DNA from: Candidatus Bathyarchaeota archaeon
Lineage (GTDB): Archaea > Thermoproteota > Bathyarchaeia > Bathyarchaeales > Bathycorpusculaceae
Direction: 5' to 3'
NCBI GenBank assembly: GCA_937873375.1
Contig: CALMWK010000164.1
Coordinates: 1 to 53,499 of the forward strand
Length of the DNA stretch: 53,499 nt
Below are positions 1-53,499 of the stretch, one piece after another. The position numbers were made by a program, and so were the translations under genes. How positions within the stretch are numbered: position 1 is the first letter of the stretch; each line of letters starts with the position of its first letter. The notes beneath the pieces are model-generated. The model was not told the origin of the DNA and made no database searches. It saw only the letters and a program-made list of their open reading frames with translations.

Positions 1-1
1 C

Positions 2-460
2 AGCACACGCGTTCAAGAAGAATCCTTAGCTCTCACAAAGCAACACGTATGGTACGATGCTGCATCTGGTATCTCACAGGCTGCCATTATGATAATTAAC
101 ACTGGCGGTAGAGATGTAGTTTTAGACAAGATTGCTGTCCGGGGTCAGGAAGCTGATTGGGATGGTTCTTCACAAAACGTCACCTACGTCATAACTAGCG
201 AATCTGTCTCCAACGAACTAACATTCATCGCCTCAGGCATAGCCACATACAACATGACAACCATGCTCGGTCTCACAACACCTGGTAGCTTAACTGGAGC
301 ATCTAATGATTTGACTCTGCAGTCTGGCTATACCATGGTCGTATACATTTCAACACCTGACAGCATAACCATCAACGACATCGGCTTAACAGTTGCCATC
401 ACCGTGTTCACATCGCAGGCAATGTACTACAAAGAGTGCAACGTCCAAGCTGCAACTTAA
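2..460 (+). CDS. pilin-like secreted protein, 5' end outside window
   Basis: The frame is open from base 2, so the first methionine (base 89) is internal and the N-terminus lies upstream of the window. What remains, about 152 residues, is rich in Thr, Ser, Val and Ile, with alternating hydrophobic beta-strand character and the phrase INTGGRDVVLDKIAVRGQ typical of the beta domain of archaeal pilin/archaellin-like proteins. No catalytic motif is visible. It sits just upstream of a pilus assembly operon on the same strand and is followed by a T-rich tract, so it is probably a structural subunit made at higher level than the assembly genes. The pilin assignment rests on context and composition; the decisive class III signal peptide is not visible. 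Confidence 0.6.
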   Translation, partial: STRVQEESLALTKQHVWYDAASGISQAAIMIINTGGRDVVLDKIAVRGQEADWDGSSQNVTYVITSESVSNELTFIASGIATYNMTTMLGLTTPGSLTGASNDLTLQSGYTMVVYISTPDSITINDIGLTVAITVFTSQAMYYKECNVQAAT

Positions 461-496
461 AAGAGCCACCCCCCCCCCACAACAACCCCCACACCC

Positions 497-517
497 TTTT
501 TCTCTTTTTATTTTTTT
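497..517 (+). terminator. T-rich terminator after the pilin-like gene
   Basis: Pyrimidine-rich stretch with runs of 5, 5 and 7 T, 40 bases after the stop codon at 460 and preceded by a C10 run. It fits a U-tract archaeal terminator. The rest of the 461-710 gap holds nothing I can identify beyond this; the next gene starts at 711. Confidence 0.5.
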
Positions 518-710
518 AATAAATCTCATACGCAGACCGATTTTTAAAAGCCTTTCAACAATTAGAGTCTTGCCCGTCAATGTTGTCCCAACCAAGTATT
601 CGGCAGTTAACTTTTTTGGCACAATATGTACTTGGCGTTACACACAAACAGCTTAATCCATTTTCCAACAACTTCTTGATAAAGTTGGCACAAGGGAAGA
701 GAAACGAAAA

Positions 711-1559
711 TTGAGAACACCTCGCTGTAATTACCTATCGGCAAAACTGCGCAGACTACACAGGTCCAAAAAAGCGCTAGCCATCCCAGCCACCTTCATG
801 ATACTATTCGTTACCACCCTTGGCCTAATCTCGGTCACGTATTACTTTGCAGTTGAAAGAGTGAACGCCCGAAGCCAAACGCTCAAGATATCAACAGCAA
901 AGCAGGATTTCTTGTCACTAGATGAGAATATACTGTCCACTGTGTGGCAGCCAGGCTCCGCGCGCACATTCGAAATAACTGATTCAGGCGGAAAACTGTG
1001 CGTTCAGCCAACAAACAACTCGTTAACAATAAGCGTGACAGATGACAGCGAAATTAATCAGACAGTTTTCAACCAAACCATTGGACAAATTATCTACGAA
1101 CTTCCCTTTTCTGAATCTCCAGAAACAGGTCTCTACTTGAAAGGTGACAGCCGCACAATAGCCAACCAATCTGGGTCACTAGTAACTCAGCTATGCATAA
1201 GCAGCGGCGCTGAACACCCCGAACTTCTTCTGCGTTATCGTCCCACAGTTTCATACGCTACAGCAGGCACAGAAAACAATCGACCCGTCAACAACATACG
1301 CATCTACGTCGTCAACATGAACACTTCGGACACAATATCACTTTATGGCAAAGTTCCGCTGAAAATCTCCTGCGAATCCAACCAGATAACAACCGCAACC
1401 TACACTCTCTCATACAGTCCAGAAACTTTGCTTGTAACTTCAGTTCTAGATGGCGCAAGCGGGCAAGTCACTATTCCTATTTCAGGTAGTGTTGACGGCG
1501 CAGTTGTTAACGTTGAAATTGTCCAGTCAAATGTCCAAGTTGAGAGGTGCTTGCGGTAA
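711..1559 (+). CDS. pseudopilin-like single-TM protein of pilus operon
   Basis: 282 residues from a TTG start; a GGGAAGAG stretch lies 11-18 bases upstream. A basic N-terminal segment (residues 1-24, with RSKK) is followed by one hydrophobic helix (about residues 25-47) and a polar beta-rich extracytoplasmic region with many Asn-x-Ser/Thr sequons. This is the layout of class III signal peptide pseudopilins. No enzyme motif is seen. The next gene begins one base after the stop codon, so it is the first gene of the ATPase/platform operon. It is probably a minor pilin or a subunit anchoring the assembly complex. I do not recognise a named family. Confidence 0.7.
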   Translation: MRTPRCNYLSAKLRRLHRSKKALAIPATFMILFVTTLGLISVTYYFAVERVNARSQTLKISTAKQDFLSLDENILSTVWQPGSARTFEITDSGGKLCVQPTNNSLTISVTDDSEINQTVFNQTIGQIIYELPFSESPETGLYLKGDSRTIANQSGSLVTQLCISSGAEHPELLLRYRPTVSYATAGTENNRPVNNIRIYVVNMNTSDTISLYGKVPLKISCESNQITTATYTLSYSPETLLVTSVLDGASGQVTIPISGSVDGAVVNVEIVQSNVQVERCLR

Positions 1560-1560
1560 C

Positions 1561-2010
1561 ATGCCCTCTATAATTCCAGGATACGTTTACACGCTTTTCG
1601 CTTCAGTAATCATCGGAACCCTCATTATCACAGCCTGCGGACTCACGGTAGCCAACGTGAAACGTGAAGCAGAAGAACAACAACTATCCAACATCGCAGA
1701 ATACGTCGCAGTGAAAGGCATGGAACTCACCGCACATGCTCCAGCAGACAACCTCACATCAGTTGTACATTTAGATATTCCACCTTTGATTGGAAACCAG
1801 CGATACTGGATTCAAATAACAAATGACTCCTCCAAAGCTTGGGTGGAAGCGGGCTTTGGGGCAACAGTTCTTTCTAGTGAACAGCGAGTGTACGTTCCAA
1901 CAGATATTGTGGCGTCGGGAACTTACGTAAGCGGTTCAGGCGCCAAAGCATTTCTGCAATACAACTGGGACACGGCAGGTGCCAGTTTAACTCTTTATGG
2001 AGGCAATTAA
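1561..2010 (+). CDS. short pseudopilin-like single-TM protein
   Basis: 149 residues from ATG 1561. The open frame extends back to 1450, but that would overlap the preceding gene by 110 bases, so the ATG one base after the upstream stop is preferred. Residues 5-27 form one hydrophobic helix directly at the N-terminus, followed by a charged heptad-like stretch (about 28-50) and a small beta domain. This is the classic arrangement of a pilin-like protein with an N-terminal polymerisation helix. The intergenic gap to the ATPase gene is 3 bases, so translation is probably coupled. Confidence 0.7.
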   Translation: MPSIIPGYVYTLFASVIIGTLIITACGLTVANVKREAEEQQLSNIAEYVAVKGMELTAHAPADNLTSVVHLDIPPLIGNQRYWIQITNDSSKAWVEAGFGATVLSSEQRVYVPTDIVASGTYVSGSGAKAFLQYNWDTAGASLTLYGGN

Positions 2011-2013
2011 ACT

Positions 2014-3594
2014 TTGAAGCTTGGAAAAAAGAAAGTAGAAGAAGTTGAAAAGAAACACCAAACCTCCGAAGAGGAATTAATGGGTTACTTGGGCATTCAG
2101 GGCTGGCGCGTACCGGAAGGCTACACACAAGTTGAAAGTTACCCTCTTAAGCCTCCATTTTCTTACGCATGGATATTTCAGGAAGAATCTGAAGGGGGCT
2201 ACTTCTACGTCGTCGATGAACTTGCAATGACCCGAGAGGAACGAGAAACCTTCAATCAATTGAAGAACACCCTTGAATACGAGTTAAAAGCGCCCCGAAC
2301 AGATGAACTCCTTGCCGAGTCATTCCAAAGACAGCTACCAAGCATAATCGAAGAAAACCAAGCCGCGCTGTCAGGAACAGACCAAGTGGGCTTGAGAAAA
2401 ATCATCTATTATTTAGAAAGAGATTTAATAGGTTACGGAAGAATTGATGGCCTCATCTGTGACCCCTACATCGAAGACATCAGTTGCTTGGGCGTTAACA
2501 AACCTGTCTTTTTGTATCACAGAAAATACGAGAATGCACGAACCAACATCATTTACACTGACGAAGAAGAACTGGACGACTTCATAACGAGGATAGTGCA
2601 CAGACAAGGCAAACACGTCAGCATTGCGCACCCCATAGTAGACTTGACGTTGCCTGGAAAACACAGACTTGCTGTTTCCTTTGGAAAAGAAACCACCCCA
2701 GCAGGAACAAGCTTCACGATTCGAAAGTTCCGTGAAGACCCCATAACGATTGTCGACTTAATCATGAACGAAACCATCGACGAATCAATCGCCGCGTACC
2801 TGTGGATGCTCATGGAAAACAAGATGTCTGTGATGGTTGTTGGTCCAACAGGAGCAGGAAAAACCACTGCGTTAAACGCCATTGCATGCCTTGTCAGACC
2901 TGACTTCAAAATGATTTCGGTTGAAGAGGTTTCCGAAATTAACTTGCCGCAGGAAAACTGGGTCTCAACAATTGCCCGCCCAGGATTTGGAGGCTTAAGC
3001 GAGGGAGAAGTTAGCCTTTACGACCTCATCAAGTCAGCTGTGCGTCACCGTCCCGCTTTGATTCTGGTAGGCGAGGTTAGAGGCGAAGAAGCATACGTCC
3101 TCTTTCAGGCCTTAGCTACCGGCCACGGTGGCATGTGTACCCTGCACGCTGAAGATGTCGAAACAGTGATTAAACGTCTGACTCAGCCGCCTATGAATAT
3201 TCCTCAGGGAATCTTGCCCTTAATGAACTGTGTCATAGTTGTCAAGCAAGTGAAAACTCCAACATTTCTCGTTGGCTTGGACAAAAAGGTTTCAAGCAGA
3301 AAATTCGTGAAAATCTCAGAAATAGACAATAGCTGCGGGATCCACGATGTTTTCACTTGGAACGCTTCAGGAGATTATTTCCAAGCAAATCTTGAAGGGA
3401 GCTATTTGTTGACCAAGATGGCCAAAAGTCTTGATGTTCCTCTGAGTGTGGTTATGCAGGAGTTTGAACATAGAAAACAGATTCTGCTGAAGATGGTGGA
3501 GAAGGGTCTTCGTGACTTCCGAAGTGTACACAAAGCGCTAAACAGCTCACTCAACGTGGACGATTTGGATAAACAACCCAACAAGGAGCTATAA
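2014..3594 (+). CDS. type II/IV secretion system ATPase (GspE/ArlI family)
   Basis: 526-residue hexameric assembly ATPase expected at the cytoplasmic face of the pilus machine. Walker A GPTGAGKTT is at about residues 277-285, with hydrophobic strand VMVV before it. The Asp box follows (EEVSEINLP), then a Walker B-like strand ALILVGEVRGEE (about 346-357) and the His box GHGGMCTLHAE. The N-terminal 230 residues match the region that contacts the platform protein. Starts at TTG, 3 bases after the upstream stop; the platform gene begins 3 bases after its own stop. Length is usual for archaeal pilus ATPases. It could drive an archaellum, adhesive pilus or Tad-like pilus; without other archaellum genes (arlC-H) in view, adhesive pilus is favoured. 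Confidence 0.93.
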   Translation: MKLGKKKVEEVEKKHQTSEEELMGYLGIQGWRVPEGYTQVESYPLKPPFSYAWIFQEESEGGYFYVVDELAMTREERETFNQLKNTLEYELKAPRTDELLAESFQRQLPSIIEENQAALSGTDQVGLRKIIYYLERDLIGYGRIDGLICDPYIEDISCLGVNKPVFLYHRKYENARTNIIYTDEEELDDFITRIVHRQGKHVSIAHPIVDLTLPGKHRLAVSFGKETTPAGTSFTIRKFREDPITIVDLIMNETIDESIAAYLWMLMENKMSVMVVGPTGAGKTTALNAIACLVRPDFKMISVEEVSEINLPQENWVSTIARPGFGGLSEGEVSLYDLIKSAVRHRPALILVGEVRGEEAYVLFQALATGHGGMCTLHAEDVETVIKRLTQPPMNIPQGILPLMNCVIVVKQVKTPTFLVGLDKKVSSRKFVKISEIDNSCGIHDVFTWNASGDYFQANLEGSYLLTKMAKSLDVPLSVVMQEFEHRKQILLKMVEKGLRDFRSVHKALNSSLNVDDLDKQPNKEL

Positions 3595-3597
3595 TCA

Positions 3598-5106
3598 GTG
3601 AAGGCAAAAGGTGGCTTCGTTGGAAAGATTCATGGTCTAATGTCAAAGGCTGCTAGTGAGGAGAGAGAGAAACTTGAGCATGAGCTGCCTTTCGTAGTGA
3701 TGATTTTCACGCTTCTATCCGCCAGCGGAGTGTCACCTTATGACAGCTGGAAGAAAATGCGCAAACTTTCATTCCTGCCTAACTTCAAAAAGGAAGCCGA
3801 CGAAGTAGTCAGGCAAGTTGAGATTTTGGGTAAAGACCCCTTGACTGTGATGCACCTGCGCGCGGATAAGACACCCTCGAAACTCTACAAAAATTTTCTG
3901 GGCGGTTTCGTGTCTTCGGTGAAAAGCGGGGGAAAAATGGTTGATTACTTGAAAAGTGAACTTAAAGCGATGTTCGAGCTTAGGCACAACGCTATGACGC
4001 AATCAATTGAGAAAGTTGCCACGTTAGTCGAGGCTTATACAGTAATGCTGATTGTGGTCTTGTGTACCTACATTCTTTTTGTTGTTTTCTCATCGTCAGG
4101 TATGATGGATATTTTGTCGGCGAGTTCGCTGTCCATTTCGCCTATAATGTCCTACATTGTTGCGTTCATTTTCATGCCTGTGCTGTCGCTCGTATTCATT
4201 ATGGTCGCTCACAACATGCAAAAAAGCGCTTTTGACAACCTAAAGAGTCTCTACAAAAAAGCCTCTATAACAATCGGCGCGGTTGGAGCAATGCTAATTG
4301 TTCTCGTTTTGGTTCCGTCACTCACTGAGTCGTTTGGACCTATTGGTTTACCTGAAATCGCCACAATCGGTTTAGTGGTGGCATCGTTAATTCCCGCTAT
4401 TGAGTACCGACGGATTGCCAAGCTCAATTATAATGCTGAAGATTCAATTCCACGCTTCATCCGGGACGTTACAGAGTCGAACAAAATTGGACTTTCGCCT
4501 GAAAAAAGCATCGTGCAAGCTGCGAAGCGTAAGTATCACGGTGGATTTTCAAAGTTCGTAGACTTGGTGCGCAGCCAAATTGAATGGGGCGTACCGCTAC
4601 GGAAGACTTTTGATAACTTGAGCAAGGAAATCAAAAGCTGGTTTGTCATTGTAAACTTTGCAATGCTGATTGAAACCATCGAAATCGGCGGGAACGCAAC
4701 TCAGTCGCTCGAGATTCTTTCCGAGTATAGCGAGAAGGAACGGGAACTTCAGATTAACAAGCGTGCGTTGTTGAAGCCTTACATTGTGCTCGCGGTCGTT
4801 TGGAGCATCTTAATTGCGGTGACAACAACCATTGTGGCCATCACGACTTACATGATGACTTCGGTTGTTGGTAACAGTCTTTCTTCAGTTGCCTTTATGG
4901 CGATGCAGAGTCAAATGCGCATGTTCTCCGTAGGCATTATCCTGCAATGCTGGATTTCAGGTTTCTTCATTGGAAAAATTAGCGAAGGCAACTTTGGCGC
5001 GGGCTTTCTGTATTCTGCGTTGCTTGCAGGAACCGCTTACGTGTCCCTTGTCGTGTCTCAGCAGTTGCTCTCAGGCATGTTCGGCTTAACAGTAGCGATG
5101 GGTTAA
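3598..5106 (+). CDS. type II secretion F / TadC-ArlJ-like pilus platform protein
   Basis: 502-residue polytopic membrane protein starting with GTG. It has two T2SSF-type cytoplasmic helical domains (about residues 25-140 and 285-395), each followed by hydrophobic helices. I count roughly seven or eight TM segments, clustered at about 142-165, 180-205, 220-245, 250-270, 395-420, 440-460 and 470-495. The second domain has the family-like stretch IGGNATQSLEIL. The protein would form the inner-membrane platform on which the ATPase at 2014-3594 acts; the two genes are 3 bases apart. The two-domain architecture is that of archaeal platform proteins rather than split TadB/TadC. Confidence 0.88.
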   Translation: MKAKGGFVGKIHGLMSKAASEEREKLEHELPFVVMIFTLLSASGVSPYDSWKKMRKLSFLPNFKKEADEVVRQVEILGKDPLTVMHLRADKTPSKLYKNFLGGFVSSVKSGGKMVDYLKSELKAMFELRHNAMTQSIEKVATLVEAYTVMLIVVLCTYILFVVFSSSGMMDILSASSLSISPIMSYIVAFIFMPVLSLVFIMVAHNMQKSAFDNLKSLYKKASITIGAVGAMLIVLVLVPSLTESFGPIGLPEIATIGLVVASLIPAIEYRRIAKLNYNAEDSIPRFIRDVTESNKIGLSPEKSIVQAAKRKYHGGFSKFVDLVRSQIEWGVPLRKTFDNLSKEIKSWFVIVNFAMLIETIEIGGNATQSLEILSEYSEKERELQINKRALLKPYIVLAVVWSILIAVTTTIVAITTYMMTSVVGNSLSSVAFMAMQSQMRMFSVGIILQCWISGFFIGKISEGNFGAGFLYSALLAGTAYVSLVVSQQLLSGMFGLTVAMG

Positions 5107-5115
5107 CAGTGGAGG

Positions 5116-6168
5116 GTGACAAGGGTACCGACAGTTACAATTGACACTTTCTTCGCTTGCTCGCTGATTGTTAGCGTGGCTATTTTGGCTACGGCGTTTT
5201 TGGCGGGAACGATGCAGATGCAGATAAACGGCATGCAGGACCTAAACAAGCAGGACTACCTGCAGACGATAGCTGACCACATCGTGTCAAGCTGTGGTTC
5301 TCCTGTGGACTGGGGCTCAGACAGCAGCGTCCCAGTGAACTTTGGATTATCGACAAGCAACTCGGCAGGGTTGTACGAGTTGGACATTGACAAGCTCAGC
5401 AGGTTAAGCAGCCAAAACATGTATGCACTTTCTTACCCTAATATGTCCAAGGCGGCAAGATTAACCAACATCGCTTTTGGTGTTTCACTTTCTCAGATGT
5501 TATCAATAGATGTTGAGCTTTCGGGCAACAGCACTGCAAGTGGCTTCACCACGTATACCTTTGCAGTTTCGGTGAGTCAAGAGTCTGGACCGTTGAGTGC
5601 AAATTTACAAGGCTATCTTGTGGCACCAAATTATGTGGGCAGCGTTTCCAATACTACGTCAAGTTCAGGTGTTGGCTACGTAACATTTCAGGTGCCCACT
5701 ACATCGCAGGGTCCTGCGTTACTCGTAGTATTCGCTCGTGCATCGTTTGACGATAGAGTAACTGCGTATGAAATATACCCATTTGCTCATCTGTCTCAGG
5801 AACCGCCGCCTAACTACACTTTTTTGGGGTTGAGTCCACTTAACTACACATTAAACATTAACAAGAACTATCCCAGCGCCACTATCGAAGAGAGTTATGC
5901 CTTTTCTTACGGCTACAGTTCAAACCTCACATCAACTTCAAGCACCACTTACGCGATCCCAACACTGTTAGACAAAAGCCCCATAGTCCTCGTAGTCCAA
6001 GGCGTGAACGGAACGGAAACATTTGTGGAGTGGACTTCGTATCCTCAGCTTCCCGTGAATGCAGGAGCGGACTTTTCAAATTCGGATAAAAACTTGTTTG
6101 TGTACCCAGTCACTGTTAAAGATACTTTGTACAAGTTGATTTTGTGTTTTGGGGATGTGGTGCGATGA
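5116..6168 (+). CDS. pseudopilin-like protein with large beta domain
   Basis: 350 residues from GTG 5116, with a GGAGG Shine-Dalgarno immediately upstream (5111-5115). That spacing is unusually tight, but no better in-frame start exists nearby. N-terminal hydrophobic helix at about residues 9-30 followed by a polar region with a Cys-containing segment (SSCGSPVDWGSD), then a long Ser/Thr/Asn-rich beta region with many N-glycosylation sequons. It overlaps the next gene by 4 bases (ATGA), indicating translational coupling. Probably a minor pilin or pilus-associated surface protein; the family is not one I can name. Confidence 0.7.
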   Translation: MTRVPTVTIDTFFACSLIVSVAILATAFLAGTMQMQINGMQDLNKQDYLQTIADHIVSSCGSPVDWGSDSSVPVNFGLSTSNSAGLYELDIDKLSRLSSQNMYALSYPNMSKAARLTNIAFGVSLSQMLSIDVELSGNSTASGFTTYTFAVSVSQESGPLSANLQGYLVAPNYVGSVSNTTSSSGVGYVTFQVPTTSQGPALLVVFARASFDDRVTAYEIYPFAHLSQEPPPNYTFLGLSPLNYTLNINKNYPSATIEESYAFSYGYSSNLTSTSSTTYAIPTLLDKSPIVLVVQGVNGTETFVEWTSYPQLPVNAGADFSNSDKNLFVYPVTVKDTLYKLILCFGDVVR

Positions 6169-6593
6169 GGCTGCTCAAAGACAAAAAAGGGCAAGTACGG
6201 GTAATTGAAGCGCTTTTTGCTTCGGTTCTGCTACTCTCGTCGCTTACGCTCATTCCGATGGTGCAAAGAAGCTACAGCAATGATGCAACCGATGCCCTTT
6301 CTTCAACAGCACTTAACGTACTGGTTAGCTTGGACAGTGATGGGCACTTAGCCAACTTGGTTGATAACCAAAACTGGACCGCAATCCAAAGTCTCGTTCA
6401 ATCTTGCATTCCGCTTACAGTATGGTTTAACCTCACAGTATTCGACCAAAACATGGCGCGCCTCAATGATGCCCACATTTGCAGTGGCGGTTTAGTCAGC
6501 GACAAAGTGCAGTCAGCAGAATATGTGTGTGCAAGCACAAGCGGAAACTACGCTGTGTACATTATTAGGTTACAGTTGGCAGCGGTGGACTAA
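6165..6593 (+). CDS. class III signal peptide pseudopilin
   Basis: 142 residues from ATG 6165, which overlaps the previous stop as ATGA; the frame is open further back but the coupled ATG is preferred. The N-terminus reads KDKKGQVRVIEALFAS followed by a hydrophobic helix, i.e. basic residues, Gly-Gln junction and helix, as in prepilin peptidase substrates. The remainder is a small domain with two sequons and three Cys. It lies between two other single-TM proteins in the same operon, so together they probably form a set of minor pilins. Confidence 0.72.
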   Translation: MRLLKDKKGQVRVIEALFASVLLLSSLTLIPMVQRSYSNDATDALSSTALNVLVSLDSDGHLANLVDNQNWTAIQSLVQSCIPLTVWFNLTVFDQNMARLNDAHICSGGLVSDKVQSAEYVCASTSGNYAVYIIRLQLAAVD

Positions 6594-6594
6594 A

Positions 6595-7374
6595 ATGAAA
6601 AAGGCTCGTTCGAAACGTCGTGGAAACTCTGGACAAGTGCTTGTTATAACGTCTTTGATAGTGGTGATGCTTCTGCTGTCCACGGTAATTTATGTTAGAG
6701 AAACTGGAATGGATGCACCCGTTTATGCAGATGCCTCAAACCTGAGTTTTTCATCTGTCAAACAAGCCGCGATACATACAGTCATGAGTGCGCTGGTAAA
6801 TGTCTCAAACGGCGGAGAACCTGGAATTTTGGCGGCGGACCTGAACCTGCTCAAATCTGTTATAGCTAACCATTCGTACAACGCGATTTTAAACATGAAC
6901 TACACACCTCTAACCAATGAGACGTATCAAGACGGCTTCTGGACTTCTTGGGGGACAAACGGAGAGGGTGTATCAAGCGTGTACGTCAACTTTACTTTAA
7001 ACTCTTCAGGAGTCTCGGCGAATTACTATTCAGAATACGCTGTTAACTTAACCTCAAACCTTGCCATAAAGGGTTATTATACTCTGCTAACCGGGGCATC
7101 CAAGCAAGTTAACGTGACCTGCACAATATATAACGAAGGCAAACCTGCTTTAGCACAAAACTTCACAGTATACTACGAGTATGACGGCTCGCTGTCAACT
7201 GAAGAGTGGGTGCAAGTGACATCTCCAACCACCATTGACTATGGAAACGGTACCTGCTTCCTTTCCTTTACAGCTACTACCAAGCACCGCAGTGACCCGA
7301 TGCTGGTTTCTGTGCATTATCAAGATATGCGGGGAATACTTGTTTTAGCAAATGCAACGTGTACACTGAGTTAA
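6595..7374 (+). CDS. class III signal peptide pseudopilin, N-glycosylation-rich
   Basis: 259 residues from ATG 6595, 1 base after the previous stop. Very basic N-terminus (KKARSKRRGNSGQ) with the Gly-Gln processing motif, then a hydrophobic helix at about 15-34. The ectodomain is beta-rich with more than ten Asn-x-Ser/Thr sequons, consistent with a heavily glycosylated surface protein. It is the last gene of the pilus operon. The 215-base gap to the TrmB gene contains AT-rich sequence and the short palindrome TCGGATTCCGA near 7502, but no gene. Confidence 0.72.
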   Translation: MKKARSKRRGNSGQVLVITSLIVVMLLLSTVIYVRETGMDAPVYADASNLSFSSVKQAAIHTVMSALVNVSNGGEPGILAADLNLLKSVIANHSYNAILNMNYTPLTNETYQDGFWTSWGTNGEGVSSVYVNFTLNSSGVSANYYSEYAVNLTSNLAIKGYYTLLTGASKQVNVTCTIYNEGKPALAQNFTVYYEYDGSLSTEEWVQVTSPTTIDYGNGTCFLSFTATTKHRSDPMLVSVHYQDMRGILVLANATCTLS

Positions 7375-7589
7375 TTCTTTCGTGAAGATGGGCCATTATG
7401 ATGTTTTTTATGCTGTTTAATCGTTAATTAAGTGTAGTTTCCATCAACTATGGTGTTTTTTCTTCTGGTTAGATGTGGATTTCAGATTCAGATTTCTAAG
7501 TCGGATTCCGAAGTCGCAATCGTCTAATATGTAGTCAGCTAAAATCAGTAGCCAAGATACAGACGTAGAAACCAAAGGTGAAACGTGAA

Positions 7590-8513
7590 ATGGAACTCGC
7601 AGTCCAAAAAGGAAACAGTGATCTGATAAGAGTTTACGACGACAAAAGCGATGCAGTGAAGTTCATAAAAAGAGACAAAGGCTTCAACAAACAATTAATC
7701 ACCATAGAAGAAACTCTTTCGCGCTTCGGACTCCTTAAAAACGAAATTAAAGTCTACTTATACCTTGCAAGAGTAGGTGAAAAGAAAGCAGGCGAAATTG
7801 CCGAAGCCATCAGTTTGCATCGAACTGAGACTTATCGCATATTGCGTGACCTAGAAAAGAAGGGGATACTTTTCTCAATATTCGAAAAACCGCTGAAGTT
7901 TACCGCTGTGCCTCTTGATAAAGCCATCGACTTGCTTGTTGATGCGCAAAAAATGAAGATTAAACTGCTTGAGAAGGAAAAACAAAGTCTTGTAGAACTT
8001 TGGCTGTCAGTGCCGCAGTTGAAAGTGGAAAAAGCCAAAAAAGAACTCTTTCAAATGCTTGAAGGTGAACAGCAAATGGTCCTTAAAGCTGACGAACTGT
8101 TAGAGCGTACGGAAAAAGAGTTCCAAATCTTTGCGTCAGACGAATACTTGGCGCAGCTTTACTACAGCGACTTCACGGACAAACTTAAAAAGAAGCAAAA
8201 TGAACTCAACATTACGCTGCTAACTGAGAACTCGCCGAAAAGCCTCTTCTTCATCAAACAAATGGACTTGGCAAAAGAAAAATTTGGCATAGTTGAAGCT
8301 CAAAGCTTACCCTGTTTTATGATATCTGACAGGAAAGAGTTGCTGATTGCTTTCCACGAGAACGATGTAACCAACGAATCCGGCGATAAGAAGAAGTTTA
8401 AAACTTCAGCCATCTGGACAAACTATAACGCGTTCGTGTGGACTCTACAAATGCTCTTCTCCAAACTGTTGGACACAGAAAAAGCAAGTCCGGAAGAGGA
8501 ACCTCAAGCTTAG
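7590..8513 (+). CDS. TrmB-family transcriptional regulator
   Basis: 307 residues. Residues about 35-110 form a TrmB winged helix (GLLKNEIKVYLYLARVG, then recognition region HRTETYRILRDLEKKG). A coiled-coil and a phospholipase-D-like C-terminal ligand domain without obvious catalytic HKD motifs follow. I chose ATG 7590 because AGGTGA at 7576-7581 gives an 8-base spacing; GTG 7578 is an alternative in frame that would destroy that site. TrmB proteins usually sense sugars, but ligand and targets cannot be read from sequence. Position directly after the pilus operon makes control of surface structures possible but unproven. Confidence 0.85.
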   Translation: MELAVQKGNSDLIRVYDDKSDAVKFIKRDKGFNKQLITIEETLSRFGLLKNEIKVYLYLARVGEKKAGEIAEAISLHRTETYRILRDLEKKGILFSIFEKPLKFTAVPLDKAIDLLVDAQKMKIKLLEKEKQSLVELWLSVPQLKVEKAKKELFQMLEGEQQMVLKADELLERTEKEFQIFASDEYLAQLYYSDFTDKLKKKQNELNITLLTENSPKSLFFIKQMDLAKEKFGIVEAQSLPCFMISDRKELLIAFHENDVTNESGDKKKFKTSAIWTNYNAFVWTLQMLFSKLLDTEKASPEEEPQA

Positions 8514-8538
8514 TTTCTTTTTGTTTTTCCTTTGTTTA
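8514..8538 (+). terminator. T-rich terminator after trmB-like gene
   Basis: Runs of T interrupted by C and G start at the stop codon. They form a typical archaeal U-tract without a hairpin. Confidence 0.45.
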
Positions 8539-8557
8539 TCCAAGGAGAACAGTAGTC

Positions 8558-9766
8558 ATGGTGCAGCAGAGAAAACGTGCACTTCTCCTCTTTTCGTTCT
8601 TTCTTTTAGTTGTCGTCATGGTTTCTGTTTTAAGCGTTAACTTAACTGGCAATTCTGGGGCTTTCCAGGTTGCCAAAGGTGCCAATCTCATTTGGGAGAG
8701 AAATTATGGTGGAGCAGGTGATGACAGGTGTTTCTATGCGGCAAATGCAGAAAATGGTTATGTTATAGTTGGTTCAGCAACTTCGTTTGGGCAGGGCGCA
8801 ACTTCTGCGTGGGTTCTGCGTCTCAACCAAGATGGCAATGTGGTGTGGAACCGAACGTTTAGTGAAGGGGTTGGCAGTGAATTCCGTTATGTCGCAGGTT
8901 TGGATGATGGTTTTTTGCTGGTGGGCAACATTTTTCTCTCTTCAGGTGGAACAAGTGGCTGTGCGGTGAAAATTGACGAAGATGGTAATGTAATGTGGAG
9001 TGTCACGTTGGAAGCAGGCAGCGGCGTAAACAAGTTGTTTTCGGCAACCAAAGTGCAGGATGGTTTCGTGTTTGTTGGGTTAACGGAGTCTGCAGGTAGT
9101 GGAAGTAGTCAAGTTTGGTTGGTTAAACTCGGTTTTGACGGTAACGTTGTTTGGAACAAAGTATATGGTGGTTTGATGGATTTTGCGGGCAGAGGAGTGG
9201 CGTTGATGCAGGATGGCTGTTACTTGGTTGCGGGTTACACGAACTCTATTGGAAACGGTGACTACGATTTTCTTGCGCTCAAAATTGATGCGGCAGGGAT
9301 GCTGTTGTGGAATCGGACTTATGGTGGAGTTGAAAGTGACAAAGCTTACGCGGTTGCTTCTGCAGTTGATGGGTGTGTAATTGTAGGTGATACTCGTTCG
9401 CAGGGTTCAGGTGACAGCGACGCTTGGATTATAAAGATTGACTTGGAAGGAAATTTGGTTTGGGAAAAAGCTTTTGGAGGTTCAGGTTTTGATACCCCAA
9501 CGTGTATTACTCCGTTATCTGATGGTAGTTATGCTGTTGGCGGAATAACTTTCTCGTTTGGGAATGGTCTGAGAGATTTTTGGTTGTTCAAAGTTGACGA
9601 TGGTGGCAATGTTTTGTGGAGTTGTACGGTTGGCAGAAGTAATTATGAGGAAGCTTATGCGGTGGTGCAGGATACGGCTGACAGGTTTGTTATGGCTGGG
9701 TGGACGAGTAGTCTTGGTGAAGGTCGTTATGATTTCTATGTGGTAAAGATAAAAGCTTGCGCCTAG
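8558..9766 (+). CDS. secreted repeat protein, predicted beta-propeller
   Basis: 402 residues from ATG 8558 with AAGGAGAA 8-15 bases upstream; the open frame extends earlier but lacks such a site. N-terminal hydrophobic segment at about 8-28 acts as signal/anchor. The body is about seven repeats of roughly 50 residues, each with a consensus like DGFVxVG...G...AWhhKhDxxGNhxWN...YGG. Repeat cores include VLRLNQDGNVVWN, LVKLGFDGNVVWN, IIKIDLEGNLVWE and LFKVDDGGNVLWS. This repeat is seen in many archaeal and bacterial surface proteins of unknown ligand. No enzyme residues. Probably cell-surface or secreted; T8 terminator follows at 9767-9774. Confidence 0.8.
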   Translation: MVQQRKRALLLFSFFLLVVVMVSVLSVNLTGNSGAFQVAKGANLIWERNYGGAGDDRCFYAANAENGYVIVGSATSFGQGATSAWVLRLNQDGNVVWNRTFSEGVGSEFRYVAGLDDGFLLVGNIFLSSGGTSGCAVKIDEDGNVMWSVTLEAGSGVNKLFSATKVQDGFVFVGLTESAGSGSSQVWLVKLGFDGNVVWNKVYGGLMDFAGRGVALMQDGCYLVAGYTNSIGNGDYDFLALKIDAAGMLLWNRTYGGVESDKAYAVASAVDGCVIVGDTRSQGSGDSDAWIIKIDLEGNLVWEKAFGGSGFDTPTCITPLSDGSYAVGGITFSFGNGLRDFWLFKVDDGGNVLWSCTVGRSNYEEAYAVVQDTADRFVMAGWTSSLGEGRYDFYVVKIKACA

Positions 9767-9774
9767 TTTTTTTT
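9767..9774 (+). terminator. T8 tract after the repeat protein
   Basis: Eight consecutive T directly after the stop codon at 9766. Confidence 0.4.
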
Positions 9775-9823
9775 GGCCTGTTTGCTCACACACCAGAATT
9801 GGTGAAAAAGATTTTTTCTGAGT

Positions 9824-10003
9824 TTAAACTATGTACTGGACTTGTGGTTTCTCTGTTTCAAAGTTGTCTAGGCAGCCGATTTGAACGTGTTCCATGAGCC
9901 ACTTAGATAGTTTGTTGCAGCTGTTGGGGTTGCATTTGAAAGTTTTTGCTTTTTGGTTCCACAGAGCACATGAAGAGCATGGAATCTCTGTTGTATCTGT
10001 CAT
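9824..10003 (-). CDS. small Cys-rich protein, putative zinc-binding
   Basis: Reading the minus strand from ATG at 10003 gives a 59-residue ORF ending at TAA 9826-9824. It has an ordered Cys pattern: PCSSCALW, FKCNPNSCNKL and IGCLDN, i.e. C9-x2-C12, C24-x4-C29 and C44. The first four cysteines could hold one Zn ion or Fe-S cluster. The sequence between is amphipathic (SKWLMEHV), not low complexity, which argues for a real gene. No strong Shine-Dalgarno is seen, so it may be leaderless. Downstream partners are unclear. It resembles small archaeal zinc-ribbon-like proteins, but I do not assign a function. Confidence 0.65.
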   Translation of the reverse strand: MTDTTEIPCSSCALWNQKAKTFKCNPNSCNKLSKWLMEHVQIGCLDNFETEKPQVQYIV

Positions 10004-10043
10004 TGTTAATCGTAGACTAGTCGTTGGAGAGGGGATTTATTAC

Positions 10044-10120
10044 TTGTGAAGTGCTAATAACGATTTATCCTTCTGTTGCTTGGGGCAGACTATAGCCCCC
10101 TTATATGTAGAATGTAATGT
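10044..10120 (+). repeat. degenerate partial copy of the dispersed repeat core
   Basis: This stretch shares TGTGAAGTGCT, a TTGCT block, GACTATA followed by a C run, and TAGAATnTAnTG, in the same order and near-equal spacing as in the full repeat core that begins about 200 bases downstream. It looks like a decayed tandem copy. Confidence 0.5.
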
Positions 10121-10125
10121 TGGAG

Positions 10126-10590
10126 TTTGTGTTTTTGTTTTGTTTGTAGTTGTTGTTTGGTTGCTATGCACATCTACTTCCAAAGCTTTGAGTTGTGGGT
10201 TGGGTTTTTTGGTTTGGGCGCTGTTTGGTTGTGTGTTGCTTGTGTAGAAAGTAAAAAGCAGATACGTCGCCTGTGAAGTGCTCCATAAACCACAGAAGCC
10301 CTATTGCTCTGCAAGACTATACCCCCCTCTATAAATAGAATCTACTGCGCAGAGAACCCGCAGGCAGAACCCACCATTCAGCGTCAAAACCCTCCACAAA
10401 CCGTCTTCGGCAAACGGCTAATTCTTCCTATGCAACTGGGCTATAGCCAAAACAGCCCAAAAAACAGTAGACAGCCCCTGAAAACATCACCCCTTTTTTC
10501 CCTTCTAAACTAAAAAACGCCAACCCCACCAAAAAAGCCCACACCAAATCTAACAATACACAAATTCACCAATTTACAAACTAAGATACC
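10126..10590 (+). repeat. long dispersed repeat, copy A (inverted copy at 37205-37700)
   Basis: Three parts in order. A G/T-rich arm spans about 10126-10250. A core (10251-10460) matches the reverse complement of 37361-37571 at roughly 85 percent by eye. An AT-rich arm (10500-10590) matches, reverse-complemented, 36433-36500 and 37205-37290. The core contains the palindromic TATA-like CTATAAATAG, a conserved CTCTGC/GCAGAG pair flanking it, a conserved CCGTCTTCGGCAAACGG block and a conserved hairpin TGGGCT...AGCCCA (10437-10459). There is no credible reading frame conserved between copies. It may be a non-autonomous mobile element or a structured RNA gene. It fills the gene-free region 10004-10616. 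Confidence 0.75.
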
Positions 10591-10616
10591 CCACGCTTTA
10601 CATCATCCATAGGTCT

Positions 10617-11723
10617 CTATACGGGATATTCATTGAAACCATTTATTGGAAATTGGCTCAGAACCCTGTCCAACTCAGGTCGCCTTATCACATCACTATT
10701 TCCTGCATAGAAGCACACACCGTCTGCTTTCTGCAGTAGCGCCCTTACCACAAACGCATTCACGCCAAAGTAGGCTGCAATCTCTTGAATTGACACCAAA
10801 TCTCTCTTAACAACATCTACATCAATTTGAGGAACTGGGCAATTGTACCATCCTTGATGGGGAAAAACTATTTGGTGAGTAGCATTTTGATAAGCGCCAA
10901 TCACTTTCTGGAGATGGATGCGTTTAGTATAGTCTCTCATTTTCCCATCAATTCTGTGGTCTGTTAACCTAGTCCTGATTGAAAAAATCCAATTCTTAAT
11001 TTTTCCAGCAAAATTAGCATCCTGAATAATTCTGCTCTTGAGCCTATCTCTCTTCTTGACTAGTTCAAATATTTCTTGTGAAAGGGAAACCTCAGCGTTT
11101 TGAAGAAGCTTTTGATGTTCCTTCAAATTATTTGACAAGGCAGAATCAAGTTCAGGGCAATTCTTTGGGCTCAAAACAGACTTTGAAACAACAAAACTTG
11201 CTTTTAACCCCAGATTAAGGTCAACAATTGGTTTTGCCCATGTTCTACTTTCTCCTTGTCCGCTCAACGTGGCTACGATTAAAGTATTATCTCTTCCTTG
11301 AATCTCCCTCGAAAGCATCTGAGCTAACCATAAACATCTATCTCTTTGATACTGATTGTTTTGAAGGACACGACTTATTATCCCTTCAAGGTCATTCACA
11401 AAATATGAATCCTCAATTTGCTGTTCCCAGCTCTGATGGTTAGGGTAGAAAGATGCAAATGAAGTGTATGAATCTTGTATGTAATGGAGTGCTACTCCCA
11501 AGTTGTAGTAAGCATTGAGTAAATCACCATTGAGAAAAAGACATCTAGCAGTCACCAAATGATGTTTTATTTCGTTAGACTTTCCATGGTGATGAGGATA
11601 GTTTTTCCATTTGTCTGGTGCGATAACTCCTTCTTGTAGAAATGAATTTTCTGCAAATGAGAGAGACACCCTTAGCTTGCGCATTACTTCTTTGGTAATT
11701 CTAAGATGTGTCTTCCAAAGCAT
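10617..11723 (-). CDS. predicted zinc-dependent phospholipase C-like protein
   Basis: 368 residues from ATG 11723. The first 130 residues resemble the all-helical zinc phospholipase C / S1-P1 nuclease fold: an early HLRIT, PHHHGKSNEIKHH at about 44-56, and the helix LGVALHYIQDSYTSF with HxxxD (about 82-97). His and Asp in these positions bind zinc in the family. The C-terminal 200 residues carry basic helices (KKRDRLKSR) and are unassigned. The protein has no signal peptide, unlike secreted phospholipases, so an intracellular role is likely. Coding sequence is AT-richer than neighbours and abuts the repeat element, suggesting an acquired gene. Its partner may be the gene at 11798-12355. Confidence 0.55.
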   Translation of the reverse strand: MLWKTHLRITKEVMRKLRVSLSFAENSFLQEGVIAPDKWKNYPHHHGKSNEIKHHLVTARCLFLNGDLLNAYYNLGVALHYIQDSYTSFASFYPNHQSWEQQIEDSYFVNDLEGIISRVLQNNQYQRDRCLWLAQMLSREIQGRDNTLIVATLSGQGESRTWAKPIVDLNLGLKASFVVSKSVLSPKNCPELDSALSNNLKEHQKLLQNAEVSLSQEIFELVKKRDRLKSRIIQDANFAGKIKNWIFSIRTRLTDHRIDGKMRDYTKRIHLQKVIGAYQNATHQIVFPHQGWYNCPVPQIDVDVVKRDLVSIQEIAAYFGVNAFVVRALLQKADGVCFYAGNSDVIRRPELDRVLSQFPINGFNEYPV

Positions 11724-11797
11724 AACTATTCAATGCTCCTTTTGTTACGTTCTTTGGGTTCATCTACAGCACTTATGTCATTCTTTCATTGTCGCCC

Positions 11798-12355
11798 TCA
11801 AAAAGGGAATACAGGTCCAAGGTAAAGCACAGCATGTCCACCAAGCCCAAACATGTTAAGATAAAAATGCATGAACTGTGTGATTTGTCCAATTGGTATT
11901 TCCACATTATCCTTGTAGATATTTAGCATGTTCATAAGCCATTCAGATTGCTCTCCAAGAATTCGCCATGCTTCTTCGATTTCCCCATTCTTCAGCAGAT
12001 TTTTATCAATACCATTTATCTCTTGTGAATTTCCTTCAACATCCATGAATAGTGCAGTCATTTCTTTCTCGCAATAATCTGGGAGAATATTATTTATTTG
12101 CGCTTTATCATTGATTTCGTCTTTGGGTTCCAATCTTATGTGGAAAAATAAATTTGGGTCACCTGTTTTTCTACTTCCATGTATGAGAAAGCAATACCAT
12201 TTTATCGTTTGGTCTTTCTTAAGACCTTGGAGCATTGGAGACAGTTTTGAGCGAATCGTATTGAAAACCTGAGGTATTGTTACGTTTTGAGGCAGTCCTA
12301 ATTTTACAAATACCTCCCACACGTTTTCTAAATTGGGTTTTTCCACGTTTCTCAC
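11798..12355 (-). CDS. hypothetical protein, accessory
   Basis: 185 residues from GTG 12355. Soluble, acidic and basic residues mixed, no TM helix except a weakly hydrophobic C-terminal stretch (MFGLGGHAVLYLGPVF). The middle reads like an alpha/beta domain with IKWYCFLIHGSRKTGDPNLFFHIRLE. I do not recognise the family. It lies 74 bases upstream of the phospholipase-C-like gene on the same strand and shares its AT-rich composition, so the two may be one acquired pair. The 12356-12544 gap upstream has no gene; a TATA-like TTATAGCT lies near 12380 on the minus strand. Confidence 0.6.
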   Translation of the reverse strand: MRNVEKPNLENVWEVFVKLGLPQNVTIPQVFNTIRSKLSPMLQGLKKDQTIKWYCFLIHGSRKTGDPNLFFHIRLEPKDEINDKAQINNILPDYCEKEMTALFMDVEGNSQEINGIDKNLLKNGEIEEAWRILGEQSEWLMNMLNIYKDNVEIPIGQITQFMHFYLNMFGLGGHAVLYLGPVFPF

Positions 12356-12544
12356 TATTTGGGTTATTATCGTGGTTAAGCTATAACATTTTTGTACTTT
12401 AGCTCAGTGGTCGTTGTTTTTTGTGTTTGTGGCTATCCATTCAGTTATTGTTTTTCTTCGTGTACTATTTTCTCTTGTTGCCAGTTGTTATAGTGCTCTG
12501 ACGGTTTGGGGCAATCTCTGAAACGTAAGCTCTGCAAGGCAGTT

Positions 12545-14041
12545 TTAGCGTTGGTATACTATTTTTCCGCCTACAATTGCCAACTCAACTCTGATGCCGC
12601 GGATTTTAGTTGGTGCAACTTTGTGGGGGTTTTTGGAGAGGACGGTGAAGTCTGCAAGTTTGCCTTCTTCGATGGAGCCTTTCACGGTTTCTTCGCTGGA
12701 AGCGTAGGCGGCGTTCACCGTGTACATGCGTAGCGCTTCATCAACGGTTAGCTGTTCCTCTGGGAAGAACTCTCTCGCAACCGCGGACTGGATGGCTTGC
12801 AGGGGGTTGAGGGGTTCCATGGGGCAGTCGCTGCCGCCACACACACAAACACCCTTCTTGAACAGTGTTTTAAGAGGGTAAAGCCACCGCGCCCGTTTCT
12901 TGCCCAAGTGCTCCAAGGCGGAGTAAACGGAAAATTCTGATGCCCCAACCAGAGGCTGCACCGACAAAATTACTTTCTGCTTTTGGGCACGCTGGAGCAG
13001 GTCTTTGTTGAAGAGTGCGGCTTGGTCTACTCTGTGCCGACCCTGCCCCTCAACGGCTTCGAGGGCTGCTAGGGCTGCGTCTATGGCTTTGTCACCCATA
13101 GCATGGATAACCAACTGAAGTCCTGCTTTGACAATTTTTTGGGCAGTCGCCTCCAGTTCTGCAGGAGTGCACAGTAACTTGCCGTTTATCTTGGAGTCAT
13201 CAGCGTAGGGTTCGAAAAGCGCAGCGGTGCCCGAAGACAGATAGCCATCCGCCACGACCTCCACGCCGCCAATTTTTGCGAAATCATCGTGCAAGTTCTC
13301 ATCCAGCGGCACTTTGCCCAGCAAACCAAACGGGATTACCATGTAAACACGCAGCGGCAACTGCTTCTTCTTCAGAAGGGTTTGCAGAACGGCGAGGTCA
13401 ACCTGTGAAGTAGCCAACCAGTGAATGCTGGTGATTCCCGCAGCCACAATTTTTTCCACAGCCAAACCAGAAGCCTCCACAAGCTCCTCAAAGGTAGGCT
13501 CAGGAATTTTGCTAAAAACCAAATCCGTGGCAGCATCCCGCAAAACACCCGAAGGCTCACCCGTTTTAGGGTCTTTGTCGATTGTCCCGCCTGAGGGGTT
13601 TGGGGTGGTTTTGGTTATGCCCGCCAGCTCCAGCGCCCTGCTGTTTACGACGCAGACTGGACCGCACTGGTAATAGAGAATCACAGGGTTACTAGGCGCA
13701 ACAGCATCCAAGTCAAAACGGTTCGGCAAACGCTTCTCCACAAACCGCCCATCATCCCAACCCCTGCCGACAACCCATTTGCCCACAGCAGTTTTAACCA
13801 ATCTTTCCTTAAGGCGGCTCTGCATTTCCTTGATGGAACCTACTCCAGCCAAATCCAGCCACATCAACAACCTGCCAAAATCCACCACATGCACATGCGT
13901 GTCGATGAATCCGGGCAAAACGGTTTTCCCACCCAAACGAACAACTCGCGTGTTCTTGCCAATCAGCGGGCGGATTTCGGCGTTTGTGCCAACTTTGAGG
14001 ATTCTGCCATCCTTAACTGCGACTGCTTCAGCGCAGGGCAC
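12545..14041 (-). CDS. metal-dependent amidohydrolase (YtcJ-like), start codon unclear
   Basis: 498 residues from GTG 14041. Family marks include LPGFIDTHVHV (HxH metal ligands, about 38-48), VIHAMGDKAID and the C-terminal GGSDCPMEPLNPLQAI with the catalytic Asp. At the usual EH position the protein reads RHRVDQAAL, an unusual substitution. Family members begin with a short beta strand of type ADLALIxGxIxTL. That sequence is present in frame upstream (14042-14140), ending at a TAG, but contains no ATG, GTG or TTG. The real protein therefore probably starts at a non-canonical codon (ATT 14140 is the best placed), or the start has been damaged. Substrate unknown; likely an amide or carbamate hydrolase. 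Confidence 0.85.
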   Translation of the reverse strand: MPCAEAVAVKDGRILKVGTNAEIRPLIGKNTRVVRLGGKTVLPGFIDTHVHVVDFGRLLMWLDLAGVGSIKEMQSRLKERLVKTAVGKWVVGRGWDDGRFVEKRLPNRFDLDAVAPSNPVILYYQCGPVCVVNSRALELAGITKTTPNPSGGTIDKDPKTGEPSGVLRDAATDLVFSKIPEPTFEELVEASGLAVEKIVAAGITSIHWLATSQVDLAVLQTLLKKKQLPLRVYMVIPFGLLGKVPLDENLHDDFAKIGGVEVVADGYLSSGTAALFEPYADDSKINGKLLCTPAELEATAQKIVKAGLQLVIHAMGDKAIDAALAALEAVEGQGRHRVDQAALFNKDLLQRAQKQKVILSVQPLVGASEFSVYSALEHLGKKRARWLYPLKTLFKKGVCVCGGSDCPMEPLNPLQAIQSAVAREFFPEEQLTVDEALRMYTVNAAYASSEETVKGSIEEGKLADFTVLSKNPHKVAPTKIRGIRVELAIVGGKIVYQR

Positions 14042-14227
14042 TTTAGAATTCAGGGTCAGGATGTTTCCTTCAATCAGGGCAAGGTCAGCAGACGTTTCAG
14101 GTTCACCTTCACGGTTTATGGAGAATGTGGCGGGTTTAATCTAAAAAGCATTCGCTACTCTCCTGAACAGTACAGCAGAGGACAGAATTAAAATAAACAA
14201 ACAGCGCTAGAAGGTTATAGGCAGGAA

Positions 14228-14785
14228 GTGGCTAAAACGGAAAACCACAAAATTCTCATAGCCAGCTTAGCCGTAGTCTGCATCCTCACAGCCGTTTTGG
14301 CAGTCTGGGTGGTTACTGCTCCGCAACCCACTGGCAATTCAGTAGCAGACATCAAACCTGTCAGCGCAGGTTACTTGGAAGGCAAAATCTATCTGGTGTC
14401 AACCAGCGCAAGGTACGGCACATACGAACAACCCTCAGGTCACCCGATGGGCGTGCCCGTAGTCAACGAGGGCGACCCCTGCTTCATACTAAACGTCACA
14501 GTCAGAAACGACTACAACGCACAACAGCGCCCACCAGACAGCGCAAGCTTCAACGACACAGGACGCGCATACATCTGCTTAACAGCAAAAATCTACGACC
14601 AAAACGGCGCGCAGATTCAAGCGTTAGACGTAACCGAACCATATCTTGTACCGTTTAACCGCCCACAACACAGCTTAGAGTACGGCGAAACAATATCCTT
14701 CGACATAGTTCTCGCTACGTCTCACCGTGACATTGACCACTACGAATTCCAGATGCTCTACATTGGGTCCATGCCAGCACCATAA
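14228..14785 (+). CDS. membrane-anchored extracytoplasmic protein
   Basis: 185 residues from GTG 14228 with AGGAA just upstream. One N-terminal TM helix (about 8-30), then an Ig-like beta domain with the phrases CFILNVTVRNDYN and YGETISFDIVLAT, typical of small archaeal surface domains that modulate or bind other envelope proteins. Two cysteines (about 81 and 119) might form a disulfide. Divergent from the amidohydrolase across an 87-base promoter region. No function assigned. Confidence 0.65.
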   Translation: MAKTENHKILIASLAVVCILTAVLAVWVVTAPQPTGNSVADIKPVSAGYLEGKIYLVSTSARYGTYEQPSGHPMGVPVVNEGDPCFILNVTVRNDYNAQQRPPDSASFNDTGRAYICLTAKIYDQNGAQIQALDVTEPYLVPFNRPQHSLEYGETISFDIVLATSHRDIDHYEFQMLYIGSMPAP

Positions 14786-14911
14786 AAACACATACAAACT
14801 GAAAATATCCATCTAAAACCACAATTCTAAACTTGACCACCCGATTTGCAAAACACATAATAGCTCGCGCCCCCTCAAAACTCAAACAACCAACCTTTAT
14901 GGGGAACAGAC

Positions 14912-16321
14912 GTGAAAGCCCGTGTAACCCTTGTGAACCCACCCTACCCAAGTGGGGCGCCACAGTCACTTTTCCTCCCGCTGGGTCTTGGCTACTTAGC
15001 CGCGGTCCTCGAAGAGAACCAGTACGAAGTCCAAGTTATCGACTGCCAAATCTTCAAACCCACACGCCAGCAGTTAGAAGCCGAACTTTCAAAAAGCGAC
15101 GCAGACATCGTGGGCGTAACCACCTCAACCCTCACATACTGGCCCGCAGTCGAAGTTGTAAAAGCAGCCAAAAAAGTCCTCCCCCACGCCCTAACAGTTC
15201 TGGGCGGACCACACGTCACAGCCCTACCTGAGCAGACCCTCACCGAAGCCCCCGAAGTAGACATAGTGGTTCGCGGCGAAGGCGAAAGAACCCTGCTTGA
15301 AATTGCCAAGTTGGCATCCAGAGACGAACTGAAAAACCTCGACAAAGTCGACGGCATAACCTTCCGCAAAAACGGAAAAATCCACCACACCAAAGACCGC
15401 GCCTTCATCGAAAACCTCGACGAACTCCCCCACCCAGCATACAAACATTTTCCACTGGAAAAGTACAGCATGGGCGGAACAAAATATCTCCCAATCATCA
15501 CCAGCCGAGGCTGCCCCTTCCAATGCACGTTTTGCCTTGCATCAAAAATGTGCGGCACCCGCTTCAGAACACGCAGCCCAAAGAAAGTTCTGGACGAACT
15601 AGAATGGCTAAGAGACGAACATGGCGCAGACGTTTTCTCGTTTTACGACGACACCTTCACCATAGACAAAAAACGCGCCAACGCCATATGCGACGAAATG
15701 AAAACCCGCAAATTCGACCTACCATGGGACTGCCGAACCCGCGTCGACCAAGTCAACAAAGAAATCCTAACCAAGCTAAAAAACGCCAACTGCAAACTTA
15801 TCCACTTCGGCGTAGAGTCAGGCAGCCAAAAAATGCTCGACGCCGTGAAAAAACGCACCACGGTGGAGCAGAACGCATGGGCAATTCAGCTGACAAAACA
15901 AGTAGGCATATCCGTCGCCATCTCGATGGTTGTTGGTTACCCAGGCGAAACCCCCGAACTGCTTGATGAAACCTTCAAATTCATCCGCCGCACAAAACCC
16001 GACTTCGTTTACGTGTGCCAAGCTATACCTTACCCAGGCACTGAACTTTTGGATTTGCTGCATAGTTTGGGCTGGGAAGTCTCCACTGACTGGAACCGCT
16101 TTGATGAGCAGTCGCCAGTTTTCAAGAACCCACTCCTTTCACCTGAAAAGATTGACGAGGTTCGGGGAGCGTTCTATGATGAATTCCTCTCACCCACATA
16201 TTTCGTACGCAAAGCAGTCAAACGCGACTTCTACAGCAAAATCATGGCAAAAACCGCCCTAAACCATCTGCTGTGGCGCATGAAAGTGCCCAAACTAATC
16301 AGCGCAGTCAGAAGACTCTAA
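14912..16321 (+). CDS. B12-binding domain radical SAM protein
   Basis: 469 residues from GTG 14912 with GGGGA 7-11 bases upstream. Residues 1-150 form a cobalamin-binding Rossmann domain (VNPPYPSG, LGLGYLAAVLE, GGPHVTALPE, VVRGEGE) without the DxHxxG motif, as in BchE, HpnJ-like and GDGT-ring-synthase-like enzymes. The radical SAM CxxxCxxC is C201, C205, C208, followed by FYDDTFT and a TIM-barrel pattern to about 420. These enzymes carry out C-methylations or ring closures on tetrapyrroles, lipids or natural products; the substrate cannot be read here. It is about 70 percent similar in layout to the paralogue at 23829-25238. Confidence 0.9.
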   Translation: MKARVTLVNPPYPSGAPQSLFLPLGLGYLAAVLEENQYEVQVIDCQIFKPTRQQLEAELSKSDADIVGVTTSTLTYWPAVEVVKAAKKVLPHALTVLGGPHVTALPEQTLTEAPEVDIVVRGEGERTLLEIAKLASRDELKNLDKVDGITFRKNGKIHHTKDRAFIENLDELPHPAYKHFPLEKYSMGGTKYLPIITSRGCPFQCTFCLASKMCGTRFRTRSPKKVLDELEWLRDEHGADVFSFYDDTFTIDKKRANAICDEMKTRKFDLPWDCRTRVDQVNKEILTKLKNANCKLIHFGVESGSQKMLDAVKKRTTVEQNAWAIQLTKQVGISVAISMVVGYPGETPELLDETFKFIRRTKPDFVYVCQAIPYPGTELLDLLHSLGWEVSTDWNRFDEQSPVFKNPLLSPEKIDEVRGAFYDEFLSPTYFVRKAVKRDFYSKIMAKTALNHLLWRMKVPKLISAVRRL

Positions 16322-16327
16322 CAAAAC

Positions 16328-17518
16328 TTAAACGGTTTCTTTGGCTTCGCGGTAAACCTTAAGCATCTTCTGAGCACAAACATCCCAAGAAAGCTCTCGG
16401 CTGACAAATTCGCGTCCCTTAGCACCCATTTTAAGCCTCAAACGCTCGTCAGACAAAAGCTTCAAAACCGCTTCAGCCAACTCCCCGCTGCTGCCAGGCT
16501 TCACCAGCAAACCCGTCTCGCCATCGCGCACGGCTTCAGCAACGCCGCTCACATCAAACGCCACCACAGGCACGCCAGACGACTGCGCCTCCAGCAACGC
16601 TATGCCCTGCCCTTCTTGGATAGAAGGAAACGCGAACACGCCAACGCAGCTGTAAAGTTCGGTGAGGTCGTTTTCGCTCACGTCTCCTATGAAGACAAAG
16701 TTATCTGCGAGCCCAAACGCTTCCACATCAGCAACAAGACGGTTTTTAAGAGGACCATTTCCAACGATTACAAACAGAGTTTCTTTGCGCTCTTTGACTA
16801 TTTGTTTTGCGGCTTCGATTAGGTAGCTTAAGCCTTTTCGGGGGATTAGCCTGCCCACGAAGAGAACCACTTGCCTGTCGCCTGCGCGGATGCGCTGCCT
16901 GATGCGTGTGCAGTCGCCGTTTGGCTTGAACCGCTCCGTGTCCACCCCGTTGGGCACCAGCCGTATCTTCGCTGAATCCACGTTGTAGTGCTCAAGGATT
17001 TTGCGCTTCGAATACTCACTTATCGTCACAATTAAAGTGGCTTTCTTTGCGGATTCCTCTTCGTGTTTAGCAAGCTGCCACATGAAAAGATTAGCCACTT
17101 TCGCCCTGAGAGATAAACCACCGCGTAAATTTGCCTGTGCATACTCATCCGCAAGAACCCCGTGGATGGTTTGCACCGAAGCCGCCGTTACGCCTTTTTT
17201 CTTGAAAGCGCTTAAGAGTCCGTAGCCGCTTGCAGTGTGCACCTCGTAGACGTCTGCTTTTATGGTGTTTGCTTTTCTTTTCAGTGTCTGGTTAAAAGTC
17301 CAGTTGTCCAGCGGAAAAACCCTGTCGGTGCTAAAACAGGGCACTACTGTTACGCCGTCAAGTTTTGTAATCTTGCGCAAGCCTGCTTTGGTTCCGCTGT
17401 AAACCGTCGTGTCCACTTCGCTCTGTAGCCGTTTGGCGGTTTCCAGAATTCTGCGTTCAACACCTCCGAGAAACAGTGGGGGTTGAGTGTTAAAGACGGC
17501 TAATTGTAGCTTGCTCAT
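16328..17518 (-). CDS. glycosyltransferase family 4
   Basis: 396 residues from ATG 17518. GT-B fold: the N-terminal half has GGVERRILETAKRL and the acceptor-binding region. The C-terminal half has LVPNGVDTERFKP, LFVGRLIPRKGLSYLIEA and the donor-site E-x7-E motif (PSIQEGQGIALLEAQSSG). It transfers an activated sugar, probably onto a lipid or protein glycan at the cytoplasmic membrane face. Convergent with the B12 radical SAM gene, 6 bases between stops, so read-through antisense is likely. It may take part in N-glycan synthesis for the sequon-rich surface proteins in this window; that is inference. Confidence 0.92.
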   Translation of the reverse strand: MSKLQLAVFNTQPPLFLGGVERRILETAKRLQSEVDTTVYSGTKAGLRKITKLDGVTVVPCFSTDRVFPLDNWTFNQTLKRKANTIKADVYEVHTASGYGLLSAFKKKGVTAASVQTIHGVLADEYAQANLRGGLSLRAKVANLFMWQLAKHEEESAKKATLIVTISEYSKRKILEHYNVDSAKIRLVPNGVDTERFKPNGDCTRIRQRIRAGDRQVVLFVGRLIPRKGLSYLIEAAKQIVKERKETLFVIVGNGPLKNRLVADVEAFGLADNFVFIGDVSENDLTELYSCVGVFAFPSIQEGQGIALLEAQSSGVPVVAFDVSGVAEAVRDGETGLLVKPGSSGELAEAVLKLLSDERLRLKMGAKGREFVSRELSWDVCAQKMLKVYREAKETV

Positions 17519-17550
17519 GGAGTTTGCCCTGTGAAGTGTCTTTGAACTTT

Positions 17551-17566
17551 CTATAACGCATTATAG
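17551..17566. promoter_or_regulatory. inverted repeat in divergent promoter region
   Basis: CTATAA-cgca-TTATAG, two perfect 6-base arms, lies midway between the glycosyltransferase and the gene at 17656. It overlaps candidate TATA elements in both directions, so it may be a shared operator or simply paired TATA boxes. Confidence 0.4.
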
Positions 17567-17655
17567 GTATAAGTATAATGTTGCTGATTTTCGCGAACCA
17601 TCCAGCGGATAAGGAATAAATTTAGATGCAATGACACACAATATGTCTACAAGGT

Positions 17656-18336
17656 GTGATTGCAATAGACGATTTTCCGCCTGTGGCTTTCAAGATTGGG
17701 AACGGCGAAACAAAAAATGACCGCGTTTGGCTAAAAAAGAAAAAAGAGTATTTCGAAGAGGTATGGAGTAAAAACGGTCCAAAGCTACTGCGGAAAATTG
17801 AAGACGCCTGCGGTGACACATTTACAAACACTTCCAAGCAAAACGGCATCGTTATTTTTCTACACACGAAAACGCCTAAGAGCCGCAGCGGTGTTCTCAA
17901 AGAAGACAAACCGCTTGAAATTAGCCTGTTTCTATCAAAAAATGACACCGCCAATGCTATGAAGGAACTTTTAGTCCGCATGCTTGTTCACTCGTTTATT
18001 TATCAGCAGTACGAGTTTCACTTTAGGATGAGAGAGCAAACCCTGTTTGAAGATATTCTTGCAGACGAATTTGTGACTTCCATGATTAGTTTTAGGGTAC
18101 TGGGAAGAAAGGTTGGGCGGGCAAACTGCGCCAAAGCACTAGACGAAGCCATAGACGAGACAGTTTACAGGTTATCGCAGAAGGCACCACGAAGTAAACT
18201 GGTGGATTTGATGTACAATTTTTCCCAAGAACACATAGGCAAAACCAAAAACCAGAAAAGTGACGTTTTGGCAAAACGAGAGGAACTCATATCAAAGCTG
18301 CTGAAGTTCTTGCCCAAAACCGTTAACACCGACTAA
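17656..18336 (+). CDS. hypothetical protein, possibly degenerate zincin-like
   Basis: 226 residues from GTG 17656. Charged, soluble, no TM or signal. The middle reads ELLVRMLVHSFIYQQYEFHF followed 20 residues later by LFEDILADEFVTS. The spacing of H, H and E/D recalls metallopeptidase helix arrangements, but a true HExxH is missing, so I do not call it a peptidase. The C-terminus is a basic helix. It is transcribed divergently from the glycosyltransferase and followed by a T-rich terminator. Confidence 0.6.
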   Translation: MIAIDDFPPVAFKIGNGETKNDRVWLKKKKEYFEEVWSKNGPKLLRKIEDACGDTFTNTSKQNGIVIFLHTKTPKSRSGVLKEDKPLEISLFLSKNDTANAMKELLVRMLVHSFIYQQYEFHFRMREQTLFEDILADEFVTSMISFRVLGRKVGRANCAKALDEAIDETVYRLSQKAPRSKLVDLMYNFSQEHIGKTKNQKSDVLAKREELISKLLKFLPKTVNTD

Positions 18337-18350
18337 AATACTGCACACGT

Positions 18351-18377
18351 TCTCTTTTGCTTTTTTGAATTTTTTTA
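18351..18377 (+). terminator. T-rich terminator
   Basis: Runs of 4, 6 and 7 T follow the 17656-18336 gene by 14 bases. Confidence 0.45.
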
Positions 18378-18427
18378 AGTTTCAAACTTTAAACATTTAT
18401 CCAAACAGCAGCTCTCAAAGGGAGGTT

Positions 18428-19324
18428 TTAGGTTTTTGTTTTGGCTCTTCGGGTGGCGACCACAATCACCACGATAATAACTATGATCATTAGGGCTATC
18501 TGGTACTCGGGAACAGTGCCTGTTGAGGTTGCGTTTGTTGGAGTTACGCAAGGCGTGGAGGTTAGGGTAGAAGTAGGCGATTCAGTTTGGGTAGGCTCTG
18601 GAGTTTGCGTCGTGTCATTTGTCGGGGTTGAGGTAATTGAGGGCGAAGGCGTCGGGGTCGGGGTTAGGTTTATGGTTGGAGCAGGGGTTGAGGTTGCGAC
18701 TGGAGTTGAGGTTACAACAGGAGATGGTGTGGTAACAGGAGTTGCTGTTGGGGTAGTGGTTACAATTGGAGTGGACGTTTCTATCACCACACGCACCATA
18801 AAGGCGCCATAAGTGTTGGGTTTAGTCACCCCACTCATCGATGTTCCCCAAAACGAGCGGTTAGTATTAGTTGAGTTATCGAACAGAAGGGTATTTCTCA
18901 GTTCACCTGTTGTCTCTATCACTACACAGAAGTTACCCGAAACCGTCAAGTTTTTGCTGGAAACATCCAAGCTGTTCCAGCCACCAGCGCCCACTGTTGA
19001 AGTTGTAGACATTGGCGGCACTATCTCTCCTGAAAAGTTAGACCCCGTTATGTGTATAGTTAAACTGTCATTTGCTGCATACCACGCATAACGAACAGCC
19101 AACAGTTTCGCCGAAGAAATTCCAGCGGGCAAAGAGAAGTTAACACCGTAAAAACCGATACCTCCCGCCCCAATAGCCACTCCGTTGTCATAGTACAACT
19201 CTGTTTGAGAAGTTTGAGCATTTAAAGGAGACATAAGAGAAAATGCCGTGGCTAAAACCGACATCAACAGTAAGAATAATGCAAAACGAGGTACACACTT
19301 TTTGAAGATACCGTTTAGCCGCAT
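18428..19324 (-). CDS. surface protein with Thr/Pro-rich stalk and C-terminal TM
   Basis: 298 residues from ATG 19324. N-terminal signal peptide (about 10-36, ending LNAQ), a beta-sandwich domain (about 40-180) with Asn-x-Thr/Ser sequons, a roughly 85-residue Thr/Ser/Pro linker, and a C-terminal TM helix (about 272-293) ending in RRAKTKT. This is a common archaeal cell-surface architecture: an exposed domain held above the S-layer on a glycosylated stalk. Same strand and same style of C-terminus as the neighbour at 19410-22250, with 85 bases between them. Confidence 0.75.
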   Translation of the reverse strand: MRLNGIFKKCVPRFALFLLLMSVLATAFSLMSPLNAQTSQTELYYDNGVAIGAGGIGFYGVNFSLPAGISSAKLLAVRYAWYAANDSLTIHITGSNFSGEIVPPMSTTSTVGAGGWNSLDVSSKNLTVSGNFCVVIETTGELRNTLLFDNSTNTNRSFWGTSMSGVTKPNTYGAFMVRVVIETSTPIVTTTPTATPVTTPSPVVTSTPVATSTPAPTINLTPTPTPSPSITSTPTNDTTQTPEPTQTESPTSTLTSTPCVTPTNATSTGTVPEYQIALMIIVIIVVIVVATRRAKTKT

Positions 19325-19409
19325 CTTTCAACTATCCAATAATAACCGTGCATGCAGTGTGTCTAATTTAACTTTTTCACAAATAAGAAGAAAAGGACAG
19401 AGAAACGAT

Positions 19410-22250
19410 TCAGTGGCGGATTCTTTTCCGGTACTCATATGCAGCCACAGTAATCACCGCGACCAAAAACAAAATGAACAGTATGTAAACGTACTCCATG
19501 GGTACGCCTGCAACTTGTTGCTCCTCAAACGGCGTAGGCGTTGGAAGCGTAACAGACGGCGAAGGCGACTCTGTTGGAGATGGTGAAGGCGTTTGCGGGC
19601 TGTTCACCGTCAAAACCACAGCGGAGCTCGTTGCGGAAGCGTAGTAGCTTTTGTCTGCCCGCCACTGTGCAGTCACTGCCCAAGTTCCCGTCTCGCTGGG
19701 CGTGAAAGTAAAAGTGAACGCACCCTTCGCGGAAGTGACCACTTGGATGCTGTTTGCGTTGCCGTCAGGCTTAACAAAAGTCAAAGTCACCGTTGCATTA
19801 GATTTTCCGGGTACAAGTTGACCAAAACCAGTCACCAGTTCACTTGAAACAACGGCTGTATTGGCTAACCCAAGGGTTAAGCTACTGGTTAAGGCGGGGT
19901 AGTCGGCTAGGCAGTAAACGTTCCAGTCGTTGTTGCCAACGTACACTCTTCCCTCGTAAATGGTTGCAGCAGACCAACTGTTGGAGCCTGTGGTGAAGAA
20001 ACTGAGTTTTTCGCCGCTGGTGGCGTTGAGAACAAAGATGTGGCGTTGGTCAGTTACAACGTACAATTTTTCGTCGGCGTAAGAAGGCGAAACGTACAGT
20101 TCATCGCCCAAGTAAGCCTTCCAGATGCTACTGCCGTTTTTTGCGTCAACGCAAACTATGGAGAATTTGTCAACCAAAAAGAGCCTGCCGCTGTTGTAGA
20201 CGGTGGAGCAGAGTATGAACTCTTCTGAAGCATTGTTGCTATACGTCCATGCGGTGCTGCCAGTGACGGCGTTAATCCCGTAGTATGTTCCTGCGTTTGA
20301 GGAAACAAAGACCATGCCGTCGGCTACTGTGGGAGAGGCATGCATGTCAGTGCCGCCCATGAAACCTATATTGTAAGGAATCGTTTTTTCCCAGACGCGA
20401 GCGCCATCGTTGGCATCTAACTTGTAGAGAACCCCTGAAGATGGCTCCTGCGAAATAACGTAAACTGCGCCGTCAGCAACTGCCGCAGAGGATGTGATGT
20501 ATCCGCGGGTCTGGTACTTCCAGTTGACATCACCGTTGTTGGCGTTTAAGCAGTACAGGTTAGTGTCCAGCGACCCCACGTAAACCTTGTTCCCGACTAC
20601 TATGGGCGAGGAACGCAACATCACTGAAGCCGCAAAGTTGGCTGGGATGACGCCTCCCGCGTAGGTTTTCCATATGAGGCTGCCGTTGTAAGCGTTAAGA
20701 CAGTAAACGTAGCCGTCGTCGGTGCCCGTGTAAACTTTACCGTTCACCACGGCAGGTGAAGATAAGATGCGTTCTTGAGTTTGGAATTTCCAGATGAAAC
20801 TGCCATCTTGCGCGTTAACGGCGTAGATGTTTTTGTCAAAAGAACCAAAATAGGCAACACCATTTGCGATGCTGGGCGAAGAAACCACGGACCCCTCAGT
20901 GGCGAATTTCCAGCGCAAAACCAAGTTTGTGGGGCCAGATTGACCAGTCGCGGAGTGCGCGGGGTCGTGTCGCCACATGGACCATGCTGTGGTGCCTATA
21001 GCCCAAATTTGGTTAGCTGTGGAGTATTCTGACCCTGAGATTGTGTCAACCGCCGCGGTCACGTTGGCGGGAATCAAGTACAAGTTACCATATGCAATGG
21101 CAACGGATTCTCTGGGAGCAAACGCTTCGATGGGCAACTTCCACAAAACTTGTCCCGTGTAAGCGTCAAGGCAGGCAAACTCAGATGCACCATACTCTTC
21201 ACCATACGATACATCTTGACCAGTTGTGGCGTAAATCTTGCCATCAGCAACTGCGGCGTTCCCAGGGAACATTAAGGTGCCTGGACCTTTGTATTTCCAA
21301 ACTAAAGCGCCAGTGTCAGCGTCAATGGCATACAGGTTCCCGTCTTTGTTGGGTTCGTAAACCATGCCGTAAGCGGCTGCGGTTCCAGTGCAGAAGTAGC
21401 CGCCCTCGGTGCCAGGGTTATAAGTCCACAAGATTTCGCCATTGTCTGCGTTAAACGCGTAAAGCGTGTTGTCGTGGGTGCCGCCTCTGAAGAATTTGCC
21501 GTCGTAGTAGGTTCCTGAGAAAAGCATCGCGCCCATAGTGTTTGTGTCCCACAAAACCGCGCCTGTCTTCGCGTCCAATGCTACTTGGTGAGACTCAAAG
21601 GACCCTGGAAAAACTTTGCCGTCGCCGTACTGTATTCCTGAACCAACCAAACCGCTGCCCGAAACGTAGGTTTCCCAAACTAAGGTTGGCTGCTGCTGGG
21701 GGTTAGAGAAGTTCCACGCCTGAATGTACGAATCGGCTTTGATGTAGAACATTTTTTCTTCGGGGCTGTAAACGTTGTTGGTGAAAAGCGGTGAGGAAGA
21801 AGCCGAAAATTCAGCGCTAGTCCAGATAATGTCCCCCGTTTCAGGATTAAGGCAGCTGCTTCCAGCAACCATGTGCGTGTTGTCGATTTTGTAAACGGCT
21901 GGCCACGGTCCAATCGCGGGAAGAGTGGTGCTCCAGACGACGCCGCCTGTTTTTTCGTTTAGGGCGAAAACCGCGGTTTTTGTTGTCACATAAATTTTGC
22001 CGTTGAACGCGGAGACGTAGCTTTGTATGCCTGTTATGTTGGTTTTCCACATGATGTCGGGGGCTTCAGGGGCGGGTCCAGCTGAAAAGCGGCTGAAAGA
22101 TGAGTCGCCTTGCAGTTGGGGCCATTCGTACTGAAGCAGGTTGCTGTTGGTGGTTGGCGTTTCAGTCTGTCCGAAGCTTTGGAACAAGGTTATGCTTGAA
22201 GACATCAATAAAAGAGCTATCACGAACGTAGAAAGAAGTTTAGTTTTCAT
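19410..22250 (-). CDS. large PQQ-like beta-propeller surface protein
   Basis: 946 residues from ATG 22250. Signal peptide at 1-30. Two propellers are built of repeats of about 40 residues with the consensus GxVYhxxxDxxhYAhNAxxGxhhWKh. The first covers about 50-400, the second about 425-780 after a linker (SMWRHDPAHSATGQSG). An Ig-like domain (about 785-895), a Pro/Ser-rich stalk, and a C-terminal TM helix followed by YRKRIRH complete it. PQQ-like here names the fold; nothing suggests quinoprotein catalysis. Probably a surface scaffold or binding protein. A TATA box at 22332-22341 lies about 90 bases upstream. Confidence 0.85.
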   Translation of the reverse strand: MKTKLLSTFVIALLLMSSSITLFQSFGQTETPTTNSNLLQYEWPQLQGDSSFSRFSAGPAPEAPDIMWKTNITGIQSYVSAFNGKIYVTTKTAVFALNEKTGGVVWSTTLPAIGPWPAVYKIDNTHMVAGSSCLNPETGDIIWTSAEFSASSSPLFTNNVYSPEEKMFYIKADSYIQAWNFSNPQQQPTLVWETYVSGSGLVGSGIQYGDGKVFPGSFESHQVALDAKTGAVLWDTNTMGAMLFSGTYYDGKFFRGGTHDNTLYAFNADNGEILWTYNPGTEGGYFCTGTAAAYGMVYEPNKDGNLYAIDADTGALVWKYKGPGTLMFPGNAAVADGKIYATTGQDVSYGEEYGASEFACLDAYTGQVLWKLPIEAFAPRESVAIAYGNLYLIPANVTAAVDTISGSEYSTANQIWAIGTTAWSMWRHDPAHSATGQSGPTNLVLRWKFATEGSVVSSPSIANGVAYFGSFDKNIYAVNAQDGSFIWKFQTQERILSSPAVVNGKVYTGTDDGYVYCLNAYNGSLIWKTYAGGVIPANFAASVMLRSSPIVVGNKVYVGSLDTNLYCLNANNGDVNWKYQTRGYITSSAAVADGAVYVISQEPSSGVLYKLDANDGARVWEKTIPYNIGFMGGTDMHASPTVADGMVFVSSNAGTYYGINAVTGSTAWTYSNNASEEFILCSTVYNSGRLFLVDKFSIVCVDAKNGSSIWKAYLGDELYVSPSYADEKLYVVTDQRHIFVLNATSGEKLSFFTTGSNSWSAATIYEGRVYVGNNDWNVYCLADYPALTSSLTLGLANTAVVSSELVTGFGQLVPGKSNATVTLTFVKPDGNANSIQVVTSAKGAFTFTFTPSETGTWAVTAQWRADKSYYASATSSAVVLTVNSPQTPSPSPTESPSPSVTLPTPTPFEEQQVAGVPMEYVYILFILFLVAVITVAAYEYRKRIRH

Positions 22251-22331
22251 TTCTTAACCTCAAAGAATCTGTTGTGGCAGGTCATACGTCGGTTCCCCTG
22301 TCCCTCAGTATAGGTTGATAACATTGGATTT

Positions 22332-22341
22332 CACTATAAAC
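22332..22341 (-). promoter_or_regulatory. TATA box for the beta-propeller gene
   Basis: GTTTATAGTG on the minus strand, giving a leader of roughly 60 bases before ATG 22250. The remaining 22251-22559 intergenic region has no gene. Confidence 0.4.
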
Positions 22342-22559
22342 CTTTCCCAAAAACAAAAAGTAAGGCGTGTTGGGTTGTTGGGCGGCATTCTGGCGGCTCC
22401 ATCGATTGGGCGAAAAATCTGACTTTACCATAGTAAAAAGGGTTATTCTGCAAGTTTAGCTAAAAGAAGAGACTGTATGGGTGACCGCAAAATCTTTTTT
22501 AGGCTGACTCTCATTGGTAAACGATGTAAAATTCAGGACACTAAAAGGGGAATTCTTGT

Positions 22560-23633
22560 TTGACAGATAAAGGTCCATTGCTTATGACTTCTTGGAGAGC
22601 CACCGGAGCCTGCAACGCCCGATGCATATATTGCAACGTTGACGCTACAGGCGCAAAATCTCCCCGAGAATTAACCACAAAAGAAGCGCTGCATCTGGTT
22701 GATGAGGTGCACAAGTTTGGCGTGCGGTGGTTTGGCATAAAAGGCGGCGAACCCCTCACGCGACCCGACATCTTCGAGATAGTCAACTACGCCAAAAGCA
22801 AGGGTCTTAACGTTTGCCTCTTAACAAACGGCGTATTCGTTGACGGCGCAATTTATGATAACTTGGTCAAAAACCAAGTGTGGACAAGCGTCAGCATCGA
22901 CGGACCAGAAGAAATCAACGACCAGCTAAGGGGAAAAGGCTCCTACAAGAAAGCTCTTGCCGCCATCGAAAAGCTGTCTAAAGGTAAAATCCTGAACGGC
23001 TTAGCATGCGCAATCACAACCATCAACTACCAGCACTTGGACCATGTCTGCGAGTTAGCTGAAAAGTACCACGCCAACTTTGTCTGGTTTAACCATTTGG
23101 TTCCCAGCGGCAGAGCCAAAGTAACCATGGATTTGGCGCCTTCTCCTGAACAGTATGAGTGGACTCTCAATCACATCTGGGACTTAACCACAAAGTACGA
23201 GGGCAAATTTGAAATTCACGTCCACTGCCCACACTTCGCGCGTGTGGTTAAGCAGCGGAACATTCCGAATTTTGACGAGTGGTACGAGCACAAGTTCCAC
23301 GGCAAATGCACCTACTTCGCCTTCGGCGGCTACGTGAGCGTAACCGAAAACGGCGACTTGATTCCTTGCTTCTACACGGATTTGACGCCTTCCGAACCCA
23401 TGCTGCTGGGAAACATCCGAGACAAAAGCCTCCAAGAAGCTTGGCAGGACATACGCAAATCAAAATTCTACAGCAGCTTCCAAGACAGAAATGTCCTCAA
23501 GGGCAAATGCGGAGTTTGCGAATATCGAGAAATCTGCGGAGGATGCCGAAACAGAGCATACGCATACACGGGCGACATGTACGAATCCGACCCCGCGTGC
23601 CCCTACATCCCAGAGAGCCTACGCAAAAAGTAG
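22560..23633 (+). CDS. radical SAM/SPASM protein, AhbC/AhbD/NirJ-like
   Basis: 357 residues from TTG 22560 with AAGGGG about 9 bases upstream. Radical SAM CxxxCxxC at C18, C22, C25, followed by the GGE motif (GIKGGEPLTR). The C-terminal SPASM part has a Cys at about 257, NGDLIPC, then KCGVCEYREICGGCRNRAY and YESDPACPY. This tail is very like heme-pathway enzymes AhbC/AhbD and NirJ, which cleave or modify propionate side chains of iron tetrapyrroles. A peptide-modifying role is also possible for SPASM proteins. A paralogue is at 30369-31529. No other heme-pathway gene (ahbA/B, sirohydrochlorin genes) is in the window. Confidence 0.88.
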   Translation: MTDKGPLLMTSWRATGACNARCIYCNVDATGAKSPRELTTKEALHLVDEVHKFGVRWFGIKGGEPLTRPDIFEIVNYAKSKGLNVCLLTNGVFVDGAIYDNLVKNQVWTSVSIDGPEEINDQLRGKGSYKKALAAIEKLSKGKILNGLACAITTINYQHLDHVCELAEKYHANFVWFNHLVPSGRAKVTMDLAPSPEQYEWTLNHIWDLTTKYEGKFEIHVHCPHFARVVKQRNIPNFDEWYEHKFHGKCTYFAFGGYVSVTENGDLIPCFYTDLTPSEPMLLGNIRDKSLQEAWQDIRKSKFYSSFQDRNVLKGKCGVCEYREICGGCRNRAYAYTGDMYESDPACPYIPESLRKK

Positions 23634-23720
23634 GCACCCAACACCATTTTTTCTTTGGGCACCACACGCTAAACAGCAGGGCAACTCCAAAGTCTAGGTT
23701 GCAGCATCGTTCGCTCAAAA

Positions 23721-23729
23721 CTTATAAAC
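23721..23729 (+). promoter_or_regulatory. TATA box for the second B12 radical SAM gene
   Basis: CTTATAAAC about 100 bases before ATG 23829. A GAGAGG stretch precedes the ATG. Confidence 0.4.
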
Positions 23730-23828
23730 GAGTTTAACGTCAAATCAGTCAACCATTCCCAAGCCAAGCAAGACGCTTAAGGAAATGGCGAACGTCACAA
23801 TTCACTTGTCAAGTGGGAAGAGAGGAAA

Positions 23829-25238
23829 ATGAACCAAACCAAAAAAGCAAAAGTTGCGTTAGTAACTGCTCCACATCTTGAAAGAGAATATCATCATCCA
23901 CTTTTCCCACCCATCGGCTTAAGCTATCTAGCCGCGGTTCTGGACCAAAACGGTTACGAAGTAAAAGTGATAGACTGCCCTGCATGTGGCTTCACCCAAG
24001 AAAACCTAAAAGCCGAACTTTCCTCTTTCGCGCCCGACATCATCGGCATAGCCTCCATGACAGCCACCATACCTTCAGCGTTGGAGTCTGCACGGACAGC
24101 AAAAGAAGCCTGCCCCAACAGCAAAGTCATCATGGGCGGTCCACACGCCACCTTCGCCGACAGCCAAATCCTCACCGAAGAAAACGCTGTTGACATTGTT
24201 GTGCGCGGTGAAGGCGAACTCACGCTTCTGGAACTTGCAGAGAACAATGCTGACCCCAAAAGTTTGCCGAAAACTCAGGGTATAACGTTTAGGAACAAGG
24301 GTCAAATTGTCAAAACAGGCAACAGACCCTTTATTGAGGACTTGGATGCGCTTCCGAGACCAGCCTACAAGTTTTTGCCCATGGACAAGTACAAGATTAC
24401 AGGCAAAAATTTCCTGCCGATAATGAGCAGTAGAGGATGCCCCTTCCAATGCAGCTTCTGCGTCGCCAGCCAAATGTTTGGCGCGAAATTTCGTGCAAGA
24501 AGCCCAAAGAACGTTGTAGACGAGTTGGAGTGGCTTAAAAGTGAGTACGGCGCTGAAGGCATAAGCTTCCACGATGACACCTTAACACTGGACAAGAAAC
24601 GCATACTCGACATATGCGACGAACTCATCACGCGAAAAATAGGTCTGCCATGGGGCTGCCAAACCCGCGTGGACACAGTCTCAGAAGAAATTCTAGCTAA
24701 AATGCACAAAGCAGGCTGCAACGAAGTTTCCTTCGGTGTGGAATCGGGCTGCCAAAGAATCCTGGATGCAGTGCACAAGAAATTTGAGCTTTCACAGGCT
24801 GAAAAAGCCATTAAATGGGCAAAAAAAGAAGGCTTGTTTGTCGCGGTTTCCACAATTATCGGTTATCCAGGTGAAACCAAAGAGACCATGCAGCAAACCA
24901 TGGATTTGATGCGTAGAATTGAACCTGATGATGCTTGGCTGTGCATAGCTACGCCATATCCAGGCACAGAACTTCGCGCGTTGGTGGAGAAAAATGGGTG
25001 GAAGATGACGAACGACTGGACCAAGTATAACACGATGAACCCCATTTTTGAAAACCCTAATTTGGCTTCGGATGAGTACAGCAAAATGCGGACAAAGTTC
25101 TACAATAGCTTCTACACGCCAAAGTACGTGTTTCGACAGATTTCGAAGGGTTACTTGAAGGGGAACTTTTACAGCAAGATAATGGCGCGGACTGCCGTGA
25201 ACTATATGCTGTGGCGAATCATGGCAAAGTTCCATTAA
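23829..25238 (+). CDS. B12-binding domain radical SAM protein (paralogue)
   Basis: 469 residues from ATG 23829, the same length as the protein at 14912-16321. Cobalamin-binding domain at about 8-150 (APHLERE, IGLSYLAAVLDQ, GGPHATFADS, VVRGEGE), again without DxHxxG. Radical SAM cysteines C204, C208, C211. Conserved HDDTLT and EVSFGVESGCQRILDAV follow, and both paralogues end in a similar FYSKIMAxTAxNxxLWR tail, which may be a membrane- or partner-contact element. Likely substrates are tetrapyrroles, isoprenoid lipids or peptides. Being kept as a pair suggests two sequential or related reactions. Confidence 0.9.
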   Translation: MNQTKKAKVALVTAPHLEREYHHPLFPPIGLSYLAAVLDQNGYEVKVIDCPACGFTQENLKAELSSFAPDIIGIASMTATIPSALESARTAKEACPNSKVIMGGPHATFADSQILTEENAVDIVVRGEGELTLLELAENNADPKSLPKTQGITFRNKGQIVKTGNRPFIEDLDALPRPAYKFLPMDKYKITGKNFLPIMSSRGCPFQCSFCVASQMFGAKFRARSPKNVVDELEWLKSEYGAEGISFHDDTLTLDKKRILDICDELITRKIGLPWGCQTRVDTVSEEILAKMHKAGCNEVSFGVESGCQRILDAVHKKFELSQAEKAIKWAKKEGLFVAVSTIIGYPGETKETMQQTMDLMRRIEPDDAWLCIATPYPGTELRALVEKNGWKMTNDWTKYNTMNPIFENPNLASDEYSKMRTKFYNSFYTPKYVFRQISKGYLKGNFYSKIMARTAVNYMLWRIMAKFH

Positions 25239-25269
25239 AATTTTTACTCAAAATTTCTTTTCTTTTTTA
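25239..25269. terminator. bidirectional terminator between convergent genes
   Basis: AT-rich stretch with T runs downstream of the plus-strand gene; it overlaps the 3' end of the minus-strand gene that ends at 25244. Confidence 0.35.
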
Positions 25270-26167
25270 TGCTGTCAGCTTGGGCACTAAGTTTTTTGGA
25301 GAAAAGCAAAGGCATCCCAACCAGAGGCAGAGTCGCCATCCACAAATCAACGTTATGAAGCACCGCGAACGTTGGCCACACAGTCAACCCGCCCATATCT
25401 CCGAACAATAACCACAGAAGCAATAGGACATCAAAGTACAACCCCAACCCAGTCACGATTAAGCCTGCTTTTCTCAGGTTAAGTTCACCTAACGTTTTTG
25501 CTTTTGAGGAGTTCTTTGCGTAAACGGCAGCATACACTGTAATTAAGAGCAGCCCCACAACGGTTAGTGCAAATTCGACAGTGTACACATGTGAATTAGT
25601 GATTAGGGCTGTGCCTTGCAGGAAAATTTCGCTCCACCACTGCGAAGTATAGTTGAACCAGAACACGAACAAGTGCGCAACAGCCGCAATCAAGCCCCAC
25701 TTTATGGCGCCTTGGGCAGGCTTGTTTGGGCTTATTTTGAAAAACAACACAACCAACACGGTCGGCATGACGAGGGCTTCTACTAGACAGGGCAATCCCG
25801 CTTCGATTATGAAGAAATCGCGTGAGTACAGAACACTTTGAAAGTTGAAGCCCCAGATGCCAGCGGGAAAGAAAAGCGCCCAGTACGCGGCTTCAAGCAG
25901 AACAATCCATCTAAAAGAAGTAACGACTTCACAAGTGGATAATCCTCTTTTAACCAGATAGAGTATGGTGACAATTAAGGCCATGAAACTTGCGGCTGCT
26001 CTGAAGCCGAAACCAACTGACCCGGGCATGTCTGTGAAGGGTACGTCGGTCAGGTTGAGCACGGTTGCGCCGAACTTGTACATTGTATAGGAGAACCAAG
26101 TTAGCGCGACTATGAACAAGCCTATTTTGAATGCCCACTTGGCCTTGTTCTCCACTGTTTTCTTCAC
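25244..26167 (-). CDS. polytopic membrane protein of unknown function
   Basis: 307 residues from GTG/ATG at 26167. About eight hydrophobic helices spread over the chain, with short loops and a basic C-terminal tail (KKLSAQADSIKKKRNFE). No transporter signature or known enzyme motif is seen. Scattered Trp and Tyr in the helices (WFSYTMYKFG, WFNYTSQWW) suggest a binding cavity at the membrane surface. It lies between two radical SAM genes, convergent with one and divergent from the other. A partnership with those enzymes, for example lipid substrate handling, is only contextual. Confidence 0.65.
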   Translation of the reverse strand: MKKTVENKAKWAFKIGLFIVALTWFSYTMYKFGATVLNLTDVPFTDMPGSVGFGFRAAASFMALIVTILYLVKRGLSTCEVVTSFRWIVLLEAAYWALFFPAGIWGFNFQSVLYSRDFFIIEAGLPCLVEALVMPTVLVVLFFKISPNKPAQGAIKWGLIAAVAHLFVFWFNYTSQWWSEIFLQGTALITNSHVYTVEFALTVVGLLLITVYAAVYAKNSSKAKTLGELNLRKAGLIVTGLGLYFDVLLLLWLLFGDMGGLTVWPTFAVLHNVDLWMATLPLVGMPLLFSKKLSAQADSIKKKRNFE

Positions 26168-26374
26168 CTTGATTTGGATGAATTGGTTTCAGGATAAGTG
26201 ATACTTAAACTTATGCAGCAAACCCTAAAAATAAACTGGGAACAAACACTTGCAGAAACCCATTACGCCACAGTTTCACGTCTCCAAAGAAAGTTTAGGA
26301 AGCTGGACTGTTTAACAGAAACTTTATTACACATTCAAACCTCTTTTCAAGGCTGAACGTTTGAGGCTTCAAGA

Positions 26375-27667
26375 ATGACAAAAGCACCCCAATCAGAAGC
26401 TTATGAACAAAGAACAAACTGGCCACCCTACACCTACAGGGATTATCCAGACATAAAACCTGAAACTTACAAAGCATTTATGGAATTCCTAGAAACCGAA
26501 AACACAACAGGCAGGCTTATGGAGCTGCAACCGTGGATATCCGTTTGTGACTCTAGATGTGCTTTTTGCTACTTCCCCACCACAGCCTCCAGCAAAGTTC
26601 AACTAGGCGACTATTTGGAACTGCTCAAGAAAGAGCTGGAAATGTACGCCAAAACCAAATATGTGCAAACCAGCGTATTCGACGAGATAGTTTTGGGCGG
26701 CGGAACCCCCAGCGTTCTCTCAGCTGAGCAGATGATTGACCTCATAGACTTCTGCAAAGAACGCTTCACCACAAGCAAAGAGTACTTCATCAAAGTCACA
26801 GGCTCCTCAAAGACGCTGGCGCTCAACAAAATCGACAAACTTGCCGCTTACGGCGTGTACCAGATGGACATGGGCGCGCAGACCTTCGACGATAAACTCA
26901 GGAAGATGCTGTGTTTGCCTGATAGCGCGGCGGATGTGGAGAAAGCCATACGTCACGCGCGGAATTTGGATTTGTGCGTTTGTGTGGACCTTATGTACAA
27001 CCTTCCAGGCCAAACCATGGAAAGCTGGATAAACACACTAAAGAAAACCATAGAGCTAGATGTGGAAGTTGACGCTTACTCACTGCACGTTGATCCAGGT
27101 ACGCCACTTGAAACCATGATTAAGAGAGGAATATCTCCGCCTCAGGGCGATGCAGAATACGAGAAAGAAATGTACCTTGCAGCTTACAAAATGCTAACCG
27201 AAGCAGGCTACAAAGCAGTGGGACACGACCGCTACTCACGCGTTGAGTGGCACATGCGCGAAAACTGCCTCAACGGCTGGCCATGGGGCGGAATTTTAAC
27301 CACAGGCGCAGGCTGCTTCATGGGCTATATGCAACGGTTTAGCTACAGCAACCTTGAAGACGTAAACGATTACATGTCCACAGTCAAAGCGGGCAAACTG
27401 CCCATACACAGGCTTTCCGAGTCCACTGACGAGGACATGATGAGCCGCGAAATGAGCAGACTTTACTTGCGGTTGCCTGTAAGCAAGCAGGAGTTCATGG
27501 AGAAGTTCGGGAAACTGCCCGAAGACGTTTTTCCCCAGCAGCTGAAAAATCTGAAGGAAAAAGGCTTGATTGAGATTGACGACAAAGAAGTCCGCATAAC
27601 CAAGCAGGGCGAAGTTTGGAAGGGCAACATAGCCTGGGAATTCGCCCAAAAACCCGCCAGCAACTAA
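26375..27667 (+). CDS. HemN/HemW-like radical SAM protein
   Basis: 430 residues from ATG 26375. CxxxCxxC at C58, C62, C65 (CDSRCAFCYF), GGGTPS at about 109-114, the family-like MGAQTFDDKLRKML, MYNLPGQTMESW and HVDPGTPL, and a C-terminal HemN_C-like winged helix (about 345-430). This is the family of oxygen-independent coproporphyrinogen dehydrogenase HemN, heme chaperone HemW, and the heme-opening ChuW/HutW enzymes. Archaea do not use the HemN step in their siroheme-dependent heme route, so a HemW-like or new tetrapyrrole role is likelier. Flanked by two membrane proteins and near two AhbD-like genes. Confidence 0.85.
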   Translation: MTKAPQSEAYEQRTNWPPYTYRDYPDIKPETYKAFMEFLETENTTGRLMELQPWISVCDSRCAFCYFPTTASSKVQLGDYLELLKKELEMYAKTKYVQTSVFDEIVLGGGTPSVLSAEQMIDLIDFCKERFTTSKEYFIKVTGSSKTLALNKIDKLAAYGVYQMDMGAQTFDDKLRKMLCLPDSAADVEKAIRHARNLDLCVCVDLMYNLPGQTMESWINTLKKTIELDVEVDAYSLHVDPGTPLETMIKRGISPPQGDAEYEKEMYLAAYKMLTEAGYKAVGHDRYSRVEWHMRENCLNGWPWGGILTTGAGCFMGYMQRFSYSNLEDVNDYMSTVKAGKLPIHRLSESTDEDMMSREMSRLYLRLPVSKQEFMEKFGKLPEDVFPQQLKNLKEKGLIEIDDKEVRITKQGEVWKGNIAWEFAQKPASN

Positions 27668-27692
27668 ACAATTTTTTCTTTTCACTTTTTAG
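27668..27692 (+). terminator. T-rich terminator after HemN-like gene
   Basis: Runs of six, four and five T begin 6 bases after the stop codon. The rest of the 27668-27823 gap holds no gene. Confidence 0.4.
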
Positions 27693-27823
27693 TTTATTGC
27701 ATGAAAACAGGTGAGCGTAGCTTATCAGGCAACCTGAGAAACGGCAGTTAAGAATTTTGGATAAACACGTTACAGAGAAAACTTTGAACTAAAAAAGGAA
27801 AAAAGAAAAGGAAGACTTGTTGG

Positions 27824-28549
27824 CTAAACTTTCCTTGGGGATAGCCCGTACCACGTCATTACTTTAGCAATGACTGGTGCGATTACACCAAGGAGTATCA
27901 TGGGCAGCATTATTTTGAAGAGTGCATCGCCAGGGTTGCCTTGTGTCATCCATGCGCCGTATGAGATTGTGTAGTTGAAGACGAATTGCAGTATACCGCA
28001 TATTATTGAAATGGTTAAACCTGCGCCTAACATGCGTTTGAAGTTGTATGAGCCATTGTTTAGTGCGCCTGCTACGTAGCCAATTAGTATTCCGACTACG
28101 ATGTAGTTTCCGATGAAGCTTGGGTCTGCATAGAGATTGGGTAGCAAGTCATTAGCGGACATACCCATACTAGTAACATAGTCAGGACCGAGCATTTGGT
28201 AGCCTTGTATGCTGATTTGTGCACTGAAGATTGTGTTGTAGCCAGCCATTCCTAGATAGTATAGTGTGCCCATTATGAAGCCTGCAGCGCCTCCAGCCCA
28301 TTTGTTCCAGAGTAAACCTAAGAGTAGCGGGATGCTGAACATGACCATTTGAGCAAAGCCGTGTGTGAATATGACTGTGAGGAAGGCCCAGTCTGAGCCT
28401 GCGGCGCCAGTCCACATGTCTGCGACTGGGAACCAGCTGTCTAATGCGGGGCGAAGAATAGCGGGGAAAGCAACGATAAGTAAGCCGACGAGCACTGGTA
28501 CTACTAAGCCATACGCGATGTCTTTTAGCTTGAATTTTTCTGTTTCCAT
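27824..28549 (-). CDS. six-TM membrane protein next to RnfD-ferredoxin fusion
   Basis: 241 residues from ATG 28549; GTG 28558 is in frame but is better read as part of the GAGTGAG ribosome site. About six TM helices, Gly-rich (GAAGFIMGTLYYLGMAGYN, IVVGILIGYVAGALNNG), no charged catalytic cluster. Size and topology recall small solute-binding membrane components, but no ECF signature is visible, so I leave it unassigned. It has its own TATA box and is downstream of the rnfD-like gene on the same strand, so a shared role in redox or quinone/flavin handling is possible. Confidence 0.65.
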   Translation of the reverse strand: METEKFKLKDIAYGLVVPVLVGLLIVAFPAILRPALDSWFPVADMWTGAAGSDWAFLTVIFTHGFAQMVMFSIPLLLGLLWNKWAGGAAGFIMGTLYYLGMAGYNTIFSAQISIQGYQMLGPDYVTSMGMSANDLLPNLYADPSFIGNYIVVGILIGYVAGALNNGSYNFKRMLGAGLTISIICGILQFVFNYTISYGAWMTQGNPGDALFKIMLPMILLGVIAPVIAKVMTWYGLSPRKV

Positions 28550-28584
28550 GTTTCTCACTCGTTAATGTCTATACGTTTAGGCGC

Positions 28585-28593
28585 GTTTATAAA
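28585..28593 (-). promoter_or_regulatory. TATA box for the six-TM gene
   Basis: TTTATAAAC on the minus strand. Start of transcription would fall near 28562, leaving a leader of about 12 bases that holds the GTGAG ribosome site. Confidence 0.45.
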
Positions 28594-28697
28594 TTTAATG
28601 CCTTAAATCAACATACACGGTTCTGCTGAGAGGGTAGAAGCGGCAGGTTTTGGGGTGTTTTATGAATTCAGGTTGGAAAACAGGTCAAGCTTAGTTG

Positions 28698-28726
28698 ATA
28701 AAAAGGAAAAGAAAAGTTAGGAAGTG
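28698..28726 (-). terminator. T-rich terminator after rnfD-like gene
   Basis: On the minus strand, C/T-rich runs (CTTTTCTTTTCCTTTTT) follow the stop codon at 28738. Together with the separate TATA box, this suggests the six-TM gene is not simply co-transcribed. Confidence 0.4.
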
Positions 28727-28737
28727 AGTTGCGCAGT

Positions 28738-30111
28738 TTACTCCTGACGCAACATTCCTTTTGCTGTGAGGACGCTTTTTCGCAGGTCTAGTCTTGCTGG
28801 GCAAATGAATGTGCAGTGACCGCAGCCTGTGCAGTAGTCGGCGTGTAGTTTTGCTAGGGTGTCGAAGTCTTGTTTGTCAAGTGCTTGCTTGATGAGGATT
28901 GGGCTGAGGTTGTGGCAGCAAACGCGCATGCAGGCGCCGCATCTCATGCATTGGTATTCTTTGACTTTTTCAGCTGGGAATTGTTTGGCTTTGGGTAGTT
29001 TGGGTTCTTTCTTTTCGGTGCGGGGTTTGAGTTTGCCGATTTGGTCTAGCTTTGAAACGGTTAGGTTCATGATGATGAGTGCTAGTATGGAGCCGCCGAA
29101 GAAGTTCATGCCTGTTTGAATTAGTACGGTGAGTACGCCTAAGCCGACACCGAATATCAGTTGACCAGTGTAGGTGATTGGGGTGGTTGCGGGGTCAGTT
29201 GCCATGAAGAAGCCTAGGAAGATGGAGCTGCCGATGAAGACTTCGAAGAGGAGTCTGGTGGTCATGTCTGTGTCTGCGAATGCTACGGACATGAGTACGG
29301 ACATTATTGCTATGGAGGCGAAGTATGCGAGGGTGATTCTCCATTTTATGAATCTGCGTGCGACGATGAATAGTGCTATACCTGCGACTATGACAGCGAT
29401 GCTTGATGCTCCGCCTACCCAGCCGTGGAACTTTTCCACTATCATCAGGTAGGTTACGTCTGGGGGACTTGACATTAAAGCTGGGTTGGCATAGCAGCCT
29501 TGTAGGTAGCTGGAGAAGGAAGCCAGACCGTTACCGCCTACTGGTAGTATGCCTGCACCTATTGGGCCTGCCAATGCAGGTACGCCGAGCATACCTGTTT
29601 TGAGGTGGTCTACAGCGATGAACACTGCGTTAAAGAGCGGAAGCAAGACGAGCATTTTTGCTGCTGCGGCTGGGTTTACGAGTTTTCGTCCCATGAGTTT
29701 TTTGAACAGCACCATGCCGACTAGGGATATCAAAGCTACGTAGATGAAGGCTCCTGGGGCGACGACGGGTAGGCCGATTTCGGTATTCATTGAGGGCAGG
29801 CCGAGGCTGTATGAGAGGGTGACAATTAGACCGAAGACTGCTGCGGACATGAGGTTTAGTGGGCTGTCTGAGACGAGTTTGTAGAAGAGAGCGTCGATTC
29901 CTACTGCAACACCCACGGATATGAGGGCGCATAGGATTACGGTGAGGCCTAGGTTTAGGCTTGTTTCCCCTGTCATGAGGTTTGTGGGGGTGACTGGGTA
30001 CCACAAAATGGCGGATACGACGGTGATGGCGATAAGTGCGATGAGTGTGTAGAGCATTAGTTTGTCTTTTGTCATTGCCGAGTATTCTTTTGGTTTTGAC
30101 ATCTTTAACAT
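28738..30111 (-). CDS. RnfD/NqrB-like membrane protein fused to RnfC-like ferredoxin
   Basis: 457 residues; AAGGAG lies just before ATG 30111 (ATG 30102 is possible). Residues 1-365 carry about nine to ten TM helices with RnfD/NqrB marks: FHGWVGGASSIAVIVAGIALF, RRFIKWRITLAYF and the ATDPATTPITYTG motif. I do not find the usual SGATPL-type motif whose Thr binds FMN covalently; the aligned region reads NGLASFSS. Residues 386-440 are a two-cluster ferredoxin with C388, C391, C394, C398 and C427, C430, C433, C437, in the RnfC-type pattern ending CPARLDL. No rnfA, B, C, E or G is in the window. Probably membrane electron transfer between ferredoxin and an unknown partner. Confidence 0.88.
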   Translation of the reverse strand: MLKMSKPKEYSAMTKDKLMLYTLIALIAITVVSAILWYPVTPTNLMTGETSLNLGLTVILCALISVGVAVGIDALFYKLVSDSPLNLMSAAVFGLIVTLSYSLGLPSMNTEIGLPVVAPGAFIYVALISLVGMVLFKKLMGRKLVNPAAAAKMLVLLPLFNAVFIAVDHLKTGMLGVPALAGPIGAGILPVGGNGLASFSSYLQGCYANPALMSSPPDVTYLMIVEKFHGWVGGASSIAVIVAGIALFIVARRFIKWRITLAYFASIAIMSVLMSVAFADTDMTTRLLFEVFIGSSIFLGFFMATDPATTPITYTGQLIFGVGLGVLTVLIQTGMNFFGGSILALIIMNLTVSKLDQIGKLKPRTEKKEPKLPKAKQFPAEKVKEYQCMRCGACMRVCCHNLSPILIKQALDKQDFDTLAKLHADYCTGCGHCTFICPARLDLRKSVLTAKGMLRQE

Positions 30112-30261
30112 AATCTCCTTTTTGGTTGGAATCTGTCAAAACGTTAGGGCGTTTGGTTTATAAGATTTTCTAATTTGGCAGTGGAAAACGTCAATGTTGG
30201 CGCAATTGTGGTGTTTTTTATGGTTTGGATTAAGCAGGAATGTGTGTACAGTTTTTCTGTG

Positions 30262-30329
30262 TGGGGAAGGTTGGGTGGTGGGGTTTTTTGTTGTGGGGTG
30301 TTGGTTGGGGGTTGGGTGTTCTTGTGGGA
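30262..30329 (+). other. G-run cluster, predicted G-quadruplex
   Basis: At least eight runs of three to five G within about 68 bases on the plus strand, separated by short T-rich loops. This would satisfy a four-tetrad quadruplex rule several times over. It lies 40-107 bases before the GTG start of the second SPASM gene and 150 bases before the divergent rnfD-like gene. Confidence 0.5.
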
Positions 30330-30368
30330 GAACAGAAACTGGTCTTTGGGTGTACGGGAGGAACAGTC

Positions 30369-31529
30369 GTGGACAATAGGAAATTTTATATCGCAAAGAT
30401 TCGTCTAAGTGTTGCTGTGAGTTTGATGGCAAACGCAATGCCTAGTACAAAAGCACCTCTATACATGGTAACTTGGCGGTGTACCCGAAGATGTGTTGGT
30501 AGCTGTCTTTATTGCAGTTACACGCCTGAGTACGCCAAAGATACCGAGTTAGACACTAACGCAGCCAAGAAGATGGTTGATGAAATTCATGAGTTTGGTT
30601 CTCCATGGTTTGGAATAAGCGGTGGGGAGCCGTTGGTGAGGCAGGACATTTTTGATGTCATAAAGTATGCTAAAGAAGAGTATGGCATGGAAGTTAGCCT
30701 CATCACTAGTGGATTTGCTTTTGACCAAGAGAGGCTGGATAAGCTTGCGAAGTATGAGGTGCACACTGCGGTCAGCGTTGACGGCAACAGAGAATCCAAC
30801 GACATTATTCGGCGCAAAGGTAGCTATGATAAAGCTTTGTTTGCTATGAAGAAGTTGTCTGAGAACGGGATTTTGGACTGCATCGTTACAACCATGACCA
30901 AGTATAACATTAAGGACATGGCGCACCCCGCGATGTTGGCAGAGGAATACAAAGCGCGGATGATGGTTTATCATAACTTGGTGCCTGTGGGTAGAGCTGG
31001 CAGTAACATGCCTGATTTGGCTCCGACAGCCGACCAGTACGAAGAGGCGTTCAACGAAATCTATGACTTGCAGACCAAGTTGATGGGGCGAGTTAAAATT
31101 AATGTTTATGCGCCTTTCTACGCGAGAATTGTGCGTCAGCGGAACCCTGTTGATTTCTGGGACTGGTTTGAAAATGGCTTCCTTGGCAAGTGCACTATAG
31201 GCGGCAACTATGTCAGTGTTACTGAGAACGGTGATTATCGCTCCTGTGGTTTCCATGAGGACTACCGTTTGGGCAACGTTATGGACAAGAAGCTTACCGC
31301 TGTTTGGAATGACCTGCAGAAAAGTGAGTTGCACCTGAAGCTGCGTGACAAGAGCAACATCAAGGGCAGATGCGGAATTTGTGAGTACCGCGAAATTTGC
31401 GGTGGCTGCCGAACACGCGCTGAGTACTACACTGGTGACTTGTTTGAGTCTGACCCAGCATGCAACTACATACCTAAAGTTCTGCGGGAAGACCCAGAGT
31501 TAGCCAAAAAATACGGCGTAAAAGTTTAG
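30369..31529 (+). CDS. radical SAM/SPASM protein, AhbC/AhbD/NirJ-like (paralogue)
   Basis: 386 residues from GTG 30369, chosen because GGGAGG (30356-30361) gives a 7-base spacing; the frame is open back to 30240 but that part is low-complexity G/T-rich sequence. ATG 30426 is a second possibility. Radical SAM cysteines C42, C46, C49 preceded by an extra Cys 38; GGEPLVRQD follows. SPASM tail with KGRCGICEYREICGGCRTR and FESDPACNYIP, almost the same as in the protein at 22560. The N-terminal 25 residues form a possible amphipathic helix that its paralogue lacks. Divergent from the RnfD-ferredoxin gene, a possible electron source. Confidence 0.87.
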   Translation: MDNRKFYIAKIRLSVAVSLMANAMPSTKAPLYMVTWRCTRRCVGSCLYCSYTPEYAKDTELDTNAAKKMVDEIHEFGSPWFGISGGEPLVRQDIFDVIKYAKEEYGMEVSLITSGFAFDQERLDKLAKYEVHTAVSVDGNRESNDIIRRKGSYDKALFAMKKLSENGILDCIVTTMTKYNIKDMAHPAMLAEEYKARMMVYHNLVPVGRAGSNMPDLAPTADQYEEAFNEIYDLQTKLMGRVKINVYAPFYARIVRQRNPVDFWDWFENGFLGKCTIGGNYVSVTENGDYRSCGFHEDYRLGNVMDKKLTAVWNDLQKSELHLKLRDKSNIKGRCGICEYREICGGCRTRAEYYTGDLFESDPACNYIPKVLREDPELAKKYGVKV

Positions 31530-31536
31530 TAAACCA

Positions 31537-31570
31537 TTTTTTTCTTCTTTTTTGTTTGTTTTTTTGTTTT
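31537..31570 (+). terminator. T-rich terminator after second SPASM gene
   Basis: Long interrupted T tract (runs of 7, 6 and 9) starting 7 bases after the stop. Confidence 0.5.
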
Positions 31571-31651
31571 ACCGTAGGGTCTGTTTGTGTTGAGAAATTT
31601 GGGGAATTAAAAAAGAGAGAGTTTGTGGGCTGCGAAGTTTCTGTTAGGCGT

Positions 31652-32017
31652 TTAGGGTGAGCCGTGTCTGTAGCGGTACTGGTACTCAAAGGTGTTCTGC
31701 TCTGCGTCTTGGGCGTTGCCCGCTGTAGCTTGAGTGGCATTGCCAGTTGTGAGTTGGGTGCCGTTTGAGGCGCTTTTGTTTGAGCATTCTTGTGTCCGCA
31801 GACGTTCTTGAATTTTCAGGGTTTCTCCTGTTTGGGTTCCGTTGCAGGTGCAGTTTTCGTCGCAGTCTTGGGTTTGCAGTTGTTGCTGTTCCCCAGTCTG
31901 CAGAGTTTGTCCGTTTTGCGCGCCGTTTTGTGCAAGGGCAGGTACCGCAACCATCAAAGATACAAGCGCTAAGCCCAGCATCACACTACCCATCAGGACG
32001 AGTTTTTTCTTGTTCAT
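31652..32017 (-). CDS. small secreted Gln/Asn/Thr-rich protein
   Basis: 121 residues from ATG 32017 with GGAGGTGA 8 bases upstream. Signal peptide at 1-29 ending in ALAQ. The mature part is low complexity: Gln-, Asn-, Thr-rich, with three or four cysteines in CDENCTC and QECSN, and it ends in aromatic/basic YQYRYRHG. No fold is recognisable. It is divergent from a membrane-bound HTH regulator and shares a multi-site operator with it (32089-32146), so it may be the regulator's main target, for example an envelope-stress or metal-responsive secreted protein. Confidence 0.7.
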   Translation of the reverse strand: MNKKKLVLMGSVMLGLALVSLMVAVPALAQNGAQNGQTLQTGEQQQLQTQDCDENCTCNGTQTGETLKIQERLRTQECSNKSASNGTQLTTGNATQATAGNAQDAEQNTFEYQYRYRHGSP

Positions 32018-32088
32018 TCTTTTTCACCTCCAATCTTCAACAAGCACCTAATGTGGCGGGGCGGTTTAGTTGTTGGCTGTAACGAAGC

Positions 32089-32146
32089 GTTTCAAAAACT
32101 GAAACACCTTATAAGCCCATTGAAACGTATATTTCATGGATGAAAC
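32089..32146. promoter_or_regulatory. operator with repeated TGAAAC sites and TATA box
   Basis: GTTTCA (32089-32094) and TGAAAC (32100-32105) form an inverted pair with a 5-base spacer. A TATA element TTATAA (32109-32114) follows. Then TGAAAC (32121-32126) faces TTTCA (32132-32136), and a last TGAAAC (32141-32146) touches the ATG at 32147. The sites bracket TATA and the expected transcription start, the usual geometry for archaeal autorepression. The leader would be about 10 bases. Confidence 0.65.
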
Positions 32147-32704
32147 ATGCGAAAAGCCCTCCTAATCCCCGTAATCGCGCTAGTTTTGGTGAGCACAGCT
32201 GGATTGGTCATGTTCTCTTATGAAGACGGGTTTGGTGGAGGCAGCGGAGGTGCGGGTAGAGGGTTTGGTGCTCAAGGCGCTGCGGGCGCGCAAAGTTCGG
32301 GTTTGGGTTCGGTTTGGCTTGTGGTTTTTGCGGTTCCGCTTGCGGTTGCGTTGGTGGCTGTGGGGTACATGGTGGCTTTCCCAGAAATCAAAACCGCTAA
32401 ACCCAAAAAAGATGCGGCGGAGGCAAAGCAGAGCCAGACGCTGGACGCAGTACTACGAGTCCTAAACGAAGACGAGAAAAAGGTTGTTCAAGCCCTCGCA
32501 GAAGCCAAAGAAGGCACCATGCTCCAAAAAGACATCCGATGGAAAACAGGCATGACCAGAGTAAAAACCCACCGCGTACTCGCACGACTAGCAGCCAGAG
32601 GCATAGTAAGCGCAGAAAAACACTACAACACCAACAAAATAACCCTAACCAACTGGATAACCACAAACACAAAAAACAACAAACAAGCAATAACTAATAA
32701 CTAA
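32147..32704 (+). CDS. membrane-anchored winged-helix regulator
   Basis: 185 residues from ATG 32147. TM helix 1 at about 4-24, a Gly/Ala-rich extracytoplasmic loop (about 25-55), TM helix 2 at about 56-76, then a linker and a cytoplasmic winged-helix domain (about 98-165: LNEDEKKVVQALAEAKEGTMLQKDI, RVKTHRVLARLAARGI). The C-terminus is Asn/Thr-rich. Archaeal regulators of this design keep their DNA-binding domain tethered to the membrane and probably sense envelope or membrane conditions. The dense TGAAAC sites at its own promoter suggest autoregulation and control of the divergent secreted protein. Confidence 0.8.
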   Translation: MRKALLIPVIALVLVSTAGLVMFSYEDGFGGGSGGAGRGFGAQGAAGAQSSGLGSVWLVVFAVPLAVALVAVGYMVAFPEIKTAKPKKDAAEAKQSQTLDAVLRVLNEDEKKVVQALAEAKEGTMLQKDIRWKTGMTRVKTHRVLARLAARGIVSAEKHYNTNKITLTNWITTNTKNNKQAITNN

Positions 32705-32802
32705 CACAATAATTACGTGTATATATGGCGAAGAGACGCAAACACTTGAAGACAGAATGAAGACCCATAACCTAATGAGGTGTGTGGTTTTCCCTTTATT
32801 TT

Positions 32803-33483
32803 CTAATATAATAGAACTTTCACTGTAGCTGATTTTCTTCCGTTGTTCTCAATTATCATGTACCATGTTCCCCTTTTGGGAACCTCATAATCAATGTTAG
32901 TCTCTAAAACGGCTTCGTTGCTATCTTCAGGTTCAAAATATTTGCGTCCTCTATTCCACTTATCAAAATTGAGTTCGTCCATGAAGTAAACATCTATTCG
33001 GCTGGTGGATGATATTTCTCCTTTTAAATTGTCTCCTTTAGAGAATTCAAATTCATAATAATAACTGGCAGAAGGACTTACTTCTATTGTTTCTTTGCGG
33101 AGAATTTCTTTTTGTTCTCCCTCTTCTTCTGGTGAATTCTCTGTTTGTCCTTTTTTTCCTGAATGAACAATAATTTTAACGTTTGATTGGTCGTGTGACA
33201 TAACTTGGATTCCAGAGGATTTTTTCTGTATTTGTTTATCGTGCGAATCTGACCCTTCTTCAGTATTTTTAGCAAGATTTTTCAACAATTGTGATGCGAC
33301 TGCTCCAATTGAATCGGGTTTCCATAAACTTCCAAACCCTAATACTCCAAAAACGGCAGTAATAATCCCAAATATTTGACCTGTTGTATTCCAACCAGTA
33401 CTAATTGAAGTTGGTAAAAAGATGCCGAAGATTAGTAAGAAGAGTAATCCTGTAACATACCCCTCTTTTCGTTTCTCATCCAT
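32803..33483 (-). CDS. membrane protein with C-terminal beta-sandwich domain
   Basis: 226 residues from ATG 33483. Two TM helices (about 9-28 and 35-54) are followed by a charged linker and a C-terminal domain (about 130-226) reading YYYEFEFSKGDNLKGEI, IDVYFMDELNF and GTWYMIIENNG. This resembles the small GOLD/pre-peptidase-C-like beta-sandwich found in archaeal membrane proteins. AT-rich coding sequence like the next genes. It is divergent from the ApeA-like gene with 96 bases between starts, so it may belong to the same accessory unit, perhaps as a membrane sensor or effector; that is inference. Confidence 0.6.
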   Translation of the reverse strand: MDEKRKEGYVTGLLFLLIFGIFLPTSISTGWNTTGQIFGIITAVFGVLGFGSLWKPDSIGAVASQLLKNLAKNTEEGSDSHDKQIQKKSSGIQVMSHDQSNVKIIVHSGKKGQTENSPEEEGEQKEILRKETIEVSPSASYYYEFEFSKGDNLKGEISSTSRIDVYFMDELNFDKWNRGRKYFEPEDSNEAVLETNIDYEVPKRGTWYMIIENNGRKSATVKVLLY

Positions 33484-33579
33484 ATCTATTAAATTGCATA
33501 ACTACCCTATTTCTTTTACTGCCCTTTCAAAAAACTACGTGAAATAACGCAAAAATTAAAAGCTTCATGACTTCAAATA

Positions 33580-35022
33580 TTGGGACGTGGAGCTAACAGA
33601 AAAGAACCTGCGAGAAACCAAGAAACAGTTATCACTAATGGTAAATGGATTTGGGTGAATTTGCCTGCTCTTGAATATGAAGGCGTATGGTGGCTACCTG
33701 AAACACCCGACGAGAAAATATCAGGGAAGATTACCTACGACTACGGACAGAACCCCACGTTATCGCTAAACGGCATGTTTGGTGATAGCGAGGGCGAAGA
33801 ATTTTTTCCAATAATTTTGGGTGATTGTAAAGGAAAGAAGATTACCCTTGTTCGCTGTTTTACCTTAGGTACAAGCACTCTTAGTGTTAGAGGTATGGGA
33901 AGTTACCAATATAGTAATTTTGATGCTGGCTATCTTTGTGAAGGCGGGCACTTTCCTCGGAGAGAGGACATTAAATTTACACGTTTATCAGTGAAATATT
34001 CTCATCTCAGGGATTGGTTAGGTGGAAGGGTCTTTAACACCTCTAAAAATGAAGAAACCGAACAAGAGTATATTCTACGGGTTCCGAAAAATGTTCCAAA
34101 CGAATTTGTTGTTAATAACTATAGACTGACCATAAGAGGTGTAGTTACACGACAACATGACGGCTATAAGGACTCTTTCGGTAGAGATGCCTTGTTCATA
34201 GTTGAACCTTTTGAGCAAGAAAACTACGACAGCCTATTTCGCATGATTTACCATATGAAGAATTTCCTTTGGTTTGCTATTGGTGATGACATTTCAATTC
34301 TAAGCATAAAAGGTGAAGTATCAGGGGCACAGCCTTGGGAAAGGGTTAATATTCTTAGTGCCTACACGATGGGTGAAAAGCTTGCGGAGCAGCATCATGC
34401 ATATGCCGCTTATGGTTCACCAATTAAGTATAGTGAAATAGAAAAGCAGATGGTAAATATCTTTGGGAATTGGCTCAAAATTACTAACGAACTTGCGCCT
34501 GTCTATCAATTGTTTTTCGGGACCAAGGAACAAAAGCTTTACCCAGTTACTGAATTCCTTGGGCTATCGCAAGCGATAGAAGCTTACCACAGCCGAAGAT
34601 TTGACAATAGAATAGTCATTGACGAATTGTTTAATAGGAATATAGATGGGATTGACGCAATCGTAACTCGTTTTCCTCAACAGAATCAAACAGAGTTTAG
34701 GGGCAAAGTACAATACTGGAACAGAAAATCGCTTAGAAAAAGGACAAAAGAATTGTGTGCCCAGTTCCAAGCAATATTTAACGTATTCTTGGATGATGAA
34801 CAGGCATTTATCTCAAAGTTCGTTGACACAAGAAACTACTATACTCACTATGACCCTACTGCACAAAACCATGTCGATGATAAGGAACTGATGTTTTTAA
34901 CAGAAAAAGTTCGATTTATGGTGATAGCTCTTCTTCTTAAAGAGTTGGGACTTGATGATGGACAAGCAGACATAACTATGCGAATATATGCCAGCCGTGG
35001 GATAAGAGCAATTTACAGCTAA
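33580..35022 (+). CDS. apeA: ApeA-like HEPN anti-phage protein
   Basis: 480 residues from TTG 33580. The N-terminal half (about 20-200) reads like the ApeA N-terminal domain: YEGVWWLPETPDEKISGKI, LSLNGMFG, IILGDCKGKKITLVRC, and LCEGGHF before LRDWLGGRVF. The C-terminal helical part contains the HEPN RNase motif RNYYTH (R418-H423, Rx4H). ApeA proteins of bacteria act alone as abortive-infection ribonucleases against phage; here the target would be an archaeal virus or plasmid. The gene is AT-rich and sits in an accessory stretch with a remnant gene, a toxin-antitoxin pair and repeats. The start codon is uncertain, as no strong ribosome site is visible. Confidence 0.8.
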   Translation: MGRGANRKEPARNQETVITNGKWIWVNLPALEYEGVWWLPETPDEKISGKITYDYGQNPTLSLNGMFGDSEGEEFFPIILGDCKGKKITLVRCFTLGTSTLSVRGMGSYQYSNFDAGYLCEGGHFPRREDIKFTRLSVKYSHLRDWLGGRVFNTSKNEETEQEYILRVPKNVPNEFVVNNYRLTIRGVVTRQHDGYKDSFGRDALFIVEPFEQENYDSLFRMIYHMKNFLWFAIGDDISILSIKGEVSGAQPWERVNILSAYTMGEKLAEQHHAYAAYGSPIKYSEIEKQMVNIFGNWLKITNELAPVYQLFFGTKEQKLYPVTEFLGLSQAIEAYHSRRFDNRIVIDELFNRNIDGIDAIVTRFPQQNQTEFRGKVQYWNRKSLRKRTKELCAQFQAIFNVFLDDEQAFISKFVDTRNYYTHYDPTAQNHVDDKELMFLTEKVRFMVIALLLKELGLDDGQADITMRIYASRGIRAIYS

Positions 35023-35246
35023 TTTCTCAATCTCTTTGGCAAAAAGGGTTCGTCATTCTTTCCGATATGTCTGAGTATAACAAGTACTTAGAACAACATC
35101 TTTTCCCACGATAAGATGCCGCCTTCCCAGATTTTCTGTTTTCTGTATGGCACTTCTAAAAAAATAGCTCTGGAACAAATCTTGAAACTGCATAGCGCAC
35201 AATACAGAAGCGGGTTACAAAATGGAGAAAAAAAGCACTCCTTTGA

Positions 35247-35538
35247 CAGCTTCATTTTCTTTTACGGTTTAGTAGTGGGCTTATAGCTGGAACGATAGGT
35301 AATATTTGGGCTTCAGTATCATACGATTTAGCAAGAGCAGATACAAATTTTGATTTAGTGTCTGCCTTTTGGGTTGCCACAGGTTGTCTTGTTGCGGTCA
35401 TAATTGCTTTGGTCGTTATGAGCATTATCTTTTGGCGTAAGAGCACAAAAAGCGTAGAAATTAGCCCTTCCGACACCCCCCACCATCTGGAAATACTGGT
35501 TAGAAAAACTATGTTAAAAAATAGCACTGAAAATTGAA
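35247..35538 (+). pseudogene. remnant of a membrane protein gene
   Basis: The frame from a TGA at 35244 to the stop at 35538 has no start codon before well inside it, yet encodes a protein-like sequence. It has a Gly-rich helix (SGLIAGTIGNIW), a polar loop (SYDLARADTNFDLVSAFW), a strong TM helix (CLVAVIIALVVMSIIFW) and a basic end (RKSTKSVE). This looks like the C-terminal end of a polytopic transporter, perhaps of the major facilitator type, whose 5' part is lost. The minus-strand frame over the same bases is less protein-like. The rest of 35023-35762 holds no gene I can support. Confidence 0.4.
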
Positions 35539-35762
35539 GCTCTTTCCAGAACGCTTTAGAATTCCATTAGAAAAGCCCTACAAACAGTTTCAAAAACTCA
35601 TTTTTTTCTTTCTCGCAGAAGCCTATCTTAACCCGCTCATTTTCGTAATGGGAATCGATTCGAAAATGTTTCAGAACCTTTTTCAAAATTGCCCTGCATT
35701 CTGGTGGGTGAATCCCAATTTTGGTTTAGCTCAGAGGAGCTGACATATGTGCCTCTTTTCCG

Positions 35763-36242
35763 ATGGTCAGAAGTCTTTTAAACAGTCACCATATCAATAG
35801 AACAAGCAAAGAAGGATTTGCACAATTGGATATCAGAAAAGAGATTTCCGACAATTCCCACTTTATTATTTTGAGTATTTTAGAGGTTTTGTTCCTTTTC
35901 CTTGCAATGGGATTCACTGTTATGGGCACTCAGGGTTTTAAAATAGATTTTTCAGCAACAGTTAACCCAACAATAGTCAATGGAATTTTAACAGCTAATG
36001 CAGTGGTTTTTGGTTTCTTTACGTTTGAGGCGAGAGAAATTGAAAAAAACTCAATTAAACGATTTTTGCTAATTCTTGCGCCGTTAAGTTTGCTGATGTT
36101 TTCTGTGCATGGTTATTTTGTTGACGCGTTAACTCTCGACCAGCCAACTGTGTGGACAATGTTGTGGATTACAACGAGTTTCTTTTACATCATTCTTTAC
36201 CAAATTGCATTGTTAGTTTTTAAAGAATTCAGAGACTTATGA
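35763..36242 (+). CDS. four-TM membrane protein, hypothetical
   Basis: 159 residues from ATG 35763; TTG 35826 with AAGGA about 10 bases upstream would give a 138-residue protein starting at DIRKEIS and may be the true start. Four TM helices (about 33-54, 68-90, 98-118, 130-152 of the longer form). A conserved-looking acidic/basic loop FEAREIEKNSIKRF lies after helix 2. No family recognised. It stands between the ApeA-like gene and the toxin-antitoxin pair in the AT-rich accessory region. Confidence 0.6.
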   Translation: MVRSLLNSHHINRTSKEGFAQLDIRKEISDNSHFIILSILEVLFLFLAMGFTVMGTQGFKIDFSATVNPTIVNGILTANAVVFGFFTFEAREIEKNSIKRFLLILAPLSLLMFSVHGYFVDALTLDQPTVWTMLWITTSFFYIILYQIALLVFKEFRDL

Positions 36243-36411
36243 CCTTAACACATTTTTTCCATTTTACGTAATAGAACATTCATCCATCTTTTTTTAAGCA
36301 ACTGCCTACAATAGGCTAATTAGTGACCGCAAAATGAAATAGGAAGAATCGGAAAAGTCTTCCGATGTTATTTATAGAGGGTAGGTTAAAGCTGCATAGT
36401 TTTGTTTGAGT

Positions 36412-36500
36412 GTAAATTTGTATAGTTGTATATTTGTTGGTAAATTGGTGAATTTGTGAATTGCTAGATTTCGTGAGGGTTCTTATGGTGGGGTTGGTTT
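36412..36500 (+). repeat. AT-rich arm of dispersed repeat, copy left of toxin-antitoxin
   Basis: The block TTTGTGAATTGCTAGATTT, then CGTGAGGGTTCTTATGGTGG (about 36453-36491), recurs nearly unchanged at 37236-37274 in the same orientation, and in decayed inverted form at 10500-10590. The two direct copies enclose the DUF433/DUF5615 pair. Just upstream, 36369-36390 carries a TTTATAGAGGGTAGGTT fragment similar to the repeat core. Confidence 0.7.
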
Positions 36501-36530
36501 CTTTGTGGGTATGTTGCTTTTTGAGATAGT

Positions 36531-36562
36531 TATAATACACTGGTGCAGCATTAGTGCTACAC
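36531..36562 (+). promoter_or_regulatory. TATA box and imperfect palindrome before antitoxin
   Basis: TATAATAC at 36531-36538, then GTGCAGCA-ttag-TGCTACAC (36543-36562), an 8-base inverted repeat with one mismatch. The palindrome overlaps the predicted transcription start, as expected for autorepression by the toxin-antitoxin complex. Confidence 0.5.
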
Positions 36563-36591
36563 AGCGAATGCGATAAGCTTTGGTGGTTTGA

Positions 36592-36819
36592 GTGGAGAAA
36601 CTCTTGAGCAGGGTGGTTGTTGACCCTGAAATTCTCGTTGGGAAACCCGTCATAAAGGGGACTCGGATAGCGGTGTCTTTTATTATTGAACTGTTAGCCA
36701 ACGGCATGAGCGAAAAAGAGATTCTCGCAGAATATCCGCAGCTCAAAAAAGACGACATCAAAGCTGCACTGCTGTATGCTTCTAAGTGTCTAGAGCGCGA
36801 AGTCACAGTTCCACTTTAA
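36592..36819 (+). CDS. DUF433 antitoxin (VapB-like)
   Basis: 75 residues from GTG 36592; GGTGG lies about 7 bases before it. Typical DUF433 sequence: VVVDPEILVGKPVIKGTRI, then a helix-turn-helix region with MSEKEILAEYPQLKKDDIKAALLYA. DUF433 proteins bind DNA and neutralise a neighbouring PIN-like nuclease. The toxin gene starts 20 bases downstream, with a GGGGAG ribosome site in between. Likely autorepressed through the palindrome at 36543-36562. Confidence 0.9.
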   Translation: MEKLLSRVVVDPEILVGKPVIKGTRIAVSFIIELLANGMSEKEILAEYPQLKKDDIKAALLYASKCLEREVTVPL

Positions 36820-36839
36820 AGTGGGGAGCGTAAAAGCTC

Positions 36840-37196
36840 TTGGCGCAAATGCTGCTTGATGAAAACGTGCCTAAAAGCGTCAGGGAATGGCTAAACAAGA
36901 AAGGCTTCAGCACAATTGATGTCTCGGAAGTCAACCTTAAAGGTGCAAAAGATAAGGTCGTGGCAGAGTATGCCCAGCAAAACAACTTGACAGTTTTTAC
37001 TTTGGATACGGATTTTGCTCAAATTTACCATAACCTGTTGAAGGGTAAGTTTGGGGTTATTGTTGTTAGGGCTAAGCCTGCAACGCCAAAGAACATTATA
37101 GAAGTCTTAGATGTAGCGCACAGGAAAGTAGATTTGAGCAAAGTGCAGAATCGTCTGGTTATTGTTACGAAGAAGCGGATAAGGATAATCTCCTAA
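36840..37196 (+). CDS. DUF5615 PIN-like toxin nuclease
   Basis: 118 residues from TTG 36840, supported by GGGGAG (36822-36827); ATG 36849 is too far from it. PIN-like fold with the acidic residues in LLDENVP (first Asp/Glu), FTLDTDFAQI (the central DxD) and later acidic positions, matching the DUF5615 Mut7-C-like nucleases that pair with DUF433. It probably cleaves RNA when freed from the antitoxin. With its antitoxin it forms an addiction or defence module bounded by direct repeats, which points to cassette-like gain. Confidence 0.88.
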   Translation: MAQMLLDENVPKSVREWLNKKGFSTIDVSEVNLKGAKDKVVAEYAQQNNLTVFTLDTDFAQIYHNLLKGKFGVIVVRAKPATPKNIIEVLDVAHRKVDLSKVQNRLVIVTKKRIRIIS

Positions 37197-37204
37197 ATCT
37201 GCAG

Positions 37205-37700
37205 TCAGTTGTAAAATTGTAAATTTCTTTGTAAATTTGTGAATTGCTAAATTTCGTGAGGGTTCTTAAGGTGGGTGTGGTCTTTTGGGTTTTTCAGAGG
37301 AGGATACAGTATCAGGTGTTACTTTGGGGGGGTGGATGCAAAAGAGGTAGAGAGAAGTTTTTCTGGGCTGATTCGGCCATAGCCCACTGCACAGGAAAAT
37401 AATGTTTAGCCGTTTGCCGAAGACGGTTGTGGGTTTCAACGCTGAATGGTGGGTTCTGCCTGCGGGTTCTCTGCTCAGTAGATTCTATAAATAGAGGGGG
37501 GTAGGTCTCGCAGAGCAATAGGGCTTCTGTGGTTTCTGGCGCACTTCACAGGTTACGTATCTGCTTTTTACTATCTGCACAACCACACAGACCCCAAAAA
37601 CCAACCAAACAACAAAACACAACCAACAAAACAAACCCCAAGAAGTAGATGAAAACAAGCAACCACCCACCAACAACAACCAAACAAAAAACAAAACAAA
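37205..37700 (-). repeat. long dispersed repeat, copy B (inverse of 10126-10590)
   Basis: Reading the plus strand: AT-rich arm (37205-37290, direct repeat of 36412-36500), core (37361-37571, reverse complement of 10251-10460), then an A/C-rich arm (37572-37700), complement of the G/T-rich arm of copy A. Order and orientation match copy A fully, so this is one ~470-495 bp unit in inverted orientation, 26.6 kb away. The core keeps the same TATA-like palindrome (37484-37493), the CCGTTTGCCGAAGACGG block and the hairpin TGGGCT...AGCCCA (37363-37386). The unit ends 8 bases from the cobY stop codon. Confidence 0.75.
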
Positions 37701-37707
37701 AAGTTTC

Positions 37708-38331
37708 TCAGACTGCACGTTTGGAGGCTTTAGCGAACTCTTCCTGAGCTATCCGAAGCTCGTCCACGGTGTTTATGTTCAAAGCCACTTCAGCCTTGTC
37801 TAAGACGTAGATTTCCTGCTCCAGCTCATCCTCGTCAATTCGCCTGCCATCATTCACATTTATCCCAGCGTAAACCACCTGTTTGCCGTGCCAGTCAAAA
37901 GCGTAACCAGCACCTAAACCAAGACGTTCGCGGACTTCGAAGGGAACTGCAACTGCCAACGCAGCCTTCCCACAACCCACATAATTTTCTACGATGTCAT
38001 CGATTATCGCGCCCGTGATGAGGGGCAAGTCAGCCGCTATCGCCAAAACAGTCTCCAACCCCAACGCCCGAACCGCAAAGCCCATGTCAGAAACGTACTC
38101 TTTGCCTGGAGTTTTAATCACCCGAACAGGAAACCGCGCAAGATACTCAGCAGTTTTAGGCGTAAAATCACTAACCGCAACCACAACGCCGCTGATTTTC
38201 TTTGCGTCTTTCAACGCTGCCAAAACGTGCGCGATGACTGGTTTCCCACCCACCTGCAACAATGGTTTTTCTTCCGAAAGCTGCATCCGCGTGCCTTTGC
38301 CGCCAGCCATAACCAACGCAGTAACCTTCAT
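37708..38331 (-). CDS. cobY: GTP:adenosylcobinamide-phosphate guanylyltransferase CobY
   Basis: 207 residues from ATG 38331 (GTG 38334 is equally coupled). Nucleotidyltransferase fold with the signature VMAGGKGTRM at about 8-17, LQVGGKPVIAHVL, and the metal-binding AADLPLIT. Archaeal CobY transfers GMP to adenosylcobinamide phosphate, making AdoCbi-GDP for CobS; it replaces bacterial CobU. The C-terminal INTVDELRIAQEE is usual for the family. The start overlaps the stop of cobS, so the two are translated together. It is the last gene of the corrinoid operon. Confidence 0.92.
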   Translation of the reverse strand: MKVTALVMAGGKGTRMQLSEEKPLLQVGGKPVIAHVLAALKDAKKISGVVVAVSDFTPKTAEYLARFPVRVIKTPGKEYVSDMGFAVRALGLETVLAIAADLPLITGAIIDDIVENYVGCGKAALAVAVPFEVRERLGLGAGYAFDWHGKQVVYAGINVNDGRRIDEDELEQEIYVLDKAEVALNINTVDELRIAQEEFAKASKRAV

Positions 38332-39086
38332 CACAGCATCGCCAACAAAACAACCACAACAACCATGCGCACAATCTCGTTAGTCGCACCCAAAACATCG
38401 CCCGTAACTCCGCCAAAATGCCGATGAGCAATCGCAACCATCACGCCGCCAGCTAAAACCGCAACCATCACAGCCACCACGCCTACAAACCAACCAGCAA
38501 ACCACAACAACGGAACCGCCACACAAAGCGAAATCGCCAACGCCGCAACCAACCGCAAAGAACCACCTTTCCCATGCATTACATCCATGAAGGGCGAATT
38601 CATCCCCTTATGCACAGGCTTGCCAGCCCAGCAGCCCACAACCATGGACAACTTGGCACACAACTCAACCACCACTAAAACCTGAATAATCACGCCAACA
38701 CCCAAACCAGCAAACGCAAAAGCCGTAACAACATAAGTCATCAACCCCAACCCGATTGCGCCTGCACCAGTAAGTTGGTCGTGCATTATCTCAATTTTCC
38801 GCTCACGAGCCCCATGATACATCACAGCGTCGCCAAAATCCAACAACCCATCAGTATGATGCAAACCCGTCAACAACAACAAAACACCCAACGTCAAACC
38901 ACCCACAACCAAAGCAGGAAGGAAAAAAGAAACCACCCAACCAAAAACACCCGCCAACAAACCCAACAAAGCACCCACAAGAGGAAAAACAAACATCAAC
39001 CGCGCAGAATCAACTAAACAATCCATGTCCATGCGCACAGGCAAAACAGTTAGGAAAGCCAGCAGATTCTTAAGCGCTTTTAGCAT
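38331..39086 (-). CDS. cobS: adenosylcobinamide-GDP ribazoletransferase CobS
   Basis: 251-residue integral membrane protein from ATG 39086. About six TM helices. Family motifs: FLTVLPVRMD near the N-terminus, HHTDGLLDFGDAVMYHG (Asp-rich Mg site) at about 90-106, and MHDQLTGAGAIGL. It joins the activated lower ligand (alpha-ribazole or its phosphate) with AdoCbi-GDP to give cobalamin (phosphate). It begins 7 bases after the cobT stop and overlaps cobY, so it is tightly placed in the operon. Confidence 0.94.
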   Translation of the reverse strand: MLKALKNLLAFLTVLPVRMDMDCLVDSARLMFVFPLVGALLGLLAGVFGWVVSFFLPALVVGGLTLGVLLLLTGLHHTDGLLDFGDAVMYHGARERKIEIMHDQLTGAGAIGLGLMTYVVTAFAFAGLGVGVIIQVLVVVELCAKLSMVVGCWAGKPVHKGMNSPFMDVMHGKGGSLRLVAALAISLCVAVPLLWFAGWFVGVVAVMVAVLAGGVMVAIAHRHFGGVTGDVLGATNEIVRMVVVVVLLAML

Positions 39087-39093
39087 CCAAACA

Positions 39094-40194
39094 TCACTTC
39101 AAACCCATCAATGCAGCATAATTCCGCTCAATCTCAGCAAGCAAAGACTCCCTAGTTATCGCACCCTCAAACCGCGCCATCGCCGCAATCGACGAACCAC
39201 CAGCACCAACACCCTCTTTGACTATACCCTTCTCATAAGCTTTCAACCCATCAAACCGTGAACCACCAAAATCCAAATCCGCAGCCAAAACCGCCACATC
39301 AACAATCTGATCCACTATACCACAAATATCCGAAGACTTGTCGGCAGCAACCCATCTTGTGGTGCCAATCGCAACATTACACAAAACATCAGCATCCAAC
39401 CCAGCAACAACAGCCAAAACAGCAGTCATCTGCGTCCCACCCGCCATCAAAACAGGCACCTGCCCAGCAGCACCCAAAACCAACCCAGCAAACGCAGCCA
39501 TCATCGGATCACCCACACAACCAACAGCCCCAATCGGATCATCACCAAAACTGCCAAAACCACCACCAGCAGCAGCCAACCCAGACCTAACCGCTTCAAT
39601 CTTCAAATCATGAGGATTCAAAGGCATACTGCTACTAACTTTGCCCTCAGCCTTAACACCCATAGCAGACAAAACACCAAGCGCAGTCGTGGTTCCACCC
39701 GGAATGCTCTCACCAATAACCAAATAATCCGCAAGCTTAGCCAAATGCCGCCCAGCAACCTTCGCCCGCTCAACAACCTCAGCCACATCAACCACAGCTT
39801 TACCACTCCGAATATCCCCACCAGGACTACCACCCAACTCCAAAAACGGAACCTGAGGCTTCACCCGCAAACCACCACTCGCAACCAACACAGGAACATC
39901 CGCCAAACGCAAAGCAGACATAGAAATCAACGCAGGCGTCGGAATCCCATCAGGCGTAACAGGCACCCCATCAAAACACTTACACTTGCCCAACAAAAGC
40001 AACTCAGCATCCGCAGGCGGAGTATAATCAGTAATCTCAGGCATCTTACCAGCCGCAGATATTCCCGAAATCTTGCCTGTCTCCGACGTAGCTATAGTCA
40101 AAACGAAAAGGGGTTTTTTGCCGCTGATTTGTTCAAGGAAAGCTTCGCCTTTAGGCTGATTTCGAACAGTCAACACACCAGAAATTTTGGCCAT
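39094..40194 (-). CDS. cobT: archaeal CobT, base phosphoribosyltransferase
   Basis: 366 residues from ATG 40194. Archaeal CobT-type sequence: GGLRVKPQVPFLELGG, IGESIPGGTTTALGVLSAMG, and GDPMMAAFAGLVLGAAGQVPVLMAGGTQMTAV with Gly-rich substrate loops. It activates the lower-ligand base by phosphoribosyl transfer from nicotinate mononucleotide. The form is the archaeal one, not the bacterial CobT with catalytic Glu in its usual context, so the physiological base is open. It starts 2 bases after the Dph6-like stop. Confidence 0.9.
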   Translation of the reverse strand: MAKISGVLTVRNQPKGEAFLEQISGKKPLFVLTIATSETGKISGISAAGKMPEITDYTPPADAELLLLGKCKCFDGVPVTPDGIPTPALISMSALRLADVPVLVASGGLRVKPQVPFLELGGSPGGDIRSGKAVVDVAEVVERAKVAGRHLAKLADYLVIGESIPGGTTTALGVLSAMGVKAEGKVSSSMPLNPHDLKIEAVRSGLAAAGGGFGSFGDDPIGAVGCVGDPMMAAFAGLVLGAAGQVPVLMAGGTQMTAVLAVVAGLDADVLCNVAIGTTRWVAADKSSDICGIVDQIVDVAVLAADLDFGGSRFDGLKAYEKGIVKEGVGAGGSSIAAMARFEGAITRESLLAEIERNYAALMGLK

Positions 40195-40196
40195 AG

Positions 40197-40877
40197 TTAA
40201 GCACCTTTTGTTTTTGGGACAACTCCGAAACGAACAATTTCCAAACGCCCATAACCATTACTTGAAGACTTTTTTGTTTCCACAAGGCTTATGCGGTTTT
40301 TGAATAAAGGACCATCCGTTATGACTGTGTGATATTCGCCGCCTTCACCACACGGGTCCACATTGTCAAGTTTTAGAATATCATTAAGAAACTGCTGGTT
40401 CAGTTGCCGCCCGAGCCACTCTTCACCTACTACGGCATTTTTGGTTCTAACTACAGTAGCTTCAAAACCTGCGTCGATGAAGTCTTGGAAAATCTGTTTA
40501 GTATCACCCATCCACAAGGGACGTATAGGTTTTAAGCCGACTTCTTTGCAGACACGCTCCAACCAGCGTTCCTCATGCCCCGCAACCTCGTAAATGTCGC
40601 CAGTCACCAAACCTTCTGCACCTTGCATTTTAAACTGCAACAATGTTTCTTTGAATTGCTGCTCGTAAGCTTCAGGAGTGGTTACCCGCTTAAACATAGG
40701 GATACCTATGGCTTGCGCCTGCGCATCCAGCAGTTTTACGTTTAATGCGTGGAAGTTTGTGGTTGTTTCACTCTGCATGAAGGTTAAAAGGCTGCTTGCT
40801 TTGTAGCCTTCTTTGAGGGCTTTATAGAGTGCAAAGCAACTGTCTTTCCCTCCGCTCCATGAAGCAACAACTTTCAT
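40197..40877 (-). CDS. Dph6-like ATP-pyrophosphatase (ATP_bind_4 family)
   Basis: 226 residues from ATG 40877, whose MKVVASWSGGKDS start is usual for the family and has AAAGGAA upstream; ATG 40901 is an alternative. PP-loop SGGKDS at about 8-13; family motif CGEGGEYHTVITDGPLF at about 172-188. Dph6 amidates diphthine on elongation factor 2 with ammonium and ATP. Its placement between btuD and cobT suggests instead, or also, an amidation or ATP-dependent step in corrinoid salvage. That is a context argument only; the sequence itself fits Dph6. Confidence 0.82.
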   Translation of the reverse strand: MKVVASWSGGKDSCFALYKALKEGYKASSLLTFMQSETTTNFHALNVKLLDAQAQAIGIPMFKRVTTPEAYEQQFKETLLQFKMQGAEGLVTGDIYEVAGHEERWLERVCKEVGLKPIRPLWMGDTKQIFQDFIDAGFEATVVRTKNAVVGEEWLGRQLNQQFLNDILKLDNVDPCGEGGEYHTVITDGPLFKNRISLVETKKSSSNGYGRLEIVRFGVVPKTKGA

Positions 40878-40920
40878 GTTCACAGTTTCCTTTGTCGTCA
40901 TGTTTTTTCACTTTTGTTTT

Positions 40921-42255
40921 TTATATTATTTTCCTAGAACCTCTTCCAGGTTTCAAATGATGAGCAGATGAAGCGCCATTTGCCATTCGGGCTTTTTCCT
41001 CTGAAACATGAAGCATATCCAGCAGCTCATGTTGATTCGTCACAAATATGGCGCCTAAACTTTTCAACTCGTCAAACAGGGCTTTGGCTTTTCCCTGAGT
41101 GAAATCTCTTGTTTCTATGGGCACTTCGTCGATGATGTACGTTGGTGTTCCCCGCTTCAGAGCCTCTACAGCAGCTTCCAAATTCTGCAGGTTACCAAAA
41201 CCAAACGGAACCGAAGTCACCACAACTAAGCTTGCTTTACGTATCATCTCTAAGTTGGCTTTTTGGGCTTTTTCAGTTACAGTAGAAAATGGTGGTTCAG
41301 TGGCTACAGGTATTTTCAGAAACTCGGCAGTTGCAAAGTCAGTATCTAACACGTTAAGAACCCCAGCAGTCACATTGTAACCTGAATCCGTCAAAATTTT
41401 CATAAGAGTGCTTCCAGTTCCAGCCCCACAAATCAAATGAACTGACAGAGTCCTTTGCTGTTGGTCTTTAGGCTTAGAAATCGGAATAACATAGGGCAAA
41501 TCAGTAACAGGATGCTTGTTAACTATAACGTCAATTCCGAAAACGTTCTTGATGCTCTCACTCGTTAACGTTTCTGCTGCTTTTCCCGCTGCCACAATTT
41601 TCCCATCTTTCAGCAAGATAACAGAGTCACAGTAACGAGCAGCCAAATTAAAATCGTGAAAAACACCCACAATCAATAATTTCTTATCAATACACAACTG
41701 CTTAAGAAGGTCCATTATCTCCAGTTGATTGCTTATGTCTAAGTGGCTGGTAGGTTCATCAAGCAACAAAATTTTTGGCTGCTGAGTCAGAGCCCGAGCA
41801 ATAATAACACGTTGCCTTTCACCACCACTCAGCTCAGTAACTAACCTGTCAGCAAAACGCCAAGTTCCAGTGTACTCCATAGCTTGCCTAGCGATTGCCA
41901 AATCATTCTCGCTTTCACTTTGGAATCTAGAAAGATGCGGCGAACGACCCATCAAAACTATTTGTAGCGCAGTAAAACTAAACGCTATGGCGCTATCCTG
42001 TGGAACTACAGCCATGTTTCTGGCGACTTCGCGAGTCTTCATTTTGTAAACGTCAGCATCATTGAGGAGAATCGCGCCTTTACGCGGTTTCAGTACCCTG
42101 CTTATACTCTTAAGTAACGTTGTTTTTCCAGAACCGTTGGGACCCAAAATTCCCAAAAAAGTGCCAGTTTTAACGGAAAAACGAACATCCTCCAGAATCT
42201 TAACAGATTCGTAGAAGCAATCCACGCCATCAATCGATAAATCAACCATATTCAA
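40921..42255 (-). CDS. btuD: corrinoid ABC transporter ATPase with C-terminal extra domain
   Basis: 444 residues, well above the ~260 usual for BtuD/FecE ATPases. Walker A GPNGSGKTT at 38-46, signature LSGGERQR at 142-149, Walker B LLLDEP at 163-168, H-loop HDFN. Residues about 265-444 form a second alpha/beta domain opening with HLICGAGTGSTLM, a Gly-rich loop, and containing ASLVVVTSVPFG. It may bind a nucleotide or the imported corrinoid. It pairs with the permease at 42259 (3-base gap). Iron-siderophore transport is an alternative for this family, but the cob genes downstream favour corrinoids. Confidence 0.88.
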   Translation of the reverse strand: MNMVDLSIDGVDCFYESVKILEDVRFSVKTGTFLGILGPNGSGKTTLLKSISRVLKPRKGAILLNDADVYKMKTREVARNMAVVPQDSAIAFSFTALQIVLMGRSPHLSRFQSESENDLAIARQAMEYTGTWRFADRLVTELSGGERQRVIIARALTQQPKILLLDEPTSHLDISNQLEIMDLLKQLCIDKKLLIVGVFHDFNLAARYCDSVILLKDGKIVAAGKAAETLTSESIKNVFGIDVIVNKHPVTDLPYVIPISKPKDQQQRTLSVHLICGAGTGSTLMKILTDSGYNVTAGVLNVLDTDFATAEFLKIPVATEPPFSTVTEKAQKANLEMIRKASLVVVTSVPFGFGNLQNLEAAVEALKRGTPTYIIDEVPIETRDFTQGKAKALFDELKSLGAIFVTNQHELLDMLHVSEEKARMANGASSAHHLKPGRGSRKII

Positions 42256-42258
42256 GCC

Positions 42259-43347
42259 TCAAAGCGCCTCTACTCTTTTCTTTCTACGCAAAAGGAACAA
42301 GAAGAAAACAACACCAGTTACAGCAGTTATCACGCCAACAGGAACTTCTTGGGGTGAAGCAGGAGAAGTCAACATTCGGGTCAAGCCATCACAGAGAACA
42401 AGGAAAGAAGCACCAAGAAACACTGAGGAAGGTATCAAAATTCGATGGTCGGGTCCCACCAAGAGCCTAGCTAAATGGGGAACCATCAAACCGATGAAGC
42501 CTATTGCCCCGCTTATCGCAACTGCGGCGCCAGCCAGAAGGGCGCCCACCATCATAAGAAGCAGTTTTACACGTTCCAAGTTGATACCTAAATGTTGAGC
42601 TTGGTCCTCACCTAGAGTAAGCAGGTTCAAGTCGCGTGAATAAAAATAGGCAACAATTATGCCAAAAATGATGAAAGGCAGAATACTCAGCAGCCCCATC
42701 CATGTGGTACGTGTTGAGCTTAAACTGCCTATCAGCCAGAATGTCAAGGGTCCGAGTCTGTCGCCTGCGATTGTCTGCAAATAAGCTACAATCGCTAATT
42801 CAAAAATGCTCACAGCAATTCCTGAGAGCAACAAGGTTGTTATGGGTACCCGTGAACCTACTCTGGAAATGAAATAGACCACAAGTACAGAGATCATGCA
42901 GCCGATAAAAGCGAAGATTGGTATAGTGAGGAGCCCGAATGTTGAGACGCCAACTCCGAGAACTATCGCAAGTGCAGCTCCTAGCGAGGCGGCTGACGAA
43001 GCGCTTGTAGTGTAAGGGTCCGCCATCGGATTTCTGAATAAGCCTTGGAATATTGTACCTGAAGCCGCTAGAGCTGCTCCAACTAGAGCACCGCACAAAA
43101 TTCGTGGAAACCGAACTAGCATTATTATGGGTTCTTTGTCAATTTGGAATTGTGTAAGATGTACAGAATCACCAAGAAAGGGTATATTCTTGAGGAGTAT
43201 GTTCACGATGTCCTGAAAAGGGATAGGGGTAAACCCCATGTTAAGGGAAACAAGAATAGTCACCATAAAGAGCAATACGAGTAGTAAAAAGTACATTTTC
43301 CATCTGGAAGTTCGTCTTGAACCAGTCGGGTTTCCGTTATTTACCAC
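42259..43347 (-). CDS. btuC: corrinoid ABC transporter permease (BtuC/FecCD)
   Basis: 362 residues from GTG/ATG at 43347. About ten TM helices. FecCD-type motifs: PRILCGALVGAALAASGTIFQGLFRNPMADPY (quoted in parts: PRILCGALVGA, GLFRNPMADPY), ATPase-coupling GEDQAQHLGI, and GAIGFIGLMVPHLARLL. It forms the dimeric membrane channel of a type II importer for cobamides. Between the binding protein upstream and the ATPase downstream, all same strand. Confidence 0.9.
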   Translation of the reverse strand: MVNNGNPTGSRRTSRWKMYFLLLVLLFMVTILVSLNMGFTPIPFQDIVNILLKNIPFLGDSVHLTQFQIDKEPIIMLVRFPRILCGALVGAALAASGTIFQGLFRNPMADPYTTSASSAASLGAALAIVLGVGVSTFGLLTIPIFAFIGCMISVLVVYFISRVGSRVPITTLLLSGIAVSIFELAIVAYLQTIAGDRLGPLTFWLIGSLSSTRTTWMGLLSILPFIIFGIIVAYFYSRDLNLLTLGEDQAQHLGINLERVKLLLMMVGALLAGAAVAISGAIGFIGLMVPHLARLLVGPDHRILIPSSVFLGASFLVLCDGLTRMLTSPASPQEVPVGVITAVTGVVFFLFLLRRKKRVEAL

Positions 43348-43390
43348 GCAATTTTCCCCAAGTTTGATTAATAAAAAAGGAAGGGGATAT

Positions 43391-44428
43391 TTATGATGTG
43401 CCGTTGTAGGGTCCGAAGATTTCAGGGTGAATTATCTTTGCCAGAATCTCAAGCGAATCAACTTGCCGTGGACCAGGTTCATCAATGATGTCTCCGCTAA
43501 CTGTGTACATTTTGTTGTTTGCTACCGCGCTTATGCTGCTCCAGCCAGGTCTGTTTGCGACAGTTGTGTAGTTGCCCCAGAAGGATTCTATACCCATTTG
43601 GGTGGGGAAGACCATTATGTCTGGGTTCTGTGTGATAATAGACTCTGAAGTGACAATGGGGTAATCGGTAGTTGCGTTTTCGAATATGTTTTGTCCTCCA
43701 GCGAGCTTTATCACTTCGTCAACGAATGTTCCTTTGCCAACGCTCATGTAGGGGTCGCTCCAGATTTCATGATACACTGTGGGTTTTGTTGTTGCAGTAC
43801 TTACACCGTTGACCACTGCGTCAATTCTTATTTGCAAAGCATTAACTGCTGCTTGGGCTTCCGCATCGTGTCCGGTTGCCTTGCCAACTGTAAGCATATT
43901 TTGCAGGATACCATTTAGACCAGTGGGATTCAAAGTTAAGACGTTGTATCCAAGACCTCTAAGCTGGTCTGCTGCATCAAAGCTGCCTAGACTTGCGATG
44001 ATCAGGTCGGGGTTCAGAGCGACTATTGGTTCAATTGGAGGCTGATAGTAGTTGCCGATGCTTGACATGTTGCCGGCTTCGATCCATGCTGAGAAGTTGT
44101 AGGGGTAATTGTCATAGTCTGTTACGCCAACAACTTGGTTTCCTGCGCCGACAGCGAAGAGAACCTGTGTGTTAGCGGGAGCCAACGACACTACACGTTG
44201 GGGGTAGGCAGTGAGAGTCAGACTATTATTGTAGTCGTCAATAAGCGTCACTGGCAAAGCAGACGGACTTGCAGACGGTGATGAGGTGGGTGTGGAAGTA
44301 GGGGTCGCAGTGGGTGATGGGCTGGGCGTTGCAGTGTTATTTTGTCCTTGATAGTACAAGGCAGTTCCTAACGAAGCCACCACAATTATTGCAATTGCAA
44401 CTATTGTAATTATGTATAGTCTTTTCAT
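43391..44428 (-). CDS. btuF: corrinoid-binding protein of ABC importer (BtuF-like)
   Basis: 345 residues from ATG 44428 with GAGTGA 8 bases upstream; GTG 44437 is in frame. An N-terminal TM anchor (about 3-24) and a Thr/Ser/Pro stalk (about 30-60) are followed by a periplasmic-binding fold of the BtuF/FhuD class: QRVVSLAPANTQVLFAVGAG, the long connecting helix, and GGQNIFENA near residue 245. The anchor replaces a bacterial signal peptide, as usual in archaea. A palindromic operator lies at its transcription start (44451-44465), so the whole seven-gene operon is probably regulated there. Confidence 0.88.
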   Translation of the reverse strand: MKRLYIITIVAIAIIVVASLGTALYYQGQNNTATPSPSPTATPTSTPTSSPSASPSALPVTLIDDYNNSLTLTAYPQRVVSLAPANTQVLFAVGAGNQVVGVTDYDNYPYNFSAWIEAGNMSSIGNYYQPPIEPIVALNPDLIIASLGSFDAADQLRGLGYNVLTLNPTGLNGILQNMLTVGKATGHDAEAQAAVNALQIRIDAVVNGVSTATTKPTVYHEIWSDPYMSVGKGTFVDEVIKLAGGQNIFENATTDYPIVTSESIITQNPDIMVFPTQMGIESFWGNYTTVANRPGWSSISAVANNKMYTVSGDIIDEPGPRQVDSLEILAKIIHPEIFGPYNGTS

Positions 44429-44450
44429 TTTTTTCACTCTTTTTTAGTTA

Positions 44451-44485
44451 GATGGATTATCCATCCTATATCTATGCATATAAAC
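44451..44485 (-). promoter_or_regulatory. btuF promoter with perfect palindromic operator
   Basis: Minus-strand TATA GTTTATATG is at 44477-44485. The perfect 15-base palindrome GATGGAT-T-ATCCATC is at 44451-44465, centred about 23 bases downstream of TATA, exactly at the predicted start of transcription. This is the position for a repressor that blocks polymerase. A related TGGAT/ATCCA palindrome is at 45787-45803. Confidence 0.65.
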
Positions 44486-44592
44486 TTTCCCCAAAAAAGT
44501 TGACCCAGCGATTATTTGGAATGTATTGAAGTTTAGGTTGGTTATTCGCGTAAAACTTAAGAATCTCTCTTTGTAACAGATGGTTGATTGCC

Positions 44593-45075
44593 ATGAGCTC
44601 CGATAATTCACCACCATTATTGAAGTTTCTTGAGAAGAATGGAATAACTTTGAAGGATTTGATTGACACAGCTCTTGAGTTTTATGTTCCTCATCCAGGG
44701 GTAGAAACCAAAGAAAAAGCTGAGGAGTTCCTTCGTGAAGAATTCTTGGATATTTTATCTGATGTGAACATTTCCACTCTTGAAATCATGTGCTTCAGGG
44801 CACAAGAGGATGCTGAAGCCGGATTAATTCCGGGGTTAACACAAGAAAGATTCAGAGGACGCCCAGGACTCGTAGCTGATGAGTTGATGGGGCTGGCCAT
44901 TGCCAATTACATTGCGGGAGTAAAGGGTATTTTTGAGTTCACTAGGTTTGACCAAGCGAAACCGGGCATCCTAAAGAAGCTAGGAGCAATCACAAACGAT
45001 GGCATAGGCGGACTTGTCGCAGGCGTTTCTTCAAACATGTACACTCGAGCATTTAGGAACGCGCCAAAAGAATAA
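44593..45075 (+). CDS. cobZ: alpha-ribazole-phosphate phosphatase CobZ (PgpA-like)
   Basis: 160 residues from ATG 44593; TTG 44584 is in frame. All-helical PgpA/YutG-like protein: GITLKDLIDTALEFYVP at the N-terminus, GLVADELMGLAIANYI with the DE pair at about 98, FDQAKPGILKK and DGIGGLVAGVSSNMY with the catalytic acidic residue at the C-terminus. CobZ of Methanosarcina, of this family, removes the phosphate from alpha-ribazole-5'-phosphate, the last missing step beside CobT, CobS and CobY. It is divergent from btuF, which supports this over phosphatidylglycerophosphatase. Confidence 0.8.
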   Translation: MSSDNSPPLLKFLEKNGITLKDLIDTALEFYVPHPGVETKEKAEEFLREEFLDILSDVNISTLEIMCFRAQEDAEAGLIPGLTQERFRGRPGLVADELMGLAIANYIAGVKGIFEFTRFDQAKPGILKKLGAITNDGIGGLVAGVSSNMYTRAFRNAPKE

Positions 45076-45109
45076 TCTACTTTTTTTCTTTACACTAATT
45101 TTTTAGTGT
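45076..45109. terminator. bidirectional terminator between cobZ and 45090 gene
   Basis: T7 and T6 runs after cobZ together with CACTAA-tttt-TTAGTG, a 6-base-arm hairpin at 45095-45110 that overlaps the 3' end of the opposite gene. Confidence 0.4.
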
Positions 45110-45752
45110 TGGCTTTTTTGAAGGCGGAAAAGACGCCGTGACAGTCACAAGAGGTTCCGACTACGAATTTATCCTTGGTTTTTGCCCAGTTGAAAAACTC
45201 TTGAAGCTCGGTGCCTTTGAGTGCGCCCATTCCTGGCGCCATTGAGTGGCTTAATAGGATAAAAGCGTCTGGACTTGCGAATTTCATCAGTTTTGTCATT
45301 GTGCATGGTTTTTTTATTCTTGATGAGGGACAGGTTTCGGGCATTGAGCAGTTATCTAGGCAGTCGTGGTCTCGGTTGAAGCTTAAAATCAGCTTACCTT
45401 TTCCTGAAAGCAGGACGACGACTTGAGGCAGTTTTTGAAGTATGTTGCTTATGGCTTCTGTCCACGGTGTAAGTTCAAATTTGATTTTAGCCATATCTGC
45501 AGCTATGTGGACGGGGGCTGTGGGAAAAACGTATTCAGGGTTTAGTTTGTCAATGAGAGTTATTGCTAAAGAGAGGTCACCGTGTAAGAAATATTCTCCC
45601 TGCGTGTCGATGTGCTGGGCGCTTTGCAGTTTAAATCGTTTGACAGCTTGGCAGTTTGGATCAAGGTCCACAACCACGAAGTCGTTACGTTGTTTTCTGA
45701 GAAATTCAACTGCGTTACAGCCGTATTTTCCGCCGCCAATGATTATATCCAT
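45090..45752 (-). CDS. Rossmann-fold (TrkA-N-like) protein with Cys motifs
   Basis: 220 residues from ATG 45752 with GAGAGA upstream; the frame is open to 45836, but that part covers the promoter. N-terminal NAD(P)-binding-like beta-alpha-beta DIIIGGGKYGCNAVEFL with acidic VVDLDPN at the end of strand 2. The C-terminal half has clustered cysteines (HDCLDNCSMPETC, KKPCTM, TSCDCHG), enough for an Fe-S cluster or zinc. I do not recognise a characterised family. Its own promoter has a palindrome related to that of btuF, so corrinoid-linked regulation is possible. Confidence 0.7.
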   Translation of the reverse strand: MDIIIGGGKYGCNAVEFLRKQRNDFVVVDLDPNCQAVKRFKLQSAQHIDTQGEYFLHGDLSLAITLIDKLNPEYVFPTAPVHIAADMAKIKFELTPWTEAISNILQKLPQVVVLLSGKGKLILSFNRDHDCLDNCSMPETCPSSRIKKPCTMTKLMKFASPDAFILLSHSMAPGMGALKGTELQEFFNWAKTKDKFVVGTSCDCHGVFSAFKKANTKKLV

Positions 45753-45786
45753 TATTTTTCTCTCGTTAGCTATGATAGTTAAATTG

Positions 45787-45820
45787 TTGGATAGTTTATC
45801 CAATGCCCAATGTATTAAAG
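45787..45820 (-). promoter_or_regulatory. promoter with palindrome for the 45090 gene
   Basis: Perfect inverted repeat TTGGATA-gtt-TATCCAA at 45787-45803, with a TATA-like CTTTAATAC at 45812-45820 on the minus strand. The layout, with the palindrome at the expected transcription start, matches the btuF promoter. Confidence 0.55.
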
Positions 45821-45870
45821 TTTCCCGTAAAACCAAAAAGGCAATGTGCGAGCAAACTTCATTTGGGTGG

Positions 45871-46242
45871 TCAACTTTTCGACTGTTTGTAGGATAGCCC
45901 AGTAAAAACTGCTACTGTTTTGTCTTCTTTACGGACGGTTATGCTGTACAGCCCAAACGTTTTTCCCTCAGACACCTTCACTGCCTCAGCGGTTAACGTG
46001 TCCCCTTCCAGAGTGGGTTTCAGAAAGTTAATGCTCACCTGCACCGCAACCGCCACCTTATCACCAGAATTTGCTGCCTCCGCAAAAGCGCAGTCTGCCA
46101 AAGAGAAAATTACCCCACCATGTGTAACGCCTACAAAATTCGTGTGCTGTTTGGTGATTTTCAGGCTCATTTTTGCGTAGCCATCTTTCACTTCAACGAC
46201 TTGAACGCCCAAAAGCTCTCTAAAACTGTCTTCACCTTTCAT
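45871..46242 (-). CDS. PaaI-type hotdog thioesterase
   Basis: 123 residues from ATG 46242, overlapping the LivM gene's stop by 4 bases. Hotdog fold with HTNFVGVTHGGVIFSLADCAFAEAAN: the HGG motif and catalytic Asp are as in PaaI/phenylacetyl-CoA thioesterases. It would hydrolyse aryl- or acyl-CoA. Downstream of phenylacetate-CoA ligase and IorAB in the same operon, it fits release of free arylacetates or protection of the CoA pool. Confidence 0.88.
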   Translation of the reverse strand: MKGEDSFRELLGVQVVEVKDGYAKMSLKITKQHTNFVGVTHGGVIFSLADCAFAEAANSGDKVAVAVQVSINFLKPTLEGDTLTAEAVKVSEGKTFGLYSITVRKEDKTVAVFTGLSYKQSKS

Positions 46243-47282
46243 GGTTTAACCTCTTTCTTATCACGTCGTAAGTAAGCGTAGGTTTTGTTAATGAGTGAGG
46301 TTATTCCTTTTGGCGCAAAAATAACCACTAAGAGCAGAATTACGCCAAGCATCATCATGCGTATCGGAGGACCCACATTACTCACCGCAGGAAACAGTGG
46401 ACCCATCAGGCCTTGCAGAAATGGGTCAATGCGAGGCAGGTAAGCGTCAATGGAGACAATTATAACGGAACCGATGAGGGGTCCTTCTATGGTGCCTAAT
46501 CCGCCGATGACCGCTATCATAAGCGGCAAAAACGAGTAGTAGGGGTCAAAGATTGAAACTTGAATGTAACGAATCGACTCAGCGTATAATCCTCCAGCTA
46601 TGCCTGCGAAAAAGGTACTCAACACAAACGCTATCAGACGGTATTTGCCAGTGTTTATCCCTGTCATTTTGGCTTCAAGCTCATTTTCACGTATGGCTTT
46701 GAAAGCCAAGCCCAGTTTGGACTTCATCACCAAATAAATCACAAGTATTGAAGTGGCGGCTATGGCAAATGTGAAGTAGTAAAAGGGAATCCCACGGGGA
46801 ACAATCAACGGCGTGGCAAAACCCATTATGCCGCCTATCACGGAGTCAAATTGGCTGATAAGCGTCAAAGCGATAACTGAGAAGCCGAAGGTAACCATGG
46901 CGAGGAACCAAGCTTTCAATCGGACACATGCAAGACCAATTAGAAGACCGATACCTGCTGAGAATAAACCGCCTACAAAAAGCCCAACTATGGGAGGCAC
47001 CCCTAACTTTATTGCAAGCAAAGCGGAAGCGAAACCACCTATGCCCAAAAACGCCGCGTGCCCAAGCGAACCCTGACCCGAGTAGGCAAGCAGGTTCCAG
47101 CTTGAAGCGTAAATGGCAAAAATAATCATAGGCGCTAAGACTTCACCAATTACATACTCGCTCCCTATGAACATGGGAAGAACTGCTATAAACGCTAAGC
47201 CTAACATGATAAAATAGAACCGCTTTGAGTGCAATAGACTTGTGAATTTTTTGGAGTTTAACAAACCCGTAAGCTGCGTCAT
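46239..47282 (-). CDS. livM: branched-chain-type amino acid ABC permease LivM
   Basis: 347 residues from ATG 47282, preferred over GTG 47303 because AAGGTGA lies 8 bases before it and the longer form would overlap livH. About ten TM helices. LivM marks: GQGSLGHAAFLGIGGFASALLA at the N-terminal third, the ATPase-coupling AIRENELEAKMTGINTGKYRLIAFVLS, and GGLGTIEGPLIGSVIIV. It forms the permease heterodimer with LivH. The transporter's two ATPases (LivG, LivF) are not in the window. Confidence 0.92.
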   Translation of the reverse strand: MTQLTGLLNSKKFTSLLHSKRFYFIMLGLAFIAVLPMFIGSEYVIGEVLAPMIIFAIYASSWNLLAYSGQGSLGHAAFLGIGGFASALLAIKLGVPPIVGLFVGGLFSAGIGLLIGLACVRLKAWFLAMVTFGFSVIALTLISQFDSVIGGIMGFATPLIVPRGIPFYYFTFAIAATSILVIYLVMKSKLGLAFKAIRENELEAKMTGINTGKYRLIAFVLSTFFAGIAGGLYAESIRYIQVSIFDPYYSFLPLMIAVIGGLGTIEGPLIGSVIIVSIDAYLPRIDPFLQGLMGPLFPAVSNVGPPIRMMMLGVILLLVVIFAPKGITSLINKTYAYLRRDKKEVKP

Positions 47283-47286
47283 CCTG

Positions 47287-48159
47287 TTAGTCACCTTTTC
47301 CACCGAATATTCCTGTAGGCTTAATCACCAGCACAACTATGAGCAACACAAAAGCAATTGCGTCAGGCCAAATTCCACCAAGCACGTAACCTGCTGTATT
47401 TTCAGCTATACCATAGAGCAGACCACCCACGACTGCGCCAGGTATGCTTCCTAAGCCACCCAGTATGATTATGGCAAATGCTTTAATTGTGGGCAATGCA
47501 CCCAAGGCGGGGCTGAAAGGAAAGATTATGCCGTAAAGTGCCCCTGCGGCTCCTGCCAAGGCGGCGCCCAAGGCGAAAGTGAAAATGTAAACTTTTTCGA
47601 TGTTAATGCCCATAAGCTGGGTGGCGTCGCTTTTTTGGCTGGTTGCCCGCATGGCTAAGCCGATTTTGGTTTTTTTCATCAGAAATATAATGGATAAAAG
47701 AATTACAATAACAATCCCCATGGCTGCTATCCTGTCGTAGCTTATGGATATTCCACCTAAAGAAAGAAGACCATGTAAAGGACTTGCTATTTGGGCGGAT
47801 TTGTTGCCCCACAAAAGCACAGCAGCATTTTCAAAAATGTAAATTAAGCCTAAGCTGACGAATATTTCGTTTAGTTTATCGGTTCCGAGAACTTTGCGGA
47901 AGGTAAACCGTTCAACGCCGAGCCCAATTAAAGCCACTCCACCCATTGCCACAAGAATGGATAGGTAAGCGTTTAGACCCAAAACAACGGATGCTGTGAA
48001 AGCGAGGTAGGCTCCAATCATTAGGAGTTGCCCGTGAGCGAAGTTTACTAGTTTCATTACGCCGAAGATTATGCTTAACCCTGCTGCTAACAGTATGTAA
48101 ATGCAGCCGTTCGCAACGCCCCAAAGCAAAGTTTCAGCTAGTCCAGACGGGGTAATCAT
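47287..48159 (-). CDS. livH: branched-chain-type amino acid ABC permease LivH
   Basis: 290 residues from ATG 48159. About eight TM helices. LivH marks: IFGVMKLVNFAHGQLLMIGAYLAF, the coupling loop MRATSQKSDATQLMGINIEKVY and GGLGSIPGAVVGGLLYGIAE. It is 4 bases from LivM. Together with the LivK-like protein it forms a HAAT-family importer. Given its IorAB and PaaK neighbours, aromatic amino acids or arylacetates are as likely substrates as branched-chain ones. Confidence 0.92.
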   Translation of the reverse strand: MITPSGLAETLLWGVANGCIYILLAAGLSIIFGVMKLVNFAHGQLLMIGAYLAFTASVVLGLNAYLSILVAMGGVALIGLGVERFTFRKVLGTDKLNEIFVSLGLIYIFENAAVLLWGNKSAQIASPLHGLLSLGGISISYDRIAAMGIVIVILLSIIFLMKKTKIGLAMRATSQKSDATQLMGINIEKVYIFTFALGAALAGAAGALYGIIFPFSPALGALPTIKAFAIIILGGLGSIPGAVVGGLLYGIAENTAGYVLGGIWPDAIAFVLLIVVLVIKPTGIFGGKGD

Positions 48160-48211
48160 GCAAGCTCAACCTCACCTATTTTCTCATGTTTACTATTTAA
48201 AATGTACCGAG

Positions 48212-48239
48212 AAAACAAAAAAAATAAAAAGAAAAAAGA
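48212..48239 (-). terminator. T-rich tract between livK and livH
   Basis: Minus-strand T runs of 6, 5 and 8 just after the livK stop. It may act as a partial terminator that lets the binding protein be made in excess over the permeases. Confidence 0.4.
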
Positions 48240-48254
48240 TTGTTGGCTGAAAGT

Positions 48255-49715
48255 TTATGGACTTCCAGGTTGGTAGCCCGTAGGCAGCACAAAGTCTGCT
48301 TGTTTGAGGGTGCCGATGCCAGGTACAGTTGCTGGATACACGATTTGTGGTCTTGCTTCTTGGAGAGTTGCGTTGTAGGTAAATTGTTCAACGAATGTTA
48401 TGGGTGCAATTTCGTGGTAGTTTGTGCTTGTGCTGAATTGTACGGTGCCTGTTTGAGTCATTATCAGCATTTGAGGTATGTTTATCTGTTCTATGGCGGT
48501 TCTGACTGCAGCTTTGTCTACGGTTCCTGCTTGCTCAATCGCGGCTTTGGCAATGAAGAAAGCATCGTATGTGTCAGCGCCCATCATGCCTGGAATCTTA
48601 CCGGCATTTGCGGCTTGATAATTTGTAACATAAGTCTCTATAGACTGCATGTAGAAGGGTGGTCCAGCGTATGGAGCAAATTTGGATTCCAGCAACACAC
48701 CGCCGCCATACTCGCCAAGAAGCGTGTACAACTGGGGGTCTTCGCAGCATTCAACAGCAATGTACACAGTGTTTAATCCAACGTCTTTTTGTCCTTCTCT
48801 GATTATTTCTGCAGTGTTTGCTATGAAGTCTACCACGTATACAGCGTCAGGCTTTGCGTCTTTGACAACTGTGAGGTCTGTTTGGAAGCTGGTGGCAGTT
48901 GTTTGGTAAGGTCTCTCAACGACAACTTCTACGGGCAGGTTGTTTGCTTGTATCAGGTTTTTAGTGTCAGCCAAAACGCCATTGCCAAAAGCATCATTGC
49001 GGTAAATGACTGCTAATCTGAGGGGTCTGGATGCGTCGAAGCCGTATGTGCTGTCAAGCAGAGGTTTCATAGTTTGGGCGAAGAAGTTAACCACTGTTTT
49101 GCTGTAGTCGGCAGTTGTTGTGCAGTAGTGGAACATGTAGCTCATGCCTTCAGCATCGTCATATCTTCGCGCATCATCTGCGGGTAATCCGCCGAAGTTG
49201 CCTTGTGGTCCTCGTCGGGTGACTAGGTTTGATGAGGCACCAGTTATGATGTAAGGAACGCGGTTTTCGATTGCTACAACTTGGTCTGCGAGGGTGCCTG
49301 CGCTTGTGTATCCGCCGATGAGAAGGTCAACGTTGTCTTCTGTTACTGCGCGGGTCACTGGACCCACTGTTTCGCCAGCTGTGTCCTTGCCAGTGTCTGC
49401 TATAACTAGTTCGATTGGAACTTTGGTGTTCCACGCGGCGACGTAGACGCCTCCGGCAGCGTTGATTTCTTCAACGGCTAGTTTAGCGGCGCGGTCCATG
49501 TCTTGGCCTTCAGCTATTTGGTAGCCTGCAACTAAGCCTATTTTGATGGGTCTTGCATCGGGTGATGGCGTACTGGTCGCGGATGCTGTAGGCGTTGAAG
49601 TTGGGCTGGGTGAAGGTGAGGTGGATGGTTGCTGAGTTAATTGCCAGGTTCCTACGCCTGCGGCGACAACAATGATTGCTATAGCGATAATCGCAACTAA
49701 CATTTTAGTTTGCAT
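48255..49715 (-). CDS. livK: ABC transporter substrate-binding protein (LivK family)
   Basis: 486 residues from ATG 49715, which has AAGGAGAT 5-12 bases upstream. TM anchor (about 6-24), a Ser/Thr/Pro stalk (about 28-56), then a type I periplasmic-binding fold: PIKIGLVAGY, AAKLAVEEINAAGGV, LLIGGYTSAGTLADQVV, and AVIYRNDAFGNGV. It captures the substrate outside the membrane for LivHM. The T-rich tract after it and the 50-base gap before it separate it slightly from the ior genes. Confidence 0.9.
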   Translation of the reverse strand: MQTKMLVAIIAIAIIVVAAGVGTWQLTQQPSTSPSPSPTSTPTASATSTPSPDARPIKIGLVAGYQIAEGQDMDRAAKLAVEEINAAGGVYVAAWNTKVPIELVIADTGKDTAGETVGPVTRAVTEDNVDLLIGGYTSAGTLADQVVAIENRVPYIITGASSNLVTRRGPQGNFGGLPADDARRYDDAEGMSYMFHYCTTTADYSKTVVNFFAQTMKPLLDSTYGFDASRPLRLAVIYRNDAFGNGVLADTKNLIQANNLPVEVVVERPYQTTATSFQTDLTVVKDAKPDAVYVVDFIANTAEIIREGQKDVGLNTVYIAVECCEDPQLYTLLGEYGGGVLLESKFAPYAGPPFYMQSIETYVTNYQAANAGKIPGMMGADTYDAFFIAKAAIEQAGTVDKAAVRTAIEQINIPQMLIMTQTGTVQFSTSTNYHEIAPITFVEQFTYNATLQEARPQIVYPATVPGIGTLKQADFVLPTGYQPGSP

Positions 49716-49765
49716 TCTTTTATCTCCTTTTTTTCCTTTGTATATCAAGCGAACTGTTAATAAAA

Positions 49766-50359
49766 TTAACTCAACAACACGCTTTCGCGTCCCAGTTCGA
49801 AGGCTTGCAGGTTCAGGTTGATGTATTTCTCTTTGAGTCGGCTTGCTATTGCCTGCTTGAAAGAATCTTGTTTGAGAGGGTTCTCTGGCAGAGCAGAAAC
49901 CGCCCCGAGGAGGACAGTGTTAACCACCAGGAGGTTGCCCAGCTTTTGGGCGATACCTATGCCGTCAATCTCGTGAACGTGAAGAGCCTTTTCCTTTATG
50001 AGGCTAATTAGTGCTTCAGGCTTCACAGGTTTAGCATTTCCTTGGGTTATGCTGTTGGGAGGGATGTATTTCGTGTTCACCAACACCGTTCCCTTAGCCT
50101 TAAGCATTGGCAAAGCTCTGGCGGTTTCAAGTATTTCGAAGCCAACTATTATGTCGCTTTTCCCCGTTTCAATTAAAGGAGATAAGACCTTGTCTCCGAT
50201 TCTTACATGAGCGCTTATTGAGCCGCCTCTCTGAGCCATCCCGTGAATTTCCGCTTTTGCCACATCGAAACCTTCAAGCAATGCGGCTTCGCAGAAAATG
50301 TCACTTAGAACAACTACACCTTGACCGCCTACGCCAGTGAAGATTAGGTCTAGTTTCAT
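49766..50359 (-). CDS. iorB: indolepyruvate:ferredoxin oxidoreductase beta subunit
   Basis: 197 residues from ATG 50359. Pyruvate-ferredoxin oxidoreductase gamma-type domain: FTGVGGQGVVVLSDIFCEAALLEG at the N-terminus, EIHGMAQRGGSISAHVRIG, and VLVNTKYIPP. With IorA it oxidises aryl pyruvates (from Trp, Phe, Tyr) to aryl-acetyl-CoA and reduces ferredoxin. Single-base spacing to iorA. Confidence 0.93.
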   Translation of the reverse strand: MKLDLIFTGVGGQGVVVLSDIFCEAALLEGFDVAKAEIHGMAQRGGSISAHVRIGDKVLSPLIETGKSDIIVGFEILETARALPMLKAKGTVLVNTKYIPPNSITQGNAKPVKPEALISLIKEKALHVHEIDGIGIAQKLGNLLVVNTVLLGAVSALPENPLKQDSFKQAIASRLKEKYINLNLQAFELGRESVLLS

Positions 50360-50360
50360 T

Positions 50361-52550
50361 TTATTCGGTGCTCCTTATCGCGTTGAAAGGACATAACGCC
50401 TCGCACACTCCACACCCCACACAAAGGGTAGCGTCAATCTCGGCGCGTTCAGACGTCAAAGAAATCGCGGGGCAACCAAAACTTGTCACGCATACACCGC
50501 AGGCATTGCATTTTTCGGTAATTTCTCGGGCGGGGTTCTTTGGAATCTTTAGAGGGCAGGGGCGCTCAGAAATAATCACTGAAGGACCGTTATAATCTAG
50601 AATTTCCTGTATAGTCTGTCTTGTGCCGTCGACATCGTATGGGTCGACAATTTTTACTTGTTCAATTCCAAGGCTTTTGGAGATTTCGTCAAGCTTCATC
50701 ATCTTGGCGTCGTCGCCCATGGCGTTTTTTCCAGAGCCTGGAGTGGGCTGGTGACCAGTCATGGCTACAATGCGATTGTCTAAGATGACTACGCAGACAT
50801 TAGCCTTGTTGTAGGCTATGTTCAGCAAACCAGGCATGCCACCGTGAAAGAAAGTGGAGTCACCTATCACGGCAAACACCTTGTCTTTAACGCCTGCATG
50901 CGCCATACCTGCAGCCTGAGAAATTCCCGCGCCCATACACAGACAGGTTTGCACCGTGTTCACAGGAGGCACAAAGCCCAAAGTATAGCAGCCAATGTCG
51001 CCTGTCACAATCTTATCGGTTGTTCTGCCCAAAAAGCTTAAGGCGCCTTCAGGACAGATTTCAACACACTTCGGCTCGCCGTTACAGGTATCACAAATTA
51101 TGGCTTTCCGCGTTGTTGGATGCAACGTGACAGCACCATACTCACAGGCTTCAATACACCAGCCGCAACCGTCACATTTGTCCGCATCCACCGTTATGGC
51201 TCCCGTCTCAGTTGATTGTGAAAGAGCATCTTCGGGGCAGGCAACAATACAAGGCGCATTTTTGCAGTCGCGACAAGTAATAGTCATGTTTAAGATTTGG
51301 TCAAGACGCACCGCACGAATTCTCGACTTTGAAGGATTGAAAACTTGCTCTTTCTCCCAAGAACACGCAAGCTCACAAATATCGCACCCCACACACTTTT
51401 GCGGGTTACAGCTCACAAACTGGTTCACAGTGTTTAAAGCGTAATAGAAAGCACGGTGTGGACAACCAGGGCACAAAACTGGAGGGCGAATAGGCAAACC
51501 TAAATTTTCCGGAAGCTGAACTTCTGCACATAATCCTATCTCAGAAAGGGCTGCTCTGATTGTGTCGGGGGTGAACTCTCCAATTTCTTCCAGCTTAAGC
51601 TTTTGTTTCCCCAAAACTTCAACGTCTAAGCCACGCAGATTATCCTCGATGTATGGTCTTAACTCTTCGACCACTATAATTTTTTCTAGTTTAGACGCAA
51701 ACTTCCTAACTAGTTCATGAGGGAAAGGGTACACAAACCCCAATTTTAGCCAAGAAAACTTTTCAGAGTCAAGTATAGACTTTGCGTGGTAGTAACCTAT
51801 GCCACTGCCTATTATGCCGATTGTCTTATGGTTATCATCCAAAACGTTATGCTTCGACGAATTAACGAGTTTTCCCGCCTCAGCCAATCTGCCCTTCAGT
51901 ATTCGGTGTTGCCTCATCGCGTTTGAAGGCACCATAACCCACTTTGAACCGTCCTTGTCAAACTCTGCTTTCCGAGCGAGCTTAAGAAATTCGCCAATCT
52001 TGACCCGCGCCTTTCCATGGGCAACACGGGTGGTCAAGCGAACAATTATTGGTAAGTTCAGTTTTTCACTTATCTCAAAGGCTTCCCGAGTCATCTCGTA
52101 CGCTTCTTGGGGGCTACCCGCATCCAGCAAGGGTATGTTAGAGTGAACAGAAAAATATCGCGTGTCCTGCTCGTTCTGGCTACTGTGCATGGCAGGGTCG
52201 TCACAAACCGCGATAACTAATCCGCCCAGAACACCCGTGTAAGCTAAAGTCATGGCGGCATCCGCAGCCACGTTTAACCCCACATGTTTCATGGAGACAA
52301 TAGACCGCACGCCAGCCATGGAAGCACCAGCAACCACCGCCATGGACACAATCTCGTTAACGCTCCATTCCGCGTAGATACCCAGCGGTTTTGCAACTTC
52401 AGCTATGGCTTCTAAAATCTCCGTTGAGGGAGTACCAGGGTAAGCAGCCGCAACTTTAATTCCTGCCTCCACAGCGCCCCGTGCAACTGCCTCGTCTCCG
52501 TTAAGCAGCATGAAACTGCCGGGTTTGTCAACTGCTATTTTTGAAGCCAT
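50361..52550 (-). CDS. iorA: indolepyruvate:ferredoxin oxidoreductase alpha with internal polyferredoxin
   Basis: 729 residues; family members are about 600-640. The N-terminal 350 residues and the TPP domain are ordinary: CPGCPHR at 361-366, VTGDIGCYTLG at 515-525, GDSTFFHGG at 563-571, and a C-terminal two-cluster ferredoxin (C681 to C720). Between CPGCPHR and VTGDIGC, normally some 25 residues, lies an added section of about 135 residues (377-511). It has 16 cysteines in four groups: 386/389/392/396, 426/429/434/438, 459/462/465/469, 486/489/495/499. This is the pattern of HycB/HybA/DmsB-type four-cluster ferredoxins. The enzyme would thus carry six [4Fe-4S] clusters. Confidence 0.93.
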   Translation of the reverse strand: MASKIAVDKPGSFMLLNGDEAVARGAVEAGIKVAAAYPGTPSTEILEAIAEVAKPLGIYAEWSVNEIVSMAVVAGASMAGVRSIVSMKHVGLNVAADAAMTLAYTGVLGGLVIAVCDDPAMHSSQNEQDTRYFSVHSNIPLLDAGSPQEAYEMTREAFEISEKLNLPIIVRLTTRVAHGKARVKIGEFLKLARKAEFDKDGSKWVMVPSNAMRQHRILKGRLAEAGKLVNSSKHNVLDDNHKTIGIIGSGIGYYHAKSILDSEKFSWLKLGFVYPFPHELVRKFASKLEKIIVVEELRPYIEDNLRGLDVEVLGKQKLKLEEIGEFTPDTIRAALSEIGLCAEVQLPENLGLPIRPPVLCPGCPHRAFYYALNTVNQFVSCNPQKCVGCDICELACSWEKEQVFNPSKSRIRAVRLDQILNMTITCRDCKNAPCIVACPEDALSQSTETGAITVDADKCDGCGWCIEACEYGAVTLHPTTRKAIICDTCNGEPKCVEICPEGALSFLGRTTDKIVTGDIGCYTLGFVPPVNTVQTCLCMGAGISQAAGMAHAGVKDKVFAVIGDSTFFHGGMPGLLNIAYNKANVCVVILDNRIVAMTGHQPTPGSGKNAMGDDAKMMKLDEISKSLGIEQVKIVDPYDVDGTRQTIQEILDYNGPSVIISERPCPLKIPKNPAREITEKCNACGVCVTSFGCPAISLTSERAEIDATLCVGCGVCEALCPFNAIRSTE

Positions 52551-52563
52551 CAGCTTTAATCCT

Positions 52564-53499
52564 TCAAGTTTTGCCTTTACGCTTGTCGAAAACGTGTTTG
52601 GCTTTTCCCTCGGTTCGAGGAATTTCGCCGTATTTTACGATTTCAAGTTCTGGGTGTAGCCCTGTTACTCCGCAGATTTTGCTTTGTATTTTGCCTGTGA
52701 GGGCTTTTAGGTCTAGTTGTTTGTTTTTGGATGCATCTTCTGTTAGTTCTACTTTGATTTTGAAGGTGTCTAGGGCGTCGGGTCTGTCGACGATTATGTG
52801 GTATTGTGATGCTAGTTCTGGGAAGCCCATTACGACGTATTCGATTTGTGAAGGAAACACGTTGACGCCTCGGATGATGAGCATGTCGTCGGATCTGCCG
52901 CTTACGCGTAGCATGCGTGAGTGGGTGCGTCCGCAGGGGCATTTGTCAGTTTGGATAATTGAGATGTCACGGGTTCGGTATCTTAAAACGGGTAAGGCAG
53001 TTTTTGAGAGAGCTGTGAAAACTAGTTCGCCTTTTTCGCCGTCGGGTAGAACTTCGCCTGTTTCGGGGTCTATGGTTTCGATTATGAAGTGGTCTTCCCA
53101 TATGTGTAAGCCTTTGCGTTCAGGGCACTCTATTGAGACGCCTGGACCGCACATTTCGGTTAAGCCGTAGACATCGAAGGCTTGGATGCCTAGGGTGTCT
53201 TGGATGCGTTCGCGGATTTTTTCTGACCATGGTTCTGCGCCGAAAAGCCCAATTTTTAGTTTTAGGTCTTTTTTGGGGTCAACGCCTTCGGTTACCATGG
53301 TTTCTGCGAGGTAGACTGCAAAACTAGGGGTGCAGCAGAGTATGGTGGCGCTTAGGTCTTTCATGAGTTTTATCTGTCTTTGTGTCATGCCTCCGCTTGC
53401 TGGGACGATGGCTGCGCCGAGCTTTTGGGCACCATAGTGGAAGCCTAATCCGCCAGTGAATAGGCCATAGCCGTAGGCGTTGTGCATTACGTCTGTTTT
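52564..53499 (-). CDS. paaK: phenylacetate-CoA ligase, 5' end outside window
   Basis: The frame runs off the window edge; the last 311 of about 430 residues are present. Adenylate-forming signature pieces: MHNAYGYGLFTGGLGFHYGAQKLG, VYGLTEMCGPGVSIEC, RYRTRDISII with CPCGRTHSRM, and GRSDDMLIIRGVNVFPSQIE; C-terminal lysine in RTEGKAKH. It makes aryl-acetyl-CoA from ATP, CoA and the acid, or in the reverse sense helps to conserve energy from Ior products. Its stop is 13 bases from the iorA start, so it is the first seen gene of the operon. Confidence 0.92.
   Translation of the reverse strand, partial: KTDVMHNAYGYGLFTGGLGFHYGAQKLGAAIVPASGGMTQRQIKLMKDLSATILCCTPSFAVYLAETMVTEGVDPKKDLKLKIGLFGAEPWSEKIRERIQDTLGIQAFDVYGLTEMCGPGVSIECPERKGLHIWEDHFIIETIDPETGEVLPDGEKGELVFTALSKTALPVLRYRTRDISIIQTDKCPCGRTHSRMLRVSGRSDDMLIIRGVNVFPSQIEYVVMGFPELASQYHIIVDRPDALDTFKIKVELTEDASKNKQLDLKALTGKIQSKICGVTGLHPELEIVKYGEIPRTEGKAKHVFDKRKGKT

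Follow-up and report, generated by a model that had tools for sequence, protein, structure and literature searches.

The covalent FMN of RnfD sits on a threonine of the motif xxATPL, to which it is attached by ApbE. In bacterial NQR/RNF-like systems, NqrB/RnfD is joined to a cytosolic donor domain and electrons flow one way to extracytosolic flavoproteins; the published definition of such systems uses NqrF (PF00175) (PMC8238504). In Listeria, the ECF-S-like protein EetB exports FAD for a flavin-based EET system (PMC9973259). The cluster analyzed here lies in a 53,499-nucleotide stretch of Bathyarchaeia DNA, called the window below. It resembles the bacterial NQR/RNF-like systems in that RnfD is fused to or paired with a cytosolic donor domain, in that other RNF/NQR pump subunits were not recognized near RnfD, and in that electrons would pass from the donor to the extracytosolic face. 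It differs from them in being archaeal, in its donors, which are 2[4Fe-4S], FrhB, or RnfC-like modules instead of NqrF, and in a set of radical SAM enzymes that stands in the stead of the FMN motif and ApbE (PMC8238504). It has RnfD (PF03116) and an RnfC-type dicluster in common with the RNF complex, as well as RnfC_N/51K domains in some lineages, but it departs from that complex in that RnfA, RnfB, RnfE, and RnfG were not recognized beside RnfD and in the loss of the covalent-FMN threonine motif. As in the Listeria EetB/FmnA/FmnB locus, a membrane protein of predicted ECF-S fold (MP2) lies beside redox genes, whereas no ECF-T, ApbE, or FMN-binding protein was recognized beside it (PMC9973259). 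We found no description of an RnfD–FrhB fusion or of a comparable Bathyarchaeia cluster in the openly accessible literature, and the cluster appears to be undescribed so far.

Composition and conservation of the cluster

All the parts that a sequence-only reading of the window had listed are present between positions 14,912 and 31,529 (table 1): the five radical SAM genes, the pair of orphan membrane proteins, and the gene for RnfD fused to 2[4Fe-4S]. Homologs favor a start of SPASM2 at about 30429 (366 aa) over the 429-aa ORF from 30240. Two unknown proteins are also encoded within 16328–22250, along with the glycosyltransferase and the propeller. The latter two and the amidohydrolase recur in relatives and are counted as part of the finding: the amidohydrolase gene adjoins SPASM1/B12 genes in loci L046–L048, L072–L076, L089, and L092, and the propeller gene often adjoins SPASM1 (L036, L038, L039, L067, L073, and L089). 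Because gene strands alternate, the cluster is a conserved neighborhood and not a single operon.

Table 1. Genes of the cluster and its surroundings in the window
Feature	Position	Strand	Evidence or remark
Amidohydro_3 (YtcJ-like) amidohydrolase	12545..14041	-	PF07969 332.8 bits; neighbor recurring in relatives
B12-binding radical SAM enzyme a (B12a), 469 aa	14912..16321	+	HpnJ 252, BchE 248 bits
GT4 glycosyltransferase	16328..17518	-	found again in some relatives' loci
PQQ/BamB-type beta-propeller, 946 aa	19410..22250	-	signal-like N-terminal and hydrophobic C-terminal segments; conserved positions
SPASM1, radical SAM/SPASM enzyme, 357 aa	22560..23633	+	PF04055, PF13186
B12-binding radical SAM enzyme b (B12b), 469 aa	23829..25238	+	BchE 266, HpnJ 253 bits
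MP1, polytopic membrane protein	25244..26167	-	no family match
HutW-like radical SAM enzyme, HemN_C-type	26375..27667	+	HutW 190, HemW 150 bits
MP2, six-helix membrane protein, predicted ECF-transporter S-component fold	27824..28558	-	AlphaFold model; no family match
RnfD-like membrane protein with C-terminal 2[4Fe-4S]	28738..30111	-	PF03116 112 bits and dicluster matches
SPASM2, radical SAM/SPASM enzyme, 366 aa	30429..31529	+	profile matches, tree
Cobamide operon, CobY-CobS-CobT-(diphthamide-synthase-like)-BtuD/C/F type	37708..44437	-	similar set adjoins the cluster in L031

The expected conservation of the neighborhood was borne out: it is strongly kept in Bathyarchaeia (Bathy-6/Bathycorpusculum relatives), across many genera and in part also in a second family. 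Flanks of at least 5 kb on either side are available for 18 RnfD loci. Within 5 kb of RnfD, 15 of these have the ECF-S-like gene, 13 the HutW-like gene, 13 SPASM2, and 8 a B12 radical SAM gene, a proximity that exceeds chance. The cluster parts also come and go jointly: the HutW-like and RnfD genes are both present in 12 genus-level units and both absent from 13, with none discordant (p = 2e-7, not tree-corrected). Within the family, 49 of 70 genomes carry the HutW-like gene, 48 RnfD, 51 a SPASM1-type, and 50 a SPASM2-type gene (the SPASM counts include paralogs), and 18 genomes are devoid of all four. Presence of the cluster differs among member genomes in two genera (g9 and g27). One relative (L037) has RnfD with no other cluster part within ~9 kb, and in family f6 SPASM2 and the HutW-like gene are roughly 17–20 kb away from RnfD instead of adjoining it, which indicates that the RnfD conduit and these enzymes need not share one step.

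RnfD and the other membrane or extracytosolic proteins

The membrane domain of RnfD is an NQR2_RnfD domain (PF03116, 112.4 bits; gathering threshold 27.7), and the gene found at this locus shows three donor architectures across lineages. The window form is RnfD-2[4Fe-4S]; a second form, RnfD-2[4Fe-4S]-FrhB (F420), occurs in L043, L066, and L073; in the third, RnfD is accompanied by a separate RnfC_N-Complex1_51K-2[4Fe-4S] protein, that is, an RnfC-like NADH subunit (L044 and L070, and by homology also L069, L090, and L095). This architecture series, a new finding, suggests that RnfD is a transmembrane conduit with exchangeable donor modules. The RnfD–ferredoxin protein had been read as an electron feed for the radical SAM enzymes; it is more than this, being one form of a donor-swappable conduit. 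Pfam searches of the window proteins and of selected neighbors recognized no RnfA, RnfB, RnfE, or RnfG beside RnfD; an RNF pump powering the radical SAM enzymes is unlikely without these subunits, whose absence is judged from the stretches read. In every ortholog aligned, the xxATPL motif is replaced, and an invariant cysteine (Cys206) lies close to the replaced site. ApbE has no match in the genome of the window and a single weak partial one among 70 genomes, and no FMN-binding-domain protein was matched among the proteins scanned.

The AlphaFold model of MP2 (pLDDT 83.5) superimposes on ThiT (3rlb) with a Z score of 13.1 and an rmsd of 2.6 over 140 residues, and the 14 top matches of the structure comparison are all ECF S components; in a separate Foldseek comparison the best E-value was 0.09. 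We conclude from the model that MP2 is predicted to have the six-helix fold of an ECF-transporter S component, which is also a new finding; no EcfT/EcfA gene was recognized among the genes adjoining it. The model of MP1 (pLDDT 80.0) is a helical bundle that matched other such bundles weakly and in a generic way (GPCR, rhodopsin; Z up to 10), which leaves its fold assignment unclear. The propeller scores better with structural (BamB/ACSF4) profiles than with those of quinoprotein dehydrogenases, and no extracytosolic protein with a recognizable redox cofactor was found.

The radical SAM enzymes and their possible products

SPASM1 and SPASM2 are 48% identical and have the same radical SAM + SPASM layout as AhbC, AhbD, NirJ, and TIGR04053, with a conserved CGxC...CGGC tail; the genome of the window carries another AhbC/AhbD pair. 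Their scores fall below half of the AhbD (219 and 195 bits; cut-off 500), AhbC (149 bits; cut-off 650), and NirJ (158 and 149 bits; cut-off 515) cut-offs, and also below those of PqqE (110 and 124 bits; cut-off 381) and MftC (141 and 135 bits; cut-off 265). In the tree, SPASM1, SPASM2, and SPASM3 form their own clade (support 98/96), outside PqqE and MftC, both of which are long branches. This places the pair in a new clade, distinct from AhbC/NirJ, AhbD, and PqqE and not among peptide maturases. Peptides are frequent substrates of SPASM enzymes, which raises the alternative of a redox cofactor derived from a peptide, like PQQ or mycofactocin, or of SPASM enzymes maturing the extracytosolic propeller itself. 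The closest PDB sequence match of SPASM2 is indeed PqqE (6c8v), the propeller gene is a frequent neighbor of SPASM1, and a similar Bathy-6 gene has been annotated as PQQ synthase (PMC11697101). PQQ synthesis is nevertheless unsupported by the SPASM tree, and a non-systematic look through the conserved neighborhood revealed neither a gene like PqqD, PqqC, or PqqB nor a short precursor that is conserved there; a small secreted protein beside SPASM2 (u121) is confined to the genus, which speaks against it as the peptide substrate. We consider a peptide origin very unlikely.

HutW/ChuW is an anaerobic heme-degrading enzyme. The HutW-like protein of the cluster (radical SAM motif CDSRCAFC) shares its radical SAM + HemN_C layout and has HutW as top profile match, but far below the cut-off (190 bits; cut-off 400), and HemW scores 150 bits. 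In a tree with HutW, HemW, HemN, and STM4012, it forms a clade apart that groups weakly with HutW, a placement limited by long branches. B12a and B12b, 50% identical (motifs CPFQCTFC at 201 and CPFQCSFC at 204, respectively), share the B12-binding + radical SAM layout of BchE and HpnJ, their top profile matches, but reach about half of the family cut-offs (248–266 bits for BchE, cut-off 481; 252–253 bits for HpnJ, cut-off 578). No bacteriochlorophyll or hopanoid genes were recognized beside them.

The cluster had been proposed to make a modified tetrapyrrole or a lipid. A heme-type product finds no support: no more than 16 of the 70 family genomes have the siroheme-decarboxylase genes AhbA/B, as against 49 for the HutW-like gene, the heme genes of the window's own genome sit away from the cluster (C159), and none of the AhbC, AhbD, NirJ, HutW, or BchE cut-offs is reached. 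The scarcity of AhbA/B, the location of the heme genes, and the SPASM tree lead us to reject a heme or heme-d1 pathway as the general role. AhbA/B are missing from most carriers, whereas cobamide synthesis tracks the cluster, a further new finding: in many genomes cobamide genes adjoin it, and they show co-occurrence with it when counted by CobS, in agreement with the suggested B12 link. The proposal keeps a corrinoid or a lipid as candidate products. For a tetrapyrrole, more likely a corrinoid than heme, the HutW-like, BchE-like, and SPASM enzymes would modify a corrin ring or one derived from sirohydrochlorin. By profile, tetrapyrrole enzymes are the nearest matches of all three enzyme types, except for B12a (HpnJ), and a second type of HutW-like gene adjoins a CN-hydrolase gene in three loci; in L062 and L063 it lies beside or near the gene of CbiZ, a corrinoid amidase. 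However, every score is well under its family cut-off, most carriers are without the heme branch, and the adjacent cobamide genes are explained at least equally well by the B12 need of cobalamin-dependent radical SAM enzymes, which makes this product rather improbable.

HpnJ acts on the hopanoid head group. If the pathway instead serves membrane lipids, the radical SAM enzymes of the B12 and SPASM types would modify the tails or the head group of a tetraether, and RnfD would deliver reducing power at the membrane; examples would be extra methyl groups, or a carbocyclic sugar as head group, built by GT4, the HpnJ-like enzyme, and the amidohydrolase. B12a is nearest to HpnJ, its gene adjoins that of GT4, and the amidohydrolase gene is near, although the HpnJ score of B12a is far under the cut-off. 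A second module in the same genomes, counted by its second CobS, combines a UbiA prenyltransferase and glycosyltransferases with SPASM4, a CobS-like enzyme, and Tes (454.8 bits; cut-off 450), but it sits elsewhere in the genome. BDGT lipids have also been reported from Bathyarchaeia (PMC13003381). On the other hand, none of the models searched ties the HutW-like enzyme or SPASM1–3 to a relative that acts on lipids, and neither a donor-swappable RnfD nor an ECF-S protein is known as a part of lipid synthesis. A lipid product is a serious alternative, if on balance an unlikely one.

Proposed function and significance

The cluster probably builds and serves some redox or membrane molecule. The reading that we prefer, quite plausible though somewhat short of probable, is that of a redox system, extracytosolic or in the membrane, that parallels the bacterial flavin-based NQR/RNF-like ones but has a radical-SAM-made cofactor instead of flavin. 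The RnfD-type protein would link the outer face of the membrane to a cytosolic electron donor that differs by lineage (ferredoxin, F420H2, or NAD(P)H), and would pass electrons between the two without recognized RNF neighbors and without covalent FMN. The two SPASM enzymes, the HutW-like enzyme, and one or two of the cobalamin-dependent BchE/HpnJ-like enzymes may produce or alter a small molecule that is redox-active or membrane-bound, and the neighboring cobamide synthesis would provide the B12 cofactor. This putative molecule would act as the flavin substitute at the conduit or as its acceptor; MP2 could bind it or its precursor, or carry it through the membrane, and the extracytosolic propeller would be a likely client or docking protein. 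A more specific version, in which a cofactor made by at least five radical SAM enzymes replaces the covalent flavin, is delivered by the ECF-type S component and is perhaps bound at the invariant cysteine, is decidedly doubtful. Against the preferred reading, RnfD could yet hold a noncovalent flavin.

RnfD has here kept its membrane part and lost its flavin site; it comes with three donor modules and is tied to a fixed radical SAM set. Bathyarchaeia rank among the most abundant archaea of anoxic sediments, and the cluster is a concrete, testable candidate for the exchange of electrons between them and their surroundings. If the enzymes yield a new cofactor or lipid, part of the unusual radical SAM wealth of these archaea would be explained. 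If the more specific version is true, archaeal transmembrane electron transfer would use a previously unrecognized redox cofactor in the place of covalent flavin.

Content and inheritance of the RnfD neighbourhood

The window, contig C164, is part of a 2.0-Mb archaeal genome bin, and the same genes are found in named relatives, all Bathyarchaeota, including Bathycorpusculum and Miscellaneous Crenarchaeota group 6. Every gene of the sequence-only reading was recovered at its coordinates, including the two B12 radical SAM paralogues of equal length (469 aa each, 50% mutual identity). The two SPASM enzymes share 48% identity, and the CxxxCxxC motif is intact in all five radical SAM enzymes. No published description of this cluster was found in the literature searched; a Bathy-6 genome study reports many B12 radical SAM enzymes, SPASM enzymes, PQQ-repeat proteins and a possible PQQ synthase, with Rnf unmentioned (PMC11697101).

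Conservation of the neighbourhood, on which the proposal of an undescribed system depended, was borne out: the RnfD gene occurs at full or near-full length in 18 of the 60 first relatives (own genome not counted), where its surroundings share much of the set, and regions read later agree. For a set of 18 RnfD loci flanked on either side by 5 kb or more of sequence, the genes counted up to 5 kb from RnfD were MP2 (15 loci), HutW-like and SPASM2 (13 each), a B12 radical SAM gene (8), and SPASM1 and a PQQ-repeat propeller (7 each). Gene order and strands differ among loci, and the cluster is therefore a neighbourhood rather than one operon. Between species of the genus, identity is about 80–92% for SPASM1, SPASM2 and the HutW-like protein, mostly above RnfD or MP2, a sign of strong constraint.

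When 250 genomes sampled across the phylum were searched, the HutW-like gene proved confined to the window's family and one other family of the order, the sole other comparably strong match being a type-2 paralogue (44%) in a third family. Among 70 family genomes, each at least 85% complete, it was present in 49, RnfD in 48, and SPASM2-type and SPASM1-type genes in 50 and 51 (both counts include paralogues), all four being missing from 18. The co-occurrence check pointed the same way, HutW-like gene and RnfD being both present in 12 genus-level units and both absent in 13 (two polymorphic genera split). Relatedness of these units through the tree makes the associated p of 2e-7 an indication, helped by the varying presence of the cluster inside two genera, g9 and g27.

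Features of the window and of loci in relatives or other own-genome contigs
Feature	Location	Coordinates
B12 radical SAM a	window	14912-16321
PQQ-repeat propeller	window	19410-22250
SPASM1	window	22560-23633
B12 radical SAM b	window	23829-25238
MP1	window	25244-26167
HutW-like	window	26375-27667
MP2	window	27824-28558
RnfD-2[4Fe-4S]	window	28738-30111
SPASM2	window	30429-31529
Small secreted Cys-containing protein, adjoining DUF7343 winged-helix gene with hydrophobic N-terminal part; pair recurs beside SPASM2 within the genus	window	31652-32704
ApeA-type gene (ApeA_NTD1, HEPN_Apea), candidate anti-phage defence protein	window	33580-35022
RnfD-2[4Fe-4S]-FrhB fusion	L043, L066, L073; L091 (by length and homology)	
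RnfD, then separate RnfC-like protein (RnfC_N, Complex1_51K, 2[4Fe-4S])	L044, L070 (by Pfam); L069, L090, L095 (by homology)	
RnfD flanked by X449, X386 and Fer4_5	L040	6558-13649
Same	L093, L148	
Third SPASM paralogue	L081 (own contig C77)	9876-10943
Close SPASM2 paralogue with the genes downstream of it	L082	9416-17912
Same	L085	9329-15624
Second HutW-like type, CN-hydrolase	L061	704-2732
Same, also CbiZ	L062	9672-14014
Second HutW-like type, CbiZ	L063	8667-11075
Second HutW-like type, CN-hydrolase	L135	801-2872
Tes module	L137 (own contig C98)	120-18240
Same	L139 (Tes-family model match), L144, L147	

Radical SAM enzymes and cobamide genes

None of the cluster radical SAM enzymes attains the cut-off of any named NCBIfam family. 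The AhbC/AhbD/NirJ likeness read from the SPASM sequences did not amount to membership: in a tree with AhbC, AhbD, NirJ, TIGR04053, TIGR04347, PqqE and MftC, SPASM1, SPASM2 and the C77 paralogue form one clade (98/96) apart from all references. A peptide-derived cofactor made by the cluster is kept as a rival. Since a separate AhbA/B-AhbC-AhbD-like operon lies on own-genome contig C159, the SPASM pair is ruled out as this genome's heme pathway; AhbA/B is present in just 16 of the 70 family genomes. The HutW-like enzyme falls in a separate clade whose grouping with HutW is weak, a placement limited by long branches.

Paralogues occur in other settings. The third SPASM enzyme lies in several genomes near Mrp/NBP35-type ATPase-like genes, and a SPASM2 paralogue (79% identical) is followed by putative NAD-linked NiFe hydrogenase genes, judged by sequence starts. 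The second HutW-like type (43–47% identical) has a CN-hydrolase gene next to it, or the corrinoid amidase CbiZ adjacent or close by, and may serve to salvage or degrade corrinoids.

In many genomes, genes for CobS, CobT, CobY, CobD/CbiB, CbiA, threonine-phosphate decarboxylase and a corrinoid ABC transporter lie beside or near the cluster, several of them named just by sequence similarity or sequence starts; the window's own are at 38–44 kb. CobS occurs in 53 of the 70 family genomes, and nearly all genomes with the cluster have two CobS-family genes while most others have none. On the simplest reading, these genes supply B12 to cobalamin-dependent enzymes; a corrinoid as substrate of the cluster enzymes is kept as a rival. 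The second CobS sits in another conserved module, with tetraether synthase Tes, a UbiA prenyltransferase, a SPASM enzyme, DUF362 and glycosyltransferases, and for this reason a lipid role for the cluster stays in play. This module also holds an NAD epimerase and a CobY-like enzyme; its SPASM enzyme is SPASM4, and its CobS-like gene co-occurs with the window cluster across genomes.

RnfD, neighbouring membrane proteins and known systems

One RnfD locus has three alternative architectures among relatives (see table). FrhB is the F420-binding subunit of F420 hydrogenase/dehydrogenase, and these forms would be expected if one conduit drew its electrons from ferredoxin, F420H2 or NAD(P)H. No published description of the RnfD-FrhB fusion was found in the literature searched.

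The threonine of the RnfD xxATPL motif bears an FMN attached by ApbE. In all orthologues aligned with five bacterial RnfD/RsxD proteins, this motif is replaced by a segment with invariant Phe199 and Cys206, followed by K-x-H-x-W-x-GG, in which Lys227, His229 and Trp231 are invariant. ApbE was not found in the own genome and gave one weak partial match among the 70 family genomes, the identical search being positive for 7 of 14 control genomes. The threonine-bound FMN of canonical RnfD sits close to the outer face of the membrane (PMC12174285). Genes flanking RnfD in certain lineages encode a Fer4_5 (NapH-type) membrane protein, the conserved anchored protein X449, 16–60 bases away and beta-helix-like in sequence, and the conserved secreted protein X386 with its YDEPGG motif.

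The MP2 model (mean pLDDT 83.5, built from 30 sequences) best matched ThiT (3rlb; Z 13.1, rmsd 2.6 Å over 140 residues); entries 1–14 were all ECF-transporter S components, unrelated proteins appearing from Z 9. The evidence for this predicted fold is good but not final, because Foldseek by itself gave just E 0.09 for MP2 and helical bundles can attain such Z values. Structure comparison of the MP1 model gave no fold placement.

In bacterial NQR/RNF-like systems, an NqrB/RnfD membrane domain coupled to a cytosolic donor domain passes electrons in a single direction, to flavoproteins outside the cytosol (PMC8238504), and a Listeria system exports flavin via an ECF-S-like protein (PMC9973259). 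The cluster repeats this layout with a donor-swappable RnfD, an ECF-S fold and a predicted extracytosolic propeller. No flavin component (FMN motif, ApbE or FMN-binding domain) was recognised in it, and radical SAM enzymes, always the same set, stand in its place. We infer that these enzymes would produce a molecule acting on the outer side of the RnfD conduit or accepting its electrons.

Follow-up and report, generated by a model that had tools for sequence, protein, structure and literature searches.

Small subunits of tungsten aldehyde oxidoreductases (WOR/AOR), such as WorS and AorA, are built around four groups of cysteines for four [4Fe-4S] clusters. In AorA, clusters FS1 and FS2 face the catalytic subunit, and FS3 and FS4 form the core of a filament (PMC10413684). 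HycB3 and HycB4 of the hydrogen-dependent CO2 reductase, and HycB of formate hydrogenlyase (7qv7, 7z0s), belong to the same four-cluster double-ferredoxin superfamily. For indolepyruvate:ferredoxin oxidoreductase (IOR), whose alpha subunit is IorA, the direction of the reaction has been read in two ways: an AMP-forming ligase encoded beside IOR in Bacteroides has been argued to suggest biosynthesis (PMC13285125), and a study of termite-gut Bathyarchaeia reads IOR as oxidative, assigning it in Bathy-6 genomes to the oxidation of amino acids (PMC7886697). Here we describe an IorA of uncultured Bathyarchaeia that holds a WorS/AorA-type domain in mid-chain. It naturally fuses two low-potential redox systems that are central to anaerobic archaea, and is fixed in one lineage. 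We found no description of a fusion of IorA with a four-cluster insert in the literature searched, and the words 'indolepyruvate' and 'Bathyarch' are absent from a tungsten-oxidoreductase classification of 2026. The architecture and the origin of the protein are almost certain.

The window, a 53,499-nt stretch of contig CALMWK010000164.1 from a Candidatus Bathyarchaeota archaeon, encodes the protein on its minus strand as an open reading frame of 729 residues (iorA, 50361..52550, −). Membership was decided by the curated cut-off of the NCBIfam equivalog TIGR03336, 650.9 bits; with 697.4 bits the protein is by profile a true IorA, and annotation today would read plain IorA. It comprises a POR_N domain (residues 25–186; 51993..52478, −; Pfam PF01855), a TPP-binding domain (residues 518–659; 50574..50999, −; Pfam PF02775), in which G563-D564-S565 and N592 are invariant alignment columns, and a C-terminal two-cluster ferredoxin with Fer4 matches (residues 675–729; 50364..50528, −), which is intact, its eight cysteines being conserved in at least 35 of 36 insert forms. 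CPGC (C360 and C363; 51462..51473, −), C521 of the GDIGC motif (50988..50990, −) and C665 (50556..50558, −) are invariant in 59 of 59 aligned proteins. By comparison with pyruvate:ferredoxin oxidoreductase (PFOR), we take these cysteines to be candidate ligands of the TPP-adjacent, proximal cluster, with C360 and C363 as ligands 1 and 2, C521 as ligand 3 and C665 as ligand 4.

The insert begins 13 residues past C363 and so sits between candidate ligands 2 and 3. The stretch separating CPGCPHR from GDIGC measures 150 residues in the window protein and in the insert-form orthologs matched by motif search, compared with 14–31 in insert-free IorA. When 36 insert forms were aligned with 23 insert-free proteins (n=59), the limits of the insert fell at residues 376–511 (51018..51425, −), with residues 386–504 essentially unaligned in the insert-free set. 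Its cysteines fall into four ordered groups, 386/389/392/396, 426/429/434/438, 459/462/465/469 and 486/489/495/499, which span a cluster-binding core from C386 to C499 (51054..51395, −); Cys381 precedes them. All 16, as well as Cys381, are cysteine in 36/36 insert orthologs and in 0/23 insert-free proteins, in a domain that otherwise diverges to 44–75% identity among orthologs. Of the 59 aligned proteins, the Pfam model Fer4_11 matches 36, exactly as many as there are insert forms. By the criterion that applies to WorS and AorA, the pattern for four [4Fe-4S] clusters is present and invariant, the clusters being predicted from sequence. The layout proposed by the sequence-only reading, about 135 extra residues with 16 ordered cysteines between the two motifs and a four-cluster module additional to the C-terminal ferredoxin, is borne out by the alignment and by the conservation of both cysteine sets. 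Cys586 behaves as Cys381 does: every one of the 36 insert forms has it, and insert-free IorA lacks it.

An assembly or frameshift artefact was rejected because the identical architecture recurs in dozens of independent genomes. A chance run of cysteines was likewise discarded, given the profile matches to four-cluster subunits; in phmmer searches against four-cluster subunits in the PDB, E-values reached 2.6e-30. One genome (G018, contamination 9%) carries a second iorA copy of 661 residues (L126:6839-8824, +), which has lost insert residues ~393–469 in frame and keeps three cysteines of group I together with group IV. This loss of about half of the insert could suggest a structural or regulatory relic that transfers no electrons, and the proposed function of the domain is itself read from sequence; the invariance of every cluster cysteine in 36/36 orthologs speaks against such a relic, which we regard as extremely improbable.

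To place the inserted domain among four-cluster proteins, a profile of seven insert sequences was compared with the PDB, where the best chains were 9mqx_E, 6x6u_B, 6x1o_B and 8c0z_C. The top five Foldseek matches came from these entries too, and every one of them is the small subunit of a tungsten aldehyde oxidoreductase. Folded alone, the insert reaches a pLDDT of 67, so that the fold matches stand on a moderate model, and sequence agrees with them. The HycB subunits named above score clearly below WorS in both sequence and fold, and HycB/CooF was therefore rejected as the nearest kind; the earlier label 'HycB/HybA/CooF type' had thus named the right superfamily in terms that were too general. 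Within genomes of the window's family, the nearest stand-alone relatives share 57–64% identity with the insert. Of 24 loci encoding such relatives, 23 directly adjoin an aldehyde oxidoreductase gene and the remaining one ends near a contig edge; two paralogs in the host genome itself (L002, L003) are likewise AOR-adjacent. Five further relatives (L004, L163–L166) are not AOR-adjacent. Four of these (L004, L163, L165, L166) are WorS-like four-cluster proteins of ~205 residues, whose genes adjoin a histone-deacetylase-like gene and another conserved gene. In the domain tree the insert forms a single group (support 99/99) and is set with the AOR-adjacent WorS, its exact sister being ambiguous among AOR-linked and solo groups. 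The best matches, the AOR-adjacent paralogs and the domain tree together make it nearly certain, at the level of sequence, that the donor was a WorS-like protein, of either the AOR-linked or the solo kind.

Of 257 genomes of the class, 41 carry insert-form IorA; 38 belong to the window's family and three to one genus of another family in the same order. In a 398-genome sample of the phylum no insert form was found outside the window's family, all 22 matches being in-family, and searches run without a positive control gave none in 23 and 398 genomes from two other phyla. Nine genomes of bacteria and archaea were inspected one at a time, and in these the IorA alignment splits exactly at the insert, at query residues ~373–379 and 510–516. 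Other members with the insert, which the sequence-only reading had proposed looking for, thus exist in two families of one archaeal order, and we found none outside that order; the prospect it had raised, that the insert might be common in characterised IorA proteins, was not borne out. Three genomes carry both an insert-form and an insert-free IorA. In the tree of the IorA core, the insert forms make up a single clade (100/100), whose neighbours are insert-free IorA of bacteria rather than the insert-free paralogs of Bathyarchaeia (98/98 branch), a placement to be read with caution owing to long branches. Both trees fit a single insertion event, into the loop that separates candidate ligands 2 and 3, in an ancestor shared by this group of Bathyarchaeia.

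The gene lies in an operon. Past the iorA stop by 1 nt is iorB, encoding the beta subunit (49766..50359, −), with a Pfam POR match of 133.8 bits and an NCBIfam IOR_beta score of 178.6 bits, under its cut-off of 205.8. Upstream of iorA by 13 nt is a gene for a PaaK-type, AMP-forming arylacetate-CoA ligase (52564..53499, −), which is cut by the contig end and whose truncated product matches TIGR02155 with 389 bits. The same operon encodes an ABC transporter of livK-livH-livM type (46239..49748, −), assigned by NCBIfam and conserved in many orthologous loci, and a PaaI-type hotdog thioesterase (45871..46242, −; TIGR02286, 121.3 bits, above cut-off). The order paaK-iorA-iorB is kept in 14/14 named insert-form loci. 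Most of the longer loci have LivG-LivF before it, LivK-LivH-LivM and PaaI after it, and a divergent ACT-domain gene upstream; in termite-gut Bathycorpusculum loci, just paaK-iorA-iorB is kept among the genes searched. A divergent gene for an ADP-forming acyl-CoA synthetase (ACD) adjoins the operon in some genomes. Elsewhere in the window are genes for a 946-residue protein with PQQ/BamB-like β-propeller domains (19410-22250, −), a 457-residue membrane protein of the NQR2/RnfD/RnfE family (28738-30111, −), a protein with an ApeA N-terminal domain and an ApeA-like HEPN part that resembles an abortive-infection defence gene (33580-35022, +), and a FecCD-type ABC transporter set of ATPase, permease and periplasmic binding protein (40921-44437, −).

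With what, then, might the inserted domain exchange electrons? No redox partner gene constantly linked to insert-form iorA was seen in the neighbourhoods examined, and an operon-encoded partner was rejected. The membrane complex that the sequence-only reading had suggested as a partner found no backing, since no gene for one was seen in the listed insert-form neighbourhoods. The kinship of the domain raises the thought that it still binds WorL, the catalytic subunit of tungsten AOR, so that arylpyruvate/aryl-CoA and aldehyde/acid chemistry would swap electrons directly. Consistent with this, the insert is WorS-like in sequence and fold, between residues 385 and 429 it keeps many of the positions that AOR-linked WorS proteins conserve, the host genome encodes AORs, one of which (C49) lacks an adjoining WorS gene, and in AorA it is FS1 and FS2 that face the catalytic subunit (PMC10413684). 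However, no AOR gene was matched near any insert-form iorA in the neighbourhoods examined, the same motif is retained in WorS-like proteins without an adjoining AOR, and the insert has lost several conserved WorS positions close to the termini and has no counterpart of the C-terminal tail of stand-alone WorS. Such docking seems unlikely to us. Its most far-reaching version, in which aldehyde oxidation by the docked WorL would drive carboxylation of arylacetyl-CoA, or the reverse, through one chain of clusters, is less likely again; if true, it would give two enzymes a direct electron bridge from TPP to tungsten.

The nearest solved relative in sequence and fold, WorS of the electron-bifurcating AOR (9mqx), suggests another partner, a NuoE/NuoF-like flavoprotein module that would link the insert to NAD(P) or to bifurcation, as it does for that WorS. 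One genome (G000) encodes a NuoE-NuoF-NuoG-like cluster, and NuoE/NuoF-like genes lie beyond the ACD gene next to the ior operon in two loci (L130 and L131). In the remaining neighbourhoods examined, though, no such genes were seen close to the operon, and NuoF-like proteins may serve other enzymes; we consider such a partner decidedly unlikely, on a par with the aldehyde-driven scheme.

The reaction might run in the carboxylating direction, as the sequence-only reading had ventured, for salvage of aryl acids, or in the oxidative one. Chorismate synthase and prephenate dehydratase are each encoded in 35/38 of the family genomes bearing the insert, against 20/53 of the others for each, a correlation that is confounded by shared ancestry. 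Because of the constant AMP-forming ligase, the argument made for Bacteroides (PMC13285125) and this correlation with biosynthesis genes, our analysis somewhat favours carboxylation. The earlier suggestion thus gains from the invariant linkage of PaaK with iorAB and from the Bacteroides argument, and the direction stays only a little better than evenly balanced: ACD near the operon in some genomes and the PaaI thioesterase within it are equally compatible with arylpyruvate oxidation. An ordinary fermentative IOR, in which the insert merely buffers electrons or improves contact with free ferredoxin, would fit these two genes, the intact C-terminal ferredoxin and the assignment of Bathy-6 IOR to amino acid oxidation (PMC7886697). 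It fits poorly with an AMP-forming ligase linked in every named locus, and with the occurrence of the insert form mainly alongside aromatic amino acid biosynthesis genes and of the insert-free form mainly without them. Taken as a whole, the fermentative reading appears improbable to us, about as much so as the docking of WorL.

The predicted model of the whole chain (pLDDT 87.4, pTM 0.82) has PFOR as its best structural match; the insert is weaker, with blocks of 53–83. The WorS positions that the insert has lost lie mostly near its termini, at the junctions with IorA, and few lie elsewhere (430, 432, 440). Together with the loss of the tail, these substitutions fit a domain that was re-fitted to a new host. 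We lean slightly towards a reading that combines this one-time insertion of a WorS/AorA-type domain with carboxylation, the four-cluster domain serving as an intramolecular wire to an external partner. The wire function itself we consider likely. A path for electrons would link TPP to the proximal cluster, this cluster to those of the insert, and these in turn to an external redox partner docked on the insert, and the C-terminal two-cluster ferredoxin would retain the usual ferredoxin route. PaaK would supply arylacetyl-CoA, and the wire would feed low-potential electrons to its carboxylation (arylacetyl-CoA + CO2 + 2 e- → arylpyruvate), probably often, for aromatic amino acid salvage. More generally, the insert points to a different electron partner or direction for this aryl-keto-acid/CoA-thioester enzyme. 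If functional, the wire would show a 2-oxoacid oxidoreductase rewired from the shared ferredoxin pool to a dedicated partner, and it would become testable in which direction IOR runs in acetogenic Bathyarchaeia.

Compared with known systems, the protein shares with IorA of the TIGR03336 kind the domain order, the TPP motif, the invariant cysteines, the C-terminal two-cluster ferredoxin and an IorB partner gene; it differs in the ~135-residue four-cluster domain between CPGC and GDIGC, which none of the 23 aligned insert-free IorA has. With WorS and AorA (9mqx, 6x1o, 6x6u, 8c0z) the insert shares the 16-cysteine pattern, the fold and the closest sequence matches, and its nearest stand-alone paralogs are AOR-adjacent. 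Unlike these proteins, it is an internal domain of another enzyme rather than a separate subunit, with neither a C-terminal tail nor a neighbouring AOR gene. An IorA with an inserted extra electron-transfer module also occurs in Chloroflexi, where both the module and the insertion point differ from the Bathyarchaeia form: in two open reading frames of 1114 and 1147 residues (L065:7989-11258, +, and L079:8001-11258, +), the inserted module is a GltD/AegA-like FAD/NAD(P) oxidoreductase, which follows the TPP domain and precedes the C-terminal ferredoxin.
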